From positions 1 through 33,116 of IMG/VR virus record IMGVR_UViG_3300020417_002350: a DNA stretch of 33,116 nt. The stretch is one strand, 5' to 3'. How positions within the stretch are numbered: the stretch's first letter is position 1; the number at the start of each line of letters is the position of its first letter. A model generated the notes under the pieces. It was not told where the DNA came from, did not search any database, and was given only the letters and a program-made list of their open reading frames with translations. A program made the translations under genes and the position numbers. This document shows, piece after piece, positions 1-33,116 of this stretch. The DNA comes from a virus.

Positions 1-1203
1 GCGGGTGTCCGCCATCACGTCAGCAGCGATCGACTCCTCGGGTGTGAGCTTGGTGTCCGCGGTCTGCTGCTTTGCGCGCTCTGCGGCCTTTTGAGCTGCT
101 GCGAGGTCGGGCTGGGCCTGCCCTGAAGGGATCCATTCAGGCTTAGCGGCCTTTGCATCCTTGCCTCTTAAAAACTTCTCCTTGCTGGTTGGGGTGTTGA
201 GCCACTTCGATGCGTCAAGCTCCTTCTTCCCCGTGAACTTGAGATATTCCTCGAACCGTTGCTGGCGGATTGCAGCCCAGCCGGTGTCGTCGAGATATTG
301 GGCAGCCGCTGCCTCCTTGTCGGTGGCGTCCTGAACCTTCTTGACGTTGTCGCCCATTACAGGGGCAACAGTGCAGCGACAGCGAGGGTGCGCAGGGATT
401 GCCCCATCGAGCTCGTCGAGCGTGTAGATCGAACCCTCGCGGCTTGCGCAGAACGGGCAAGTCCTTTCGCCTGTCGCGGACCAGCGGCCGTGGGTGTAGC
501 CGTTCTTGCGGTACTGCGCCATCTGGCCAGCGATGTAGGCGCTAGCCAGCTCTGTGCGGGCGATTAGGTCGGCCCGCTGCTCCAGGTTCATCCGCAGACC
601 TGTACGCGCTGAGATGCTCAGCTCATCCTTGCCTCGGAGGACTGTCTGCCCCTCGGTGCGCAAGGCCTGGGCGATGTCCTTCTGAGCTGCACGCCAACCC
701 TTGCCGCGCTGCAGAGCCGTGAGCGTCGCTTCTGTGACCTTGGCGGTCATGGCCGCCTTCTCCTTCTCCCAGAACTTCTTCAGGGACTGACCAGCTGCAA
801 CCTGTGCCGCGATAGGCATCTTCGTGATCTTGTTGGCGGCACTGGTCTCAACGCCGTCGACAATCTTGGAGAGCTCGCGACTGTTGCCGGTCCCGATCTT
901 GTAGGCCTCGTTGAGATCCCTCTCATAGATGTCACCAACACGCTTAAGAGCCGGCGGATCGAATAGGCCGTCCGCCGCCTTCATCAGCTCCCTATACCTG
1001 GCTGTTTGGCTTTCGATTGTGTAGCGATTGCTCTCACCGCCACTGGTTTCAAACTTTGAATAGGCGACCTTTAGGTCAGCAATGGTCCTCGTGATCGAGT
1101 GAGCCATTGCGCGCGCCACTTGCTGCCTGTTCGCATCCGACAGGCTCGCAAGCGCGTCTTGCATCTGAAGCATTCGCGCGTCTAATTGCTTGGCGTCTGA
1201 CAC
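1..1203 (-). CDS. Phage head morphogenesis protein, SPP1 gp7 / Mu gpF-like (3' end outside window)
   Basis: This minor head protein family sits at the portal vertex and is needed for capsid assembly or DNA ejection. Seen: 401 codons stay open to the window edge. The family's C-terminal signature is clear: an ARTELASAY helix near residues 216-223, then GRWSATGERTCPFC (239-252) and AHPRCRC (271-277), giving a CxxC plus HPxCxC cluster that is probably metal-binding. The C-terminal tail (about 330-401) is charged and rich in Ala/Lys. I chose the GTG start (MSDAKQLDAR) because it lies 27 bases after a CGGAACCCTG motif and 30 bases after the previous stop; an in-frame ATG ten codons later is the alternative. 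No Shine-Dalgarno sequence is visible. Oddly, the portal gene lies some 17 kb upstream rather than next door. The family call is firm; the exact role is inferred. Confidence 0.9.
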   Translation of the reverse strand, partial: MSDAKQLDARMLQMQDALASLSDANRQQVARAMAHSITRTIADLKVAYSKFETSGGESNRYTIESQTARYRELMKAADGLFDPPALKRVGDIYERDLNEAYKIGTGNSRELSKIVDGVETSAANKITKMPIAAQVAAGQSLKKFWEKEKAAMTAKVTEATLTALQRGKGWRAAQKDIAQALRTEGQTVLRGKDELSISARTGLRMNLEQRADLIARTELASAYIAGQMAQYRKNGYTHGRWSATGERTCPFCASREGSIYTLDELDGAIPAHPRCRCTVAPVMGDNVKKVQDATDKEAAAAQYLDDTGWAAIRQQRFEEYLKFTGKKELDASKWLNTPTSKEKFLRGKDAKAAKPEWIPSGQAQPDLAAAQKAAERAKQQTADTKLTPEESIAADVMADTR

Positions 1204-1233
1204 GCGAGATCTGCTGCTGCGTCAGGGTTCCGA

Positions 1234-2094
1234 TCAGGAAGCAGGCAAGGTGTAAACCTCGGCCAACCCATAGGCAGTCATCAGGTCTTCGAGCTCAGTG
1301 CGTTCAGCAGCCGAAAGAGTCACAGCGCCGATCAGGTCGTCAATGCACTGCTGGATCACCAAGGCCTGAGGCAAGCCAGCCTTGGCCTCACCAATGGAGG
1401 CGATGAACTCGGTGCAGTAAACGTTCACAGCCAGAGTCTCAGCAGCTTGCGCGCGGATCGCTGCGTAGACAGGACTGGCCTGCAAGGCGCCATAGAAGGA
1501 TCGATAGTCGACGACTGGATACTCGATGACTTCGCCCAGCTCAGGCCAGCCAGTCAGAGCATCAGGGTTGGCCTCAAACTCGAGCTCCTCAGGGATTGCA
1601 GGTGTTAGCTCCTCTCCTGTCTCTTCATCAAAGGTCGGAGGCACAAAGTCTTGAATGACTTTTGTGATGACCGGGAGCGCTGTAACTAGAGCCGCCAGTT
1701 CGTCGACATCAGCGCAGGCGTCGATTTCACCCGCACGGACCTCAAAAGTTGAGCGGACCCCTTGGCGATACAAGGCCACTGCATCAGGGATCGGACGACC
1801 AGAATCGTGAGCGCGGGCCGCGTACCAATCGGTTTGGAGCAGGAAATGCCCAGCCGCCACTCTCTGCTGGGCGGTCCATTGCTCTTTTAATTCATCGAGG
1901 TCTTTCGGCGTCTCTGCGTTCCAGTAGAAGCGCGCGTCGTAATCAGGTTCGGGATCAGGAGCGACCCATGTGATCCCCAGAGCATCGCGCTGAGCCTGCG
2001 TCGACTTTCGCAGCCAATCGGCCGGGTACTGATTGCCCTCGGAGTCTTTAAAAGCCCTGTTTAGGGGCAGGGGCTCTCCGTCGAGGTAGTACAT
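1234..2094 (-). CDS. Tail-fibre-assembly-like structural protein, two modules
   Basis: The 286-residue protein has an N-terminal part (1-130) that reads MYYLDGEPLPLNRAFKDSEG and continues with QYPADWL, acidic and aromatic residues and RFYWNAETPKDLDELK. From memory, this layout recurs in marine cyanophage proteins encoded next to tail fibres; I cannot name a domain with certainty. The C-terminal part (about 205-286) is an Ala/Leu-rich helical module (SFYGALQASPVYAAIRAQAA). There is no signal peptide or membrane segment. It follows the large tail fibre gene and precedes the head morphogenesis gene, so a fibre accessory or chaperone role is plausible. A GGAACACTAGG motif lies 28 bases before the ATG. 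The function is inferred from context only. Confidence 0.7.
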   Translation of the reverse strand: MYYLDGEPLPLNRAFKDSEGNQYPADWLRKSTQAQRDALGITWVAPDPEPDYDARFYWNAETPKDLDELKEQWTAQQRVAAGHFLLQTDWYAARAHDSGRPIPDAVALYRQGVRSTFEVRAGEIDACADVDELAALVTALPVITKVIQDFVPPTFDEETGEELTPAIPEELEFEANPDALTGWPELGEVIEYPVVDYRSFYGALQASPVYAAIRAQAAETLAVNVYCTEFIASIGEAKAGLPQALVIQQCIDDLIGAVTLSAAERTELEDLMTAYGLAEVYTLPAS

Positions 2095-2124
2095 GGGTCA
2101 GGCAGGACTTGCCTAGTGTTCCCA

Positions 2125-4836
2125 TCAAGCACCTCGCGCAGTCTTGAACGGATGTTCGGCCCATGCGAAGCCGATGTAAGTTTTGTTGTATGTGTTCAGG
2201 GCGCCAGTATTGCAGCGAACTTTGAACCCATTTGAGAGGATGTCGATCTCTCTATTTGCTCCTGAATACTCTGAGTAGTATTCATTCGGCATAAGCCACT
2301 TTTCTGCCGGGTTGTCTGGGCTACGTTCGGTGTCAAACAGGATCCAGTTTTCATACCCATCAGAACACTTAATTAGAATTACGCGTGGACGGAAGCCCAA
2401 CGCGACGAAAGGCCCGTCGGCATGGGGGTATCCACCATTGCCATTGCCGAAGTACTTAAACGAGGCAGAGTAGCCCTCAATCGGCGCCCAGCAATAGGCC
2501 ATGTGATTACTATTCGTTGAGTTGACCTCGCTGCCATAACTTAGATAAAACCCTTCATTAGTTGGAGCTGTTCCTCCCCAATAATAGAAGCTGCCTGAAT
2601 AACTATTACTGTAATTCAAATTCAGATAATCATTGGCACTGGGCAAGCCTTTGTGATAAACCGCCCAGTTCGTGTATGAATTTTCATTCTTGACGAATAT
2701 CATCTCCGGTGCTTGCCCCAAACCGTGAGGACATGGGGCCCAGGTGCCATTTCCTACATACCTAACGATTGAAAAACCTTTCGCGGGGTCCGCCTTGATT
2801 TTTGCTTGAAAGTTTGGACTTAAGTGTGTTACGCCGCCCTCGGTATTTGTATAGATCGCACCGCCCATGCCTGAATGATTGGCGCAGCTGTAGTAAATAA
2901 TTGGTGCACCCGCTGCCAGGACTAATGTTGTCTTAGCTCCTGCTTGTCCAGGGGTGCCAGTATGAGTGACGCCTGTGGTGTAGTTGGTGCCGTTAGGAGA
3001 CGTTCCAAATCGCAGCGGATGATTATTGTTGCTGCTGTCTGACTGATCGAACACATAGGTTCCGCCTTCCAGTAATGTCAGATCTGGACCGCCTTGGTTG
3101 AAGGAGTTGAATCTAAATTTGCCCCCAAAAACTGAGACGTTGTAAGTCATATTGGGAGGTTCTCCGTCATCGGCCGACCAAGTCCACGCTACATATTGGT
3201 AGCCATTTCCATTGCAATCGTTGTCGGTGCCAAGGGTGAATCCGTTTGAATTAAGTTGCCAAACCCTGTTATTTGAAGAGGTATTTGGATTCACTTGGTT
3301 TGGTTGCAGGTGAAGGCCAACACCGCGAACTGCATCGGTCAGTTGATGGTGAGTCGAGCTTGTGCGATTTTTGATCCACACTAAATCCGGCTGGTGAGGC
3401 GTAGATATACTGTGATTGGTACTGCCATTGCCTGAATAAGTCGTTGCATCTACTGCTTTTGAACCATCGGGAACTAGAGGTTCAGGCAAGTTAAAAGTAC
3501 ATAGCGACTTGTAATCAGAGGGCGGTCCACCAGTTGCGCCAGGAGGGTACACATACGGGCGTTGGCCAAAATTAACAATACCGCCTGAAAGGCCTGAGTT
3601 GATAACTGAACCGATAATTGGTGTATATCTGCCAGAAATTCCGCTATAAGCGATGCCTAAGTCTGACCCGTTTCTTGAAAAGGCTATAGTCCCGTTATCT
3701 AAATCTAATCGCACTCCAATTACATCATTATTGGAAGCATATCCACCATAAATAGAAGCGTTGCCGTTGCTCCATTTTTGATTTCTATCCATCCACCAGG
3801 TGTAACCTTGGACATATTCGCCTGGGCGTCGATAGCTTGATCTTAGATGCGCCTCTGCAGGGTGAATACCAATTCCAGTGCCATTGCCGTTGACAGTATA
3901 TTCCCAGTACCACTTTCCGCTTGAGACGGCCATAGTGCCTGCGACATTTCCCCAGCCAGAGTAGTTATTTGTAAACTCAAGATTGCCGTGCGAAAGGTCA
4001 AGGCTATTGTTTGCCAGTGGATTCAGGGTGCAGTAATTGCCTCCATTGTTACCACTCGTTGATTCATAGTTCGAAGGCGAATCAATACAACCGTGCGACG
4101 CAATGCTGCCATTTGTTGTGAAATTATTGCCCTGCCCGCTCGAGTCTATGCCAAAGCCAGAGTTTGTGGAGTTTGAAAAATCTAACTTAAATCCATTAGT
4201 GCCATGACCTGTGAATCTTTTTGGCACCCAATTATTGTAGTCATCGAGTTCTGCGAATTCAGATGCGGAAAGTGCTTGAGAGTCGACGAAATTTACCTCA
4301 GCTAAATAACCACCCAAGTAATGATGATTAGAAGCTGTGCTACGGCCAATCCAATGGGGGACGGTGTCGTTGATGGCACAAATACCATTTTGAGGACAGC
4401 TGTATGTGATGAATGACTGGGATTCACCGTTGACGTAGATTTTTATACGATCGGCTGAAGCCGCAGCTGTTGTGTCTATAGACAGCACCAGGTGATACCA
4501 AGCAGAAGGGTCCCTGAAAAGAGCCTGGGTATAAGCAGCTGCCGACATTGTGCCGCCAGCTGCGCTTGACCTAAACCAAAACTGCCTGTAAAACCCGTCC
4601 CACTCAAGAAGACATTGGCCCCTGCTAATGTTATCGCCTGCACTGAATATGGTTCGCTTTCCACTAGGGGCCAAGTCAGCCTGTTTTAGCCAGCAAGAAA
4701 AAGTGAACGTGCTTCGGTTGCCAATAACACTCGGAGTCCTGTAAAGATAGGCCGCCCAGTTTGGATTTAGCAGGAGTGAACGCTCAACAGTGTATGCAGA
4801 GCTGCCAGAAGAGCCGACAAAGAATTCGTTCAACAT
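2125..4836 (-). CDS. Large mosaic tail fibre: LamG, SPRY-like, cupredoxin-like and repeat domains
   Basis: This 903-residue protein is a probable receptor-binding fibre. Domains by reading: a concanavalin-A/LamG-like lectin at about 28-205 (TFSCWLKQADL, WYHLVLSID, IKIYVNG, YLAEVNFVDSQ); a SPRY-like domain at about 285-430 (GKWYWEYTV, GVRLDLDNGTIAFSRNG); a fibre repeat at about 445-555 (PDLVWIKNR, WTWSADDG); a cupredoxin-like insert at about 564-665; and one or two more fibre repeats to the C terminus (GQAPEMIFVKN, FRPRVILIK). The cupredoxin-like part carries a possible type 1 copper ligand set: H606, C651, H654, M657. The gene is richer in A+T than its neighbours, which suggests separate acquisition. 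Its ATG overlaps the previous gene's stop, so the two are probably translationally coupled. Fibre identity is strong; copper binding is inference. Confidence 0.88.
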   Translation of the reverse strand: MLNEFFVGSSGSSAYTVERSLLLNPNWAAYLYRTPSVIGNRSTFTFSCWLKQADLAPSGKRTIFSAGDNISRGQCLLEWDGFYRQFWFRSSAAGGTMSAAAYTQALFRDPSAWYHLVLSIDTTAAASADRIKIYVNGESQSFITYSCPQNGICAINDTVPHWIGRSTASNHHYLGGYLAEVNFVDSQALSASEFAELDDYNNWVPKRFTGHGTNGFKLDFSNSTNSGFGIDSSGQGNNFTTNGSIASHGCIDSPSNYESTSGNNGGNYCTLNPLANNSLDLSHGNLEFTNNYSGWGNVAGTMAVSSGKWYWEYTVNGNGTGIGIHPAEAHLRSSYRRPGEYVQGYTWWMDRNQKWSNGNASIYGGYASNNDVIGVRLDLDNGTIAFSRNGSDLGIAYSGISGRYTPIIGSVINSGLSGGIVNFGQRPYVYPPGATGGPPSDYKSLCTFNLPEPLVPDGSKAVDATTYSGNGSTNHSISTPHQPDLVWIKNRTSSTHHQLTDAVRGVGLHLQPNQVNPNTSSNNRVWQLNSNGFTLGTDNDCNGNGYQYVAWTWSADDGEPPNMTYNVSVFGGKFRFNSFNQGGPDLTLLEGGTYVFDQSDSSNNNHPLRFGTSPNGTNYTTGVTHTGTPGQAGAKTTLVLAAGAPIIYYSCANHSGMGGAIYTNTEGGVTHLSPNFQAKIKADPAKGFSIVRYVGNGTWAPCPHGLGQAPEMIFVKNENSYTNWAVYHKGLPSANDYLNLNYSNSYSGSFYYWGGTAPTNEGFYLSYGSEVNSTNSNHMAYCWAPIEGYSASFKYFGNGNGGYPHADGPFVALGFRPRVILIKCSDGYENWILFDTERSPDNPAEKWLMPNEYYSEYSGANREIDILSNGFKVRCNTGALNTYNKTYIGFAWAEHPFKTARGA

Positions 4837-6032
4837 CAGGCGATACCCTCGGCCACGTTACCCATTAAGATTTCCGAGCTGCTCTTCACATAGAACGGAA
4901 TGATCGCCGGGAATGCAGCGATAGTCGGGGCGCCAGCACCGCCAGGAAACTTGAACACAGAGTTCCAAACAGCAGGCCCCGCAGTAATGCGAATTAGGCC
5001 TGAAGTTCCGACTGTTGCATTGGTAGGAGCAGGGACAGTGATAGCGCCACAGGTCCAGTGATTGCCGGTCGCAAGATCAAAAGAGCCAGCGGTAATGGTG
5101 CGCTCAGTTGTTTCGTAAGTGCCACCAGCGGAGACCTTGCCAGCAAAGGCAGCAGAGCCGTCACCATTGAAAGTGATAACTGTGGTGCCTGCTGAGTAAT
5201 GATCAGAAGTCCATCGAGAAAGAACAGTTGACGCAAATTGGGAGTTTGTAGCAGTAATTTCACTTCCATTATTGACCGTCAACTTCCCTGCAAACGTAGC
5301 AGCACCATCGGCAGTGAATTCGATTGTGTCAGTTGTGCCATCTCCTGCATAGTTCAGGAAAGTTGCTTGGCTGCCTGACTTACCACCAGCACCATTAATA
5401 ACTACTCTTTGGTCACCTTGCAGAACTCCACCAAACGTCGCAGAGCCATCGTGATAAACCCTAAATTTATCTGTGCCAGCAACGCCGTCGTAAACCTGCA
5501 GAGCCACGTTGCTGCCGCCGGTTCCAAACACTGAGATGAAGCTGGTCCCCTCGGTATCTGGATTGCACCGAACACCCTTTCTGAAGTTTACCTCGTCTAC
5601 ATCAAGGTCAATTTTATTAGCAAACGAGGCAGAGCCGTCAGCATTTAAGACAACATTGTCATTCTGGCTAGCACCACCACGACCACCTTGGATGCGAACC
5701 ATTGCAGTGGCATCTGTTTTGTCTGTAGCGCAGAAGATCTCACCAGTGGAAGCAGTCAGGTTGACGCGAGTGACTCCTGATGCAGGCATAACGTTGACGC
5801 TGTCTGTAAACGTCGCAGTGCCGCCCGTGCTCAGGTCAATCCCTGTTCCGATCTCAACGTTGCCAGTGAACTGACCGCTGTCTTCACGTACCAGTGGATA
5901 ACCGCCTGCAGTTTGGCCGTCATGAACAACAACGGTCTTCTTAGTGGTGTCGACCGTGAGCTCACCTGCTGCGCCCGTAAAGGTGCTGTGCTCAGTAGTA
6001 CTGCCACGACGTGATTGGATTTGGGTGGACAT
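4836..6032 (-). CDS. Tail fibre protein with repeated DGSAxFAGK segments
   Basis: The 398-residue protein begins MSTQIQSRRGSTTEHSTFTG and continues GELTVDTTKKTVVVHDG, the beta-rich N-terminal attachment module common in marine phage fibres. The body repeats a short segment about every 45-55 residues: NADGSASFANK, HDGSATFGG, ADGAATFAGK, GDGSAAFAGK. This fits an elongated beta-structured shaft. The C terminus (about 310-398) looks like a separate globular tip (GNHWTCGAITVPAP). It starts inside the stop of the 51-residue gene upstream (TGATG) and its own stop overlaps the next fibre's ATG, so three genes form one translational unit. The structural role is well supported; the receptor is unknown. 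Confidence 0.82.
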   Translation of the reverse strand: MSTQIQSRRGSTTEHSTFTGAAGELTVDTTKKTVVVHDGQTAGGYPLVREDSGQFTGNVEIGTGIDLSTGGTATFTDSVNVMPASGVTRVNLTASTGEIFCATDKTDATAMVRIQGGRGGASQNDNVVLNADGSASFANKIDLDVDEVNFRKGVRCNPDTEGTSFISVFGTGGSNVALQVYDGVAGTDKFRVYHDGSATFGGVLQGDQRVVINGAGGKSGSQATFLNYAGDGTTDTIEFTADGAATFAGKLTVNNGSEITATNSQFASTVLSRWTSDHYSAGTTVITFNGDGSAAFAGKVSAGGTYETTERTITAGSFDLATGNHWTCGAITVPAPTNATVGTSGLIRITAGPAVWNSVFKFPGGAGAPTIAAFPAIIPFYVKSSSEILMGNVAEGIA

Positions 6033-6187
6033 CAGGAGAGTGCTCCGTAATCTTCAGTGGATGTGGGGGAAGAGGTGATCAGGCCGTAATCCTTGTCTCC
6101 ACTACCAGCAAGAGCAATCAGGTCGACAGTCAAACCATCGGAATTGACGATTTCGTCAACCTTGATCCTTCCGTAAGTGTCAGACAT
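6032..6187 (-). CDS. 51-residue stand-alone fibre N-terminal module
   Basis: This very small gene begins MSDTYGRIKVDEIVNSDG and continues TVDLIALAG. The same layout opens two larger fibre proteins in this window (MPYGKILADEIENSGGS and MPFGTLKADGLLNSNGD, both then reading DLTV). Here the module stands almost alone, ending after an acidic/Ser-rich tail (SSPTSTEDYGALS). It starts 45 bases after a GGAACCCTAG motif and its TGA overlaps the next ATG. It may be an adaptor or anchor that joins a fibre to the tail, or a remnant of a longer fibre. Coding status is supported by the homology and the tight overlap. Confidence 0.7.
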   Translation of the reverse strand: MSDTYGRIKVDEIVNSDGLTVDLIALAGSGDKDYGLITSSPTSTEDYGALS

Positions 6188-6235
6188 GTGTCTTGTTGGC
6201 GGTGGGTATCTACCCGGTCCGTCTAGGGTTCCTGA

Positions 6236-6553
6236 TTAGCCAACAACGACCCAGGTGTGGCCGCCTGGGACCTCAATGGTCACGCCATCGGACACCTCTA
6301 CGTCGTTGATGCTCAACATGTTTCGCCCTGTCGGCAGGGTGAAGTCGTCGTCAATGACGCGCTTAGTGGTAACAAAATCTGAATCTCCACCACCGCTACC
6401 AACCTCGACAATCGTGTCAGTCGTGCCGTCGCTCTGCTTGATGTAGATCTTGCCATCGCGCGTGTTAATCGCGATTTCCCCAAGTGCCAGGTCAGTTGTA
6501 AGGGGCACTTTGCCAGCAACTGCTGAGCGCTTTAGACGTACTGTGTTTGCCAT
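6236..6553 (-). CDS. Short fibre/adaptor protein, MANTVRLKRS type
   Basis: The 105-residue protein reads MANTVRLKRSAVAGKVPLTT, LALGEIAINTRDGKIYIKQSDG, then a short beta-rich tail ending PGGHTWVVVG. The first 55 residues are a common N-terminal module of marine phage tail fibres. The same module opens the 505-residue fibre next door (MANQIRIKRRAAGG, LNAEL-type strand, DDSKLYIGVG). I chose the ATG giving MANT because it matches that paralogue; an upstream in-frame start would add eight unsupported residues. It lies downstream of a terminator, with a diverged motif copy (GGAAACCTG) 46 bases before the ATG. It could be a truncated fibre that kept the attachment module and a small tip. Confidence 0.75.
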   Translation of the reverse strand: MANTVRLKRSAVAGKVPLTTDLALGEIAINTRDGKIYIKQSDGTTDTIVEVGSGGGDSDFVTTKRVIDDDFTLPTGRNMLSINDVEVSDGVTIEVPGGHTWVVVG

Positions 6554-6606
6554 GTGGCTATAGCTGCGCCCTATCAAGGGCTGATCGCTACAGGTTTCCA
6601 GGCAAT

Positions 6607-6630
6607 AAAAAAGACCTCCCGAGGAAGGTC
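6607..6630 (-). terminator. Intrinsic terminator after the 505-residue fibre gene
   Basis: On the minus strand GACCTTCC pairs with GGGAGGTC (one G-T pair) around a tight loop, followed by six T. It ends the unit upstream and separates it from the next small fibre gene. Confidence 0.85.
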
Positions 6631-6682
6631 CAAAGGTTCCTTAAACCGCTCACTACAGGGTGAACAGCCAAGTGTTCCGGGC

Positions 6683-8200
6683 CTAGAACGTACCCCCATC
6701 GATCGTCGCACTAGGGCTCAAGTAATCAGTGCCGTCGACAGCTGCACTAAAAGCGTTCACTCCGTTGCCCTTGACCAGGCCGGTGAGTGTGCTGACGCCT
6801 GTGCCGCCATCGCCAACGGCGAGGGTGCCATCGATGGCTGAATGACTGAGATCCAGGGCAAGGCTTGACCCAGAGCCGACGTCGAACTTGATGCCTTTGT
6901 TGGACGCCAGCCCGACGTAGAGGGTGTTGCCACTTTTCTCTAGGCCATTGCCAGCTGTGATCTGGCCAGCACCTGAAAACTGCTCGAACTCAATATCATC
7001 GACCCCAACACTGATGGCGCCGTCAGAGACCAACACATAGCCATTGTCGGCTTGGGTGTTGCCCTGCTCAACAAATACAAATGCGCCGGGCGTGATGTTG
7101 GCCGTGCTGTCGAAATCATCAGCACGAACCCATGCGCCAGACTGGACGACATAGATGCCGTTCTCCGCGGCGCTGGTTTGGTTTTTGACCAAGATGCGGT
7201 TGCCGGCAGAGATGGCCTGACCATCGACTCCGTTGCTCGTTCCGCTAAGCGTGATGTTTGTTGTTGTGGCCAGCTTGACCGACGGCTTTACGTCAAGCCC
7301 CTGCGCAATGCTGTCGACATAGCCCTTTGTGACCGCGTCGGCGTCACCAGTAGGGGTAGCCAGGCCAGTGATTTTCTGGTTGTTCAGGCTGACATCAGCG
7401 GTAGGTGCCGCGAGCTGATCGAGGCGGTTCGCTTGAACTCCAGCGTCGAAGTCTGAGACCTGGTCGTGGGTGATGTCAATCGCAACGTCACCAGCGGCGC
7501 TGAGGCGACCTTGCTGATCAACAGTGAAGGAACGGACCGAACCGGCTGCGTTGTAAGTGCCAGGCGTGACAGTTGTGTTGTCGAGGCTGACTGTCAGGGT
7601 GCTGCTGTTGTCACCCGTGGTGGTAAGACCCGTGCCGCCATTGATGTTCAGGTTGCCGTTGGCATACTCGGCGGTGCCGCTGTCAGCGCTAACCGTCCCT
7701 GAGCCGTCTTCAAGAGCTGTCTCAAGCTCTTCGAGGGCCGCTTTGACAGTGATGTTGTCACTGAGAGTCGTCCCGGTCCCACCAAAGGTGCCGAGATGGG
7801 TGTCGCCGTCAGAAATGCCAATGGCGCTCCGGTTTTGGCTGATGTCGGTGGTGACCGCATCAACCTGATCCTGGACGTTAGATGTGACACCTGAGAGATA
7901 GTTGATCTCAGCGGCCGTAGCAGAAACAGTGGCGCCGCCAATCTGCAAAGTTCCGGAGACGTTGAGAACGCCTGAGAAAACTTTATCTCCGCTAATTGTC
8001 TGATTAGTGTCCAGCGTTACATGAGCGCCAGGACCACCCAGGGTGATGATTGATGTCGCAACACCCGCTCCGTTGTCACCTACGCCGATATAAAGTTTCG
8101 AATCATCTTCATTGAATGCCAACTCGGCATTCATCAACGAGGCAGGACTACCGGCGCCACCGCCAGCGGCCCGCCTCTTTATGCGGATTTGGTTAGCCAT
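6683..8200 (-). CDS. Tail fibre protein, 505 residues
   Basis: The N-terminal attachment module is MANQIRIKRRAAGGGAGSPA followed by MNAELAFNEDDSKLYIG. The middle contains phage fibre repeat phrases: AAEINYLSGVTSNVQDQVDA, a GTYNAAGSVRSFTVDQQGRL segment and DAVTKGYVDSIAQGLDVK. A tip region (about 290-410) includes GQAISAGNRILVKNQTSAAE and NGIYVVQSGAW, typical of long side fibres. The protein ends in IDGGTF, a motif shared with its neighbours. It sits between two terminators, and the upstream terminator's T-run ends one base before the ATG, an unusual arrangement. Fibre identity is strong by composition and phrases; the receptor is unknown. Confidence 0.85.
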   Translation of the reverse strand: MANQIRIKRRAAGGGAGSPASLMNAELAFNEDDSKLYIGVGDNGAGVATSIITLGGPGAHVTLDTNQTISGDKVFSGVLNVSGTLQIGGATVSATAAEINYLSGVTSNVQDQVDAVTTDISQNRSAIGISDGDTHLGTFGGTGTTLSDNITVKAALEELETALEDGSGTVSADSGTAEYANGNLNINGGTGLTTTGDNSSTLTVSLDNTTVTPGTYNAAGSVRSFTVDQQGRLSAAGDVAIDITHDQVSDFDAGVQANRLDQLAAPTADVSLNNQKITGLATPTGDADAVTKGYVDSIAQGLDVKPSVKLATTTNITLSGTSNGVDGQAISAGNRILVKNQTSAAENGIYVVQSGAWVRADDFDSTANITPGAFVFVEQGNTQADNGYVLVSDGAISVGVDDIEFEQFSGAGQITAGNGLEKSGNTLYVGLASNKGIKFDVGSGSSLALDLSHSAIDGTLAVGDGGTGVSTLTGLVKGNGVNAFSAAVDGTDYLSPSATIDGGTF

Positions 8201-8201
8201 G

Positions 8202-8230
8202 AAAAAAGGGACCGTTGTCGACAGGGTCCC
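8202..8230 (-). terminator. Intrinsic terminator directly abutting the start codon of the 505-residue fibre gene
   Basis: The minus strand shows GGGACC, a 10-12 base loop (cTGTCGACAAC), GGTCCC, then six T, C and the ATG. The stem and T-run are good. Because it lies in the leader of the next gene, it may act as a terminator for the gene before it or as an attenuator of the gene after it. Confidence 0.8.
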
Positions 8231-8260
8231 CTAAGGCTTCCGTTAATTGTTCCAATCTAA

Positions 8261-8542
8261 TCAAAAATTGCCGCCGTCTTGAACACCGCCATTGACCCAT
8301 TCGGCGCCGTTGTAGTTCAACGACTCCCCAGCAACTGCGTTCTGAATGTTGTAATTCAAAGGATCAGAAGCTGGATTCGCTCCACCGACAGCCACTAAGG
8401 TCCCGTTTTCGTTCATGTAAAGGCGGTCCTGATCAATGGCGTAAGCCAGTTCGCCGTCGTAGAGGTTTTGGATATTTGCAGTCAGGTCGCTGTAGTTGCC
8501 ACGAGCAGGCCGTATTGGATTCCTCGGCGTAGGTGTCGGCAT
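8261..8542 (-). CDS. Small fibre-associated structural protein ending in DGGNF
   Basis: The 93-residue protein contains NIQNLYDGELAYAIDQDRLY and MNENGTLVAVGG, a version of the fibre module (GELA... DGKLY...) seen in the neighbouring fibres. It ends GGVQDGGNF, the same C-terminal type as the neighbour ending IDGGTF. A GGAATCCTGATT motif lies 30 bases upstream of the ATG, and a terminator follows shortly after the stop. It is probably a short fibre, adaptor or tail accessory protein. The homology to the fibre module supports coding; the exact role is unknown. Confidence 0.7.
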   Translation of the reverse strand: MPTPTPRNPIRPARGNYSDLTANIQNLYDGELAYAIDQDRLYMNENGTLVAVGGANPASDPLNYNIQNAVAGESLNYNGAEWVNGGVQDGGNF

Positions 8543-8574
8543 AGGTCGGGCGGAGACTCGAATCAGGATTCCGA

Positions 8575-9897
8575 CTAGCTGTTGTTATCAGGGCCAGTCG
8601 TTGTTCCGAAGTACGGATCCGAGATGTCCTGTCCATCGACAATCTGCTCGTCGGTCGCAGAAGAGCTTCCGGAGGTGAAGTCACCACCATCGAAGACCTG
8701 AGATGTCGTCGTTGAGCTTTCACCAGTGTTGAAGTCGCCGCCGTCTCCCTCGGGTGTAAATGCACCGCCATCGCCAACCATGAGATGCGCGAGCGCTTGT
8801 TGTAGGTCGACCCAGCTGCCGTTCTGGCGCACGTAGAAGCGACCATCAGCGGGTGCCTCAGGAATGCCGCCAGCTGCGCCTCCAGAGACCTCCCACTTGA
8901 TCTGCTTTGGGGTCGTGGTGGCATCGGTGGTGATCGTGACGCCGGGGCCAGCGACGAACTCGACAGGCTCTTCTCCGGTTGCATCCAGAGTCTCCTCGCC
9001 GTCAACGTGCCATGGGTTGAACGTCGAGCTCATGCTGATCAGAGCTTCGTTGTTGCCCAGATCAGTGACGCCGAAGCCGCTTTCAGTGTTGAACGCCAGC
9101 GAGGTGACGCCCGTGAGCAGGTTCTGCTTTGGGCCGGCGTTGGCGATCGGGTCGCCCAGGGCGTAGGCGCGCTCGCTGACCTCGAAGCCATCGAAGCTGC
9201 CGCTGCCTTCTCCACCTCCGCCGCCGTTGTAGATGGCGCCAGAGTCGCGGGGGACATATAGCGGCTGCCACTTCCCGTCTTTCCACGTGAGGACTTGACG
9301 CTCTTCTGCGTCAACACTGAGCACGTCGCCCAGGTCCTTGAGTTCGGCATCTCCAAGGTCGACAGCTGTGCCGTCCGCGCCGTCCTTGCCTGCAGGTCCG
9401 GCCGGTCCTTGAGGGCCCCGGGGCTGAGGCATGAGCGCCAGGTCGCCCACCATCTCCTTGAGGCCTGTCACCTCGTCGCGCAAGACCTCGATCTGTTCCT
9501 GGCTCTGCTGCTTGGCCTGCAGCGTTTCGGCCTGAAGATCAGCTTTGAGTTGCGCCTTCTCGACCTTTCTGTCCTGGTCGCGCTTTGCTTGACGCATTGC
9601 CGCGATCTCGACGCGGGTCAGCATTTGCGTCAGGACGCCGCGCATCAGCGGGGCAGCGCCCCGCATGTCGAAGCCAGCCTTGCGCAGTCCAACGATCGTC
9701 AGGTCGAGCATGGCGCTCGAGTTGCCGATCAGGTCGATTAACCAAAGACGCGAGAAGCCATCTTCTGGGTGCTTGTAACCACGAACTACAACCTCGATGC
9801 CCGGGGAGCCTTGTGCCTCACCAATCGAGACGACCACGCCAGGCAGGACGTGGCGCTTCACCAGAGCCGCTACTTCTGCTGCTTTGGTGAATGCCAT
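8575..9897 (-). CDS. Collagen-like tail fibre/adaptor protein with a coiled coil
   Basis: The 440-residue protein has three visible parts. Residues 1-90 are a globular domain (MAFTKAAEVAALVKRHVLPG, then RLWLIDLIGN), possibly attaching to the tail. Residues about 95-155 form a charged coiled coil (KRDQDRKVEKAQLKADLQAE). Then comes a short collagen-like stretch, GPQGPAGPAGKDGADG (about 161-176), typical of trimeric phage fibres. The C terminus has repeated GDGGDF / FDGGDF phrases, related to the DGGxF ends of the two neighbouring proteins. A CGGAACCCTAGG motif lies 28 bases before the ATG; no Shine-Dalgarno is seen. The trimeric fibre call is inferred from the coiled coil and the collagen triplets. 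Confidence 0.83.
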   Translation of the reverse strand: MAFTKAAEVAALVKRHVLPGVVVSIGEAQGSPGIEVVVRGYKHPEDGFSRLWLIDLIGNSSAMLDLTIVGLRKAGFDMRGAAPLMRGVLTQMLTRVEIAAMRQAKRDQDRKVEKAQLKADLQAETLQAKQQSQEQIEVLRDEVTGLKEMVGDLALMPQPRGPQGPAGPAGKDGADGTAVDLGDAELKDLGDVLSVDAEERQVLTWKDGKWQPLYVPRDSGAIYNGGGGGEGSGSFDGFEVSERAYALGDPIANAGPKQNLLTGVTSLAFNTESGFGVTDLGNNEALISMSSTFNPWHVDGEETLDATGEEPVEFVAGPGVTITTDATTTPKQIKWEVSGGAAGGIPEAPADGRFYVRQNGSWVDLQQALAHLMVGDGGAFTPEGDGGDFNTGESSTTTSQVFDGGDFTSGSSSATDEQIVDGQDISDPYFGTTTGPDNNS

Positions 9898-9928
9898 AGG
9901 AGCCTCAGGGTCCGCCTAGGGTTCCGAT

Positions 9929-10462
9929 TCAGGCCCCACAAACACTGGAGACTTCGGCCGCGATGTCCCAGGCGGAGCGCAGCGCTGCACCGGTGATTGC
10001 CTCGGCCTCGAGGGCGAGGACCATCGGGCCAGCGCCAAGGCGGACATAGGGGGTCAGATGGCGATCGATGTTGAAGCTGTTTAAGCCTGCGAGCTGGTAG
10101 CTGTCCTCGATTTCGCGACCAGGCCTAAGCGCGCCATCACCTAGGCGAAAGCCTCGGCAATCCTGCGCCACGTGAATCGCTTCATGCCGGAGGGTGTCGA
10201 GGTTGTCTGCGGTGAAGGCCCTCTGCTCTCTGTCGACACAGATTCCGACCACAAGGTCTTTGCTGACGTAAAAGCCTTCGGCGTACTCGCAATGACCGCC
10301 CGCATCCCGTGTGACCGTTCGAACCGTGACACCATTTGCCCGCAGAGCGTCCTGCAAGGCTCTGTGAGCCGCGTCAAGGTCATTAGGCAAGCAAACACCA
10401 GCAGAAGCCAGCGAAACGGTTAGAGAGGCAGCCAGGGCAGTCCGTGTAAGTATTCGGATCAC
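9929..10462 (-). CDS. Secreted HExxH-motif protein, putative zinc metallopeptidase
   Basis: The 177-residue protein starts (GTG) with a signal peptide: basic MIRILTR, a hydrophobic core, and ASA before a likely cleavage near residue 21. Residues 90-101 read TLRHEAIHVAQD, a classic HExxH zinc-binding motif. Cysteines at about 24, 58, 75, 102 and 175 could form disulfides after export. There is no clear third zinc ligand motif, although EAEAITGAALRSAW (about 151-164) has candidate acidic residues. It sits among fibre genes with a GGAACACTCC motif 30 bases upstream and directly after a terminator, so it is probably expressed late. It may act on the cell envelope during lysis or entry. Peptidase activity is inferred from the motif alone. 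Confidence 0.72.
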   Translation of the reverse strand: MIRILTRTALAASLTVSLASAGVCLPNDLDAAHRALQDALRANGVTVRTVTRDAGGHCEYAEGFYVSKDLVVGICVDREQRAFTADNLDTLRHEAIHVAQDCRGFRLGDGALRPGREIEDSYQLAGLNSFNIDRHLTPYVRLGAGPMVLALEAEAITGAALRSAWDIAAEVSSVCGA

Positions 10463-10505
10463 GCCTAGACCTGCAAGTGCCAGGAGTGTTCCGTGGCTAG
10501 CTCAT

Positions 10506-10532
10506 AAAAAAGGCCCCCGCTTGGGAGCCTTG
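10506..10532 (-). terminator. Intrinsic terminator after the DUF4278 gene
   Basis: On the minus strand AAGGCTCCC pairs with GGGGGCCTT around AAGC and is followed by a run of T. A GGAACACTCC motif for the next gene lies just after it. Confidence 0.88.
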
Positions 10533-10538
10533 GGTCTG

Positions 10539-10706
10539 TCAGCCGGAGTAGGAGACCCCTCGGTAAGTGAGGCGATGGGGGACGGGCTTCGCGTTGGTGA
10601 CGTGCTCGTAAGGCACGCCGCGATAGGCCTTCGTATGGATGAACGCGGCCTGATAGCGGCTGCGGGCTTTCTGGAGCTGACGTTGGGCGAGGAGGAGTTC
10701 AGACAT
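10539..10706 (-). CDS. DUF4278-like small protein (YRGxxY repeats)
   Basis: The 55-residue protein begins MSELLLAQRQLQKARSRYQA and has two copies of the YRG phrase: AYRGVPYEH and LTYRGVSYSG. The second copy matches the core of DUF4278, a short family known mainly from cyanobacteria and their phages. The frame is open further upstream, but the first ATG compatible with the family lies here. The function is unknown. A terminator follows. Confidence 0.65.
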   Translation of the reverse strand: MSELLLAQRQLQKARSRYQAAFIHTKAYRGVPYEHVTNAKPVPHRLTYRGVSYSG

Positions 10707-10789
10707 GACACTGTTGGGAAAGTGCCGAGAGCCCCGTTCCCTGCTCTCGAGCTGTCTGCGGTAGCGGTTGCTACTGAACGTATCCAAGG

Positions 10790-10978
10790 TTACCGAGGGT
10801 AGTAACGGTTCTGATTCGGACGCTTGGAGGGCTTGACGTAGTAAGCGGTGCCCGGAACGTCCACGTAGTAGCCGTGCGAGGTGTCGTAGGGGCGGCCGTT
10901 CTCCGGGCAGTAGCGAATCGCTGCTGATGCCGGGAGCGTCGGACTCAGGGCCAGCAAGGCGAGGATCAGGCATTTCAT
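10790..10978 (-). CDS. Small secreted protein, unknown function
   Basis: The 62-residue protein starts with a clear signal peptide, MKCLILALLALSPTLPASA, with a likely AxA cleavage near residue 19. The mature part is about 43 residues, rich in Tyr and Pro (YCPENGRPYDTSHGYYVD). No family is recognised. Upstream lies a non-coding block with a TATATATA stretch and repeated sites, which could hold its promoter. It overlaps an open frame on the same strand that I regard as non-coding. Confidence 0.6.
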   Translation of the reverse strand: MKCLILALLALSPTLPASAAIRYCPENGRPYDTSHGYYVDVPGTAYYVKPSKRPNQNRYYPR

Positions 10979-11077
10979 AGAACTGCTTGATTGAACCTCC
11001 CAAACCTACCCCACATGGCTCACTCTCTTATTTCTCTCTCTAATTACTTTCTTATCTTTCTTATATATAAGAGGGAC

Positions 11078-11092
11078 TTCCCGAAACGGGAA
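11078..11092. repeat. Inverted repeat TTCCCG-AAA-CGGGAA
   Basis: This is a perfect palindrome with a 3-base centre. Its CGGGAA arm is the same core found in the direct repeats beside it (ACGGGAAGTC), so one protein could bind all four sites. Confidence 0.75.
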
Positions 11093-11099
11093 AGATCCA

Positions 11100-11160
11100 T
11101 GGACAAAACGGGAAGTCGCTTTGGACAAAACGGGAAGTCCTATGGACAAAACGGGAAGTC
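11100..11160. repeat. Three 18-bp direct repeats (iteron-like)
   Basis: The unit TGGACAAAACGGGAAGTC occurs identically at 11100, 11122 and 11143. The spacing of 22 and 21 bp places copies on the same face of the helix. Spacers differ and the two step lengths are not both multiples of three, so a coding repeat is unlikely. The array lies next to an AT-rich stretch. Confidence 0.92.
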
Positions 11161-11163
11161 ATT

Positions 11164-11183
11164 AAAAAAGCCCCCGAAGGGGC
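11164..11183 (-). terminator. Intrinsic terminator after the 113-residue gene
   Basis: On the minus strand GCCCC-TTCG-GGGGC is followed by six T: a strong stem with a stable UUCG-type loop. Confidence 0.92.
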
Positions 11184-11189
11184 GGTGGA

Positions 11190-11531
11190 TCAGGCGGCGA
11201 CGTTGAGGCATCCGCAGGCTTTGAACTCCTGCTCTCTGGCCAGGGCTGCCTCGGGGTCGTTGTCGTTAGTCATGTCGTACTGCTCGGCGATGTAGGCCTG
11301 GACCTGTTCCCAGGTGGTGAGCTTGCGGAAGGCGTTGAGGCGGGTGAAGCCCTCAGTGCAGCCAAACTCTTTGGCGGTTTTGTAGAACTTGCGAGCCTGG
11401 GCTGCGGTGGTGATCTTGTCCTCAACCTTGGCGATGCCCCAGGTGGTGGTCTGAGTGACCAGGGCCTCGTCGCCGGTGATGCGGAAGGTCCAGTTGGCTT
11501 CGCCGTTGGTGAGGTGGTGAACGGTGGTCAT
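11190..11531 (-). CDS. Unknown 113-residue protein under an early-type promoter
   Basis: The protein begins MTTVHHLTNGEANWTFRITG and has a helical, charged body (KVEDKITTAAQARKFYKTAK) ending in a Cys-containing tail (FKACGCLNVAA). No family is recognised. The longer in-frame extension upstream would translate the promoter itself, so the ATG about 16 bases downstream of the predicted transcription start is preferred. It is a single-gene unit bounded by a TTGACA promoter and a strong terminator, as expected of an early host-takeover gene. That role is inference only. Confidence 0.72.
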   Translation of the reverse strand: MTTVHHLTNGEANWTFRITGDEALVTQTTTWGIAKVEDKITTAAQARKFYKTAKEFGCTEGFTRLNAFRKLTTWEQVQAYIAEQYDMTNDNDPEAALAREQEFKACGCLNVAA

Positions 11532-11553
11532 CGGTTCGTTTGCTGATGTCCCT

Positions 11554-11593
11554 GTTCTAACCGAGATACCCCAGCTTGTCAACACGTGCAACA
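11554..11593 (-). promoter_or_regulatory. Sigma70-like promoter, copy 1
   Basis: On the minus strand the order is TGTTGCACGTGTTGACA (perfect -35 at its end), 17 bp, TAGAAC (-10), then AGGG. The same layout occurs in two other places in this window. Confidence 0.8.
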
Positions 11594-11604
11594 TTCGGAC
11601 ACAT

Positions 11605-11874
11605 TCAGCCAGCGGGCAGGAGCCAGGGCTGCTGACGGAACATCAGGTCCTGCGCCGCAACCCACTCCTCAGGCGAATAACGGGCCCAGACCAAACAGTC
11701 GCAGCACTGCTTGACCGTGTCCTCGTGAATGGTGAGCAGGCCTTCATCTGTGACCCAGCCAGGAGCCAGGTAGATCCAGAGGCCCTCGTTGTAGATACCG
11801 CCGGAGCGCTCATCACTCCAGTCCTCGACCCTGGGGTCTTGCTGCAGCTGCTTGTAAGTGCGTGGCTTTCTCAT
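11605..11874 (-). CDS. Unknown 89-residue protein
   Basis: The protein begins MRKPRTYKQLQQDPRVEDWS and contains GGIYNEGLWIYLAPGW and TIHEDTVKQCCDCLVWARYS. It is acidic and rich in Trp and Gln, with a CCDC cluster. No family is recognised. It is the second gene of a two-gene unit starting from promoter copy 2, six bases after the stop of the 53-residue gene. Good codon structure and tight spacing support it. Confidence 0.68.
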   Translation of the reverse strand: MRKPRTYKQLQQDPRVEDWSDERSGGIYNEGLWIYLAPGWVTDEGLLTIHEDTVKQCCDCLVWARYSPEEWVAAQDLMFRQQPWLLPAG

Positions 11875-11879
11875 GGTGT

Positions 11880-12041
11880 TCAGCTCCAGAGAGCCTTGAC
11901 TGCTTTAGCGGTGTTCTCGTGGTAGATGGCGTTGTCGCTCATGCGCTTGACCAGGAAGCGGAAGCCCTGAACCTTCTTGCCTGCAGTACCCAGGTCAACG
12001 ACTGCGTATCCGTTGATCAGGCCTTGTGCTTGGAGAGTCAT
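11880..12041 (-). CDS. Unknown 53-residue protein under promoter copy 2
   Basis: The small protein begins MTLQAQGLINGYAVVDLGTA and ends AIYHENTAKAVKALWS. It contains a beta-rich first half and a helical end. No family is recognised. Its ATG is about 25 bases from the -10 box of a TTGACA promoter; the leader shares an AACGAACCGA segment with the leader of the promoter copy 1 gene. Confidence 0.62.
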   Translation of the reverse strand: MTLQAQGLINGYAVVDLGTAGKKVQGFRFLVKRMSDNAIYHENTAKAVKALWS

Positions 12042-12065
12042 GGGTCGGTTCGTTTCGATGACCCT

Positions 12066-12106
12066 GTTCTAACCGAGATACCCCACACTGTCAACACGTG
12101 CAACAC
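12066..12106 (-). promoter_or_regulatory. Sigma70-like promoter, copy 2
   Basis: The minus strand reads TGTTGCACGTGTTGACA, 17 bp, TAGAAC, AGGG. The spacer shares GGGGTATCTCGGT with copy 1, so one is a duplication of the other. It starts immediately after a terminator. Confidence 0.82.
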
Positions 12107-12114
12107 AGCGCAAT

Positions 12115-12135
12115 AAAAAGGGGCCCGCAGGCCCC
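12115..12135 (-). terminator. Intrinsic terminator closing the lyase operon
   Basis: On the minus strand GGGGCC-TGC-GGGCCCC is followed by five T. It separates the phycobiliprotein lyase operon from promoter copy 2. Confidence 0.9.
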
Positions 12136-12138
12136 GTC

Positions 12139-12336
12139 TCAAAGCTTGTAGCTACCAGGGTCTCTCCTGTTCAGTACTTGCCCTCCGAACTCCTCCTTGC
12201 TCCATACGGCAGCCGCTACGGCCTCTTCGGTCAGCCCAAAGCTTCGGTCCACGCCATCGGGGTCGACCAGGGCCCACATGAAGCGGGTCTGGCGAGTTGT
12301 CCACCCTGGGGGCAGTTGGGATACGAATGAAGACAT
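12139..12336 (-). CDS. Unknown 65-residue protein, last gene of the lyase operon
   Basis: The protein begins MSSFVSQLPPGWTTRQTRFM and includes WALVDPDGVDRSFGLTEEAV and VWSKEEFGG. The layout resembles small cyanobacterial/cyanophage proteins in which a PPGW phrase precedes a beta hairpin and a helix, but I cannot name a family. A GTG one codon upstream is an alternative start. It is followed at once by a terminator. Confidence 0.6.
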   Translation of the reverse strand: MSSFVSQLPPGWTTRQTRFMWALVDPDGVDRSFGLTEEAVAAAVWSKEEFGGQVLNRRDPGSYKL

Positions 12337-12363
12337 CACCGAAGTATTTGAAAAGCAGAGAGG

Positions 12364-12498
12364 TCACTTGTGACGACCAGGATTGATGCAGCCAGGCTCC
12401 TCGCTGTTTGCTAGGGACAGCAGGTAGTAGACGACCCAGCAGACTCCGCCCATAAAGCAGGCAAAGCCGAAAGCCAGGGCAGCGATATGAATGCTCAC
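12364..12498 (-). CDS. Small membrane protein, 44 residues
   Basis: Starting at GTG, it reads MSIHIAALAFGFACFMGGVC followed by WVVYYLLSLANS: one transmembrane segment of about 25 residues, then a short polar Cys-containing tail (EEPGCINPGRHK). The GTG overlaps the stop of the gene before it (GTGA), as expected in an operon. Its role is unknown. Confidence 0.6.
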   Translation of the reverse strand: MSIHIAALAFGFACFMGGVCWVVYYLLSLANSEEPGCINPGRHK

Positions 12499-12821
12499 GA
12501 CTGCGGCGCCTGGTAGCCAAACAGCTTGGGCTTAATTTTTCCGTAGCCCTGCGTGATCTCCAGCACGTCAAACCCGGCATCCCAAAGCGCGTCGAAGATG
12601 TCGGACATTTTGAAGGCACGGATGCCAGAGACAGCAATCAGGTCGTCCTGATCCAAGCCGGCGGCCGCGGCCTGCTGCTCACGCAGTGGAGATCGAGGCC
12701 AATAGCGAACTAAGTGGACATCAGAGGGAAGATCTGCGTCGAGGGCGACCAGCTCTTCATGGCTTGTGTCTTCTGCCATTAGGTGGCAGTCGTATTGAAG
12801 AAGGTGCTCGAGGAGGTTCAT
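12495..12821 (-). CDS. Unknown 108-residue protein coupled to the lyase gene
   Basis: The acidic protein begins MNLLEHLLQYDCHLMAEDTS and contains ADLPSDVHLVRYWPRSPL and AFKMSDIFDALWDAGFDVLE. It has a mixed alpha/beta pattern and no membrane segment. Its ATG overlaps the stop of the phycobiliprotein lyase gene (ATGA), so the two are probably co-translated and may act in the same process. No family is recognised; a role in pigment or photosystem management is only a guess from position. Confidence 0.68.
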   Translation of the reverse strand: MNLLEHLLQYDCHLMAEDTSHEELVALDADLPSDVHLVRYWPRSPLREQQAAAAGLDQDDLIAVSGIRAFKMSDIFDALWDAGFDVLEITQGYGKIKPKLFGYQAPQS

Positions 12822-13291
12822 GCGATTCGGATTTCGGTGTACTGGCCAGAAAGAATCAACTCGCCTCCTTTGAAGCCAATGGTCTGGCGGAGTCGAGTGT
12901 TGTTGTCGACGAAGCGGATCTCTTCTCGGAAGTACTGGCCGTCGTATTCAGTGCGGAAGACGACCGTGTCGTCGTCAATACGCTCCATGGCCTGACTGGT
13001 CTGCGCGTCGGTGAAGTAGCCAACGTTTCGCTCGAGGAGATTGCCCTTTAGTTGGATGAGCATTTCTCCAGTAGTTGGACGCTCAACCTGAGCGCCTTTG
13101 AGGTCTTTGTGCGCCCAGGATTCCCAGTTGATGCGATAAACGTCGCCGTCGACCGGCTCCATGCCGAAGTAGGTAGTGATGATCGTTTGAGCCTTGGCCT
13201 GACGCTCGGAGCCGAAGTAGATGTAGCGACGCTCGCTGCGCCACTCACCACAGGAACGCTCGATCCAGTCAAGAAAGGGTGACGGGTTCAT
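12818..13291 (-). CDS. CpeS/CpcS-type phycobiliprotein lyase (auxiliary metabolic gene)
   Basis: S-type lyases attach linear tetrapyrrole pigments to cysteines of phycobiliproteins, the cyanobacterial light-harvesting antenna. The 157-residue protein follows the family pattern: WIERSCGEWRSERRYIYF (9-26) matches the N-terminal WxSxR region; LLERNVGYF (85-93) matches the conserved LxRxxGY; and FRTEYDGQYFREEIRFVDNN (112-131) with TRLRQTIGFKGG and YTEIRI matches the final strands (ERIWF, NxRLR, SEIR). Length is slightly under the usual 170-200. I chose MNPSPFL because upstream sequence does not fit the family. It opens a four-gene minus-strand unit, divergent from a fibre cassette. I recognise the S-type over the T-type (CpeT) from these motifs; the pigment and the target protein cannot be read from sequence. 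Confidence 0.82.
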   Translation of the reverse strand: MNPSPFLDWIERSCGEWRSERRYIYFGSERQAKAQTIITTYFGMEPVDGDVYRINWESWAHKDLKGAQVERPTTGEMLIQLKGNLLERNVGYFTDAQTSQAMERIDDDTVVFRTEYDGQYFREEIRFVDNNTRLRQTIGFKGGELILSGQYTEIRIA

Positions 13292-13333
13292 CCTATTACT
13301 GTACGAACACTTACAAGTTATCGGCGAGCATTC

Positions 13334-13342
13334 GGAACCCTG
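13334..13342 (+). promoter_or_regulatory. GGAACCCTG motif upstream of fibre cassette 1
   Basis: CGGAACCCTGG on the plus strand lies 29 bases before the ATG. Here the motif follows the plus-strand genes, as it does for the two other cassettes. Confidence 0.65.
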
Positions 13343-13362
13343 GACCAGCAACGCCTCTATGG

Positions 13363-14244
13363 ATGGCCTACACCAAAACCCATCAGTCGACCATCCAAGT
13401 CTCTACGACTGCATCCAGCGAAGAACTTAGTGGATACAATCAAGCCTTTAGAGAGATTCTCAGTACCTGGCTTCCAACTCGGGGCTGGGCTGTTACCGAG
13501 CACTCCAACAATTCAGACAGCGGCATAAACAATCACTTCCATTGCTCAAAAGACATCCAATGCGTGGGTGGAACGACCCAAACATTGAGTTTTGGGCTGC
13601 ATATACACAATGACCAAAGCCACGTTGACTGGACTTGGTACAACGGCAGCAACAATATGTATAGCGACGTCGGCGGAGTCGCGTTCCCAGCGGGAAATTT
13701 CTTTTTAAGCGAAAACAGCATTTACATCGACGGCGTTTTTGAGATGTGGTCGCACGATACAGACCCTGACTCGTTTGTCCTCATTGTCCGAGGTAACACC
13801 AATTTCCGGCTGCTTGGCTTTATGCCGCCTGCTGGCAGTCTGTTTCGGGCAGACTTAGAAACCAACGACACATACGCTCCCTGGAGCATGTGCATGTTGC
13901 CATTGTTTAAGGACAACCCAGCATTCGCGAATGCAACTCCTCTCGCGACGACTGCTTGGGTTGGTGACTTTCAAGACCTAAGGCGGACAAGTGACTCTCT
14001 CCCCTTTGTGATTCACAACTACGGAGTTCTGGGCATGACCGATGGCGACGCGCAATTCGCTCTGATCAACGACCCCGACGTGTCGACGCTGCTTGCTCAG
14101 GACAAAGCACACGCTCAACTTCAGGGTCGCGCCGATCAGGTCCATTCGGTGCAGATTGGCGCTAACTACTACATCGCGTTAGGCCTGCCATCAACCAGGG
14201 CTCGGCTTCTGCTTAACACTGGCACTGTGAACCTGGAGGACTGA
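13363..14244 (+). CDS. Putative receptor-binding/fibre protein, cassette 1
   Basis: The 293-residue protein begins MAYTKTHQSTIQVSTTASSE. It shares phrases with two other plus-strand proteins in the window: LPTRGWAVTEHSN (others: LPSRGWTTHV, LPSRGWTVTK), then FEMWSHDTDPDSFVLIVRGN and LGFMPPAGS (cassette 2: WEMWTSDQDTDSFLIVAKGN, IAYMPPTGS), and the C-terminal VQIGANYYIALGLPSTRARL / LLNTG. It is a soluble, beta-rich protein with no signal peptide, consistent with a virion tip protein. Upstream in-frame residues do not match the paralogues, so I start at MAYTK. Its stop overlaps the next ATG (TGATGG). The fibre role is inferred from composition and context. Confidence 0.78.
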   Translation: MAYTKTHQSTIQVSTTASSEELSGYNQAFREILSTWLPTRGWAVTEHSNNSDSGINNHFHCSKDIQCVGGTTQTLSFGLHIHNDQSHVDWTWYNGSNNMYSDVGGVAFPAGNFFLSENSIYIDGVFEMWSHDTDPDSFVLIVRGNTNFRLLGFMPPAGSLFRADLETNDTYAPWSMCMLPLFKDNPAFANATPLATTAWVGDFQDLRRTSDSLPFVIHNYGVLGMTDGDAQFALINDPDVSTLLAQDKAHAQLQGRADQVHSVQIGANYYIALGLPSTRARLLLNTGTVNLED

Positions 14245-14453
14245 TGGCCATCAATCTGACCGGTAGCAATCAGACGACATTTTCGTTCAGCACTTCAGCG
14301 CTTAACCTAAACGAATCGACTCTTGCGTTCAGCGTCGTGCCGCTCGAACTGAAACAAACAACTCTTGAGGGTGTCAAGTACTGGACCACATCAACATTCA
14401 CGCCGCCTCTTAAGCCAAGCAACGGATTTCTCTATCCAAGGCGCCAAGATTGA
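14244..14453 (+). CDS. Companion protein of cassette 1
   Basis: The 69-residue protein begins MAINLTGSNQTTFSFSTSAL and is rich in Thr, Ser and Leu with a beta pattern (TLAFSVVPLELKQTTLEG). It overlaps the stop of the larger protein by one base. The two other plus-strand cassettes have a companion at the same position (95 and 134 residues). The sequences of the three companions differ, but the arrangement is the same. It may be a fibre tip, chaperone or adaptor. Confidence 0.65.
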   Translation: MAINLTGSNQTTFSFSTSALNLNESTLAFSVVPLELKQTTLEGVKYWTTSTFTPPLKPSNGFLYPRRQD

Positions 14454-14459
14454 TGGCAT

Positions 14460-14484
14460 AAAAAAAGGAGCCCGGAGGCTCCTT
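14460..14484 (-). terminator. Intrinsic terminator between convergent genes
   Basis: On the minus strand GGAGCC-TCCG-GGCTCC is followed by seven T, ending the 106-residue gene. On the plus strand the same hairpin has only a weak TTCT tail, so termination of cassette 1 there is less certain. Confidence 0.88.
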
Positions 14485-14491
14485 CTAAAGA

Positions 14492-14812
14492 TTAGTCCCG
14501 CTGGCGCCAGTCGTCAGTTTTGTCTTGCTTAAACCAAGCAGCAATTTCTTCGACACTATTGAAACCATCGACAATGTGATTCGATGGATCTGGATCACCC
14601 AGGTCCATCTGATTCATGAAATCGTCAAGACTGCCTGGTTGCATATCAGGGTTGTTTGCTTTGCGGCGTGCTTTGCGAAGCATTTCTGATGCGCTGCGAT
14701 TTGCTTTGCTGAGCTTTTCGGCCCATATCATGTCGTCGAGTTTGACCTCTTCGCCATTGGCAATGCGCTCACAAATAAACTCGAGTCGGAGGCGATATTG
14801 CGTTGAAAGCAT
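14492..14812 (-). CDS. Unknown 106-residue conserved-looking phage protein
   Basis: The charged, helical protein begins MLSTQYRLRLEFICERIANG and contains VKLDDMIWAEKLSKANRSAS and MLRKARRKANNPD. The first 55 residues resemble, from memory, small phage proteins with a DDMxWxxKxxxxNR phrase of unknown function. The second half is acidic (DPDPSNHIVDGFNSVEEIAA). Unlike most genes here it has a clear Shine-Dalgarno-like GGAAAGGGGA just before the ATG, which supports the start. It is the last gene of a minus-strand group before a terminator. Confidence 0.72.
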   Translation of the reverse strand: MLSTQYRLRLEFICERIANGEEVKLDDMIWAEKLSKANRSASEMLRKARRKANNPDMQPGSLDDFMNQMDLGDPDPSNHIVDGFNSVEEIAAWFKQDKTDDWRQRD

Positions 14813-14839
14813 GTCCCCTTTCCTTTTGATGATGTTGGG

Positions 14840-14998
14840 TTAGTCGATGTCGCCAGTCAGAGCTAGGTAGCGATCGAAGAGCTTGGTGATGGCCTGCTGC
14901 AGGTGGCTGGCCTGAGTGGTTTTGCCCTCAAGGAGCGCGTCTTCACGGTGCTCTCGCAGGGCTTTAATCTGCTCGAGCACGGCGTCGGCGTAATTCAT
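14840..14998 (-). CDS. Small helical protein, 52 residues
   Basis: The protein begins MNYADAVLEQIKALREHRED and is almost entirely helical and charged (LEGKTTQASHLQQAITKLFD). It could form a coiled coil. A GTTCGAAC motif lies about 15 bases upstream of the ATG, a second promoter-like family in this window. The function is unknown. Confidence 0.62.
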   Translation of the reverse strand: MNYADAVLEQIKALREHREDALLEGKTTQASHLQQAITKLFDRYLALTGDID

Positions 14999-15037
14999 AG
15001 GGTTGTTAATGTTCGAACGTTGACAGGCTATCGGTGA

Positions 15038-15187
15038 TCAACGTTTTTTCCGCTTCTTGGCTGTCTTGGCCGCGGCCTTAAAAGCTGAAGCAGTAGGGGC
15101 GCCCTTTTGGCCAGGCTTACGCATCTTCTCGCCAGAGCCGGCAGCGATCCGTTTTTTCTTGTTGTTGATGTTCCGGTAAAGGCTCAC
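15038..15187 (-). CDS. Small strongly basic protein, 49 residues
   Basis: Starting at GTG, it reads MSLYRNINNKKKRIAAGSGE and ends AKTAKKRKKR, with over a third Lys/Arg. Small proteins of this style (LYxNINxKKKR then KxxGxxGAP) occur near structural genes in marine phages, by memory. The GTG overlaps the stop of the 25-residue gene upstream (GTGA). It may bind nucleic acid in the virion or act as a scaffold; that is inference. Confidence 0.62.
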   Translation of the reverse strand: MSLYRNINNKKKRIAAGSGEKMRKPGQKGAPTASAFKAAAKTAKKRKKR

Positions 15188-15261
15188 TTTTTGCCTCCCT
15201 TCTTCTTGTAGGGCTTCTTGCCGGAGACTTTGCCGGTCTTGATGTTGTACGTGGTGGGCAT
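15184..15261 (-). CDS. Tiny basic protein, 25 residues
   Basis: The peptide reads MPTTYNIKTGKVSGKKPYKK then KGGKK. Like the basic protein it overlaps (GTGA), it is Lys-rich. A GGAACCCTATG motif lies 30 bases before the ATG, the usual spacing. The coupling and the motif are the main support for such a short gene. Confidence 0.5.
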   Translation of the reverse strand: MPTTYNIKTGKVSGKKPYKKKGGKK

Positions 15262-15283
15262 GAGTGCACCTTGAGGTCGCCAT

Positions 15284-15307
15284 AGGGTTCCTCCACTTCG
15301 GAACCCT
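15284..15307. promoter_or_regulatory. Back-to-back motif pair between divergent genes
   Basis: AGGGTTCC and GGAACCCT form a perfect 8-bp inverted repeat with an 8-base centre. The left copy reads toward the small basic proteins (30 bases to the ATG), the right copy toward fibre cassette 2 (35 bases to the ATG). It may be two divergent promoters, or a single hairpin or operator. Confidence 0.7.
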
Positions 15308-15334
15308 GGGGCAGCCAAATGAGCCCAGCCCGTC

Positions 15335-16186
15335 ATGACCTGGTCCAAGGTTTACACCTCAACCGTGCCCGTTAATGATTTCGACTCTGATGGAGGGACG
15401 TCGCTACTCGGAACTCTCGACGAATTCTTCGACACGTGGTTGCCGTCTCGTGGCTGGACGACTCACGTGGGGGTAAGTCGGCCAAGCAATGTGACTGGCT
15501 ACTACCACTGGTGGATGGATAAGGCGATCCAGTGCCTCGACGGCAGCTACTACAACCACCGGGTCGAGTTCGTCCTTGACCCAAGCACAGCCGAAAACTT
15601 TGGCTGGAAAACCTGGGCCTCTGGCGTTGCAGCCGACACTTCCCATAACAACCCCGCCATAACCAGCAATGCACTAACCGTGGCAATCGAGGGCTCTTGG
15701 GAGATGTGGACCTCTGATCAAGACACCGATTCGTTTTTGATTGTCGCCAAGGGCAACCCTCGAACCCTGATCGCCTACATGCCGCCAACGGGGTCAATCA
15801 TCAAAAACCGAGGCAACGGGACCACCCAGCCAATGAAGGTCATGCCTTGCATCCCAAGTGATGGCGCATCAGCGGGCAACTGGCACAGCAACGCCAGTCG
15901 TTATGGTCATCACCCAGCAATCAGGCCTTACAGCCCCTCCTCGATCAACCATCTGGGCCAGGTCATCAAGTTCAACGCTCAGTTCTGCAACGTTGGAACA
16001 GGGACGACCATGGAGCCTGGATTCGTGACGTCGACCAACGATTGCGCCATGCTTTACCAGGCCGAAGACGTCGACGAGTTGGACAACATCGGCACGCTGC
16101 AGGTTGGCACCGAGTACTTCATCCGAGTCGGTCTCAGCGGCAGCGCCCTGCTGTTCAGCACTGGAACAACTGACCCAGGCTACTGA
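15335..16186 (+). CDS. Putative receptor-binding/fibre protein, cassette 2
   Basis: The 283-residue protein begins MTWSKVYTSTVPVNDFDSDG. Shared phrases with cassette 1 include FFDTWLPSRGWTTHV, DKAIQCLDGSYYNHR, WEMWTSDQDTDSFLIVAKGN and IAYMPPTGSI; with cassette 3 it shares the MTWS start and the SRGWT phrase. The C-terminal IGTLQVGTEYFIRVGL and LLFSTGTTD match the ends of both paralogues. It has no signal peptide or membrane segment. Its TGA overlaps the companion's ATG. The fibre role is inferred from the duplication pattern and beta-rich composition; no catalytic motif is visible. Confidence 0.78.
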   Translation: MTWSKVYTSTVPVNDFDSDGGTSLLGTLDEFFDTWLPSRGWTTHVGVSRPSNVTGYYHWWMDKAIQCLDGSYYNHRVEFVLDPSTAENFGWKTWASGVAADTSHNNPAITSNALTVAIEGSWEMWTSDQDTDSFLIVAKGNPRTLIAYMPPTGSIIKNRGNGTTQPMKVMPCIPSDGASAGNWHSNASRYGHHPAIRPYSPSSINHLGQVIKFNAQFCNVGTGTTMEPGFVTSTNDCAMLYQAEDVDELDNIGTLQVGTEYFIRVGLSGSALLFSTGTTDPGY

Positions 16187-16473
16187 TGGCTCTCGAGGTA
16201 TTTAGCGGGAGCAGTGTCACGCTCCCCGTGCTTAGCGGCACTGCAGTCCACTCGGAGGTCGACGTTGTCACCATCCCCTCCGGTGGCATTTATGTGCCGA
16301 TAGGGCTGGACTTTTCCAGCATTGTTGAAGACGGTTTCACGCAGATCAATGCTGACTTTTCTAGGCAGGCTGCATCGTCTTCTTTTACCGAGGTCAATGT
16401 CGGCGGCAGTGGTGACACAGTTCCTAAAGTTGGCATCATTTTTCCGCGCGGTGTTCCGCTTTTCTGCGCATAG
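16186..16473 (+). CDS. Companion protein of cassette 2
   Basis: The 95-residue beta-rich protein begins MALEVFSGSSVTLPVLSGTA and continues VVTIPSGGIYVPIGLDFSSI. It is coupled to the larger gene by a one-base overlap. Its stop codon overlaps the GGAACCCTTGG motif of cassette 3. It occupies the same position as the companions of the other cassettes; its function is unknown. Confidence 0.65.
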   Translation: MALEVFSGSSVTLPVLSGTAVHSEVDVVTIPSGGIYVPIGLDFSSIVEDGFTQINADFSRQAASSSFTEVNVGGSGDTVPKVGIIFPRGVPLFCA

Positions 16474-16481
16474 GAACCCTT
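16473..16481 (+). promoter_or_regulatory. GGAACCCTT motif upstream of cassette 3
   Basis: AGGAACCCTTGG lies 30 bases before the ATG of the third cassette, and overlaps the stop codon of the previous gene. Confidence 0.6.
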
Positions 16482-16502
16482 GGGCACTGTCGAGTGTCCT
16501 TC

Positions 16503-17318
16503 ATGACTTGGTCCATAGCTCATCAGGCGAATTTCGACCTCTCTGGCGCGAATGGATACAGCGCCGCGCATGACTACCACTTCCTGACCTTCCTGCCATC
16601 GAGGGGGTGGACGGTAACCAAGGGACAGCCGACGAACGGCAGCCTGCCAACCACTAACAACGCGATCTATCAGTGCAGCAAAACCTTCACGCTGCCTGAC
16701 GCAACAACAACTACCAAGCACTGGGTCTATCACCTCCGATTCGATTTCGGCATTGTGGAGACCTACTCATGGGACAACGTTGACTTCGGTACTTCTGCGG
16801 TAACTCTGAGGTCAGAGAGCAATGTGATGTCCGTATTAGGCGGCCAAGGCAACAACACTGAATTCACGTGGTTGGCTTCTGATGAACATCAAGATGCTTG
16901 GATTATGCTGAGCGCTGACAACACTTACGTCGGCGGCGCAAGCATTCCTGTCGACGGGTGGCTGCATAACGGATACGACAATTTATACCCTGGATTGATC
17001 GCAAACAGCAACGGATATTTTTGCATAAAAGACGCAAGTTCTGGGTATTTTGGGTTCATAGGGAACACCGTAGTCAACAGTTACCTGATGACAAATACCT
17101 TCTTTTATGCCACAGCAAACACTGCCGGCAATTACTCATACAACACACTAAATGATTTTTATTTGCGGATGAATGGAACACAAATCAGCACTACAGCCAT
17201 GAGCGCCACTGGGCCGGCCTCTGTACTGATCGACGGGCGCTACTACCTCGACCTCCGTCCGAACAGCAACACCTCATTGATGCTCGACACCGATCAGACT
17301 GATCTAGGTGTTCTCTGA
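16503..17318 (+). CDS. Putative receptor-binding/fibre protein, cassette 3
   Basis: The 271-residue protein begins MTWSIAHQANFDLSGANGYS. An upstream GTG would add three residues, but MTWS matches cassette 2, so the ATG is chosen. Shared features are FLPSRGWTVTKG, a central FTWLASDEHQDAWIMLSADN at the place of the MW..D.DSF segment, and the C-terminal VLIDGRYYLDLRPNSNTSLM. It is the most diverged of the three paralogues, and its second half is richer in A+T than the surroundings (about 16980-17160). It ends with a TGATGG overlap to its companion. It is a probable fibre or receptor-binding protein. Confidence 0.76.
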   Translation: MTWSIAHQANFDLSGANGYSAAHDYHFLTFLPSRGWTVTKGQPTNGSLPTTNNAIYQCSKTFTLPDATTTTKHWVYHLRFDFGIVETYSWDNVDFGTSAVTLRSESNVMSVLGGQGNNTEFTWLASDEHQDAWIMLSADNTYVGGASIPVDGWLHNGYDNLYPGLIANSNGYFCIKDASSGYFGFIGNTVVNSYLMTNTFFYATANTAGNYSYNTLNDFYLRMNGTQISTTAMSATGPASVLIDGRYYLDLRPNSNTSLMLDTDQTDLGVL

Positions 17319-17722
17319 TGGCTAACTTTGTCACCTTCGGCGGCAATCAACTGCGGTTTGAGAATCAACCAGGGCACACCTATATCAGCTTGTTAGGTGC
17401 AAATGGCTTGAGCTACAGAAGCAGCAAGCTGAGCCATCTGACGATCCTTGATCGGGCCTTCCCGTCAACACAGTCACGAATAAGCCTGCTGGGCGCGAAT
17501 GGCCTGAGTTTCAGGAGCAGCAAGGTCAGCCACCTCAGGGTTCTCAGTCAGCCGTTTCCGTCAAGCCAAACACTTATCAGCCTCTTAGGGGTGAACGGCT
17601 TGAGCTTTAGAAGCAGCAAGGTCAAACACGTCAGGCTCTACAACCCACCTATTGGCGGAGGCAAGAGGGAAACCGATGGGATTGCGTGGCCCACAGGCGT
17701 TCAACGATTCGGCAACGACTGA
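17318..17722 (+). CDS. Companion protein of cassette 3 with three 33-residue repeats
   Basis: The 134-residue protein begins MANFVTFGGNQLRFENQPGH and contains three tandem repeats of about 33 residues, each built on ISLLGANGLSFRSSKVSHL (variants: GLSYRSSKLSH, LLGVNGLSFRSSKVKH) followed by a PFPSSQT-type spacer. Such regular beta repeats suggest a solenoid or trimeric shaft. The last 25 residues are Gly/Arg-rich and may be unfolded. It is the largest of the three companions. Its stop codon abuts the stop of the minus-strand holin-like gene (TGATCA), leaving no space for a terminator. Confidence 0.75.
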   Translation: MANFVTFGGNQLRFENQPGHTYISLLGANGLSYRSSKLSHLTILDRAFPSTQSRISLLGANGLSFRSSKVSHLRVLSQPFPSSQTLISLLGVNGLSFRSSKVKHVRLYNPPIGGGKRETDGIAWPTGVQRFGND

Positions 17723-17971
17723 TCACTTAGGCGGAGTCACTCGGCGCGTGGGTGGCTTCTTTTCTTCTTCGAGGGCGTCGAGCTTGATAGCCAGGCCCAT
17801 CACCGTCGTCAGCAGCCCTGTGAGTACCGCCAAGGCCCTCTCCTGGCCGTCCTTGCATTGATCGCCCTTGACGAGCCCAGCAGTGCATCCAACGAACAGC
17901 AAAGCCGCGCATAGGGCAATGGTCGCCACTACGCCGGAGATCAGTGTCTTGACCCAGAGCCCTGTGTTCAT
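17723..17971 (-). CDS. Small membrane protein, holin-like candidate
   Basis: The 82-residue protein has two hydrophobic segments: about 8-33 (VKTLISGVVATIALCAALLF then VGC) and about 47-66 (ALAVLTGLLTTVMGLAIKLD), followed by a charged tail (ALEEEKKPPTRR). The size, two membrane helices and basic C terminus fit a class II holin. Alternatively, FVGC near residue 29 resembles a lipobox, so a lipoprotein is possible. A CAGGAAG Shine-Dalgarno-like site lies about 10 bases upstream of the ATG. No endolysin is visible beside it. Confidence 0.6.
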   Translation of the reverse strand: MNTGLWVKTLISGVVATIALCAALLFVGCTAGLVKGDQCKDGQERALAVLTGLLTTVMGLAIKLDALEEEKKPPTRRVTPPK

Positions 17972-17999
17972 AGGAAAAGGCTTCCTGGGAATTTTTGGC

Positions 18000-18012
18000 C
18001 TAGTCGGACTAG
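18000..18012. promoter_or_regulatory. Palindrome CTAGTC-G-GACTAG
   Basis: This is a perfect 13-bp palindrome between the divergent holin-like and RHH genes. It is a candidate operator or promoter element. Confidence 0.55.
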
Positions 18013-18041
18013 AGGCGACATGAAAAGGGCTAGTGTGGACA

Positions 18042-18070
18042 TACCGGGGTAATTCCCCATTACTGGGTAA
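18042..18070. promoter_or_regulatory. Candidate operators just before the RHH gene
   Basis: TACCGGGGTA and TTACTGGGTAA are two near-palindromic boxes with centres about 18-19 bp apart, separated by AATTCCCCA. They end four bases before the ATG, where a bound regulator would block its own transcription or translation. Two spaced dyads fit the tandem binding typical of ribbon-helix-helix dimers. Confidence 0.6.
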
Positions 18071-18074
18071 CTAC

Positions 18075-18512
18075 ATGTCAAAGCGCGTGGTGGTTCAGAT
18101 GTCTGAGGAGTGCCACAAGGCTCTGAAGCAGTACGCCGCCTTTTACGGCATGACGATGTCTGAGGTGCTCTACGAGTCAACCCGGATGCAATTCCACACC
18201 CAGCTAGGTGTCTGCGAATTCGTTGAGGACATGTTCGAGAAGCTCGGCATCGAGGCGGACAACAGGGCTTCCAAGCCTTGCTTCTCCTTCATGTGTTTCA
18301 GCTGTAAGCACCGCGCAGCCTGCAAAGAAGGCACGTATCAGGGGGTTATTGAGCTCGAGGGTCCTTGCATTGACAAGAACTTAGTGCTGGAGAACGGAAG
18401 AAAGAGAGTTGCAGCCCTGCAAATTGAGGCAGGCCAAGAGCCGCAGTTTGAGGATCTGTTTGACCCAGATTCCCCGGCATGCCGTCATCAGAACCGGTGC
18501 GTTAGGGCATGA
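18075..18512 (+). CDS. Ribbon-helix-helix-like regulator with a Cys-rich segment
   Basis: The 145-residue protein begins MSKRVVVQMSEECHKALKQY and continues AAFYGMTMSEVLYESTRMQF: a beta strand (KRVVVQM) and two helices as in ribbon-helix-helix DNA-binding domains (residues 1-42). It then has C69-x4-C74-x2-C77-x5-C83 and further Cys at 98, 136 and 142, perhaps a zinc or iron-sulfur site. I chose the ATG after the palindromic boxes because the strand motif starts there; an earlier ATG would add 14 residues that do not fit. It is the only small plus-strand gene outside the fibre cassettes, placed beside the portal. It may regulate itself and the neighbouring divergent units; the DNA target is inferred. 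Confidence 0.72.
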   Translation: MSKRVVVQMSEECHKALKQYAAFYGMTMSEVLYESTRMQFHTQLGVCEFVEDMFEKLGIEADNRASKPCFSFMCFSCKHRAACKEGTYQGVIELEGPCIDKNLVLENGRKRVAALQIEAGQEPQFEDLFDPDSPACRHQNRCVRA

Positions 18513-18520
18513 ACCTCGCG

Positions 18521-20086
18521 CTAGGCGCCTTTTCTGGCCAGGTCTTTCTTGGCCTCGCTCTCGCTGACCTCTTCGCCGGCGCCCTCATTGGGCTCAGGGA
18601 CGAACGATGCGGGGTCACTAGCAGGTCCAGGGGTTTCACCCATGCCCATCATGGCTTGGGTCTCTTGGACAGCGAGCTCCTTCTCTTCCTGAATCCTTTG
18701 GAGCTCTTCTTCGATATTGAGGTCGGGATCTAGTACGCCGCCACGCTGCAGCTCTTCGAGGGTGGTCTGATGACTGATCAGGCCGTTGACGTTGAGGTTG
18801 GTCAGCTGCGCGACGTCGTTCGCTTCCATCGGCTTGCTGAGCAGTGAGTCGCTCAGGCTGATTCCTGACTCAGGATGCAGTTTTTCCCCGCTGTACTGGG
18901 TCCAGAAATAGAGCAGCTGGCGGAACGCGGACAGCTTGCCCTCGATCAGGGCCCGTACCTGGGAGCTCACCTGGGAGCTAGCCAGTGCTGCTTCGGTTGC
19001 TGTCCGGTTGCCACCATCGCCCCAGAGGAACGACAGAGAGGCCTCCTTCATGAGCTTCTCAACGTGAAGAACCTCTTCCTGGTGACGCTGCAGAGAGCCA
19101 CCGGAGATCTCAGCCCAACGGAAGTCTCCACCTTCAGGCAGGTCGAGGACACTGTTGGGTCCAATGGTCAGGGGCTTGGGTGAACCGTCAGGCAGCAGGG
19201 AATCGCCAACACGGACACCAGCAGGCAGGGCGCACTTGTGAATCAGTTCAGACAGGTCGCTGCGCAGCTGCATGTGCTCGATACTCAGCTGAGCTAATGC
19301 GTCCATGGCGACATCAGAGGAACCCATGGCATTGGTGGTTGCACCCATCCACACCATCGGAATCTCATTGAGGCTTGTCGTGCCCTCCTCAAGGACCTCT
19401 TCCTGATACGTGCCGGCCTTAGTTACGCGCAGGGTGACCTTGCGATATGCGCCAGGCACCATGACCATGAAGACCTCCTGCGACTTGCTGCCGTAGTCGC
19501 CATCAGGCACTTCTTCTTCAAGGCGGATCACGACCAGGTCGAGCACCTCGCGGCCGCCGTCAAGGTGTGAGCGCCAGTTGATCACCTGTGAGCGCTCTAA
19601 TAGCACCAGGTAAGGACGACGACCTGATCGGATCTCCTCAATCTTGGAGGTGACGCCAGGTTCGGCAAGGGGCATTTCCACAAGAACGGCCGCGGCCCCA
19701 TCGCGCAGCACAAGCTGATCGACGTCGGACAAGAATCGGCGCAGGCTCGAGCCGCGCATGTCGACGTCATTCAAGGACGCTTCGAGGCTCGGAGGCGCCT
19801 CACTGATCTGGAATCGGGACAGCAATCCAGAGAATGAACGGATGGCGTCTCTGTAAGTAGAAGGATATGAACTGCGACCGATGCGACCCTGGTAGGCATC
19901 AGTGGGCTCGCCTACTTCCTGCGGCAGGTACTTTGCGCGGACAGAGCGGGTGGCGTTATCACCTTCGCGAGGCAGTAAATGCCAACAATCTTTAGCCCGC
20001 TGCAACAGGGGCGCGATACCCGCCAACTCAGGACGTTGATAACTGACCAGCTTTGGATTGTTCGACGGTGCGTCCTGTAGTGCCAC
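18521..20086 (-). CDS. Portal protein, DUF4055 type
   Basis: The portal forms the dodecameric DNA channel at one vertex of the capsid. The 521-residue protein has typical portal features: an N-terminal region with TRSVRAKYLPQEVGEPTDAY and SYPSTYRDAIRSFSGLLSRF, a central ERSQVINWRSHLDGGREVLD / VVIRLEEEV (clip/stem region), and SELIHKCALPAGVRVG, SFLWGDGGNRTATEA and KLSAFRQLLYFWTQY (C-terminal barrel and helix). The tail (about 450-521) is Glu-rich and probably disordered. It matches the DUF4055 portal group by memory. The start is GTG (MALQDAPSNN), 34 bases after a CGGAATCCTGATG motif, with no Shine-Dalgarno. It follows a 47-residue gene. Family identity is strong. Confidence 0.88.
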   Translation of the reverse strand: MALQDAPSNNPKLVSYQRPELAGIAPLLQRAKDCWHLLPREGDNATRSVRAKYLPQEVGEPTDAYQGRIGRSSYPSTYRDAIRSFSGLLSRFQISEAPPSLEASLNDVDMRGSSLRRFLSDVDQLVLRDGAAAVLVEMPLAEPGVTSKIEEIRSGRRPYLVLLERSQVINWRSHLDGGREVLDLVVIRLEEEVPDGDYGSKSQEVFMVMVPGAYRKVTLRVTKAGTYQEEVLEEGTTSLNEIPMVWMGATTNAMGSSDVAMDALAQLSIEHMQLRSDLSELIHKCALPAGVRVGDSLLPDGSPKPLTIGPNSVLDLPEGGDFRWAEISGGSLQRHQEEVLHVEKLMKEASLSFLWGDGGNRTATEAALASSQVSSQVRALIEGKLSAFRQLLYFWTQYSGEKLHPESGISLSDSLLSKPMEANDVAQLTNLNVNGLISHQTTLEELQRGGVLDPDLNIEEELQRIQEEKELAVQETQAMMGMGETPGPASDPASFVPEPNEGAGEEVSESEAKKDLARKGA

Positions 20087-20110
20087 GCTCGGTTTCCTGT
20101 CCGGGTCCCA

Positions 20111-20254
20111 TCAGGATTCCGAAGAGACATGCAGGTGCAGCTCCTCCCAGTCGAAGTCATCCGGCAGGTCAGCCAACAAAGCAGCAATCCTCTGAATGCG
20201 CTCCTGTCGGCTCTGCTCTGCCAGCTGCATCGCTTGCAGGAATGGCGACGCCAT
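20111..20254 (-). CDS. Small acidic helical protein before the portal gene
   Basis: The 47-residue protein begins MASPFLQAMQLAEQSRQERI and ends LADLPDDFDWEELHLHVSSE then S: a long amphipathic helix and an acidic tail. It starts inside the stop of the previous gene (TGATG) and its stop overlaps the portal's GGAATCCTGA motif. A GTG one codon upstream is an alternative start. The function is unknown. Confidence 0.6.
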   Translation of the reverse strand: MASPFLQAMQLAEQSRQERIQRIAALLADLPDDFDWEELHLHVSSES

Positions 20255-20487
20255 CACCCTGCAGGAATCGCGACTTCCACGGGCTCACCAGCCTCGGCAT
20301 CCCATGACCAGTAGTAGCCCGCCTGAGGTGCTGGGCCGATCGCGCCGTCCAGGTAGTAGCGACCGCAATAGGCCGGGTCGTACTCGGCCACCTCGATGAG
20401 TTGAGTCTGTTCAGCGGGGGCTGCCTTGGACGACTCAAAGTGAGAGAAGATGAAGCCGTTGCTGTCGGTTTCGATGTAGTAGTACAT
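20254..20487 (-). CDS. Fibre-assembly-like protein, 77 residues
   Basis: The protein begins MYYYIETDSNGFIFSHFESS and includes DPAYCGRYYLDGAIGPAPQAG and ends WDAEAGEPVEVAIPAG. A short N-terminal strand pair and a C-terminal YYWSWD phrase resemble phage tail fibre assembly or chaperone proteins encoded directly after a fibre gene, which is also its position here (five bases after a fibre). The role is inferred from context. Confidence 0.65.
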   Translation of the reverse strand: MYYYIETDSNGFIFSHFESSKAAPAEQTQLIEVAEYDPAYCGRYYLDGAIGPAPQAGYYWSWDAEAGEPVEVAIPAG

Positions 20488-20492
20488 GACGA

Positions 20493-21113
20493 TCAGTTGA
20501 ATTCGATGACTTCGTAGCTGGTTGTATTGATGCCGGTGCCACTGGCCCTGGACACCAACAGCTGCGTTGATGACTGCAGGGAAAGCCGGGTCTCAGTTAT
20601 GGCAGTGCTACTGCTTGCGAGGTTGTTCGTTGCGCCGAGGTGGCTGATCATCGTCTTCGACATGTCGACGGACGTGATAGTGGCGCTCGCGAAGTCGGTG
20701 CCATTCATCGCAATGGTCCCCCTTTGAATGCTGCTAATCACGGAGCCTCCTAGAGCGGCGATTGCTTGAGCGACTCGCAAAGGAGTCATCACTTGTGTGT
20801 TGTTGGTGCCAGCCTCGGCCTCAGCCTGGGTGGCTATGGGTAGTGTTCCGTCGAGGCCGTCCAGTTTCGTTTTATCAGCGTCCGTAAATGCGTTGGTGTC
20901 AGCCTCTGCTTCGTAGGCAGTTTTGATGTCTGCGCCAGTCATCGCAACGTTGGCCTGGGCCCCTGCCTCGACGCCGTCGAGCTTTGTCTTATCGGCTGCT
21001 GACATGTAACCCAGCGCGCTAGTCGTCGCTGTGTCGCTGGTTATGACGGTCAGATCCACGGTGTCCCCGTTGGAGTTCAAGAGCCCGTCAGCTTTGAGAG
21101 TCCCGAAAGGCAT
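20493..21113 (-). CDS. Tail fibre protein, 206 residues
   Basis: The N-terminal module MPFGTLKADGLLNSNGDTVD then LTVITSDTATTSALGYMSAA matches the opening of the 131-residue protein at 24.3 kb and the 51-residue stand-alone module at 6.1 kb. DKTKLDGVEAGAQANV follows, a phrase very common in marine cyanophage fibres, and recurs in a shorter form (DADKTKLDGLDG). AEAEAGTNNTQVMTPLRVAQ, also common in fibres, comes next. The C-terminal tip (about 130-206) is Ser/Thr-rich. A GGAATCCTGG motif lies 31 bases upstream and a terminator just before that. Fibre identity is strong. Confidence 0.83.
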   Translation of the reverse strand: MPFGTLKADGLLNSNGDTVDLTVITSDTATTSALGYMSAADKTKLDGVEAGAQANVAMTGADIKTAYEAEADTNAFTDADKTKLDGLDGTLPIATQAEAEAGTNNTQVMTPLRVAQAIAALGGSVISSIQRGTIAMNGTDFASATITSVDMSKTMISHLGATNNLASSSTAITETRLSLQSSTQLLVSRASGTGINTTSYEVIEFN

Positions 21114-21137
21114 GGCCTGATACTGCTGAACAGTCCA

Positions 21138-21144
21138 GGATTCC
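21138..21144 (-). promoter_or_regulatory. GGAATCCTGG motif after a terminator
   Basis: It lies directly after an intrinsic terminator and 31 bases before the fibre ATG, so a new transcript would have to start here. This is one of the clearest cases for the motif being a promoter. Confidence 0.65.
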
Positions 21145-21152
21145 CGCCCATT

Positions 21153-21173
21153 AAAAGAGGCCCCGAAGGGCCT
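21153..21173 (-). terminator. Intrinsic terminator after the 86-residue gene
   Basis: On the minus strand AGGCCC-TTC-GGGGCCT is followed by CTTTTAAT. It is a strong GC stem with a short T-run. Confidence 0.85.
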
Positions 21174-21176
21174 AGG

Positions 21177-21437
21177 TCATGCAAGTGCTGCGTCGGCCTG
21201 TTCTTCTGTAAGGCCTGCTGCCAACAGCGCGGCTCTCGCCTGCGCCACCTTGTCCTCGTAGCACTGAACTGGGTAGTAAGTGCCGTCGTCCTTGGCCTCG
21301 AAGCTCACTGGCTCGTAGTCAGGTTGGATGCTCAGCTCATACATCCCAAGGGCCGCGATAGGGCCCATGGATCCGTAGTTACGCTTCAGCTCTTCGGTCT
21401 CGATGATGCGGTTCTGGGGCTTGAAGAAGTACTTCAT
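21177..21437 (-). CDS. Fibre-assembly-like protein, 86 residues
   Basis: The protein begins MKYFFKPQNRIIETEELKRN and has a central YELSIQPDYEPVSFEAKDDG, with a helical C terminus (AQARAALLAAGLTEEQADAA). It starts inside the stop of the 822-residue fibre (ATGA overlap). Position and size fit a fibre chaperone or assembly protein; no family is recognised with confidence. Confidence 0.66.
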   Translation of the reverse strand: MKYFFKPQNRIIETEELKRNYGSMGPIAALGMYELSIQPDYEPVSFEAKDDGTYYPVQCYEDKVAQARAALLAAGLTEEQADAALA

Positions 21438-23905
21438 CAGATGACTCCTGTCTTGAAGATGTTTTGAGCGGATTGAACGGGCGAGGCGTTGTCTGAGGTG
21501 TACTTAACCGTGACCCGGTAGTAGGTGTTCTCAGAGAGCGTTGGCTTGTTGGTGTTCCAGGGTGCCGAGCCGTCTTGCCCAGAGGTTGCGTCCAAGTCGT
21601 CGTAGGTGTTGATCAGTGTCCAGGGACCGGTCTCACTAGCGCCGCTCTCTAGGGTCCAGACGCGCTTCGACAGTGTTGCGTCAGTGCCTGTCACGGCAGT
21701 CGTTCCGCCATTGCTGGACGTGAACACAATCGACGTAGGCGAAGGAGATGCTGCGCTGACGCTTGCGCCTTTGATGTACTTGCCGACAATGAAGTTGCCA
21801 TTAACACCGCTCACGTAGAAGGTGTTGTTTACGCGGCTGACGACAGTGCCAAACGTGGCCGCGGCGAAGGACTTGCTGACTGTGTCGCCATTGGCCCAGG
21901 TTCCGCCGTCGACGAGCATCGTGCTGTTGCTTGCGTCCTTGCTAACGATTGCAACGCCTGGCTCGATGTCGATCGTCAGGCCGTTCACATTCGGCTGGTT
22001 GGGATTGTTCCACCAGAAATAGCGTCCAGTGCCCTTGTAGCCACCAGAGACGGCTGTGCCACTCGTACCAGAGTTGTAGGTATCGCTGGCCGCGTTTGTT
22101 GTCCTGAGGCTGCTGATGCCGTTCTGAATGATCGAGGCAGTGACGACCTCGCCCATGTCAATGACGTAGCACTCAGTACCACCGGAACTGGTGCCCCAGT
22201 CGCCGGAATAAATAGAATTGCTACCGATGCCTAAGGTCTTGACCGTCGCGTTCGTGCCCGGACCTGAAGAGCCGCCACCACCAACGGCGTTGTTCTGAGA
22301 AAGGTCCGACCAGGTTGTAGCGAGACCCCAGCTCGACCCCTGGTAGCCGGCTGCGTAGGGATGGCCGCCCCAGCCGATGTATGTGTCAGCGGAGCCATCA
22401 AACCCCTGCACGAAATCGCCGACCTGAAACTCGTCGAAGCTGCTGTTGTTTGTAAAAGTGAGCGTAGTCCCCGCCGGCTGGTTATCGACAAGCTGGTTTC
22501 CGTCGACTGTCACTCCGCAGAACGTCGTGTCGTTTGCCGTGTGGCAATCAATAGTGAAGCCAACGACATTGGATTTTGAACCAATAGCGAACTGGCAGGT
22601 GTCACCAGGGCCAGTCCTCGGAGCCGTGGTGTTGTTCCAGACAGTTTCAGTTGAACCGTTTGCGTACTCGAAGATGATCGTGTGGTTGTCGTTCTCAGGG
22701 ATAGCCGTCGAGTAGATGACGAAGTTGCCACTTTGAGCAGGGGACAGCGTGATGCTGAGCACGGCGCCGTTCGTCTTCCTGTCGTAAGTGCCTTCATGGA
22801 TTGGATCCCCTTGGAAAGCGTTTGAAGACGTGCCAACTGCGACGAAATCGGTGACAACGTTTGTGACGTTAGTGATTGCGCTTGTTTCGGAATTCGTGAA
22901 GTCCGTGCCATCAGCTTCGGCCTGAGTGGCCGTGCCGATGATGCGGCTCAGCTGATCGGGACCCGAGAAGGTGAGCGCTGCGTCGTAAGGGTCGCTATGC
23001 GTCAGGGTGTCGCCGGTGCTGTAGTACTGACCCGAGAGGGTGATCTTCTTGGTGCTCGAATTCACGTCCTGAATCTGGCCGCCAGTGCTTGGGATGTCTC
23101 CGGCCGAGAAGAGACTGAAGTTTGTGGCGTCAGGAAACGTCATCACTGAGCCGTTGAAGAACTTGCCTATCTGGCCGATTGCCTTCGGGTTGTTCATCAC
23201 GATCCAAAACACCTGGCCAGTAACTACGGCAGGAAACGTCGTGATGGGTGTGCCGCTGTTGTGCAGATCTGACTGACCTGTGCCGTTGACAGAGGTGATG
23301 TTTGTGCCTGGGTTGAAGATCAGAGTGACCGTCTGAGGGAAGCGGAACGCATAGCCCTGGGAGATGCTGCCACTCGTGTCGGAGGTGGAGCCAAACAGGC
23401 CTTGTTGGACTGTGAAGGGGCTCGAGAAGTTGATTGTCTCGCTGGTGCTCGAGTAGCCCGCGCCGCTGCCCCAGTTAGCGAAGCTGCTGGCTTGGCCGAG
23501 GTTGTTCCACGTTTGGTTATTCCAAGCAGAAGCCCAGCCAGCCCAAGCGCACTGGACGTTCACGGTGCTGCCAAAGGTTCCGAGTTGAACGCTGGAGGCT
23601 GCACTCGTCGACTGAGGCAGAGATCCAGCCGGGCCGACAGTGGTGATGTCAGCAGTGAGCGGCTGCTCAGTACCCGTGGGGTTCAGCCCTGCACCATTGA
23701 CAGGTGACTCGATGTTGACAGGCGATTCGATTAACCCGCTAGGCCCCAGGTCCAGGTCCTGAGCCTGCATCTTGTACTGGGTGCCACTGCGCTCGACAAG
23801 CAGCAGGTCGGTGTCGTTGAGAGTGCTCATGTCGGTGTAGGGAACTTGGTACTGGACGCCGGATCGCTCAACCAAGAAAAGATCGTTATCGCTTGGAGTG
23901 CTCAT
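21437..23905 (-). CDS. Large tail fibre/virion protein, 822 residues
   Basis: The N terminus holds two copies of a module: NDLFLVERSGVQYQVPYTDM and TDLLLVERSGTQYKMQAQDL (about 6-50), the form seen in cyanophage fibres and baseplate-associated proteins. A short linker repeats ESPVNIESPVN. The body is Ser/Thr/Gly/Asn-rich with many beta strands and no catalytic motif; it includes ATQAEADGTDFTNSETSAIT (near 320-340), similar to fibre phrases. The C terminus has a fibronectin-like stretch (GPWTLINTYDDLD, SENTYYRVTVKYTSD). Its ATG overlaps the end of the 131-residue gene by four bases. A structural role is strong; the receptor or function is unknown. Confidence 0.82.
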   Translation of the reverse strand: MSTPSDNDLFLVERSGVQYQVPYTDMSTLNDTDLLLVERSGTQYKMQAQDLDLGPSGLIESPVNIESPVNGAGLNPTGTEQPLTADITTVGPAGSLPQSTSAASSVQLGTFGSTVNVQCAWAGWASAWNNQTWNNLGQASSFANWGSGAGYSSTSETINFSSPFTVQQGLFGSTSDTSGSISQGYAFRFPQTVTLIFNPGTNITSVNGTGQSDLHNSGTPITTFPAVVTGQVFWIVMNNPKAIGQIGKFFNGSVMTFPDATNFSLFSAGDIPSTGGQIQDVNSSTKKITLSGQYYSTGDTLTHSDPYDAALTFSGPDQLSRIIGTATQAEADGTDFTNSETSAITNVTNVVTDFVAVGTSSNAFQGDPIHEGTYDRKTNGAVLSITLSPAQSGNFVIYSTAIPENDNHTIIFEYANGSTETVWNNTTAPRTGPGDTCQFAIGSKSNVVGFTIDCHTANDTTFCGVTVDGNQLVDNQPAGTTLTFTNNSSFDEFQVGDFVQGFDGSADTYIGWGGHPYAAGYQGSSWGLATTWSDLSQNNAVGGGGSSGPGTNATVKTLGIGSNSIYSGDWGTSSGGTECYVIDMGEVVTASIIQNGISSLRTTNAASDTYNSGTSGTAVSGGYKGTGRYFWWNNPNQPNVNGLTIDIEPGVAIVSKDASNSTMLVDGGTWANGDTVSKSFAAATFGTVVSRVNNTFYVSGVNGNFIVGKYIKGASVSAASPSPTSIVFTSSNGGTTAVTGTDATLSKRVWTLESGASETGPWTLINTYDDLDATSGQDGSAPWNTNKPTLSENTYYRVTVKYTSDNASPVQSAQNIFKTGVI

Positions 23906-24297
23906 GGCAGGGTCGGAAGGCTGGACAGCGATGCGTTCTGCAACTTCACCCAGTTGCCGCCGTGGGCGTAAAACAGCGCACCCTCTGCGTGGACGTGAGC
24001 CACTGCGCCATGGACACCTGAAGCAGCAGGCAGATCGCCCGTGGTTGCGTAGAGGACAGGATTGAGGTCGCCAGCCTGGAAGAGGGTTGGCTTGTTGGTC
24101 AGGTCGTCGTAGTCACCAGAAAAGCCAGCCACGTTGGCCTGGGCTCCAGCCTCAATGCCGTCCAGCTTCGCCTTATCAGCAGCTGACATGTAGCCCTTGG
24201 CCGATGTCGTCGCGTCGTCAGTAACGAGGACCGTCAGATCAAGACTCGAGCCACCCGAGTTCTCAATCTCGTCGGCAAGGATTTTCCCGTAGGGCAT
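23902..24297 (-). CDS. Short fibre protein sharing the MPYGK N-terminal module
   Basis: The 131-residue protein begins MPYGKILADEIENSGGSSLD then LTVLVTDDATTSAKGYMSAA and DKAKLDGIEAGAQANVAG. This is nearly the same as the first 60 residues of the 206-residue fibre at 20.5-21.1 kb. The second half is DLTNKPTLFQAGDLNPVLYA and ends with a small tip. It could be an adaptor connecting the 822-residue fibre to the virion, since the two overlap by four bases. A GGAATCCTGAGG motif lies 35 bases before the ATG. Confidence 0.78.
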   Translation of the reverse strand: MPYGKILADEIENSGGSSLDLTVLVTDDATTSAKGYMSAADKAKLDGIEAGAQANVAGFSGDYDDLTNKPTLFQAGDLNPVLYATTGDLPAASGVHGAVAHVHAEGALFYAHGGNWVKLQNASLSSLPTLP

Positions 24298-24322
24298 GGG
24301 ATCAGGTCGCTACATGGACGCC

Positions 24323-24469
24323 TCAGGATTCCGAGAACTCCTTGACCGCGATGTCGTAACCCTTCAAGAGCATCGCCTTCTTGACGATCGCAAGAGCGAT
24401 GTCTCTTTTGTCTGTGACCTCGGTGACCTCAATCTGCCCAGGCATTTTGTAGGTGATCTGAAAAAGCAT
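24323..24469 (-). CDS. Unknown 48-residue protein
   Basis: The protein begins MLFQITYKMPGQIEVTEVTD and continues with a helix (ALAIVKKAMLLKGYDIAVKE). Its ATG overlaps the stop of the previous gene (TAATG), and its own stop overlaps the motif of the next one. The tight packing is its main support; the function is unknown. Confidence 0.6.
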   Translation of the reverse strand: MLFQITYKMPGQIEVTEVTDKRDIALAIVKKAMLLKGYDIAVKEFSES

Positions 24470-24660
24470 TAGATCAAGTCGTTATCGAACAGCGCAGACA
24501 TGAGGCAGGCGTAGAGCTGTGTCTTCATCTGGATCAATCTTTCCTGCTCCGAAGCATCGCCCCCGGGCCACACTCTCAACGCTGTATCGGTTGCACTGAG
24601 CATGGCCCGCAGGGTTTCGATGTTGGTTTCGATTGAAACGACGATGTCCCGCTCGTCCAT
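24469..24660 (-). CDS. Unknown 63-residue helical protein
   Basis: The protein begins MDERDIVVSIETNIETLRAM and continues LSATDTALRVWPGGDASEQE and a final helix. I chose the ATG that forms a TGATG overlap with the previous gene; an in-frame ATG four codons upstream lies inside that gene. No family is recognised. Confidence 0.6.
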   Translation of the reverse strand: MDERDIVVSIETNIETLRAMLSATDTALRVWPGGDASEQERLIQMKTQLYACLMSALFDNDLI

Positions 24661-24932
24661 CACCCTTTCCATTTGGTGCGATTAGCCCAATAGGCCGCGG
24701 ACATCTTGCCCTTGGCGATGTTCTTGGCATGGCGATCCCTAAAGGCTTTGCGCTGAGCAGCGTTCTGATTGGTCTTTGCGCCCTGCTCACCGAAGCGAAT
24801 GGTCTTGATCTTGTCGCCTTCCTTGGCCACGACTACGTGGCTCTTAGTTTTGTGATTAGGTGTGCGCTTGGGCTTGTTGAAACCGCTGACGCCAGCCCTT
24901 TCGAGTCGAGGATCTTTCTTTTTGCCGGCCAT
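24660..24932 (-). CDS. Conserved small basic protein, possibly DUF6321
   Basis: The 90-residue, strongly basic protein begins MAGKKKDPRLERAGVSGFNK, continues PKRTPNHKTKSHVVVAKEGD, KIKTIRFGEQG, and ends AKNIAKGKMSAAYWANRTKW. I recognise this pattern (DPRL, GFNKPKRTP, KSHVV, IRFGQQG, RHAKNI.KGKMSAAYWAN) from many phages and from memory link it to DUF6321, with some doubt about the number. The role is unknown; it may be a virion or DNA-associated protein. A GGAACCCTAAGG motif lies 28 bases before the ATG. Confidence 0.78.
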   Translation of the reverse strand: MAGKKKDPRLERAGVSGFNKPKRTPNHKTKSHVVVAKEGDKIKTIRFGEQGAKTNQNAAQRKAFRDRHAKNIAKGKMSAAYWANRTKWKG

Positions 24933-24950
24933 CGAGCTACTGAGAGAGCC

Positions 24951-25097
24951 TTAGGGTTCCCCGAGAACTCCGCCTTGCAGCCTGATGTACTCCTTGCAGG
25001 CTTCGAGGCTCTTGGATGTCATGCAAAACATGCCGTGAAAGTGCACGGACCAGTAGCCATTGCCTTTGCAGATGATCGTGTAAGCCATAGGGTGCAT
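24951..25097 (-). CDS. Unknown 48-residue protein
   Basis: The protein reads MHPMAYTIICKGNGYWSVHF then HGMFCMTSKSLEACKEYIRL, with a C-terminal QGGVLGEP. A compact beta-hairpin-plus-helix fold is likely. An alternative ATG three codons downstream would start at MAYT. A GTTAGAAC motif lies about 11 bases upstream. Its stop overlaps the GGAACCCTAA motif of the next gene. Confidence 0.6.
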   Translation of the reverse strand: MHPMAYTIICKGNGYWSVHFHGMFCMTSKSLEACKEYIRLQGGVLGEP

Positions 25098-25107
25098 GGT
25101 GCTTGTT

Positions 25108-25353
25108 CTAACCATGATCACGATCTTGCAGCGGAGTGAACTTGAAGGGTGGGAGCTCGACGCCCATCTCCTTGAAGTCATTGCGCAAACTGCGATATGC
25201 CAACCAACTGCGCAGGAGCAGCATCCCGTTCCAGTACTTAATGCGAGCTATGGCGTACAGCCCGAAGAAGTAAGCATCACACTCCTTGGGGAACAAGGCA
25301 TAGAGGATGATCAGCCCGGCCATCCATCCGTAGGTAAAGGCAGTCGGATTCAT
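25108..25353 (-). CDS. Small membrane protein, 81 residues
   Basis: The protein begins MNPTAFTYGWMAGLIILYAL with a first membrane helix (about 7-22), then a probable second one (DAYFFGLYAIARIKYW), followed by a basic helix (LLLRSWLAYRSLRNDFKEMG) and a polar end. Its ATG overlaps the previous stop (ATGA). It may be a lysis or membrane accessory protein; no family is recognised. Confidence 0.6.
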   Translation of the reverse strand: MNPTAFTYGWMAGLIILYALFPKECDAYFFGLYAIARIKYWNGMLLLRSWLAYRSLRNDFKEMGVELPPFKFTPLQDRDHG

Positions 25354-25553
25354 GCGATCGAGAGGCGATTGAACAAGGGCTGAAGTTGATCGTGGACTTC
25401 CTTGAGTGTTCCCTCGAAGCGAAGCGAGCCGATGGTGGCGATGTAATGCCAACCACCGACCCGAACCAGATGAGCCGTAGGGCCCAGGCGGTGGACCTTG
25501 TCTCGCAGCTGCGTTGGCGTGATGCCTTGCTTCAAGGGTGAGCGATTAAGCAC
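25350..25553 (-). CDS. Unknown 67-residue basic protein
   Basis: Starting at GTG, it reads MLNRSPLKQGITPTQLRDKV then HRLGPTAHLVRVGGWHYIAT and IGSLRFEGTLKEVHDQLQPL. It has a short beta sheet with a basic N terminus. It overlaps both neighbours. The function is unknown. Confidence 0.57.
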   Translation of the reverse strand: MLNRSPLKQGITPTQLRDKVHRLGPTAHLVRVGGWHYIATIGSLRFEGTLKEVHDQLQPLFNRLSIA

Positions 25554-25635
25554 GGCGGCGCTCGTAGCAAAGGGCGTTAAAGGCCGCGGCCAACAAGAAG
25601 GCTGGCAGGGTAGTAGCGATCAGAATCCAGATCAT
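25546..25635 (-). CDS. Tiny single-pass membrane peptide, 29 residues
   Basis: It reads MIWILIATTLPAFLLAAAFN, a membrane helix, then ALCYERRRA with positive charges at the end. It overlaps its neighbours by four bases (ATGA) and a few bases at the other end. The shape is plausible for a membrane peptide; the support is the overlap and hydrophobic pattern. Confidence 0.5.
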   Translation of the reverse strand: MIWILIATTLPAFLLAAAFNALCYERRRA

Positions 25636-25817
25636 CGAAGGTCAGGCGGAGTGTTCTCTTCGTAAGTACCCAGCTCGAGGGCTTGATTGACCAGGTCCAT
25701 GGCGTCAGCCAGTAATCCCCAGGTTTTGTCGCTGTATATCTGGGGTTGGTCCTCGGTCATGCCTTGGGCCAGGAAAAGCTGATTAGCGGCGGCGCTAAGT
25801 GGGTTGTTGATGGTCAT
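25632..25817 (-). CDS. Unknown 61-residue protein
   Basis: It begins MTINNPLSAAANQLFLAQGM and is helical and acidic (DKTWGLLADAMDLVNQALEL), ending TYEENTPPDLR. It is coupled by ATGA overlaps on both sides. No family is recognised. Confidence 0.58.
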   Translation of the reverse strand: MTINNPLSAAANQLFLAQGMTEDQPQIYSDKTWGLLADAMDLVNQALELGTYEENTPPDLR

Positions 25818-25990
25818 AATTCCATCTCGGGGAATCGGTCGGGATTTTCATCGAGAATCATTTCCCAGCCAGCGATCTGGTCGAGGATGTCGGCGCAGGT
25901 CTTCTGGAGTTGTTCCTGTTTGAAGTTGGCGGGAGCAATGCTTATGCAGCTGATGCAAGCGTCAACGAGTGATGTGGTCTCAGGATTCAC
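25814..25990 (-). CDS. Unknown 58-residue acidic protein
   Basis: With a GTG start it reads MNPETTSLVDACISCISIAP then ANFKQEQLQKTCADILDQIA, ending NPDRFPEMEL. It has three Cys in the helical part. No ATG fits better. The ATGA overlap with the next gene is its main support. Confidence 0.55.
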   Translation of the reverse strand: MNPETTSLVDACISCISIAPANFKQEQLQKTCADILDQIAGWEMILDENPDRFPEMEL

Positions 25991-26062
25991 GGGAGAATGA
26001 AAGCGATAAAGAGAGAGGGGATGAGAAGGGCCTAGAAGGGGCTGGAAGAGCCGTAGCTCATT

Positions 26063-26356
26063 CTACCCTTGGGTCAGTCTGTTTTCGAACAATGATTGAA
26101 CGGAGCCGCTCTCATGAAGGTCTGAGAGGGTCTTGCCATTGATGGTGAACTCGACGTCGAGTCCGTACTCTTTGGCGGTGTTGACCTGCGCTTTGACGAG
26201 GTGGACCCAGACCTTGGTCACGATCTCCTTGTCCCATTCGTAATTGGAAGAGTTGGAGCAGTTGGCGATCAGATCGAACTGCTTAATCAACTTCGTAACA
26301 CGATCAGGAAACAGGCGAGCAAAGCGGTCGCGCTTTTCTGCTGTTGATTGAGGCAT
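26063..26356 (-). CDS. Unknown 97-residue protein of a recurring cyanophage type
   Basis: The protein begins MPQSTAEKRDRFARLFPDRV and continues TKLIKQFDLIANCSNSSNYE then WDKEIVTKVWVHLVKAQVNT. The LIANCSNSSNYEW phrase is, from memory, typical of small cyanophage and other phage proteins of unknown function. The second half ends FTINGKTLSDLHESGSVQS. An ATG five codons upstream is less likely. Confidence 0.7.
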   Translation of the reverse strand: MPQSTAEKRDRFARLFPDRVTKLIKQFDLIANCSNSSNYEWDKEIVTKVWVHLVKAQVNTAKEYGLDVEFTINGKTLSDLHESGSVQSLFENRLTQG

Positions 26357-26404
26357 TGTCGAAAAGAGCAATCAGAGAAAGGACGTCAAAACAGCATTCC
26401 GCAA

Positions 26405-26491
26405 TCAAGAGAGGTCGCGGAGCTTGTAGACGATGCCAACGAACAAGACTGCGCAAAGCACGGAGGAGCCATAAAGAGCCAAGGAGTGCAT
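26405..26491 (-). CDS. Tiny membrane peptide, 28 residues
   Basis: It reads MHSLALYGSSVLCAVLFVGI then VYKLRDLS: one membrane helix with a short basic/acidic end. It starts two bases after the stop of the gene before it. Hydrophobic pattern and spacing are the only support. Confidence 0.48.
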   Translation of the reverse strand: MHSLALYGSSVLCAVLFVGIVYKLRDLS

Positions 26492-26493
26492 GG

Positions 26494-26655
26494 TCAGACT
26501 TGCGGTTGATCACGAGGTCTCGCGCTGATTACGCGAGTGTGAGGGAAGGCGTCGGCGAAGCGCTGAACAGCGCTGCGAGCATCGAGAGCGGCGATGGTGT
26601 GCTGCTCTTCGAGACCGGTACGAAGGTCGACGGCGGTGAGGACGTAGACGTTCAT
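26494..26655 (-). CDS. Unknown 53-residue protein
   Basis: The protein begins MNVYVLTAVDLRTGLEEQHT and continues IAALDARSAVQRFADAFPHT, then a basic end. Small soluble alpha/beta pattern. It lies downstream of a 22-bp palindrome. No family is recognised. Confidence 0.58.
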   Translation of the reverse strand: MNVYVLTAVDLRTGLEEQHTIAALDARSAVQRFADAFPHTRVISARPRDQPQV

Positions 26656-26668
26656 AAACCCTCGGGGC

Positions 26669-26690
26669 TGTGTTGATGCGAATCAACACA
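26669..26690. repeat. Perfect 22-bp palindrome TGTGTTGAT-GCGA-ATCAACACA
   Basis: Arms of 9 bp match perfectly around a 4-base centre. It lies six bases after a stop codon and about 14 bases before the next ATG on the minus strand. No T-run follows, so it is not a standard terminator; it may be an operator or an RNA hairpin. Confidence 0.75.
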
Positions 26691-26695
26691 AGTTA

Positions 26696-26842
26696 TCAGG
26701 AGCAGTAGATCCGATTGACAGGGCAGAGCCTGTGCGTGCGGTTCTGCTGGACCTCTTCCAGCCCTTTGGCTGTATTGATGGGGTTAGTGGTGATGTTGAA
26801 AATCACGGCACCAACCGAGAGGCAGAGGAAAAAAGCTTTCAT
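26696..26842 (-). CDS. Small secreted or membrane protein, 48 residues
   Basis: It begins MKAFFLCLSVGAVIFNITTN, a signal-peptide or membrane-anchor-like stretch, then a polar part with two Cys (HRLCPVNRIYCS). It is the first gene after promoter copy 3, with an ATG about 26 bases from the -10 box. The function is unknown. Confidence 0.58.
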   Translation of the reverse strand: MKAFFLCLSVGAVIFNITTNPINTAKGLEEVQQNRTHRLCPVNRIYCS

Positions 26843-26867
26843 GGCTGCATGTGGTAGAGCCACCCCT

Positions 26868-26906
26868 GTTCTAAGCGTGATTGCTTTGCGTGTCAACACG
26901 TGCAAC
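26868..26906 (-). promoter_or_regulatory. Sigma70-like promoter, copy 3
   Basis: On the minus strand GTTGCACGTGTTGACA is followed by 17 bp and TAGAAC, then AGGGG. It lies directly after a terminator, so a new transcript is expected here. The spacer differs from copies 1 and 2. Confidence 0.8.
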
Positions 26907-26932
26907 AAAAGACCCCGGTGGGGGCCGGGGTC
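26907..26932 (-). terminator. Intrinsic terminator after the RNR transcription unit
   Basis: On the minus strand GACCCCGG-CCCCCA-CCGGGGTC is followed by TTTT and then the promoter for the next unit. Confidence 0.9.
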
Positions 26933-26958
26933 GAAGTCGTTCGGTTCGTGGGGGTTGC

Positions 26959-27114
26959 CTAAGTCTTCCTGCGGCGGAAGGCTTCGATCTGGGCATCGAT
27001 CAGGTCCTTAAGAACCTTGGCGTTGACGAGAGGAGGATGGCGGCGCTGCGGGCCGCGATAAGGAGAGGGGGCGAAGAGCATTGGATCATCGAGAAGGGTA
27101 AGAACCGTGATCAC
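26959..27114 (-). CDS. Unknown 51-residue protein overlapping the RNR end
   Basis: With a GTG start it reads MITVLTLLDDPMLFAPSPYR then GPQRRHPPLVNAKVLKDLID and a basic helical end. The GTG overlaps the RNR stop (GTGA), so it is probably translated in the same unit. A terminator follows shortly after. No family is recognised. Confidence 0.57.
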   Translation of the reverse strand: MITVLTLLDDPMLFAPSPYRGPQRRHPPLVNAKVLKDLIDAQIEAFRRRKT

Positions 27115-29720
27115 GCCTTGCCCTCACGCTCAGCCTTTTCTGCTGCAGCCACACAAGCGGCTGAACTACAAGCGGACTCAGAAGCGACCAGCTCGCGGGT
27201 GTCGTCGTGACGATTTAGAGCAGAGCGGAAGTCGCTGACCTTGCGGGCCTCGACATCAGCGCTGAGGCGGTCGTAAGTCTCCTTGTCGATGGGCTCGAAG
27301 GGGAGGCGAGGGAATGCACTGTTGCGTGCATCGAAGCGCTGGAGCAGAGCTGCGGAGATGTAGCCCTCGTCGGTCTGAATCGCTTCGTGGATGAGCTCAG
27401 ACAGATCGTCGATCTCGTCCTCGCGAAGCTCAATAGTGGCCGAGGTGTTGTGCGCGGTGTAGTGCTTTTGGACAGCCATCCAAAGACCGAATTGGGCACG
27501 GGCTGACAGCTTGTCGAGGTCGAAGGCGTCACAGCCAGGCAGGTTGGCCCAAGGCACCTCGGTCGGAATCTCGACCAACCACTCAGTCGAGCGGGGGTCG
27601 TTGATGTCGTTCAGGAGGTTGCCTTCTTCGTCACGCGCAGAAGGTGCGGGAATGACGGAGTAGCCAGCGTCGATGGCAGCCAGTGCCACTGGATCGTTCG
27701 CACCGAGAGTGATGCGGCGGATAAAGCGCTGAGCCTTGGGAGGGTGCCAGCCAGAGGAGGCGCCAGTCAGCAAGGACTTGGTGCCAGCAGGCTGGACGGT
27801 GGTCATGCGGTTGGGGACACGCAAGCCACGGGCTTCGCAGAACTCACGGACGGTGGTCTCGACTTCCTGGCGCCAGAAGGACAGGTAACCAGCCTCGGCG
27901 GTTTCGAAGCGCAGACCTTCAGCAGTGCGCGGACGGCCATCAAACATCCACTGGAGCCATTCAGCGCCAAAAGCTTTGACGAAGAAGTCGAACAGGCCAG
28001 TGAAAGAAACACCCACGATCGGGTCAATTTCGCGGGAGTAGGCGTAGCGCTCGTCCTTGAATTGATGGAAGAGCAGGGCGGCAACCTCGAGAGCACCGGC
28101 ACGGAAGGCGTCAGCCTGCTGCTGATCATCTTTCGGGTCGATGGTGTTCAGGTGAATCTCGGAGAGATTGCAGTGAAAGTCCTCGCCCAGGATCTCTCCA
28201 CAAGGGTTGAGGCCGTAACGCATCATCCGGTGATCAAGCTCGCGGGGGTCGCAGCTACTGGCCGCTGGGACAAGCTCGTCATCGGTCTGAACTGTCGACA
28301 GCTTGCAGAGAAAATCCCTCGCGGCGTCTTTGCCTTCTTCGACGTATGTCTTGATGAAGACGTTCTTGGTGTCGCGATCAGGCAACAGGTCGTGGTTTGA
28401 GCGCGCGATTGCCTCGGGCACGAATTGGATGGCACCCTCGCCGGATTGCACCTGCAGGGTCACAGCTTCCTTGACTTGCTCGAGGGTGGGGCGTGCATGG
28501 AAACAGCGGGTGTGGTTAGCCATCCGCAGGTTTTCCTTCACCGGATCGACGCGCCAGTTGCCCTCGGAGTCCTGCGAATAGAGCCCGAGCTTGGCGGTTG
28601 CTGCTTCTGCGTCATCGCTTGAAAATTGGCGCATACCAGCAGAGCGCCGAATGTTGCCAGCAACAATGCACGCAGCAGCTTCGTCAATAAGCAAGCAGCA
28701 CTCGATTGGGGTGAGTTGGCGTCCATGAGCGGAGGCGAGCAGAGCGATGACTTTCTCGAACAGGACAGGCAGCTTCACGGGGTTAGCGGTGCCACCGAAG
28801 CCCTTGAGCTTCTCGCCAGCGCCGCGAATTTGGCTCAGGTCGACAGTGACGTCGAGGTCATGGCCGCGGCTGAATGCCATGTCGATCAGAACCTGGTAGC
28901 CGTCGACCCATCCCTTGCGGCTATCGCCGACGATGATGGTGGCCTCGTCCTTGTCCCAGGAGACAGTTGTCACCTCATCGCCGCCAGGGCCATCGCCTAA
29001 GGGGGTCATCTCCTTCAGGGTCAGACGACGCATAACCGGCGGCAACTTGGCGACCTGGTCCTGCTCGAGGATGGCGCCAGTGCCAGAGCCCATCATCGCG
29101 AGCTCCATCATCAGGCCAAAGACCTCGGGGTCATTCACCGTCGTGTTGGTGCAGTTGTAGGCACCCGAATAGTTTTTGGGCGACCGGATCCAGGTTGTGC
29201 CACCCGTCCAAAGCCATCGACCGGAGGGGAGTGCGTGCTGCTGCTCGGCCATCGTGCGGACCAGGGCATCATCTTCTTCGCCAAGTTGACCCAGCTCGAC
29301 GATGTCATCGATGACACGCTCGACCATCTCCGCATAAGACTCGCGGGTGTTGTCCGCCTTGCGACGGCTATAGGTGCGATAGAAGACAGGGGCGCCAGAC
29401 GGCGCTTCGTCAGAAAACTCCGGCTTGTAGGGAGGAAAGTCAACCTCTTCTCTCTTCAACGCGAGGTTCAGCAGACCCACAACGGCGTCCGAGCTGATCC
29501 GACCGTGATGGTTAATGACACCATCGATAAAGAGATGAGGGACAACGGTCATGTCCTTCGGCGCCAACTCAGGGAGAGCGTCGACGTCGATGTATTCAAC
29601 AAAAGAGCGGCCATCAAGGCCGGTCTGTGAGGCAAAGGTCGCAAGGGCTTCGTCGATCCTTGCGTGCATGTCTCGGCAGGGCTCGCAGCGGTGTTCTGCG
29701 TGGTAGACGAACAGCTTCAT
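27111..29720 (-). CDS. nrdJ: Class II ribonucleotide reductase (B12-dependent, monomeric type) with an N-terminal thioredoxin-like domain
   Basis: The enzyme makes deoxynucleotides from ribonucleotides with a B12-generated radical. Residues 1-90 look like a thioredoxin/glutaredoxin fold: HRCEPCRDMH (CxxC at 12-15) and VVPHLFIDG (cis-Pro near 61). Then the catalytic domain follows: YNC (C190), GFGGTANP (about 308-314), IRRSAGMR (357-364), NPCGE (506-509; radical Cys 507 and Glu 509), HCNLSEI (C517), and VQPAGTKSLLTGASSGWHP (642-660). The C-terminal CSSAAC (C851 and C856) matches the CxxxxC redox pair of the monomeric type. At 869 residues it is about 100 longer than usual because of the N-terminal domain, which may supply electrons to the enzyme directly. 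Class II monomeric RNRs are known in cyanobacteria and their phages. It sits in a small-gene unit ended by a terminator. Confidence 0.93.
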   Translation of the reverse strand: MKLFVYHAEHRCEPCRDMHARIDEALATFASQTGLDGRSFVEYIDVDALPELAPKDMTVVPHLFIDGVINHHGRISSDAVVGLLNLALKREEVDFPPYKPEFSDEAPSGAPVFYRTYSRRKADNTRESYAEMVERVIDDIVELGQLGEEDDALVRTMAEQQHALPSGRWLWTGGTTWIRSPKNYSGAYNCTNTTVNDPEVFGLMMELAMMGSGTGAILEQDQVAKLPPVMRRLTLKEMTPLGDGPGGDEVTTVSWDKDEATIIVGDSRKGWVDGYQVLIDMAFSRGHDLDVTVDLSQIRGAGEKLKGFGGTANPVKLPVLFEKVIALLASAHGRQLTPIECCLLIDEAAACIVAGNIRRSAGMRQFSSDDAEAATAKLGLYSQDSEGNWRVDPVKENLRMANHTRCFHARPTLEQVKEAVTLQVQSGEGAIQFVPEAIARSNHDLLPDRDTKNVFIKTYVEEGKDAARDFLCKLSTVQTDDELVPAASSCDPRELDHRMMRYGLNPCGEILGEDFHCNLSEIHLNTIDPKDDQQQADAFRAGALEVAALLFHQFKDERYAYSREIDPIVGVSFTGLFDFFVKAFGAEWLQWMFDGRPRTAEGLRFETAEAGYLSFWRQEVETTVREFCEARGLRVPNRMTTVQPAGTKSLLTGASSGWHPPKAQRFIRRITLGANDPVALAAIDAGYSVIPAPSARDEEGNLLNDINDPRSTEWLVEIPTEVPWANLPGCDAFDLDKLSARAQFGLWMAVQKHYTAHNTSATIELREDEIDDLSELIHEAIQTDEGYISAALLQRFDARNSAFPRLPFEPIDKETYDRLSADVEARKVSDFRSALNRHDDTRELVASESACSSAACVAAAEKAEREGKA

Positions 29721-29765
29721 TCAGGCGGGTTGGCAGCTTTGAAGTTTTCCTGGGTGTTGTCCGAT

Positions 29766-29969
29766 TTAGACGGGAGTCGGCATCCCGCGGCGGCGGTAGT
29801 AAAAGAACTCGAACCTGGTGTCGAATTCGCGCGCCGCTTCGTAGGCAGAGGGTGCATCAACGAAGGCTTCGAGAAAGAAATCTCCGTCGATTGTTGTGTA
29901 GAAGACCCGGTAGGTTTTGGTCTTGTCGAGTGCTCTGAGTTCGAGCAATGACCTGAAATAACTCAGCAT
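29766..29969 (-). CDS. Unknown 67-residue protein upstream of the RNR gene
   Basis: It begins MLSYFRSLLELRALDKTKTY and continues RVFYTTIDGDFFLEAFVDAP then a helix and the end FEFFYYRRRGMPTPV. It is rich in Phe/Tyr and basic near the end. Three bases separate it from the gene before, and 45 bases from the RNR start. The fold is probably a small alpha/beta unit; no family is recognised. Confidence 0.65.
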   Translation of the reverse strand: MLSYFRSLLELRALDKTKTYRVFYTTIDGDFFLEAFVDAPSAYEAAREFDTRFEFFYYRRRGMPTPV

Positions 29970-29972
29970 TGA

Positions 29973-30254
29973 TCAGACCTCGTAGGTCTTGCACTCAGGA
30001 GCCGAGACGTTCAGCTCACAAAATGCGTTCCAGTATTCATTCCTTGCCGTCTCGTTCCGACTCTCCAGCTCTTCGAAGAACTTGAGGGTCTGAGAAGCGA
30101 GTGGGCTTACATCGTGCTCGAAATGCTCAGGGTCAAACATCGGCTCATGCTCATGGGTTTGCTTCGCGCAAGCGCACCGACGGCAGTTGCCGCAGCGCCT
30201 TGGCGAGTTGTCCTGATTCGCCCTCGTGAGCATCCGAAAAAACAGAAGGTTCAT
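29973..30254 (-). CDS. Unknown 93-residue protein with a Cys cluster
   Basis: The protein begins MNLLFFRMLTRANQDNSPRR and then has CGNCRRCACAKQTHEHEP (21-38), a CxxCxxCxC cluster close to His residues, suggestive of a metal site. The rest is helical and acidic (SQTLKFFEELESRNETARNE). I start at MNLL because it overlaps the stop of the basic protein before it (ATGA) and the upstream part of the same frame lies inside that gene. It could be a nucleic-acid-binding or redox protein; its place in the RNR unit is the only clue. Confidence 0.65.
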   Translation of the reverse strand: MNLLFFRMLTRANQDNSPRRCGNCRRCACAKQTHEHEPMFDPEHFEHDVSPLASQTLKFFEELESRNETARNEYWNAFCELNVSAPECKTYEV

Positions 30255-30409
30255 CGCCGGCCTTGACCTCGATAACGCTTCTTGGCGGTGCCCTTCTTGT
30301 ACGAACCCTGTTTGCGTTTTCCGTGGCCGATGCTGGTCTTCTTGGGAAGGTCTCCCATGACATGGCCAGCGCGATGCAAGTGGTCTGTGATTGCAGAGGA
30401 AAAGGCCAT
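30251..30409 (-). CDS. Small basic protein, 52 residues, ending RYRGQGRR
   Basis: It begins MAFSSAITDHLHRAGHVMGD and ends in a basic part: LPKKTSIGHGKRKQGSYKKG then KKRYRGQGRR. The pattern of Lys/Arg/Gly/Gln with YRGQGR is typical of small cyanophage proteins by memory. A second ATG (MGDL) near residue 18 is an alternative start. It overlaps the next gene by four bases. It may bind RNA or DNA. Confidence 0.6.
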   Translation of the reverse strand: MAFSSAITDHLHRAGHVMGDLPKKTSIGHGKRKQGSYKKGTAKKRYRGQGRR

Positions 30410-30457
30410 TAACAGCGTGTTGAGGGGTGGTCAAGATTCGAACCCTGACAGCTAAAG

Positions 30458-30622
30458 CTACCAGTCATCTTTTCGAAAAACTTTCAGGATCTGGGCCTCT
30501 GGGAACAGCTCATGAGCGTCCACAACGGCCTGCCCTGCGCTCGAAGACATGATGGTCCACTCCTGCTGCTTCCCCTCTTTGTCATCGATCGCGAAGACGA
30601 TGACGAAGGTTTGCTTGGACAT
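30458..30622 (-). CDS. Unknown 54-residue protein
   Basis: The protein reads MSKQTFVIVFAIDDKEGKQQ then EWTIMSSSAGQAVVDAHELF and ends PEAQILKVFRKDDW. A beta-strand/helix/strand pattern suggests a compact fold. A TTCGAAC motif lies about 12 bases upstream of the ATG, just after a terminator. No family is recognised. Confidence 0.62.
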   Translation of the reverse strand: MSKQTFVIVFAIDDKEGKQQEWTIMSSSAGQAVVDAHELFPEAQILKVFRKDDW

Positions 30623-30669
30623 GGGTCGTGGTTCGAATCAGAACAATTAAGGCTACCCATGCCCAATAC

Positions 30670-30695
30670 AAAAAAAAGAGGGTTAGGAAACCCTC
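30670..30695 (-). terminator. Intrinsic terminator overlapping the end of the 82-residue gene
   Basis: On the minus strand GAGGGTT-TCCT-AACCCTC is followed by eight T. The gene's TAA lies inside the hairpin, so the coding end and the terminator overlap. Confidence 0.92.
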
Positions 30696-30931
30696 ACATA
30701 AATGGCGACAACACTGCCCGCTATAAAAAAGAGACATAACCCCGTCATGTCTCTCGCCTGTGTGTGCTCGAAGAAGGGGATTCTCAAGCTCTCGGCGACA
30801 ATTTTAAGTGCCGCGCAAATCACGATCTGGTCAGTGATGAAGAAGTAAAACCCAAGGAGGTTTAGGACGACGCTCACTTGACGCAGCCTGTTGGCCTGAG
30901 ATCGTGTCAGGCCTAGCTTCCGTGCTGGCAT
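30683..30931 (-). CDS. Small membrane protein, two helices, 82 residues
   Basis: It begins MPARKLGLTRSQANRLRQVS (basic, helical), then two membrane segments: about 20-40 (VVLNLLGFYFFITDQIVICA) and 62-79 (GLCLFFIAGSVVAIYV). A GTTCGAAC motif ends only one base before the ATG. It may be a membrane or lysis accessory protein; there is no holin signature clear enough to name. Confidence 0.66.
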   Translation of the reverse strand: MPARKLGLTRSQANRLRQVSVVLNLLGFYFFITDQIVICAALKIVAESLRIPFFEHTQARDMTGLCLFFIAGSVVAIYVRVS

Positions 30932-30945
30932 CGTTCGAACCGTGA

Positions 30946-32082
30946 TCAGGTCTCGGCAGAGCCATACGCGCCGCCGTAGTCGAAGAGCTCGTAAGGCTCC
31001 AAGCCGGGGTCAGGGTTTTGCAGGTCAATGGCGTAGGTGTTGCGCTGACCAGGAGCCAGCCACATCACGTTCTGCGCGGCAATCCCATCTAGGCCAAGAC
31101 CATCGCCCGCGTAGAAATCCGTGCCCATCACTGAGGATGAACGGGCCCACTTGCCAGTGACCAGAGTGTCGTGGATATGGCCACTGATGCCGAAGGTGGC
31201 ATCGTGCTGGCCAAGCAATGATTGAACGGCGGTCTGATTGGTTGGGTTGAATCGCCCCTGATCGCCATGGATCATCAGCATCCGGTGGCCCTGGATCTCC
31301 AAGACCTTGCGGTTGACGCCGAACTCACATTCGACATCGCTGCCGCGGTAGTAGCTGGCCAGTTCTGCATTCAGGGCACTGTCCCAGTTGTCTGCGCTCA
31401 TCACGTGGCTGTGACCGCGATCAGCAAACAAGCGGGCCTCGTTGCCAGCGATGCCGGTGACGCGAACTCGAGGGAATACCTCAGACTCGGCCAGATCATT
31501 GATGAACTGAATGACCAGATCCTTGCCCCGACTGAAGGTGTAACAGGCCGCACCCTCGGAGTTGAGCATCTTGTCGTACCGCTCCTTGCCGATCTTCGAG
31601 TCGAAGATGTCACCCGTTAGGGCAACCACAACCTCTTCTGCACGATGTGCAACGCCATAGAACTTGACGTGCTCGGCCAAGGCGCGAAGGCGACGAGCAG
31701 CGATTGAAAAGTCCCACTCGTTTGCGTCTTGACGTTCCTCCATGCCTCGAACGACGCAGCCGAAATGGACGTCGGAGAGCTGCGCAACAATCGCGCCACC
31801 CATCAGGCGGATGCCCTGGGCGTACTTCTTGGAGCTGTAGAAGGAATCGATGTCCTCCTGCATCTCGCGAGCGTTGCGGATCTCACGCTCGAGCTGCTTC
31901 TGTTGCAACTCGGCTCGCGCCGCGTCCCGTTTGTCCTTGCGGGCATTGGCGGACTGATCTCGCAGTGCTTGCTCTTGTGCCTCTGGGCTCAGGTCCGCGA
32001 GAGGGTCGACCAGCACCTCGGTCAGTGGTTCAGCAGCAGGGCGCTCAGCGAGCTGCTTGATGCGATCGAAGTCGATAGTCAT
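30946..32082 (-). CDS. Metallophosphoesterase / SbcD-Mre11-like phosphodiesterase
   Basis: The 378-residue protein carries the calcineurin-like motif set in order: QLSDVHFG (101-108), LTGDIFD (155-161), AGNEAR (212-217), MIHGD (270-274) and GHIHD (301-305). These bind two metal ions and cut phosphodiesters. The third motif is normally GNHE or GNHG; here the His position is Glu (GNEAR), which may change metal use. The N-terminal 90 residues are charged and helical, perhaps a coiled coil that mediates partners. Placed in the replication-side module, a DNA repair or nucleolytic role (SbcD-like) is plausible, but a nucleotide hydrolase cannot be excluded. Its ATG overlaps the previous stop (ATGA). 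Confidence 0.83.
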   Translation of the reverse strand: MTIDFDRIKQLAERPAAEPLTEVLVDPLADLSPEAQEQALRDQSANARKDKRDAARAELQQKQLEREIRNAREMQEDIDSFYSSKKYAQGIRLMGGAIVAQLSDVHFGCVVRGMEERQDANEWDFSIAARRLRALAEHVKFYGVAHRAEEVVVALTGDIFDSKIGKERYDKMLNSEGAACYTFSRGKDLVIQFINDLAESEVFPRVRVTGIAGNEARLFADRGHSHVMSADNWDSALNAELASYYRGSDVECEFGVNRKVLEIQGHRMLMIHGDQGRFNPTNQTAVQSLLGQHDATFGISGHIHDTLVTGKWARSSSVMGTDFYAGDGLGLDGIAAQNVMWLAPGQRNTYAIDLQNPDPGLEPYELFDYGGAYGSAET

Positions 32083-32651
32083 TGGCTGATCAGCGTTGCT
32101 ACAAATTCGTTCACGTCCATCCCGACCTCATCGGCGACCTTCTCGAGGGCGTGCTCGTAAAGGGAGACGCGATCCCGCAACTCGACGACTTCCTTCTGGT
32201 AGTCATCACGGGTTCGATTCATCCGCAAGCCTTCACGGTGCTTGGCGGCTTGAACTTTGCCGCGATAGCTGGCCCAGAGCGTTTTCCACATGCCGGTCTG
32301 ATAGACGACGACGTGGCCGGCTTTCAGTTGCTGCTCCAGCTCGTCAAGGATGACTACCTGACGGCGAGCGTTGTCCACGTAAAGGCATTGCATCTCGAAA
32401 GCCGTAAGGCTTCGCAGGGGCGACTCAGGGTCACGCTTGAGGATCTCAAGAAGGGGCTGAACGACCTCAAGGGCCGTGGGCAGGCCATTGCGCTCGAGGA
32501 CGTTGATGACCTCGACGCTGTCGTAGGCGTTCGCTTGTGCGACCTGGCGGATAACTTCACCCAGGCGGAGGTCGATTGAAGAAATCTCGGTGGCGATTGT
32601 CCGAGCCTCTTGCTTTACCTCAATGGCTGATACAACTTTCGGTTCGAGCAT
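32079..32651 (-). CDS. Unknown 190-residue protein before the metallophosphoesterase
   Basis: The protein begins MLEPKVVSAIEVKQEARTIA and continues with mainly helical segments: LGEVIRQVAQANAYDSVEVI, TAFEMQCLYVDNARRQVVIL, and a C-terminal YQKEVVELRDRVSLYEHALE then a short MDVNEFVATL end. It may form a helical bundle or an oligomer. It is coupled to the metallophosphoesterase (ATGA), which suggests a shared role in DNA handling. No family is recognised. A GTTCGAAC promoter-like motif precedes it. Confidence 0.66.
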   Translation of the reverse strand: MLEPKVVSAIEVKQEARTIATEISSIDLRLGEVIRQVAQANAYDSVEVINVLERNGLPTALEVVQPLLEILKRDPESPLRSLTAFEMQCLYVDNARRQVVILDELEQQLKAGHVVVYQTGMWKTLWASYRGKVQAAKHREGLRMNRTRDDYQKEVVELRDRVSLYEHALEKVADEVGMDVNEFVATLISQ

Positions 32652-32667
32652 CTTAAGGGCTGTATTA

Positions 32668-32707
32668 GTTCGAACTGTGTCAGTCTACCTGCGTTAATTT
32701 GTGCAAC
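32668..32707 (-). promoter_or_regulatory. Weaker relative of the GTTGCAC promoter
   Basis: On the minus strand GTTGCAC, TTAACG (-35-like), 18 bp, then GTTCGAAC. It resembles the three TTGACA promoters in layout but is imperfect, and it overlaps the end of the gene before it. Confidence 0.45.
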
Positions 32708-33015
32708 TGAGAAACTTTCTCTTGGAGTTTTTCAGAGTTTCTGTAACTCCGCGCCCAGATGCCAGCTGTCAACGCAAGGTAGTCCGGATGAAAATAAGAA
32801 CGCTGCAGCTCTGGGGACTCAAAGCCAACTTCTATCAGGGCCAGTTTGAGCTCAGCGGTGACGCCAGGATTGAGCCCCATATCGAGCGCCATGAGGCGGC
32901 AACGAAGAATTAAGTCGCGAGGCGCCGGACCTTCCGGCACGTGCGGATTAACGTTTCCCCACGCATTACGGCGGCGGCATAGCTCCTTGTGGTGTTCGCG
33001 TTGCTTCTCGTCCAT
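32680..33015 (-). CDS. Unknown 111-residue protein
   Basis: It begins MDEKQREHHKELCRRRNAWG then NVNPHVPEGPAPRDLILRCR and continues with helices (LMALDMGLNPGVTAELKLAL) and an aromatic SYFHPDYLALTAGIWARSYR. It is charged and soluble. No family is recognised; it may belong to the replication or nucleotide module by position. Confidence 0.65.
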   Translation of the reverse strand: MDEKQREHHKELCRRRNAWGNVNPHVPEGPAPRDLILRCRLMALDMGLNPGVTAELKLALIEVGFESPELQRSYFHPDYLALTAGIWARSYRNSEKLQEKVSQLHKLTQVD

Positions 33016-33034
33016 TGCTCATCAAAAACAACAC

Positions 33035-33116
33035 CTAGAAAAGTCCAGGTTGTATGCGTCCATTGCCTAGATGCTCATCGTCAAAGTGGAGATTGACCTC
33101 ATCCCCAGGCCCGCCA
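33035..33116 (-). CDS. Partial C terminus of a gene at the right edge
   Basis: One frame reads GGPGDEVNLHFDDEHLGNGR then IQPGLF and a stop, with the rest outside the window. The composition looks like a real protein end, but only 26 residues are visible, so the call is weak. Confidence 0.4.
   Translation of the reverse strand, partial: GGPGDEVNLHFDDEHLGNGRIQPGLF

Follow-up and report, generated by a model that had tools for sequence, protein, structure and literature searches.

GGMANNCTRG, a candidate late promoter element of cyanosiphoviruses related to P-SS2 and S-CBS2

Late promoters that consist of a -10 element only and are read by a phage sigma factor are a known kind, with phiEco32 gp36 and T4 gp55 as examples, and the candidate instance in cyanosiphoviruses described here is new. 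The T4 late promoter consists of the -10-only sequence TATAAATA. T4 late promoters are read by gp55, and gp33 and the sliding clamp gp45 are required (PMC2988020). The middle and late promoters of phiEco32, six of which have been mapped, carry the single element tAATGTAtA, read by the phage sigma factor gp36 (PMC8948821). Cyanobacterial SigF promoters have TAGGC at -32 and GGTAA at -12 (PMC2758279). Short repeats before genes are also found as the Start-Associated Sequences of cluster K mycobacteriophages, which lie 3-7 bp from the start codon of non-structural genes and contain a Shine-Dalgarno core (PMC3203893). In the paper on cyanophage P-SS2, the group-2 sigma factor was assigned to sigma70 promoters and the target of the group-3 protein was left open; a text search of that paper did not find a late motif, and in the open-licence literature that we searched we found no description of the motif, of a SigF-like reader or of a group-wide use among cyanosiphoviruses.

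The DNA analysed here (the window) is a linear viral contig of 33,116 bases. Its portal protein showed 46-49% identity to the portals of P-SS2, S-CBS2 and S-CRES1-3 and its class II ribonucleotide reductase 58-60% identity to those of the same phages, which places the phage near the P-SS2/S-CBS2/S-CRES group of cyanosiphoviruses. IMGVR_UViG_2775506767_000005 (74,693 bases, G001 hereafter) was the closest relative that we found; its portal is 86% identical and its DNA is 73-80% identical over seven blocks. Gene starts in both contigs were taken from a simple purpose-made gene caller. Other features of the window include a tail protein with an Mtd N-terminal domain (4836-6032, minus strand; PF18454), a CpeS-like phycobilin lyase domain (12818-13291, minus strand; PF09367) of a sort already known among cyanophage metabolic genes, and a stretch of 67 bases (15089-15155) that is 85% identical to part of the ribonucleotide reductase alpha gene of Synechococcus phages such as S-B28 and may be a gene fragment or a mobile piece. 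Upstream of three small genes on the minus strand (starting at 14998, 13291 and 26655) we found GATARCnTGT followed by palindromic stretches resembling GTTCGAA or GTTCGTAC, a possible operator.

The initial annotation had listed fourteen copies of the motif in the window, and we found every one of them on the coding strand, before the gene named. Thirteen have their first G 28-35 nt upstream of the start codon, and the remaining copy has it 45 nt upstream. On the minus strand, GGAACCCTGA (1222-1231) is located 28 nt before gene 1-1203 (encoding a Mu F-like minor head protein), GGAACACTAG (2113-2122) 28 nt before gene 1234-2094, GGAACCCTAG (6223-6232) 45 nt before gene 6032-6187 (encoding 51 aa), GGAATCCTGA (8563-8572) 30 nt before gene 8261-8542, a second GGAACCCTAG (9916-9925) 28 nt before gene 8575-9897 (found at the same place in G001, at 9491) and GGAACACTCC (10483-10492) 30 nt before gene 9929-10462, after a terminator-like stretch. 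Further along the same strand, GGAACCCTAT (15282-15291) precedes a 25-aa reading frame (15184-15261) by 30 nt, GGAATCCTGA precedes the portal gene 18521-20086 (20111-20120, 34 nt) and the tail-fibre-like gene 23902-24297 (24323-24332, 35 nt), GGAATCCTGG (21135-21144) lies 31 nt before the tail-fibre-like gene 20493-21113 and 14 nt after a terminator, and GGAACCCTAA (24951-24960) lies 28 nt before gene 24660-24932. In G001 the portal gene has a diverged copy, GGAAGCCTGT, 33 nt before its start. On the plus strand, GGAACCCTGG is found 29 nt before gene 13363-14244 (13334-13343) and 35 nt before gene 15335-16186 (15300-15309), and GGAACCCTTG (16473-16482) 30 nt before gene 16503-17318. The two diverged copies reported before 6553 and 8200 are real as well: GGAAACCTGT (6590-6599, minus strand) lies 46 nt before the tail-fibre-like gene 6236-6553 and GGAAGCCTTA (8232-8241, minus strand) 41 nt before the head-decoration-like gene 6683-8200.

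The observation that the motif flips with the strand of the genes was confirmed in the window and in the relatives, including two contigs close to G001. The description of the associated genes as structural does not extend to all 14; the genes starting at 13363, 15335 and 16503 lack a family match and are thus not shown to be structural, and the one at 15261 is the 25-aa reading frame. The position of a copy directly after a terminator was recovered by a terminator scan for 21113 and is visible by eye for 10462, which the scan did not call. Between 15282 and 15309 two late elements, one on each strand, point away from each other with 8 nt between them, upstream of the divergent genes starting at 15261 (minus) and 15335 (plus). 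The lysine-rich frame of 25-26 aa (MPTTYNIKTGK...) with its own late element occurs in the window (15184-15261, minus strand) and in locus L029 (4122-4202, plus strand); it is kept in G001 with a diverged element copy (GGAAGCCTGA) and is absent from the other loci compared.

Plain counting of the consensus with mismatches proved uninformative: with at most two mismatches the whole window held 36 matches against 26 expected, a number reached by 5 of 100 shuffles and thus barely an enrichment. The signal lies in the position relative to gene starts and in the strand. At 27-36 nt before the called starts in the window, GG[AC]ANNCT occurred 9 times on the coding strand, where 0.31 was expected (P=5e-11), and not once on the opposite strand. 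A weight matrix built from the 14 window sites scored above 12 at 15 places in the window, compared with 3 when the sequence was reversed. The same matrix without modification gave 23 matches above 12 bits in G001, which had not been used to build it, and 4 in reversed G001; most of the 23 are located 28-34 nt upstream of a gene. The two contigs close to G001 showed the same pattern of motif before gene as G001 itself.

De novo motif discovery upstream of annotated genes, the check proposed initially, yielded log-likelihoods about twice those of shuffled sequences. The motif was recovered in four relatives with the same spacing (GGyAtmCTA in S-CBS2, GGwA.mCTa in S-CRES1 and GGaA..cTra in P-SS2, in addition to G001), mostly 28-35 nt before starts. 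Sites at 27-36 nt numbered 16 in S-CBS2, 14 in S-CRES1, 17 in S-CRES3, 16 in P-SS2 and 19 in G001, with 0.5-0.7 expected in each, and there were none in the first 50 kb of S-CBS4, in S-CBS3 or in P60, cyanophages of other groups in which we also found no match to the group-3 sigma factor. The motif is therefore not private to the phage of the window, and its position is conserved across six genomes. Pattern counts over whole contigs were noisy in a set of 52 records, since many of these are partial and the pattern is loose, and the site excess was weaker at ribonucleotide reductase loci outside the list of sigma-bearing loci (7 versus 1.5).

The initial annotation had named two sequence-based observations that would speak against a late promoter, namely that the motif is just as frequent within genes or upstream of early genes. 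Neither was made: the excess is specific to the position before starts, and, with genes classified by the annotated map regions of four relatives, sites with A or C at -12 precede 61 of the 169 genes (36%) in the morphogenesis regions versus 8 of the 145 (6%) in the replication and nucleotide regions (P=1e-11). The exceptions outside the morphogenesis regions include the genes of the small terminase subunit and of ribonucleotide reductase.

We aligned 94 sites on the GG and observed GG at -14/-13, A at -11, C at -8, T at -7, A or G at -6 and T at -16, a layout in which GGMANNCTRG aligns with an extended -10 element that would have A or C in place of T at -12. Purines are found at index 14 in 81% and at index 15 in 80% of the sites, two columns that were not used in choosing the sites, and pyrimidines are favoured on either side; this purine initiator is the predicted start, 6-7 nt past the T at -7, and would leave leaders of mostly 13-21 nt. 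The earlier statement that neither a -35 box nor a regular Shine-Dalgarno sequence accompanies the motif was borne out by column, word and tetramer counts: no -35 column stands out upstream of the 94 sites, TTGACA, TAGGC and GTTTAA are no commoner there than in the control region, and Shine-Dalgarno tetramers occur in 18% of the late leaders (about 13% is chance). A CT-rich pattern that the de novo search returned upstream of the sites was considered as a -35 box and rejected, as we read it as terminator tails.

Early genes of S-CBS2 and the S-CRES phages carry TGGTATACT or TGGTAGACT, elements that align base for base with the late motif and differ from it mainly at -12, with T in early and A or C in late elements (Fisher P=1e-4; this comparison is the neutral test, because the late sites among the 94 had been selected partly on their -12 base). 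The rule is not a clean one, because 12 of 73 sites in late regions have T at -12. In the window an element of the early type, GGTAGACTGA (32680-32689, minus strand), with T at -12 and of the class found before sigma genes, lies 38 nt before gene 32079-32651. A cassette TTGCACGTGTTGACA-N17-TAGAACAGGG (TTGACA-N17-TAGAAC) has three copies on the minus strand of the window (11582, 12094 and 26896), two of which precede small genes starting at 11531 and 12041; judged by its sequence, it is an ordinary sigma70-type promoter, in contrast to the late motif.

Two sigma factors, one of group 2 and one of group 3, are encoded by each of P-SS2, S-CBS2 and S-CRES1, the group-3 proteins being gp003, gp077 and gp20, respectively. 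The group-3 gene directly follows terL in 41 of the 47 terL loci with enough sequence, the other six being distant or partial terL matches. G001 contains only a relative of the group-2 gene and the window contains no sigma gene, but this absence is not evidence, since the G001 sequence stops within terL and that of the window stops a little short of where the group-3 gene is predicted, one to a few kb past position 33116. Among 40 group-3 homologues, Pfam recognised region 2 in all 40 and gave no significant region 4 in any of them, and curated models placed the protein with cyanobacterial SigF over sigma2-sigma3 only. In an AlphaFold model (mean pLDDT 78), the place of region 4 is taken by three C-terminal helices, so that a decayed region 4 is possible; fold searches with this model gave general sigma matches with a large rmsd. 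A protein that reads the -10 and extended -10 elements and not a -35 box is what the late promoter would need. The element before the group-3 gene has T at -12 in 37 of the 38 distinct phages with a match, and we therefore predict that the sigma gene is expressed ahead of the late genes.

Two further observations concern sigma gene records. S-CBS2 gp077 (56832-57564; loci L035/L036) ends at 206 aa while similarity to its 244-aa homologues goes on to 57564, a second piece that possibly reflects a frameshift in the record. A genome scan for the group-3 gene found a single MAG contig, DGOV01000074.1 (locus L102), an 82-kb contig of "Proteobacteria bacterium UBA4457" that carries the cyanophage gene and is probably a phage contig binned by mistake.

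The late-promoter reading of the initial annotation is thus supported by position in six genomes, concentration at morphogenesis genes, the extended -10 layout and the purine initiator, and the motif very probably has promoter function. The full account, in which GGMANNCTRG would be the late promoter of the P-SS2/S-CBS2 cyanosiphoviruses and would be read by their group-3 sigma factor, seems likely to us. We infer promoter activity, start site and recognition by this sigma factor from the motif, its position, the class of genes, base composition and conservation. According to this account the late element is an extended -10 that lacks a -35 box and has GG at -14/-13, A or C at -12, A at -11, C at -8 and T at -7. 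It would most likely recruit the host RNA polymerase together with the SigF-like group-3 sigma factor of the phage itself, whose gene directly follows terL. The T(-12) elements, some of them with a TTGACA box, would serve the early genes and the sigma gene, giving a cascade that begins with the host sigma and/or phage group-2 sigma, continues with the group-3 sigma factor and ends with the late genes.

A late promoter could be read by another sigma factor, either the phage group-2 protein (of the S-CBS2 gp061 type), host SigF or a host group-2 sigma. Phage group-2 sigma factors are indeed present in the same genomes, with the relative in G001, and a -12 element that contains GG is read by cyanobacterial SigF too. 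Nevertheless, host SigF needs TAGGC at -32, which is not enriched here, and the phage group-2 protein resembles the housekeeping family in region 1.2/2, while its own gene in S-CBS2 is preceded by TTGACA and TATACT; we consider such a reader improbable.

The remaining alternatives assign a different role to the motif. That it follows the strand and stays close to start codons would also be expected of a translation-start element like the Start-Associated Sequences, but its distance of 28-45 nt and the lack of a pairing core speak against this and the layout fits a -10 box with an initiator, making a role in translation very unlikely. Repressor sites that stop elongation in cluster A mycobacteriophages (stoperators) are, according to the literature, asymmetric, present in many copies and in one orientation relative to transcription. 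Such sites would not be expected to keep a fixed distance of 28-35 nt from start codons, to have a -10 layout or to be restricted to morphogenesis genes, and the motif class occurs in phages both with and without an annotated integrase; we give stoperators hardly any credence. GGAAC resembles the known -35 box of ECF-type sigma factors, and with their spacing +1 would fall near the start codon and the mRNAs would be leaderless. However, no conserved hexamer follows 20-27 nt after the motif, C at -8 and T at -7 are within the de novo motif and early elements in these genomes line up as -10 boxes, and an ECF-type -35 box appears equally far-fetched.

With the group-3 sigma factor as the probable reader, the late element resembles the phiEco32 gp36 system in its use of one element, no -35 box and the host core polymerase, here predicted from sequence (PMC8948821). 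In phiEco32 transcription starts 6-8 bp downstream and the sigma factor lacks region 4; here the predicted start follows T at -7 by 6-7 nt and region 4 is not recognised. The consensus is unrelated, though, the sigma factor is SigF-like, and about 10-20 sites, many of them for single genes, are predicted here versus the six mapped there. A small diverged sigma factor that keeps domain 2 and has late genes as targets is shared with T4 gp55 (PMC2988020), unlike the composition of the element, which is GC-rich here; the T4 system also requires gp33 and gp45. The GG in the late motif fits the SigF family, because cyanobacterial SigF reads GGTAA at -12 (PMC2758279); this GG-A pattern in the -12 region and the match of the phage sigma to SigF models are the likenesses, whereas A or C at -12, the conserved CT at -8/-7 and the lack of TAGGC at -32 set the phage element apart. 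With the Start-Associated Sequences it has in common that short asymmetric repeats precede starts and follow the strand, but those lie 3-7 bp and not 28-45 nt from the start, have a Shine-Dalgarno core that is lacking here and precede non-structural genes (PMC3203893).

Late sites were found after a terminator more often than other starts (11 of 94 versus 16 of 380, P=0.01). In a recurring second layout the terminator separates motif and start codon, and its 5' arm (index 9-17) extends over the predicted start. For the 11 such cases in six genomes, some of them first spotted by eye, the hairpin has -8 to -15 kcal/mol in read-through RNA and 0 to -4.9 in RNA starting at index 14/15; five have a late A/C(-12) element and the others have T(-12) or diverged elements. 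One of these overlaps is at 32976 in S-CBS2. The example in the window is the terminator-like hairpin with T-run at 8207-8233 (minus strand), between the element and the start of gene 8200, whose 5' arm spans the predicted +1 (8227/8228); read-through RNA has -11.8 kcal/mol and RNA from index 14/15 -3.3/-1.2. This register is no independent proof of the start site, because hairpin and motif are both anchored at the start codon. Since the hairpin overlaps the predicted start at about 11 genes, new transcripts should escape the terminator. RNA from upstream would carry the whole hairpin and stop, and promoter-started RNA would lack the 5' arm and run on. Somewhat tentatively, we suggest that some early and late genes may be insulated single-gene units with an intrinsic terminator built across the promoter start which, if true, would by simple means give a late gene a transcription unit to itself.

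The motif offers a concrete candidate target for the group-3 phage sigma factor that is common to Synechococcus and Prochlorococcus phages, and the question of what this sigma factor recognises therefore becomes directly testable. The late element would add a SigF-like case to the -10-only late promoters, one in which early and late appear to be separated by the base at -12, and it would allow late genes in environmental cyanophage contigs to be called from sequence alone.

Follow-up and report, generated by a model that had tools for sequence, protein, structure and literature searches.

In phage SPP1 a single initiator, gp38, binds two sites: oriL, which lies within the initiator gene itself, and oriR, a noncoding site of the late region next to moron genes (PMC6316719, PMC3485210). 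At oriR the bound initiator is thought to stall replication forks and to trigger the switch to concatemers (PMC6316719, PMC3485210). The origin of phage lambda has iterons that lie 20, 24 and 23 bp apart and are followed by ACACTATTACAAAAGAAAAAAGAAAAG, two of them with a centre (CAAAACG) that recurs in the iterons described below. Iteron plasmids can use additional arrays, placed away from the origin, for copy-number control. Two matching, distant arrays in one genome are known from few phages and, as far as we found, have apparently not been described in cyanobacterial siphoviruses. For this cyanophage group no report of a replication origin was found in the open literature (most subscription papers lay outside the scope), and a direct search of the papers on P-SS2 and S-LBS1 likewise turned up no origin.

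Here we describe a repeat array in a fragment of a cyanobacterial siphovirus, an IMG/VR virus record whose 33,116 bases are referred to as the window. Judged from sequence comparison, and with a probability of roughly 0.75, the array is an initiator-binding, origin-type module, the oriR-like member (B) of two that these cyanosiphoviruses carry, its partner (A) being found at the replication genes. By analogy, its build is that of a lambda-type origin and the two-array plan is that of SPP1. The portal protein of the window is 46-49% identical to the portals of cyanophages P-SS2, S-CRES1-3 and S-CBS2, and the window also encodes ribonucleotide reductase and a CpeS-like phycobiliprotein lyase.

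As originally predicted, an 18-mer, TGGACAAAACGGGAAGTC, is present in three exact copies on the plus strand, beginning at 11100, 11122 and 11143, so that their starts are 22 and 21 bp apart (Table 1). No further copy occurs elsewhere in the window with up to three mismatches allowed, and none of 100 dinucleotide shuffles contained three matches (shuffle mean, 0.02). The palindrome noticed beside the repeats, TTCCCGAAACGGGAA at 11078-11092, is perfect, with 6-bp arms flanking AAA, and is separated from the first 18-mer by 7 bases rather than the 8 first counted. Since its ACGGGAA lies 22 bp ahead of the ACGGGAA of the first repeat, the palindrome is a fourth, degenerate copy in register, giving four sites of the CTTCCCGTTTTGTCC type with a spacing of 22/22/21 bp. 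Tandem dyad iterons of about 18 bp placed two helical turns apart, as in origins of the lambda/O type, are thus found here, and a scan of the whole window for tandem periods of 18-26 bp returned no array other than the one at 11078-11160. Read on the minus strand, a terminator-like hairpin is followed by the four sites, TCTTATATATAAGA, a purine-rich AT tract, the promoter-like TGGGGTAGGTT and a gene for a 62-aa secreted protein.

The AT-rich, pyrimidine-biased block reported next to the repeats is equally real. It holds TTATATATAA at 11061-11070, within TCTTATATATAAGA (11059-11072), and the AT-richest 40-mer of the entire window, which starts at 11028 and has 8 G+C in 40 (0.012% of 40-mers are as low); an AT-rich tract adjoining the array is a further trait of lambda/O-type origins. 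The promoter-like heptamer TGGGGTA occurs three times in the window, each time 35-44 nt ahead of a start codon. It also precedes several genes of the relative G001 at a similar distance and seems to be this phage group's extended -10 promoter. Another promoter-like element, in which TAGAAC comes 17 nt after TTGCACGTGTTGACA, is repeated on the minus strand at 11594-11551, 12104-12062 and 26907-26862, ahead of small genes; two of its copies also contain TGGGGTATCTCGGT, and related copies are present in G001.

Table 1. Elements of the array module and its immediate flanks (positions in the window)
Feature	Position	Strand	Remarks
Iteron 1 (distal)	11143..11160	-	GACTTCCCGTTTTGTCCA on minus strand; exact copy
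Iteron 2	11122..11139	-	exact copy
Iteron 3	11100..11117	-	exact copy
Iteron 4, degenerate, palindromic	11078..11095	-	CTTTCCCGTTTCGGGAA; adjoins AT tract; in register, 22 bp from iteron 3
Iteron/AT junction GTCCCTCTTATATATAAG	11060..11077	-	CTnTATATAT kind, recurrent among compared arrays
AT-rich tract, candidate DNA unwinding element	11020..11072	-	purine-rich on minus strand, pyrimidine-rich on plus strand
Terminator-like hairpin and T run of preceding minus-strand gene	11165..11183	-	bounds the module
Promoter-like TGGGGTAGGTT of secreted-protein gene	11003..11013	-	between AT tract and gene, apart from the module
Gene for 62-aa secreted protein, ATG at 10978	10790..10978	-	translation; module does not need the gene

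The nearest relative, G001 (IMG/VR, 74.7 kb), has a portal that is 86% identical and shares much of the gene order of the window. At the place equivalent to the window array it has four palindromes of the ATGGACGTTTTGTCCAT type, 21-22 bp apart, along with an AT tract that resembles the window's in being purine-rich, a glutamine-II riboswitch and the gene for the secreted protein. The iteron letters are partly kept between the two (CGTTTTGTCC). An exact 16-mer search of IMG/VR yielded 16 single-copy matches, about the chance rate, and a search with the pattern GTCCAYTTWCACTTATAT returned G001 once more and otherwise chance matches; single-sequence scans with the two proteins flanking the window array brought up no relatives. 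When the repeats were sought among relatives, it was the array module that proved to be present, not tied to the secreted-protein gene; on comparison of the sequences the module is conserved and the exact iteron letters are not.

Four more sites of this kind make up another array in G001, at 65.14-65.22 kb, which lies 5' of a gene for a 288-aa protein and a DnaB-like helicase gene. The 288-aa protein has no family match and aligns weakly to other replication proteins. Paired arrays are likewise found in isolated phages. S-CRES1 has six sites (3233-3357) upstream of a gene annotated 'DNA replication protein' and eight more at 31.50-31.66 kb, and S-CRES3 has arrays of three and four sites that differ in sequence from those of S-CRES1. 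In P-SS2 one array lies inside gp107, upstream of dnaB, the other follows cobO, and nearly the same AT element comes after both. A profile built from the replication proteins of S-CRES1, S-CRES3 and S-CBS2 led to 14 loci in IMG/VR, equivalent to eight independent ones once near-identical loci (e.g. L076-L079) were counted a single time and S-CBS2's own record was excluded. In all eight, the replication-protein gene is immediately preceded by repeated sites with an AT tract, each locus having an iteron sequence of its own (the A arrays of L073, L076 and L081 were read by eye). Together with G001, S-CRES1, S-CRES3, S-CBS2 and P-SS2, this places array A at or in the replication-protein gene, near DnaB helicase, in all 13 of the independent genomes.

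In six diverged cyanosiphoviruses (G001, S-CRES1, S-CRES3, P-SS2 and the IMG/VR contigs G013 and G014) the two arrays of a genome match each other much better than they match those of other phages. When the A region was queried against the rest of its own genome, the top-scoring segment was the B array in each of the six, at 20-66, the runner-up segment reaching 4-7; the B array of G013 had first surfaced in a plain search with the A iteron of that genome. In several genomes the A-query score does not exceed the highest of 25 random control regions (e.g. 61 in P-SS2), and these controls may include repetitive genes or the arrays themselves. In lambda, used as a negative control, the ori gave weak matches elsewhere in the genome. 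Comparison of every A with every B produced a mostly diagonal matrix, in which the largest off-diagonal values are those of G001 A with window B (16, the nearest relative), S-CRES1 A with G013 B (10) and G001 A with S-CRES1 B (5); G014's own A/B value is low (4). Such resemblance between the two arrays of one phage is what would be expected if one protein reads both, and we infer from the sequences that this protein is the neighbouring replication protein. No B array was found in the complete genome of S-CBS2 or in the fragments G012 and G015-G018. The window shows one array only because it is a fragment; from its relatives, its A array and initiator would lie beyond the 33 kb.

Despite their differing iterons, 17 of 20 arrays by our count pass into a junction of the CTnTATATAT type (CT(C)(T)(T)ATAT), a motif with a background of about 0.3% of positions in the compared genomes when sought within 20 nt downstream; the 20 arrays are not 20 independent events, because they come from related phages. 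The AT tracts at the arrays rank among the AT-richest 40-mers of their genomes. A second common stretch, approximately CCAATAC(C)ACGCGCA, is found past the AT tract at S-CRES1 A, G012 A and both arrays of G014, and was not seen in the window or G001.

Array B has a constant genomic setting. In all seven genomes that have it (six relatives and the window) it lies between accessory and virion genes, following the portal and an accessory block and preceding virion genes where the contig continues. The accessory block ahead of B includes the CpeS-like gene in the window, S-CRES1, S-CRES3, G013 and G014. In the window this gene occupies 12818-13255 on the minus strand (Pfam PF09367, 7.9e-13), and in S-CRES1 and S-CRES3 it is annotated upstream of the B array. 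Plus-strand genes at 13279-14244, 15335-16186 and 16494-17318 break up the minus-strand operon of the window; their products look related, with the common N-terminal pattern WxxxxT...FLPSRGW..., and the protein of 13279-14244 has no PHROG match. A glutamine-II riboswitch aptamer (RF01704, 45.3 bits) at 10725-10783 on the minus strand directly precedes a short ORF of the same strand (10539 to about 10706) in which the YRG motif occurs twice. The riboswitch is also present in G001, S-CRES1, S-CRES3 and G014, and in the last three it sits away from B.

The replication proteins encoded at A are candidate initiators, annotated as hypothetical or merely as 'DNA replication protein'. They have a mean identity of 48% in the C-terminal half versus 24% in the N-terminal part. 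A Mantel test of initiator (N-terminal) against iteron divergence was not significant, which weighs against the initiator-binding reading. A structure model of the L073 protein (mean pLDDT 72, pTM 0.43) predicts a winged helix at the N terminus, joined by a disordered linker to a C-terminal part that is largely helical. In a fold search it matched viral proteins, several of them named replication initiators, at E values of about 1e-4, and its two best matches were F4YCN8 (359 aa) and C7F4F3 (305 aa), which by their equal lengths would be S-CBS2 gp57 and P-SS2 gp107. A search of PDB folds gave nothing at E 0.001 and mostly unrelated or generic winged-helix matches. PHROG matches of the replication proteins are weak but consistent (O-like, 0.0018; DnaD-like helicase loader, 2.4e-7), and Pfam gave only weak HTH matches, with no match to a plasmid Rep family among the initiators scanned. 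In three unrelated IMG/VR phages (L037, L040 and L049), GGACAAAACGTCC-like arrays were located within replication-initiation genes of the O-like or HTH_36 type and read in frame as peptide repeats such as DKTSEPK; they were found with a pattern built from the present iterons, so that the letters in common are built in and the location is not.

The module might work as follows. Four iterons of about 18 bp on one helical face, beside an AT-rich unwinding element, would form an initiator-binding module. The phage's winged-helix replication protein, encoded at A near the DnaB helicase gene, would bind the iterons of both A and B, and binding would melt the AT tract and lead to helicase loading. 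B could then serve as another point of initiation, or else as a stall site of the kind proposed for SPP1 oriR, at which bound initiator would halt a fork and aid the switch to concatemers for packaging. The original prediction of an origin with iterons and an unwinding element is well supported by the anatomy and by the relatives. Lambda/O-type origins lie at or in the initiator gene beside helicase genes, as A does in the 13 relatives; the neighbours of the window array are an accessory gene and the secreted-protein gene. Because the partner, and not the window array, is at the replication genes, B may act as a further origin, or its role may be one of control or of stalling forks.

The strongest rival, less probable in our estimate but a serious contender, is that B is bound by the initiator and yet is not an active origin, either titrating or handcuffing the initiator or acting as a fork barrier only, so that A alone starts replication. 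A alone sits at the replication genes, and fork stalling is the published model for SPP1 oriR (PMC3485210). Moreover, lambda replication is blocked by extra copies of lambda ori in trans (PMC4488673), so two equal origins need explaining, and how a phage lives with two becomes a real and now testable question. Against a pure titration site, B retains the full AT tract and junction besides its iterons, which would be superfluous there, and forks setting out from B would be consistent with the GC skew of S-CRES1 and S-CRES3. In these two genomes a model with two bidirectional origins fits best when the origins are near A and B, and the actual pair is within the best 1-3% of all origin pairs; the fit was not seen in P-SS2. 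The skew drops in the middle of the A-to-B arc in S-CRES1, S-CRES3, G013 and G014, which is suggestive only, as P-SS2 and G001 are without this step, the four genomes have their gene order in common and the step falls near the same genes; it may reflect gene content. Cumulative skew, proposed at the outset as a check on the origin, is thus uninformative in a 33-kb fragment and mixed in the complete relatives.

A bolder extension of the initiator-binding reading is that cyanobacterial siphoviruses widely follow a strategy of two origins and one fast-evolving initiator, with the arrays co-evolving in register and the forks from A and B meeting midway. The skew of S-CRES1 and S-CRES3 would suggest such a meeting of forks; as a whole we regard the proposal as rather doubtful.

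It is improbable that a phage repressor or activator uses the arrays as operators, in the way of OL and OR of lambda, with the AT tracts serving as strong promoters. In OL/OR, too, palindromes of about 17 bp stand in tandem at two places, a promoter-like element and a gene come after B in the window and G001, and a 53-aa HTH ORF adjoining the A array of G001 keeps the idea alive there. The neighbour, however, is a replication-protein gene in all 13 genomes, with no repressor recognised by annotation or position; the A array of P-SS2 is within a coding sequence and the B array of S-CRES3 is between convergent annotated genes. The tracts are also longer and more AT-rich than a promoter needs, and the promoter-like element of the secreted-protein gene stands outside the tract. 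The alternative offered by the original prediction, an operator of several sites serving only the secreted-protein gene at 10978, is largely refuted and was rejected as very improbable: in the window, and likewise in G001, the only compared genome with a homologue, the array immediately precedes that gene, but S-CRES1, S-CRES3, P-SS2, G013 and G014 all keep B with no convincing homologue, G001 has a matching array at its replication genes, and the riboswitch sites and the S-CRES3 B and P-SS2 A placements likewise argue against an operator of one gene.

An initiator-binding, origin-type module would thus have likenesses to several known systems. Lambda OL/OR resemble the arrays in having two loci where palindromes of about 17 bp are set in tandem, but no repressor gene was recognised at the cyanosiphovirus arrays, which have long AT tracts and lie in a replication gene or between convergent genes. 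Like the origins of iteron plasmids of the Rep type, the arrays are made up of sites repeated in tandem every two helical turns or so, with an AT-rich region alongside; unlike those plasmids, these are siphoviruses with a DnaB-type helicase gene near an array and with initiators that match no plasmid Rep family. The lambda ori has the same build, with four 18-bp dyad iterons 20-24 bp apart and then an AT-rich, purine-rich tract, but lambda has a single origin, inside gene O. The plan as a whole is nearest to oriL and oriR of SPP1 as published: two distant sites of direct repeats with an AT-rich unwinding element at both, present as same-repeat arrays in six relatives, one at the initiator gene (inside it in SPP1 and P-SS2) near a DnaB-type helicase gene, and the other in a noncoding stretch of the late region, next to accessory genes. 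The S-CRES1 copy of this second array overlaps two short annotated ORFs of doubtful look. In contrast to SPP1, where the sites are about 12-13 kb apart, the arrays of the cyanosiphoviruses are 18-38 kb apart along the portal-containing arc, A is beside the initiator gene except in P-SS2, the iteron sequence differs between phages, and initiator binding is a prediction. The paired, co-varying arrays provide exact test sites in the isolated phages P-SS2, S-CRES1 and S-CRES3 and single out the likely initiator. They also suggest that phages well beyond those of Bacillus follow the SPP1 plan, where a second site bound by the initiator may control the change to concatemers for packaging.

Follow-up and report, generated by a model that had tools for sequence, protein, structure and literature searches.

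Phycobiliprotein lyase genes of the S type have been described in cyanophages before. In its accessible part, PMC10665884 reports such a gene in the cluster C T4-like cyanophages and in S-CBWM1, mentions a putative Synechococcus prophage with a relative, assigns the lyase genes of cluster A and cluster B cyanophages to the T type, and suggests a light-harvesting role. From this part of the report, the kind of finding described here is already known; the view of the sequence-only reading that an S-type lyase is less usual in cyanophages than a T-type one is fair, but S-type lyases had already been published. The T-type lyase, CpeT, is likewise a phage-borne phycobiliprotein lyase, but it belongs to another family. 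For characterised S-type lyases, the available portion of PMC7948978 places their action at the C82-type position, and that of PMC2327270 describes CpcS1 as binding bilin fast and handing it on slowly. The literature, as far as its accessible text goes, reports no activity for a phage S-type protein. In a literature search that covered few subscription papers, we found no paper on S-type lyases of cyanosiphoviruses and none in which S-CRES1 is named.

The DNA analysed in this study, called the window, is a whole virus record of 33,116 bases. Among cyanophages, its portal protein is closest to those of PSS2, S-CRES1-3 and S-CBS2 (46-49% identity), and the window is therefore taken for a fragment of a cyanosiphovirus, kin of these phages. 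S-CRES1, S-CRES2 and S-CRES3, in which GenBank annotates an S-type PBP lyase, match the window with 47-48% identity in the portal protein, over the matched part, and with 37-38% in the lyase. Two further genes on the minus strand are worth recording. The gene at 27111-29720 encodes a class II ribonucleotide reductase whose N-terminal part, in the same frame, resembles thioredoxin (Thioredoxin_3, E 9e-5; its 22.9 bits fall slightly short of the cut-off of 24.8). The gene at 9929-10462 encodes an HExxH protein (phrog_16003) of family c13, and 7 of 12 lyase-bearing loci compared have a member of this family downstream of the lyase.

Table 1. Features of the lyase operon and its boundaries, in window coordinates.
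Feature	Position	Strand	Basis or remark
S-type (CpeS/CpcS-family) phycobiliprotein lyase homologue, 157 aa	12818..13291	-	ATG at 13291; PF09367, fold
PHROG 485 protein, 108 aa, recurrent in cyanophages	12495..12821	-	phrog_485 profile
44-aa protein, GTG start, one hydrophobic stretch	12364..12498	-	sequence; L205 homologue
65-aa protein from ATG (66 aa if GTG 12339)	12139..12336	-	homologues in L002, L023, L027, L217
Intrinsic terminator closing the operon	12120..12135	-	GGGGCCTGCGGGCCCC + TTTTT
Lyase leader, homologous to the leader before PHROG 485 in L205	13292..13341	-	36/50 identical
Promoter-like repeat before the next operon (unit boundary)	12066..12094	-	TTGACA-17-TAGAAC

The sequence-only reading had described a four-gene operon at 12139-13291, bounded by a terminator, and these coordinates are right; the genes (157, 108, 44 and 65 aa) run from 13291 to 12139 on the minus strand. 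The lyase gene overlaps the 108-aa gene by 4 bp, the 108-aa gene overlaps the 44-aa gene by the same length, and a gap of about 25 bp precedes the 65-aa gene. Since homologues exist for all four ORFs, none of them is a chance ORF, and this explanation was ruled out. All six stem pairs of the terminator are G-C and it lies directly after the last stop; terminator-like sites number 4 in 2.6 kb compared with 2.2 expected from shuffles. When positions 11100-13700 were scanned with the sigma-70 consensus, no promoter-like site was obtained (0.8 expected). The TTGACA-17-TAGAAC element at 12094 is sub-threshold in that scan, and recurs at 11582 and 26896. This promoter-like repeat, GTTGCACGTGTTGACA...TTAGAACAGGG, heads the three minus-strand gene groups at these positions. 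The gene upstream of the operon is divergent and lies on the plus strand, with its chosen start at ATG 13363 in the frame 13279-14244, so that 71 bp separate the two starts. On the same strand, 13363-17722 holds three successive gene pairs, and their large members look paralogous because one protein of a related phage, L205, matches all three (43, 28 and 24% identity).

The first gene of the operon is a member of the S-type (CpeS/CpcS) family, as judged from its sequence and its predicted barrel, and the S-type family assignment proposed from the sequence alone is borne out. Its protein matches the PF09367 (CpeS) profile at E 8.1e-14, with 52.2 bits where the cut-off is 23.3 and residues 80-156 as the best stretch, and has no match in PHROGs or NCBIfam at E up to 1. 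A sequence search with the single protein retrieved 3BDR (E 2.8e-4) and 4TQ2 (E 0.022) from the PDB, and a search with the phage profile retrieved 4TQ2 (E 1.1e-5) and 3BDR (E 0.008). The structure prediction suggested earlier as a check was run with 18 viral sequences and gave an antiparallel beta-barrel of ten strands (pLDDT 90.5, pTM 0.83). With this model, Foldseek ranks 4tq2 (E 1.1e-8) and 3bdr (E 1.2e-7), both of the S family, first and second; in VIA, 3bdr is at rank 1 (Z 16.0, rmsd 1.6 over 126 residues) and 4tq2 at rank 3 (Z 14.0), in the company of BFA1 (5yvf, Z 14.1) and further barrels with Z of 12-14. As BFA1 and the other barrels score like 4tq2, the fold alone proves no function. 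The CpeT profile (PF06206) is absent among the Pfam matches of the lyase at E up to 1 and has no match in the window, and identity as a T-type lyase is ruled out by profile.

The predicted barrel fold and the family-wide residues are shared with the host CpcS/CpeS proteins 3BDR and 4TQ2, whose identity to the window lyase in structural alignments is 18-23%. Eleven residues, each present in at least 90% of the phage rows and of both host groupings, are kept in the window lyase: G15, W17, S19, R21, W56, R88, Y116, E123, R133, R135 and E153. Its Y23 and G75 are common to one host group. Between W56 and G75, the window lyase has 11-13 extra residues that are absent from most phage relatives. These residues, together with the long end branch of the window row in the lyase tree (length 1.72), suggest that its substrate may differ.

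Phage relatives of the lyase were found by tblastn in 15 records, all of Synechococcus phages, at 35-39% identity. The gene is annotated in S-CRES1-3 and S-CREM2 (S-type lyase) and in S-CBWM1 (CpcV). The lyases of the cluster C T4-like cyanophages (S-CREM2, S-H34, S-N03, S-B68) and of S-CBWM1 (cpcV) are of the same family and align over more than 90% of the protein, within the same range of identity. As in the window, there is a single S-type gene per cyanophage, but these genomes measure 139-175 kb and their lyases are without the extra residues between W56 and G75. No relative came from a first viral scan in which the window protein alone was the query, and at the DNA level the operon had no match in phages. 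With a profile-guided scan of IMG/VR, 20 lyase loci were obtained, and four more (L214, L217, L226, L234) were reached from the partner side.

The lyase tree has 65 rows, 25 from phages and 40 from a chosen part of the host loci; it omits L011, L021 and L028, which are copies or near-copies of L010, L020 and L004, and the four loci reached from the partner side, which were found later. A branch with 100/100 support sets all phage rows and 17 host rows apart from the rest of the tree, which includes the CpcS-III-like host rows; these stand in another part of the family tree than the window lyase, whose own placement has support of only 86/64. The tree does not show the phage rows to be a single clade. 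The 17 host rows nearest to the phage rows come from genomes of one cyanobacterial family, in which 100 of 151 genomes match the phage lyase model (best E 7e-23), some of the weaker matches coinciding with the loci of other family members. A recent capture from a host gene was considered and rejected: the closest host rows of the tree are far removed, and a scan of genome contigs (genome_contigs, phage-type, two peptide patterns) yielded no confirmed relative in 130 stretches, which is a weak negative. In four loci of the host paralogue nearest to the phage lyases (L163, L170, L178, L188), no phycobilisome gene was recognised by eye within 1.5 kb. The gene adjoining the paralogue in these loci, also by eye, is presumably that of a clock sensor kinase (SasA-like).

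The 74.7-kb IMG/VR record L205 comes from a sister phage, with several of the window genes at 55-91% identity and others at 24-49%. There, a homologue of the 108-aa protein (about 70%) adjoins a homologue of the 44-aa protein (L205:5237-5461, 61% over 41 aa), and a small Hli-type gene follows (L205:5604-5750; PF00504, E 2.2e-5, 25.4 bits compared with a cut-off of 22.3). The lyase-bearing record G006 also has an Hli-type match above the cut-off, located downstream of its lyase at a distance of about 1 kb. No S-type lyase was found in L205, a possibly incomplete record, by a search that was positive in 5 of 5 lyase-bearing records. The 50 bases before its 108-aa gene are the counterpart of the window lyase leader, and the match in Table 1 is the best of all window 50-mers, the runner-up having 28/50. 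In L205 this leader stands directly before PHROG 485 with no lyase, so the window lyase sits between a conserved leader and PHROG 485. The lyase was either gained in the window phage or lost in L205.

We propose that the gene is a cyanosiphovirus S-type lyase auxiliary metabolic gene whose product would attach host-made bilin to a host phycobiliprotein during infection, and we put the probability of this at roughly 0.6. The proposal draws on the family match, the predicted fold, the conserved residues, the phage relatives and the leader comparison with L205. During infection, the phage S-type protein would take up bilin made by the host, hold it inside its barrel and, by analogy with the characterised S-type lyases, pass it to the Cys-82-type site of a host phycobiliprotein, by which newly made antenna subunits would stay functional. 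A search of 19 records (L205 and 18 with a lyase, several of them fragmentary) gave no bilin reductase, so the bilin would be the host's. The lyase would be a module set between PHROG 485 and a leader that the phage already had, and the 108-, 44- and 65-aa genes, probably co-transcribed with it, would be general small phage genes. Against the proposal we count the position of the phage rows, which are apart from the CpcS-III-like and other host rows and grouped with host paralogues, the possibly different substrate of the window lyase, the similar fold scores of other barrel proteins, and the negative literature result on phage S-type activity.

A different use of the same protein would be bilin binding for phycobilisome dismantling or bilin scavenging instead of attachment. 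Pointing this way are the matches above the cut-off to the degradation adaptor NblA in G003 and G004, on the same strand as the lyase and 2.0 and 3.3 kb downstream of it, together with a match below the cut-off in S-CBWM1 (18.4 of 25 bits); the lack of a T-type lyase, as of a bilin reductase, in all 19 records; and the nearest host paralogue, without phycobilisome flanks recognisable by eye in the four host loci. The available part of PMC2327270 also notes non-lyase homologues in the S family, with a conceivable role in turnover. Nevertheless, just 2 of the 19 records have NblA above the cut-off, and as close relatives they count as one lineage; the 33-kb window fragment has no NblA, and its lyase keeps the family-wide residues. 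No S-type protein is known to detach bilins. We consider this use of the protein unlikely. In the two loci concerned, L018 (G003) and L021 (G004), it was further observed that an integrase-family protein lies between the lyase and NblA in L018. A broader version, in which the phage S-type proteins would form a viral branch that does not serve antenna construction but handles bilins during phycobilisome takedown by the phage, in some phages alongside NblA and with PHROG 485 as a recurrent cyanosiphovirus helper, seems to us a rather speculative and distinctly unlikely one.

The sequence-only reading had also suggested that the operon is a dedicated antenna-remodelling unit, in which all four genes would act jointly on the phycobilisome. 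Besides the gene overlaps, the neighbourhood of the lyase and PHROG 485 speaks for it. The 108-aa protein matches phrog_485 with E 1.1e-13 over residues 9-105. In a distance survey of 17 records, 15 of them with an S-type lyase, the distance between lyase and PHROG 485 is at most 1 kb in 6 of the 15 (G005-G009, S-CRES1) and at least 17 kb in 5 (G001, G003, G004, S-CREM2 and S-H34, the last two with more than 70 kb), and PHROG 485 was not found in 4 (G002, G010, S-CRES3, S-CBWM1). In IMG/VR, 84 PHROG 485 loci were obtained and 80 kept; the lyase is in the fetched stretch of 9 of the 80, of which 5 had been counted before and four are new close pairs. The order lyase, c12 (55-99 aa), PHROG 485, c9 (71-91 aa) occurs in 9 of the 12 lyase-bearing loci compared, which were chosen because PHROG 485 is close by or because they are kin of S-CRES; L023 is rearranged, and L003 and L012 are without such an order. 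In the window, the lyase and PHROG 485 adjoin, with neither c12 nor c9 in the compared stretch. In S-CRES1, PHROG 485 is likewise downstream of the lyase, but two genes on, with a 56-aa gene between them and no 44-aa homologue found in the locus.

On the other hand, the partners also occur without the lyase. Of 27 lyase loci, some of them flanked by little sequence, only 6 have a homologue of the 108-aa protein nearby. With tblastn at E up to 1, PHROG 485 was found in 77 phage records, the weakest rows being doubtful, and at most 15 of the 77 can be among the 15 S-lyase records. In Syn5 and S-TIP28 it stands directly before the DNA polymerase gene and downstream of the primase/helicase, and in S-TIP28 also downstream of an annotated thioredoxin. 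In L205, PHROG 485 and the 44-aa gene are kept in the absence of the lyase, and no homologue of the 44-aa protein was found in the 27 lyase loci, L205 being the only record with one. The homologues of the 65-aa protein (cluster c26; L002, L023, L027, L217) are located 3.7-4.7 kb upstream of their lyases, and a weak match is present in L003 (E 0.017). PHROG 485 itself gave a predicted model with pLDDT 88.6, which matches no PDB fold at E <= 0.001, a result that is no proof of a new fold, and its sequence gave nothing usable in Pfam, NCBIfam or the PDB. From the PHROG 485 records without a lyase, from L205 and from the distant 65-aa homologues, the dedicated unit is not supported, and we regard it as very unlikely. 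The coupling of the partners to the lyase in other phages holds only in part: the proximity of the lyase and PHROG 485 is real in one group of phages and is not general, and the 108-, 44- and 65-aa genes look like ordinary small phage genes and not dedicated lyase partners. The divergence of the lyase (35-47% to the compared relatives) and its absence from the searched record of the closest relative, L205, might suggest an acquired gene that is now decaying or neutral and plays no part any more; this is highly improbable given its intact frame, conserved residues, confidently predicted fold and position as the first gene behind a conserved leader.

The S-type lyase operon in a cyanosiphovirus is thus genuine, S-type lyases in cyanophages having been known beforehand. 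It adds one cyanosiphovirus to the few phages reported with S-type lyases, and adds the recurring lyase-PHROG 485 neighbourhood to the known picture. For comparison there is L205, a sister phage that has this leader and is naturally without the lyase. Phages may use S-type proteins either to maintain or to dismantle the antenna of the host, which can be tested directly.

Follow-up and report, generated by a model that had tools for sequence, protein, structure and literature searches.

A predicted thioredoxin-type domain fused to a monomeric class II ribonucleotide reductase in P-SS2-like cyanophages

A single gene in a viral DNA from IMG/VR joins what is predicted to be a thioredoxin-type domain to a monomeric class II (B12-dependent) ribonucleotide reductase (RNR) that keeps its own pair of tail cysteines. 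We propose that the fused domain acts as a tethered electron donor to the tail cysteines of its NrdJ partner, and on the basis of sequence profiles and structural models we assign this explanation as a whole a probability of about 0.72. The window analysed is the whole of record IMGVR_UViG_3300020417_002350 (33,116 bases, 56% G+C). The portal protein encoded by this record has its nearest relatives in P-SS2, the S-CRES phages and S-CBS2, all of which are cyanophages, and the source is most likely a marine phage that infects cyanobacteria.

Cyanophages are limited by their supply of dNTPs, and what RNRs carried from one host to another usually lack is the electron donor. A class II enzyme with a built-in thioredoxin would provide a natural construct with which to ask whether tethering of the donor speeds turnover.

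Features of the fusion protein

The original prediction of a thioredoxin-like domain fused to a class II RNR is supported by profile searches, residue conservation and AF2 modelling. Its coordinates for the gene (27111-29720) are correct, and the coding strand is the minus strand (Table 1). Likewise, the cysteine motif that it placed at residues 12-15 is present as C12-E-P-C15, the cis-Pro-like VVP corresponds to residues 59-61, and the additional C-terminal CxxxxC pair is C851-SSAA-C856.

Table 1. Positions in the window of the fusion gene and its predicted parts
Feature	Position	Strand	Remarks
869-aa fusion gene	27111..29720	-	thioredoxin-type domain + monomeric class II (adenosylcobalamin) ribonucleotide reductase
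Thioredoxin-type domain (predicted), residues 1-90	29451..29720	-	CEPC 12-15 opens helix 13-33; putative cis-Pro P61 just ahead of strand 62-65
C12-E13-P14-C15 codons	29676..29687	-	redox-active CxxC (predicted)
Linker, residues 91-101	29418..29450	-	residues 92-97 modelled as disordered (pLDDT below 50)
Class II RNR core and tail (predicted), residues 102-857	27150..29417	-	C507/C517 align with C408/C419 of L. leichmannii (1L1L); C190 invariant
C-terminal shuttle pair C851...C856 codons (CSSAAC)	27153..27170	-	predicted disordered tail

When the N-terminal domain is searched in isolation, it matches the Pfam family Thioredoxin_3 (PF13192) with 28.0 bits (E 2.2e-6, cut-off 24.8), and it also matches the Pfam family Thioredoxin. 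Searched against the whole fusion protein, PF13192 gives 22.9 bits, slightly below the same cut-off. The corresponding domains of the relatives described below match Thioredoxin (PF00085), and the glutaredoxin family PF00462 gave no match to the N-terminal domain at E values up to 10. Identity between the window's domain and the other fused N-terminal domains is only 24-33%. With a profile of the remaining four fused domains, the window's domain scores 33.9 bits, compared with 8.6 bits or less for 5000 shuffled versions of that domain, and a profile from four fused domains retrieves solved thioredoxins with an E value of 8e-8 and the CxxC in register. Furthermore, C12, C15 and P61 are shared without exception by the five fused proteins.

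Structural models, from which the P-SS2 sequence was absent, are consistent with this assignment. In the AF2 model of the full-length protein, the order of elements is beta(3-7)-alpha(13-33)-beta(41-45)-beta(62-65)-beta(69-72)-alpha(77-89), which agrees with the thioredoxin type. C12 and C15 lie at the N-terminal end of the first helix and P61 precedes a strand, as in thioredoxin, so that P61 is the probable cis-Pro of the fold. Confidence is modest across residues 51-90 (block means of 64-75). The domain modelled alone, from an alignment that included free-standing thioredoxins, is poorer (pLDDT 72) than the domain within the full-length model. With this weak model Foldseek returned no match at an E value of 0.001 or better; VIA-align returned mostly thioredoxin-fold proteins, yet with Z scores of just 5-7. 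Taken together, the profiles and the full-length model indicate that these N-terminal residues probably constitute a short thioredoxin-type domain.

The assignment of the remainder of the protein to the monomeric class II enzymes (NrdJ or RTPR) is predicted from both sequence and model. Its core matches TIGR02505, the profile for adenosylcobalamin-dependent ribonucleoside-triphosphate reductase, with 647.8 bits (cut-off 340). The full-length AF2 model has a pLDDT of 86 and a pTM of 0.83, and its best Foldseek match is the monomeric class II enzyme 1L1L (E 1.6e-34), in agreement with the class II barrel fold. C851 and C856 align with the C-terminal cysteine pair of 1L1L and fall in a stretch (residues 842-861) that the full-length model predicts to be disordered. 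Five cysteines (C190, C507, C517, C851 and C856), which would supply the radical cysteine, the active-site pair and the C-terminal shuttle pair, are invariant across 44 phage and host sequences.

The domain and the core share one reading frame

In the window's fusion gene, the codon just before the ATG is a stop. None of the five fused genes has an ATG near the boundary between domain and core, and thus the reductase core could not readily be made without the domain. In L167 and P-SS2, there is no ATG, GTG or TTG between codon 26 and codon 110.

The deposited gene model of P-SS2 implies a different start. In all three deposits nrd is annotated to begin 25 codons late, at codon 26, with loss of the CxxC (L022 6001-6076, equivalent to GQ334450 6778-6853), and the deposited model thereby hides the predicted catalytic motif of the fused domain. 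If this annotation were right, the true protein would begin within or after the domain, and the apparent fusion would reflect a mis-called start or chance read-through; the window's gene does contain an ATG at codon 18. We consider this explanation very improbable and disfavour it, because five divergent reading frames are open throughout the domain, because A8, R11, C12, P14 and C15 are conserved upstream of those codons, and because start codons are scarce near the core boundary as described above.

Distribution of the fusion in phages and hosts

Five viral sequences were found to carry the fusion: the window, the IMG/VR contigs L002 and L167 (approximately 100 kb each) and L005 (8.9 kb), and cyanophage P-SS2. 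Each of the four from IMG/VR may be a fragment. The P-SS2 protein is 58% identical to the window's fusion in a match that covers residues 1-839. In 1181 phage records that contain a related RNR, close matches to the N-terminal domain came from three P-SS2 records only, and a viral scan with this domain alone revealed no further fusion. In a tree of the reductase core, calculated without the N-terminal domain, the five fusions form one clade (SH-aLRT 98) with the window's record as its deepest branch. A single origin therefore suffices to explain them. The fused NrdJ is most likely that of a P-SS2-like cyanosiphovirus.

The original prediction raised the concern that the same extension might be universal in host RNRs, and this is excluded in the genomes sampled. 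The N-terminal domain is present at none of the best 80 genome loci, nearly all of them cyanobacterial and mostly from filamentous species. A match at an E value of 1e-20 or better occurs in 144 of 386 cyanobacterial genomes; among the matches listed there is no N-terminal extension, as these begin at model position 75 at the least, with one exception that begins at position 46 and whose path crosses a stop codon.

Two kinds of candidate were rejected. Streptomyces phage tblastn matches that start at residue 63 are not fusions, and the Muntaha reading frame, counted from its first methionine, has just 7 residues before the core. L145 has a 54-residue, cysteine-containing stretch upstream of the core that does not look like a redoxin.

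Some nrdJ frames are 1100-1900 aa long, with the core aligned in two pieces (L020 4959-8390, L021 3006-7529 and L166 5911-10453), and many of the listed cyanobacterial nrdJ matches are likewise of this length with a split core. This pattern suggests inteins or other in-frame insertions.

Genes in the neighbourhood of nrdJ

In L002, L005, L167 and P-SS2, a gene for a free-standing thioredoxin of 96-97 aa (CGWC, CGYC or CGFC) ends immediately upstream of the fused gene. In the window, which may be a fragment, the corresponding upstream slot contains no redoxin, and no free-standing one was detected in the rest of the 33 kb. A clade of unfused cyanophage nrdJ genes that includes S-CBS2 has a small glutaredoxin gene approximately 1-3 kb upstream (L004, L012, L014, L015, L017-L021, L023 and L040). 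The upstream thioredoxin of four fusion phages and the upstream glutaredoxin of the unfused clade show that a redoxin gene has been linked to nrdJ repeatedly.

Cobalamin adenosyltransferase makes the cofactor that class II RNRs require. Matches to this enzyme (cobO-like) occur in P-SS2 (W01) at 23847-24833, as three pieces of one frame, and the other four fusion records yielded none. The window carries a phosphoesterase/exonuclease-like gene (phrog_284) upstream of nrdJ at 30946-32082, and L167 and P-SS2 each have a gene of similar size upstream of their nrdJ.

P-SS2 (L022) also has two identical 195-aa reading frames annotated as 'transcriptional regulator' (8711-9298 and 9363-9950), both of which terminate in a duplicate of the C-terminal tail of NrdJ, CTSAAC included. 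The pair is a tandem repeat, either real or an assembly error. PHROG 34632, which has the same name, matches NrdJ residues 804-867.

A proposed electron path

Turnover of class II RNRs oxidizes cysteines in the active site, which are reduced by a pair of cysteines in the tail, and the tail is in turn reduced by thioredoxin. In the fusion protein, each dNTP made would oxidize the pair C190/C517, and C851/C856 in the disordered tail would reduce it. The tethered C12-x-x-C15 would then reduce the tail pair by dithiol-disulfide exchange; we infer that electrons flow in this direction and that the transfer is intramolecular. With the domain held by a short flexible linker, the first donor of electrons would belong to the enzyme itself and be present at high local concentration. 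A fused thioredoxin itself needs re-reduction, for which the candidates are the thioredoxin reductase or ferredoxin-thioredoxin reductase of the host, or another redoxin.

A viral monomeric NrdJ (NrdJm) is reduced by thioredoxin and thioredoxin reductase (PMC6459318), and the glutaredoxin portion of Facklamia Grx::NrdB reduces RNR efficiently, an experimental precedent which indicates that a fused redoxin can act in this role (PMC6187632).

The original prediction held that the fusion would make the phage enzyme independent of host thioredoxin. At most, this could apply to the host thioredoxin protein. Because the domain must be recharged, the phage would still depend on host reductases and their electrons; a search of the five fusion records, four of which may be fragments, revealed no thioredoxin reductase. 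Moreover, four relatives keep the adjoining second thioredoxin, and hence the fused domain may be insufficient on its own. A link between the fusion and host shutdown is speculation.

The upstream thioredoxin genes of these relatives also favour a relay of two redoxins, wherein the free-standing phage protein charges the fused domain and the latter serves as a docking intermediate to the reductase tail. Against such a relay, the window, which may be a fragment, yielded no free-standing thioredoxin gene in its 33 kb, and the two redoxins could serve different substrates; we regard it as rather unlikely. Less probable still is that the domain has a regulatory or sensory role, in which its disulfide state or docking would gate the reductase (for example, in response to cellular redox state or light) with no feed of electrons. 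Thioredoxin folds can serve for binding alone, and the ATP-cones that form N-terminal additions to other RNRs are regulatory (PMC9669993). However, the domain retains both cysteines, the predicted cis-Pro and a flexible linker, as would be expected of a catalytic redoxin.

Direct donation of electrons from the fused domain to the tail is the reading we prefer. A broader scenario is possible, and we offer it tentatively: the phage lineage built a self-reducing B12 RNR, a second phage thioredoxin feeds the tethered one in the relatives, and this dedicated line competes with the clients of host thioredoxin during infection.

Comparison with known systems

The fusion appears to be undescribed in the literature searched and to represent a variant on the known theme of redoxin-RNR fusions. 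A search for phage NrdJ with a thioredoxin domain found nothing. Passages of the P-SS2 genome paper list the thioredoxin gene separately from nrd and leave a fusion unmentioned (PMC2784084), and the passages searched of a 2013 survey of phage RNRs do not describe one.

P-SS2 nrd (GQ334450, ACT65573.1) has the identical fusion layout if it is read from the upstream ATG (MKVLLLHAPDRCRPC...). It differs from the window's gene in its late annotated start, which omits the CxxC, and in the free-standing thioredoxin upstream. The rnr gene of Synechococcus phage S-CBS2 encodes a reductase core of 59.5% identity and has a similarly linked redoxin gene. In contrast, S-CBS2 rnr and the related cyanophage nrdJ genes are unfused, with the redoxin of one clade being the separate small glutaredoxin.

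Lactobacillus leichmannii RTPR (1L1L) and the Thermus-virus NrdJm share with the fusion a monomeric class II core and the same active-site and tail cysteines. Unlike the fusion, these enzymes have no N-terminal redoxin and depend on a separate thioredoxin. Rozman Grinberg et al. (2018) reported glutaredoxin fusions to NrdA, NrdB, NrdD and NrdJ, the sole grx::nrdJ being that of Labrenzia aggregata (PMC6187632). A close parallel is Grx::NrdB of Facklamia ignava, in which a redoxin is likewise fused to an RNR component, has its CxxC also at positions 12 and 15, and is a working reductant (PMC6187632). The published fusions involve glutaredoxins, mostly on the class I component NrdB, whereas the domain described here is predicted to be of the thioredoxin type and is carried by a phage enzyme of the monomeric class II.
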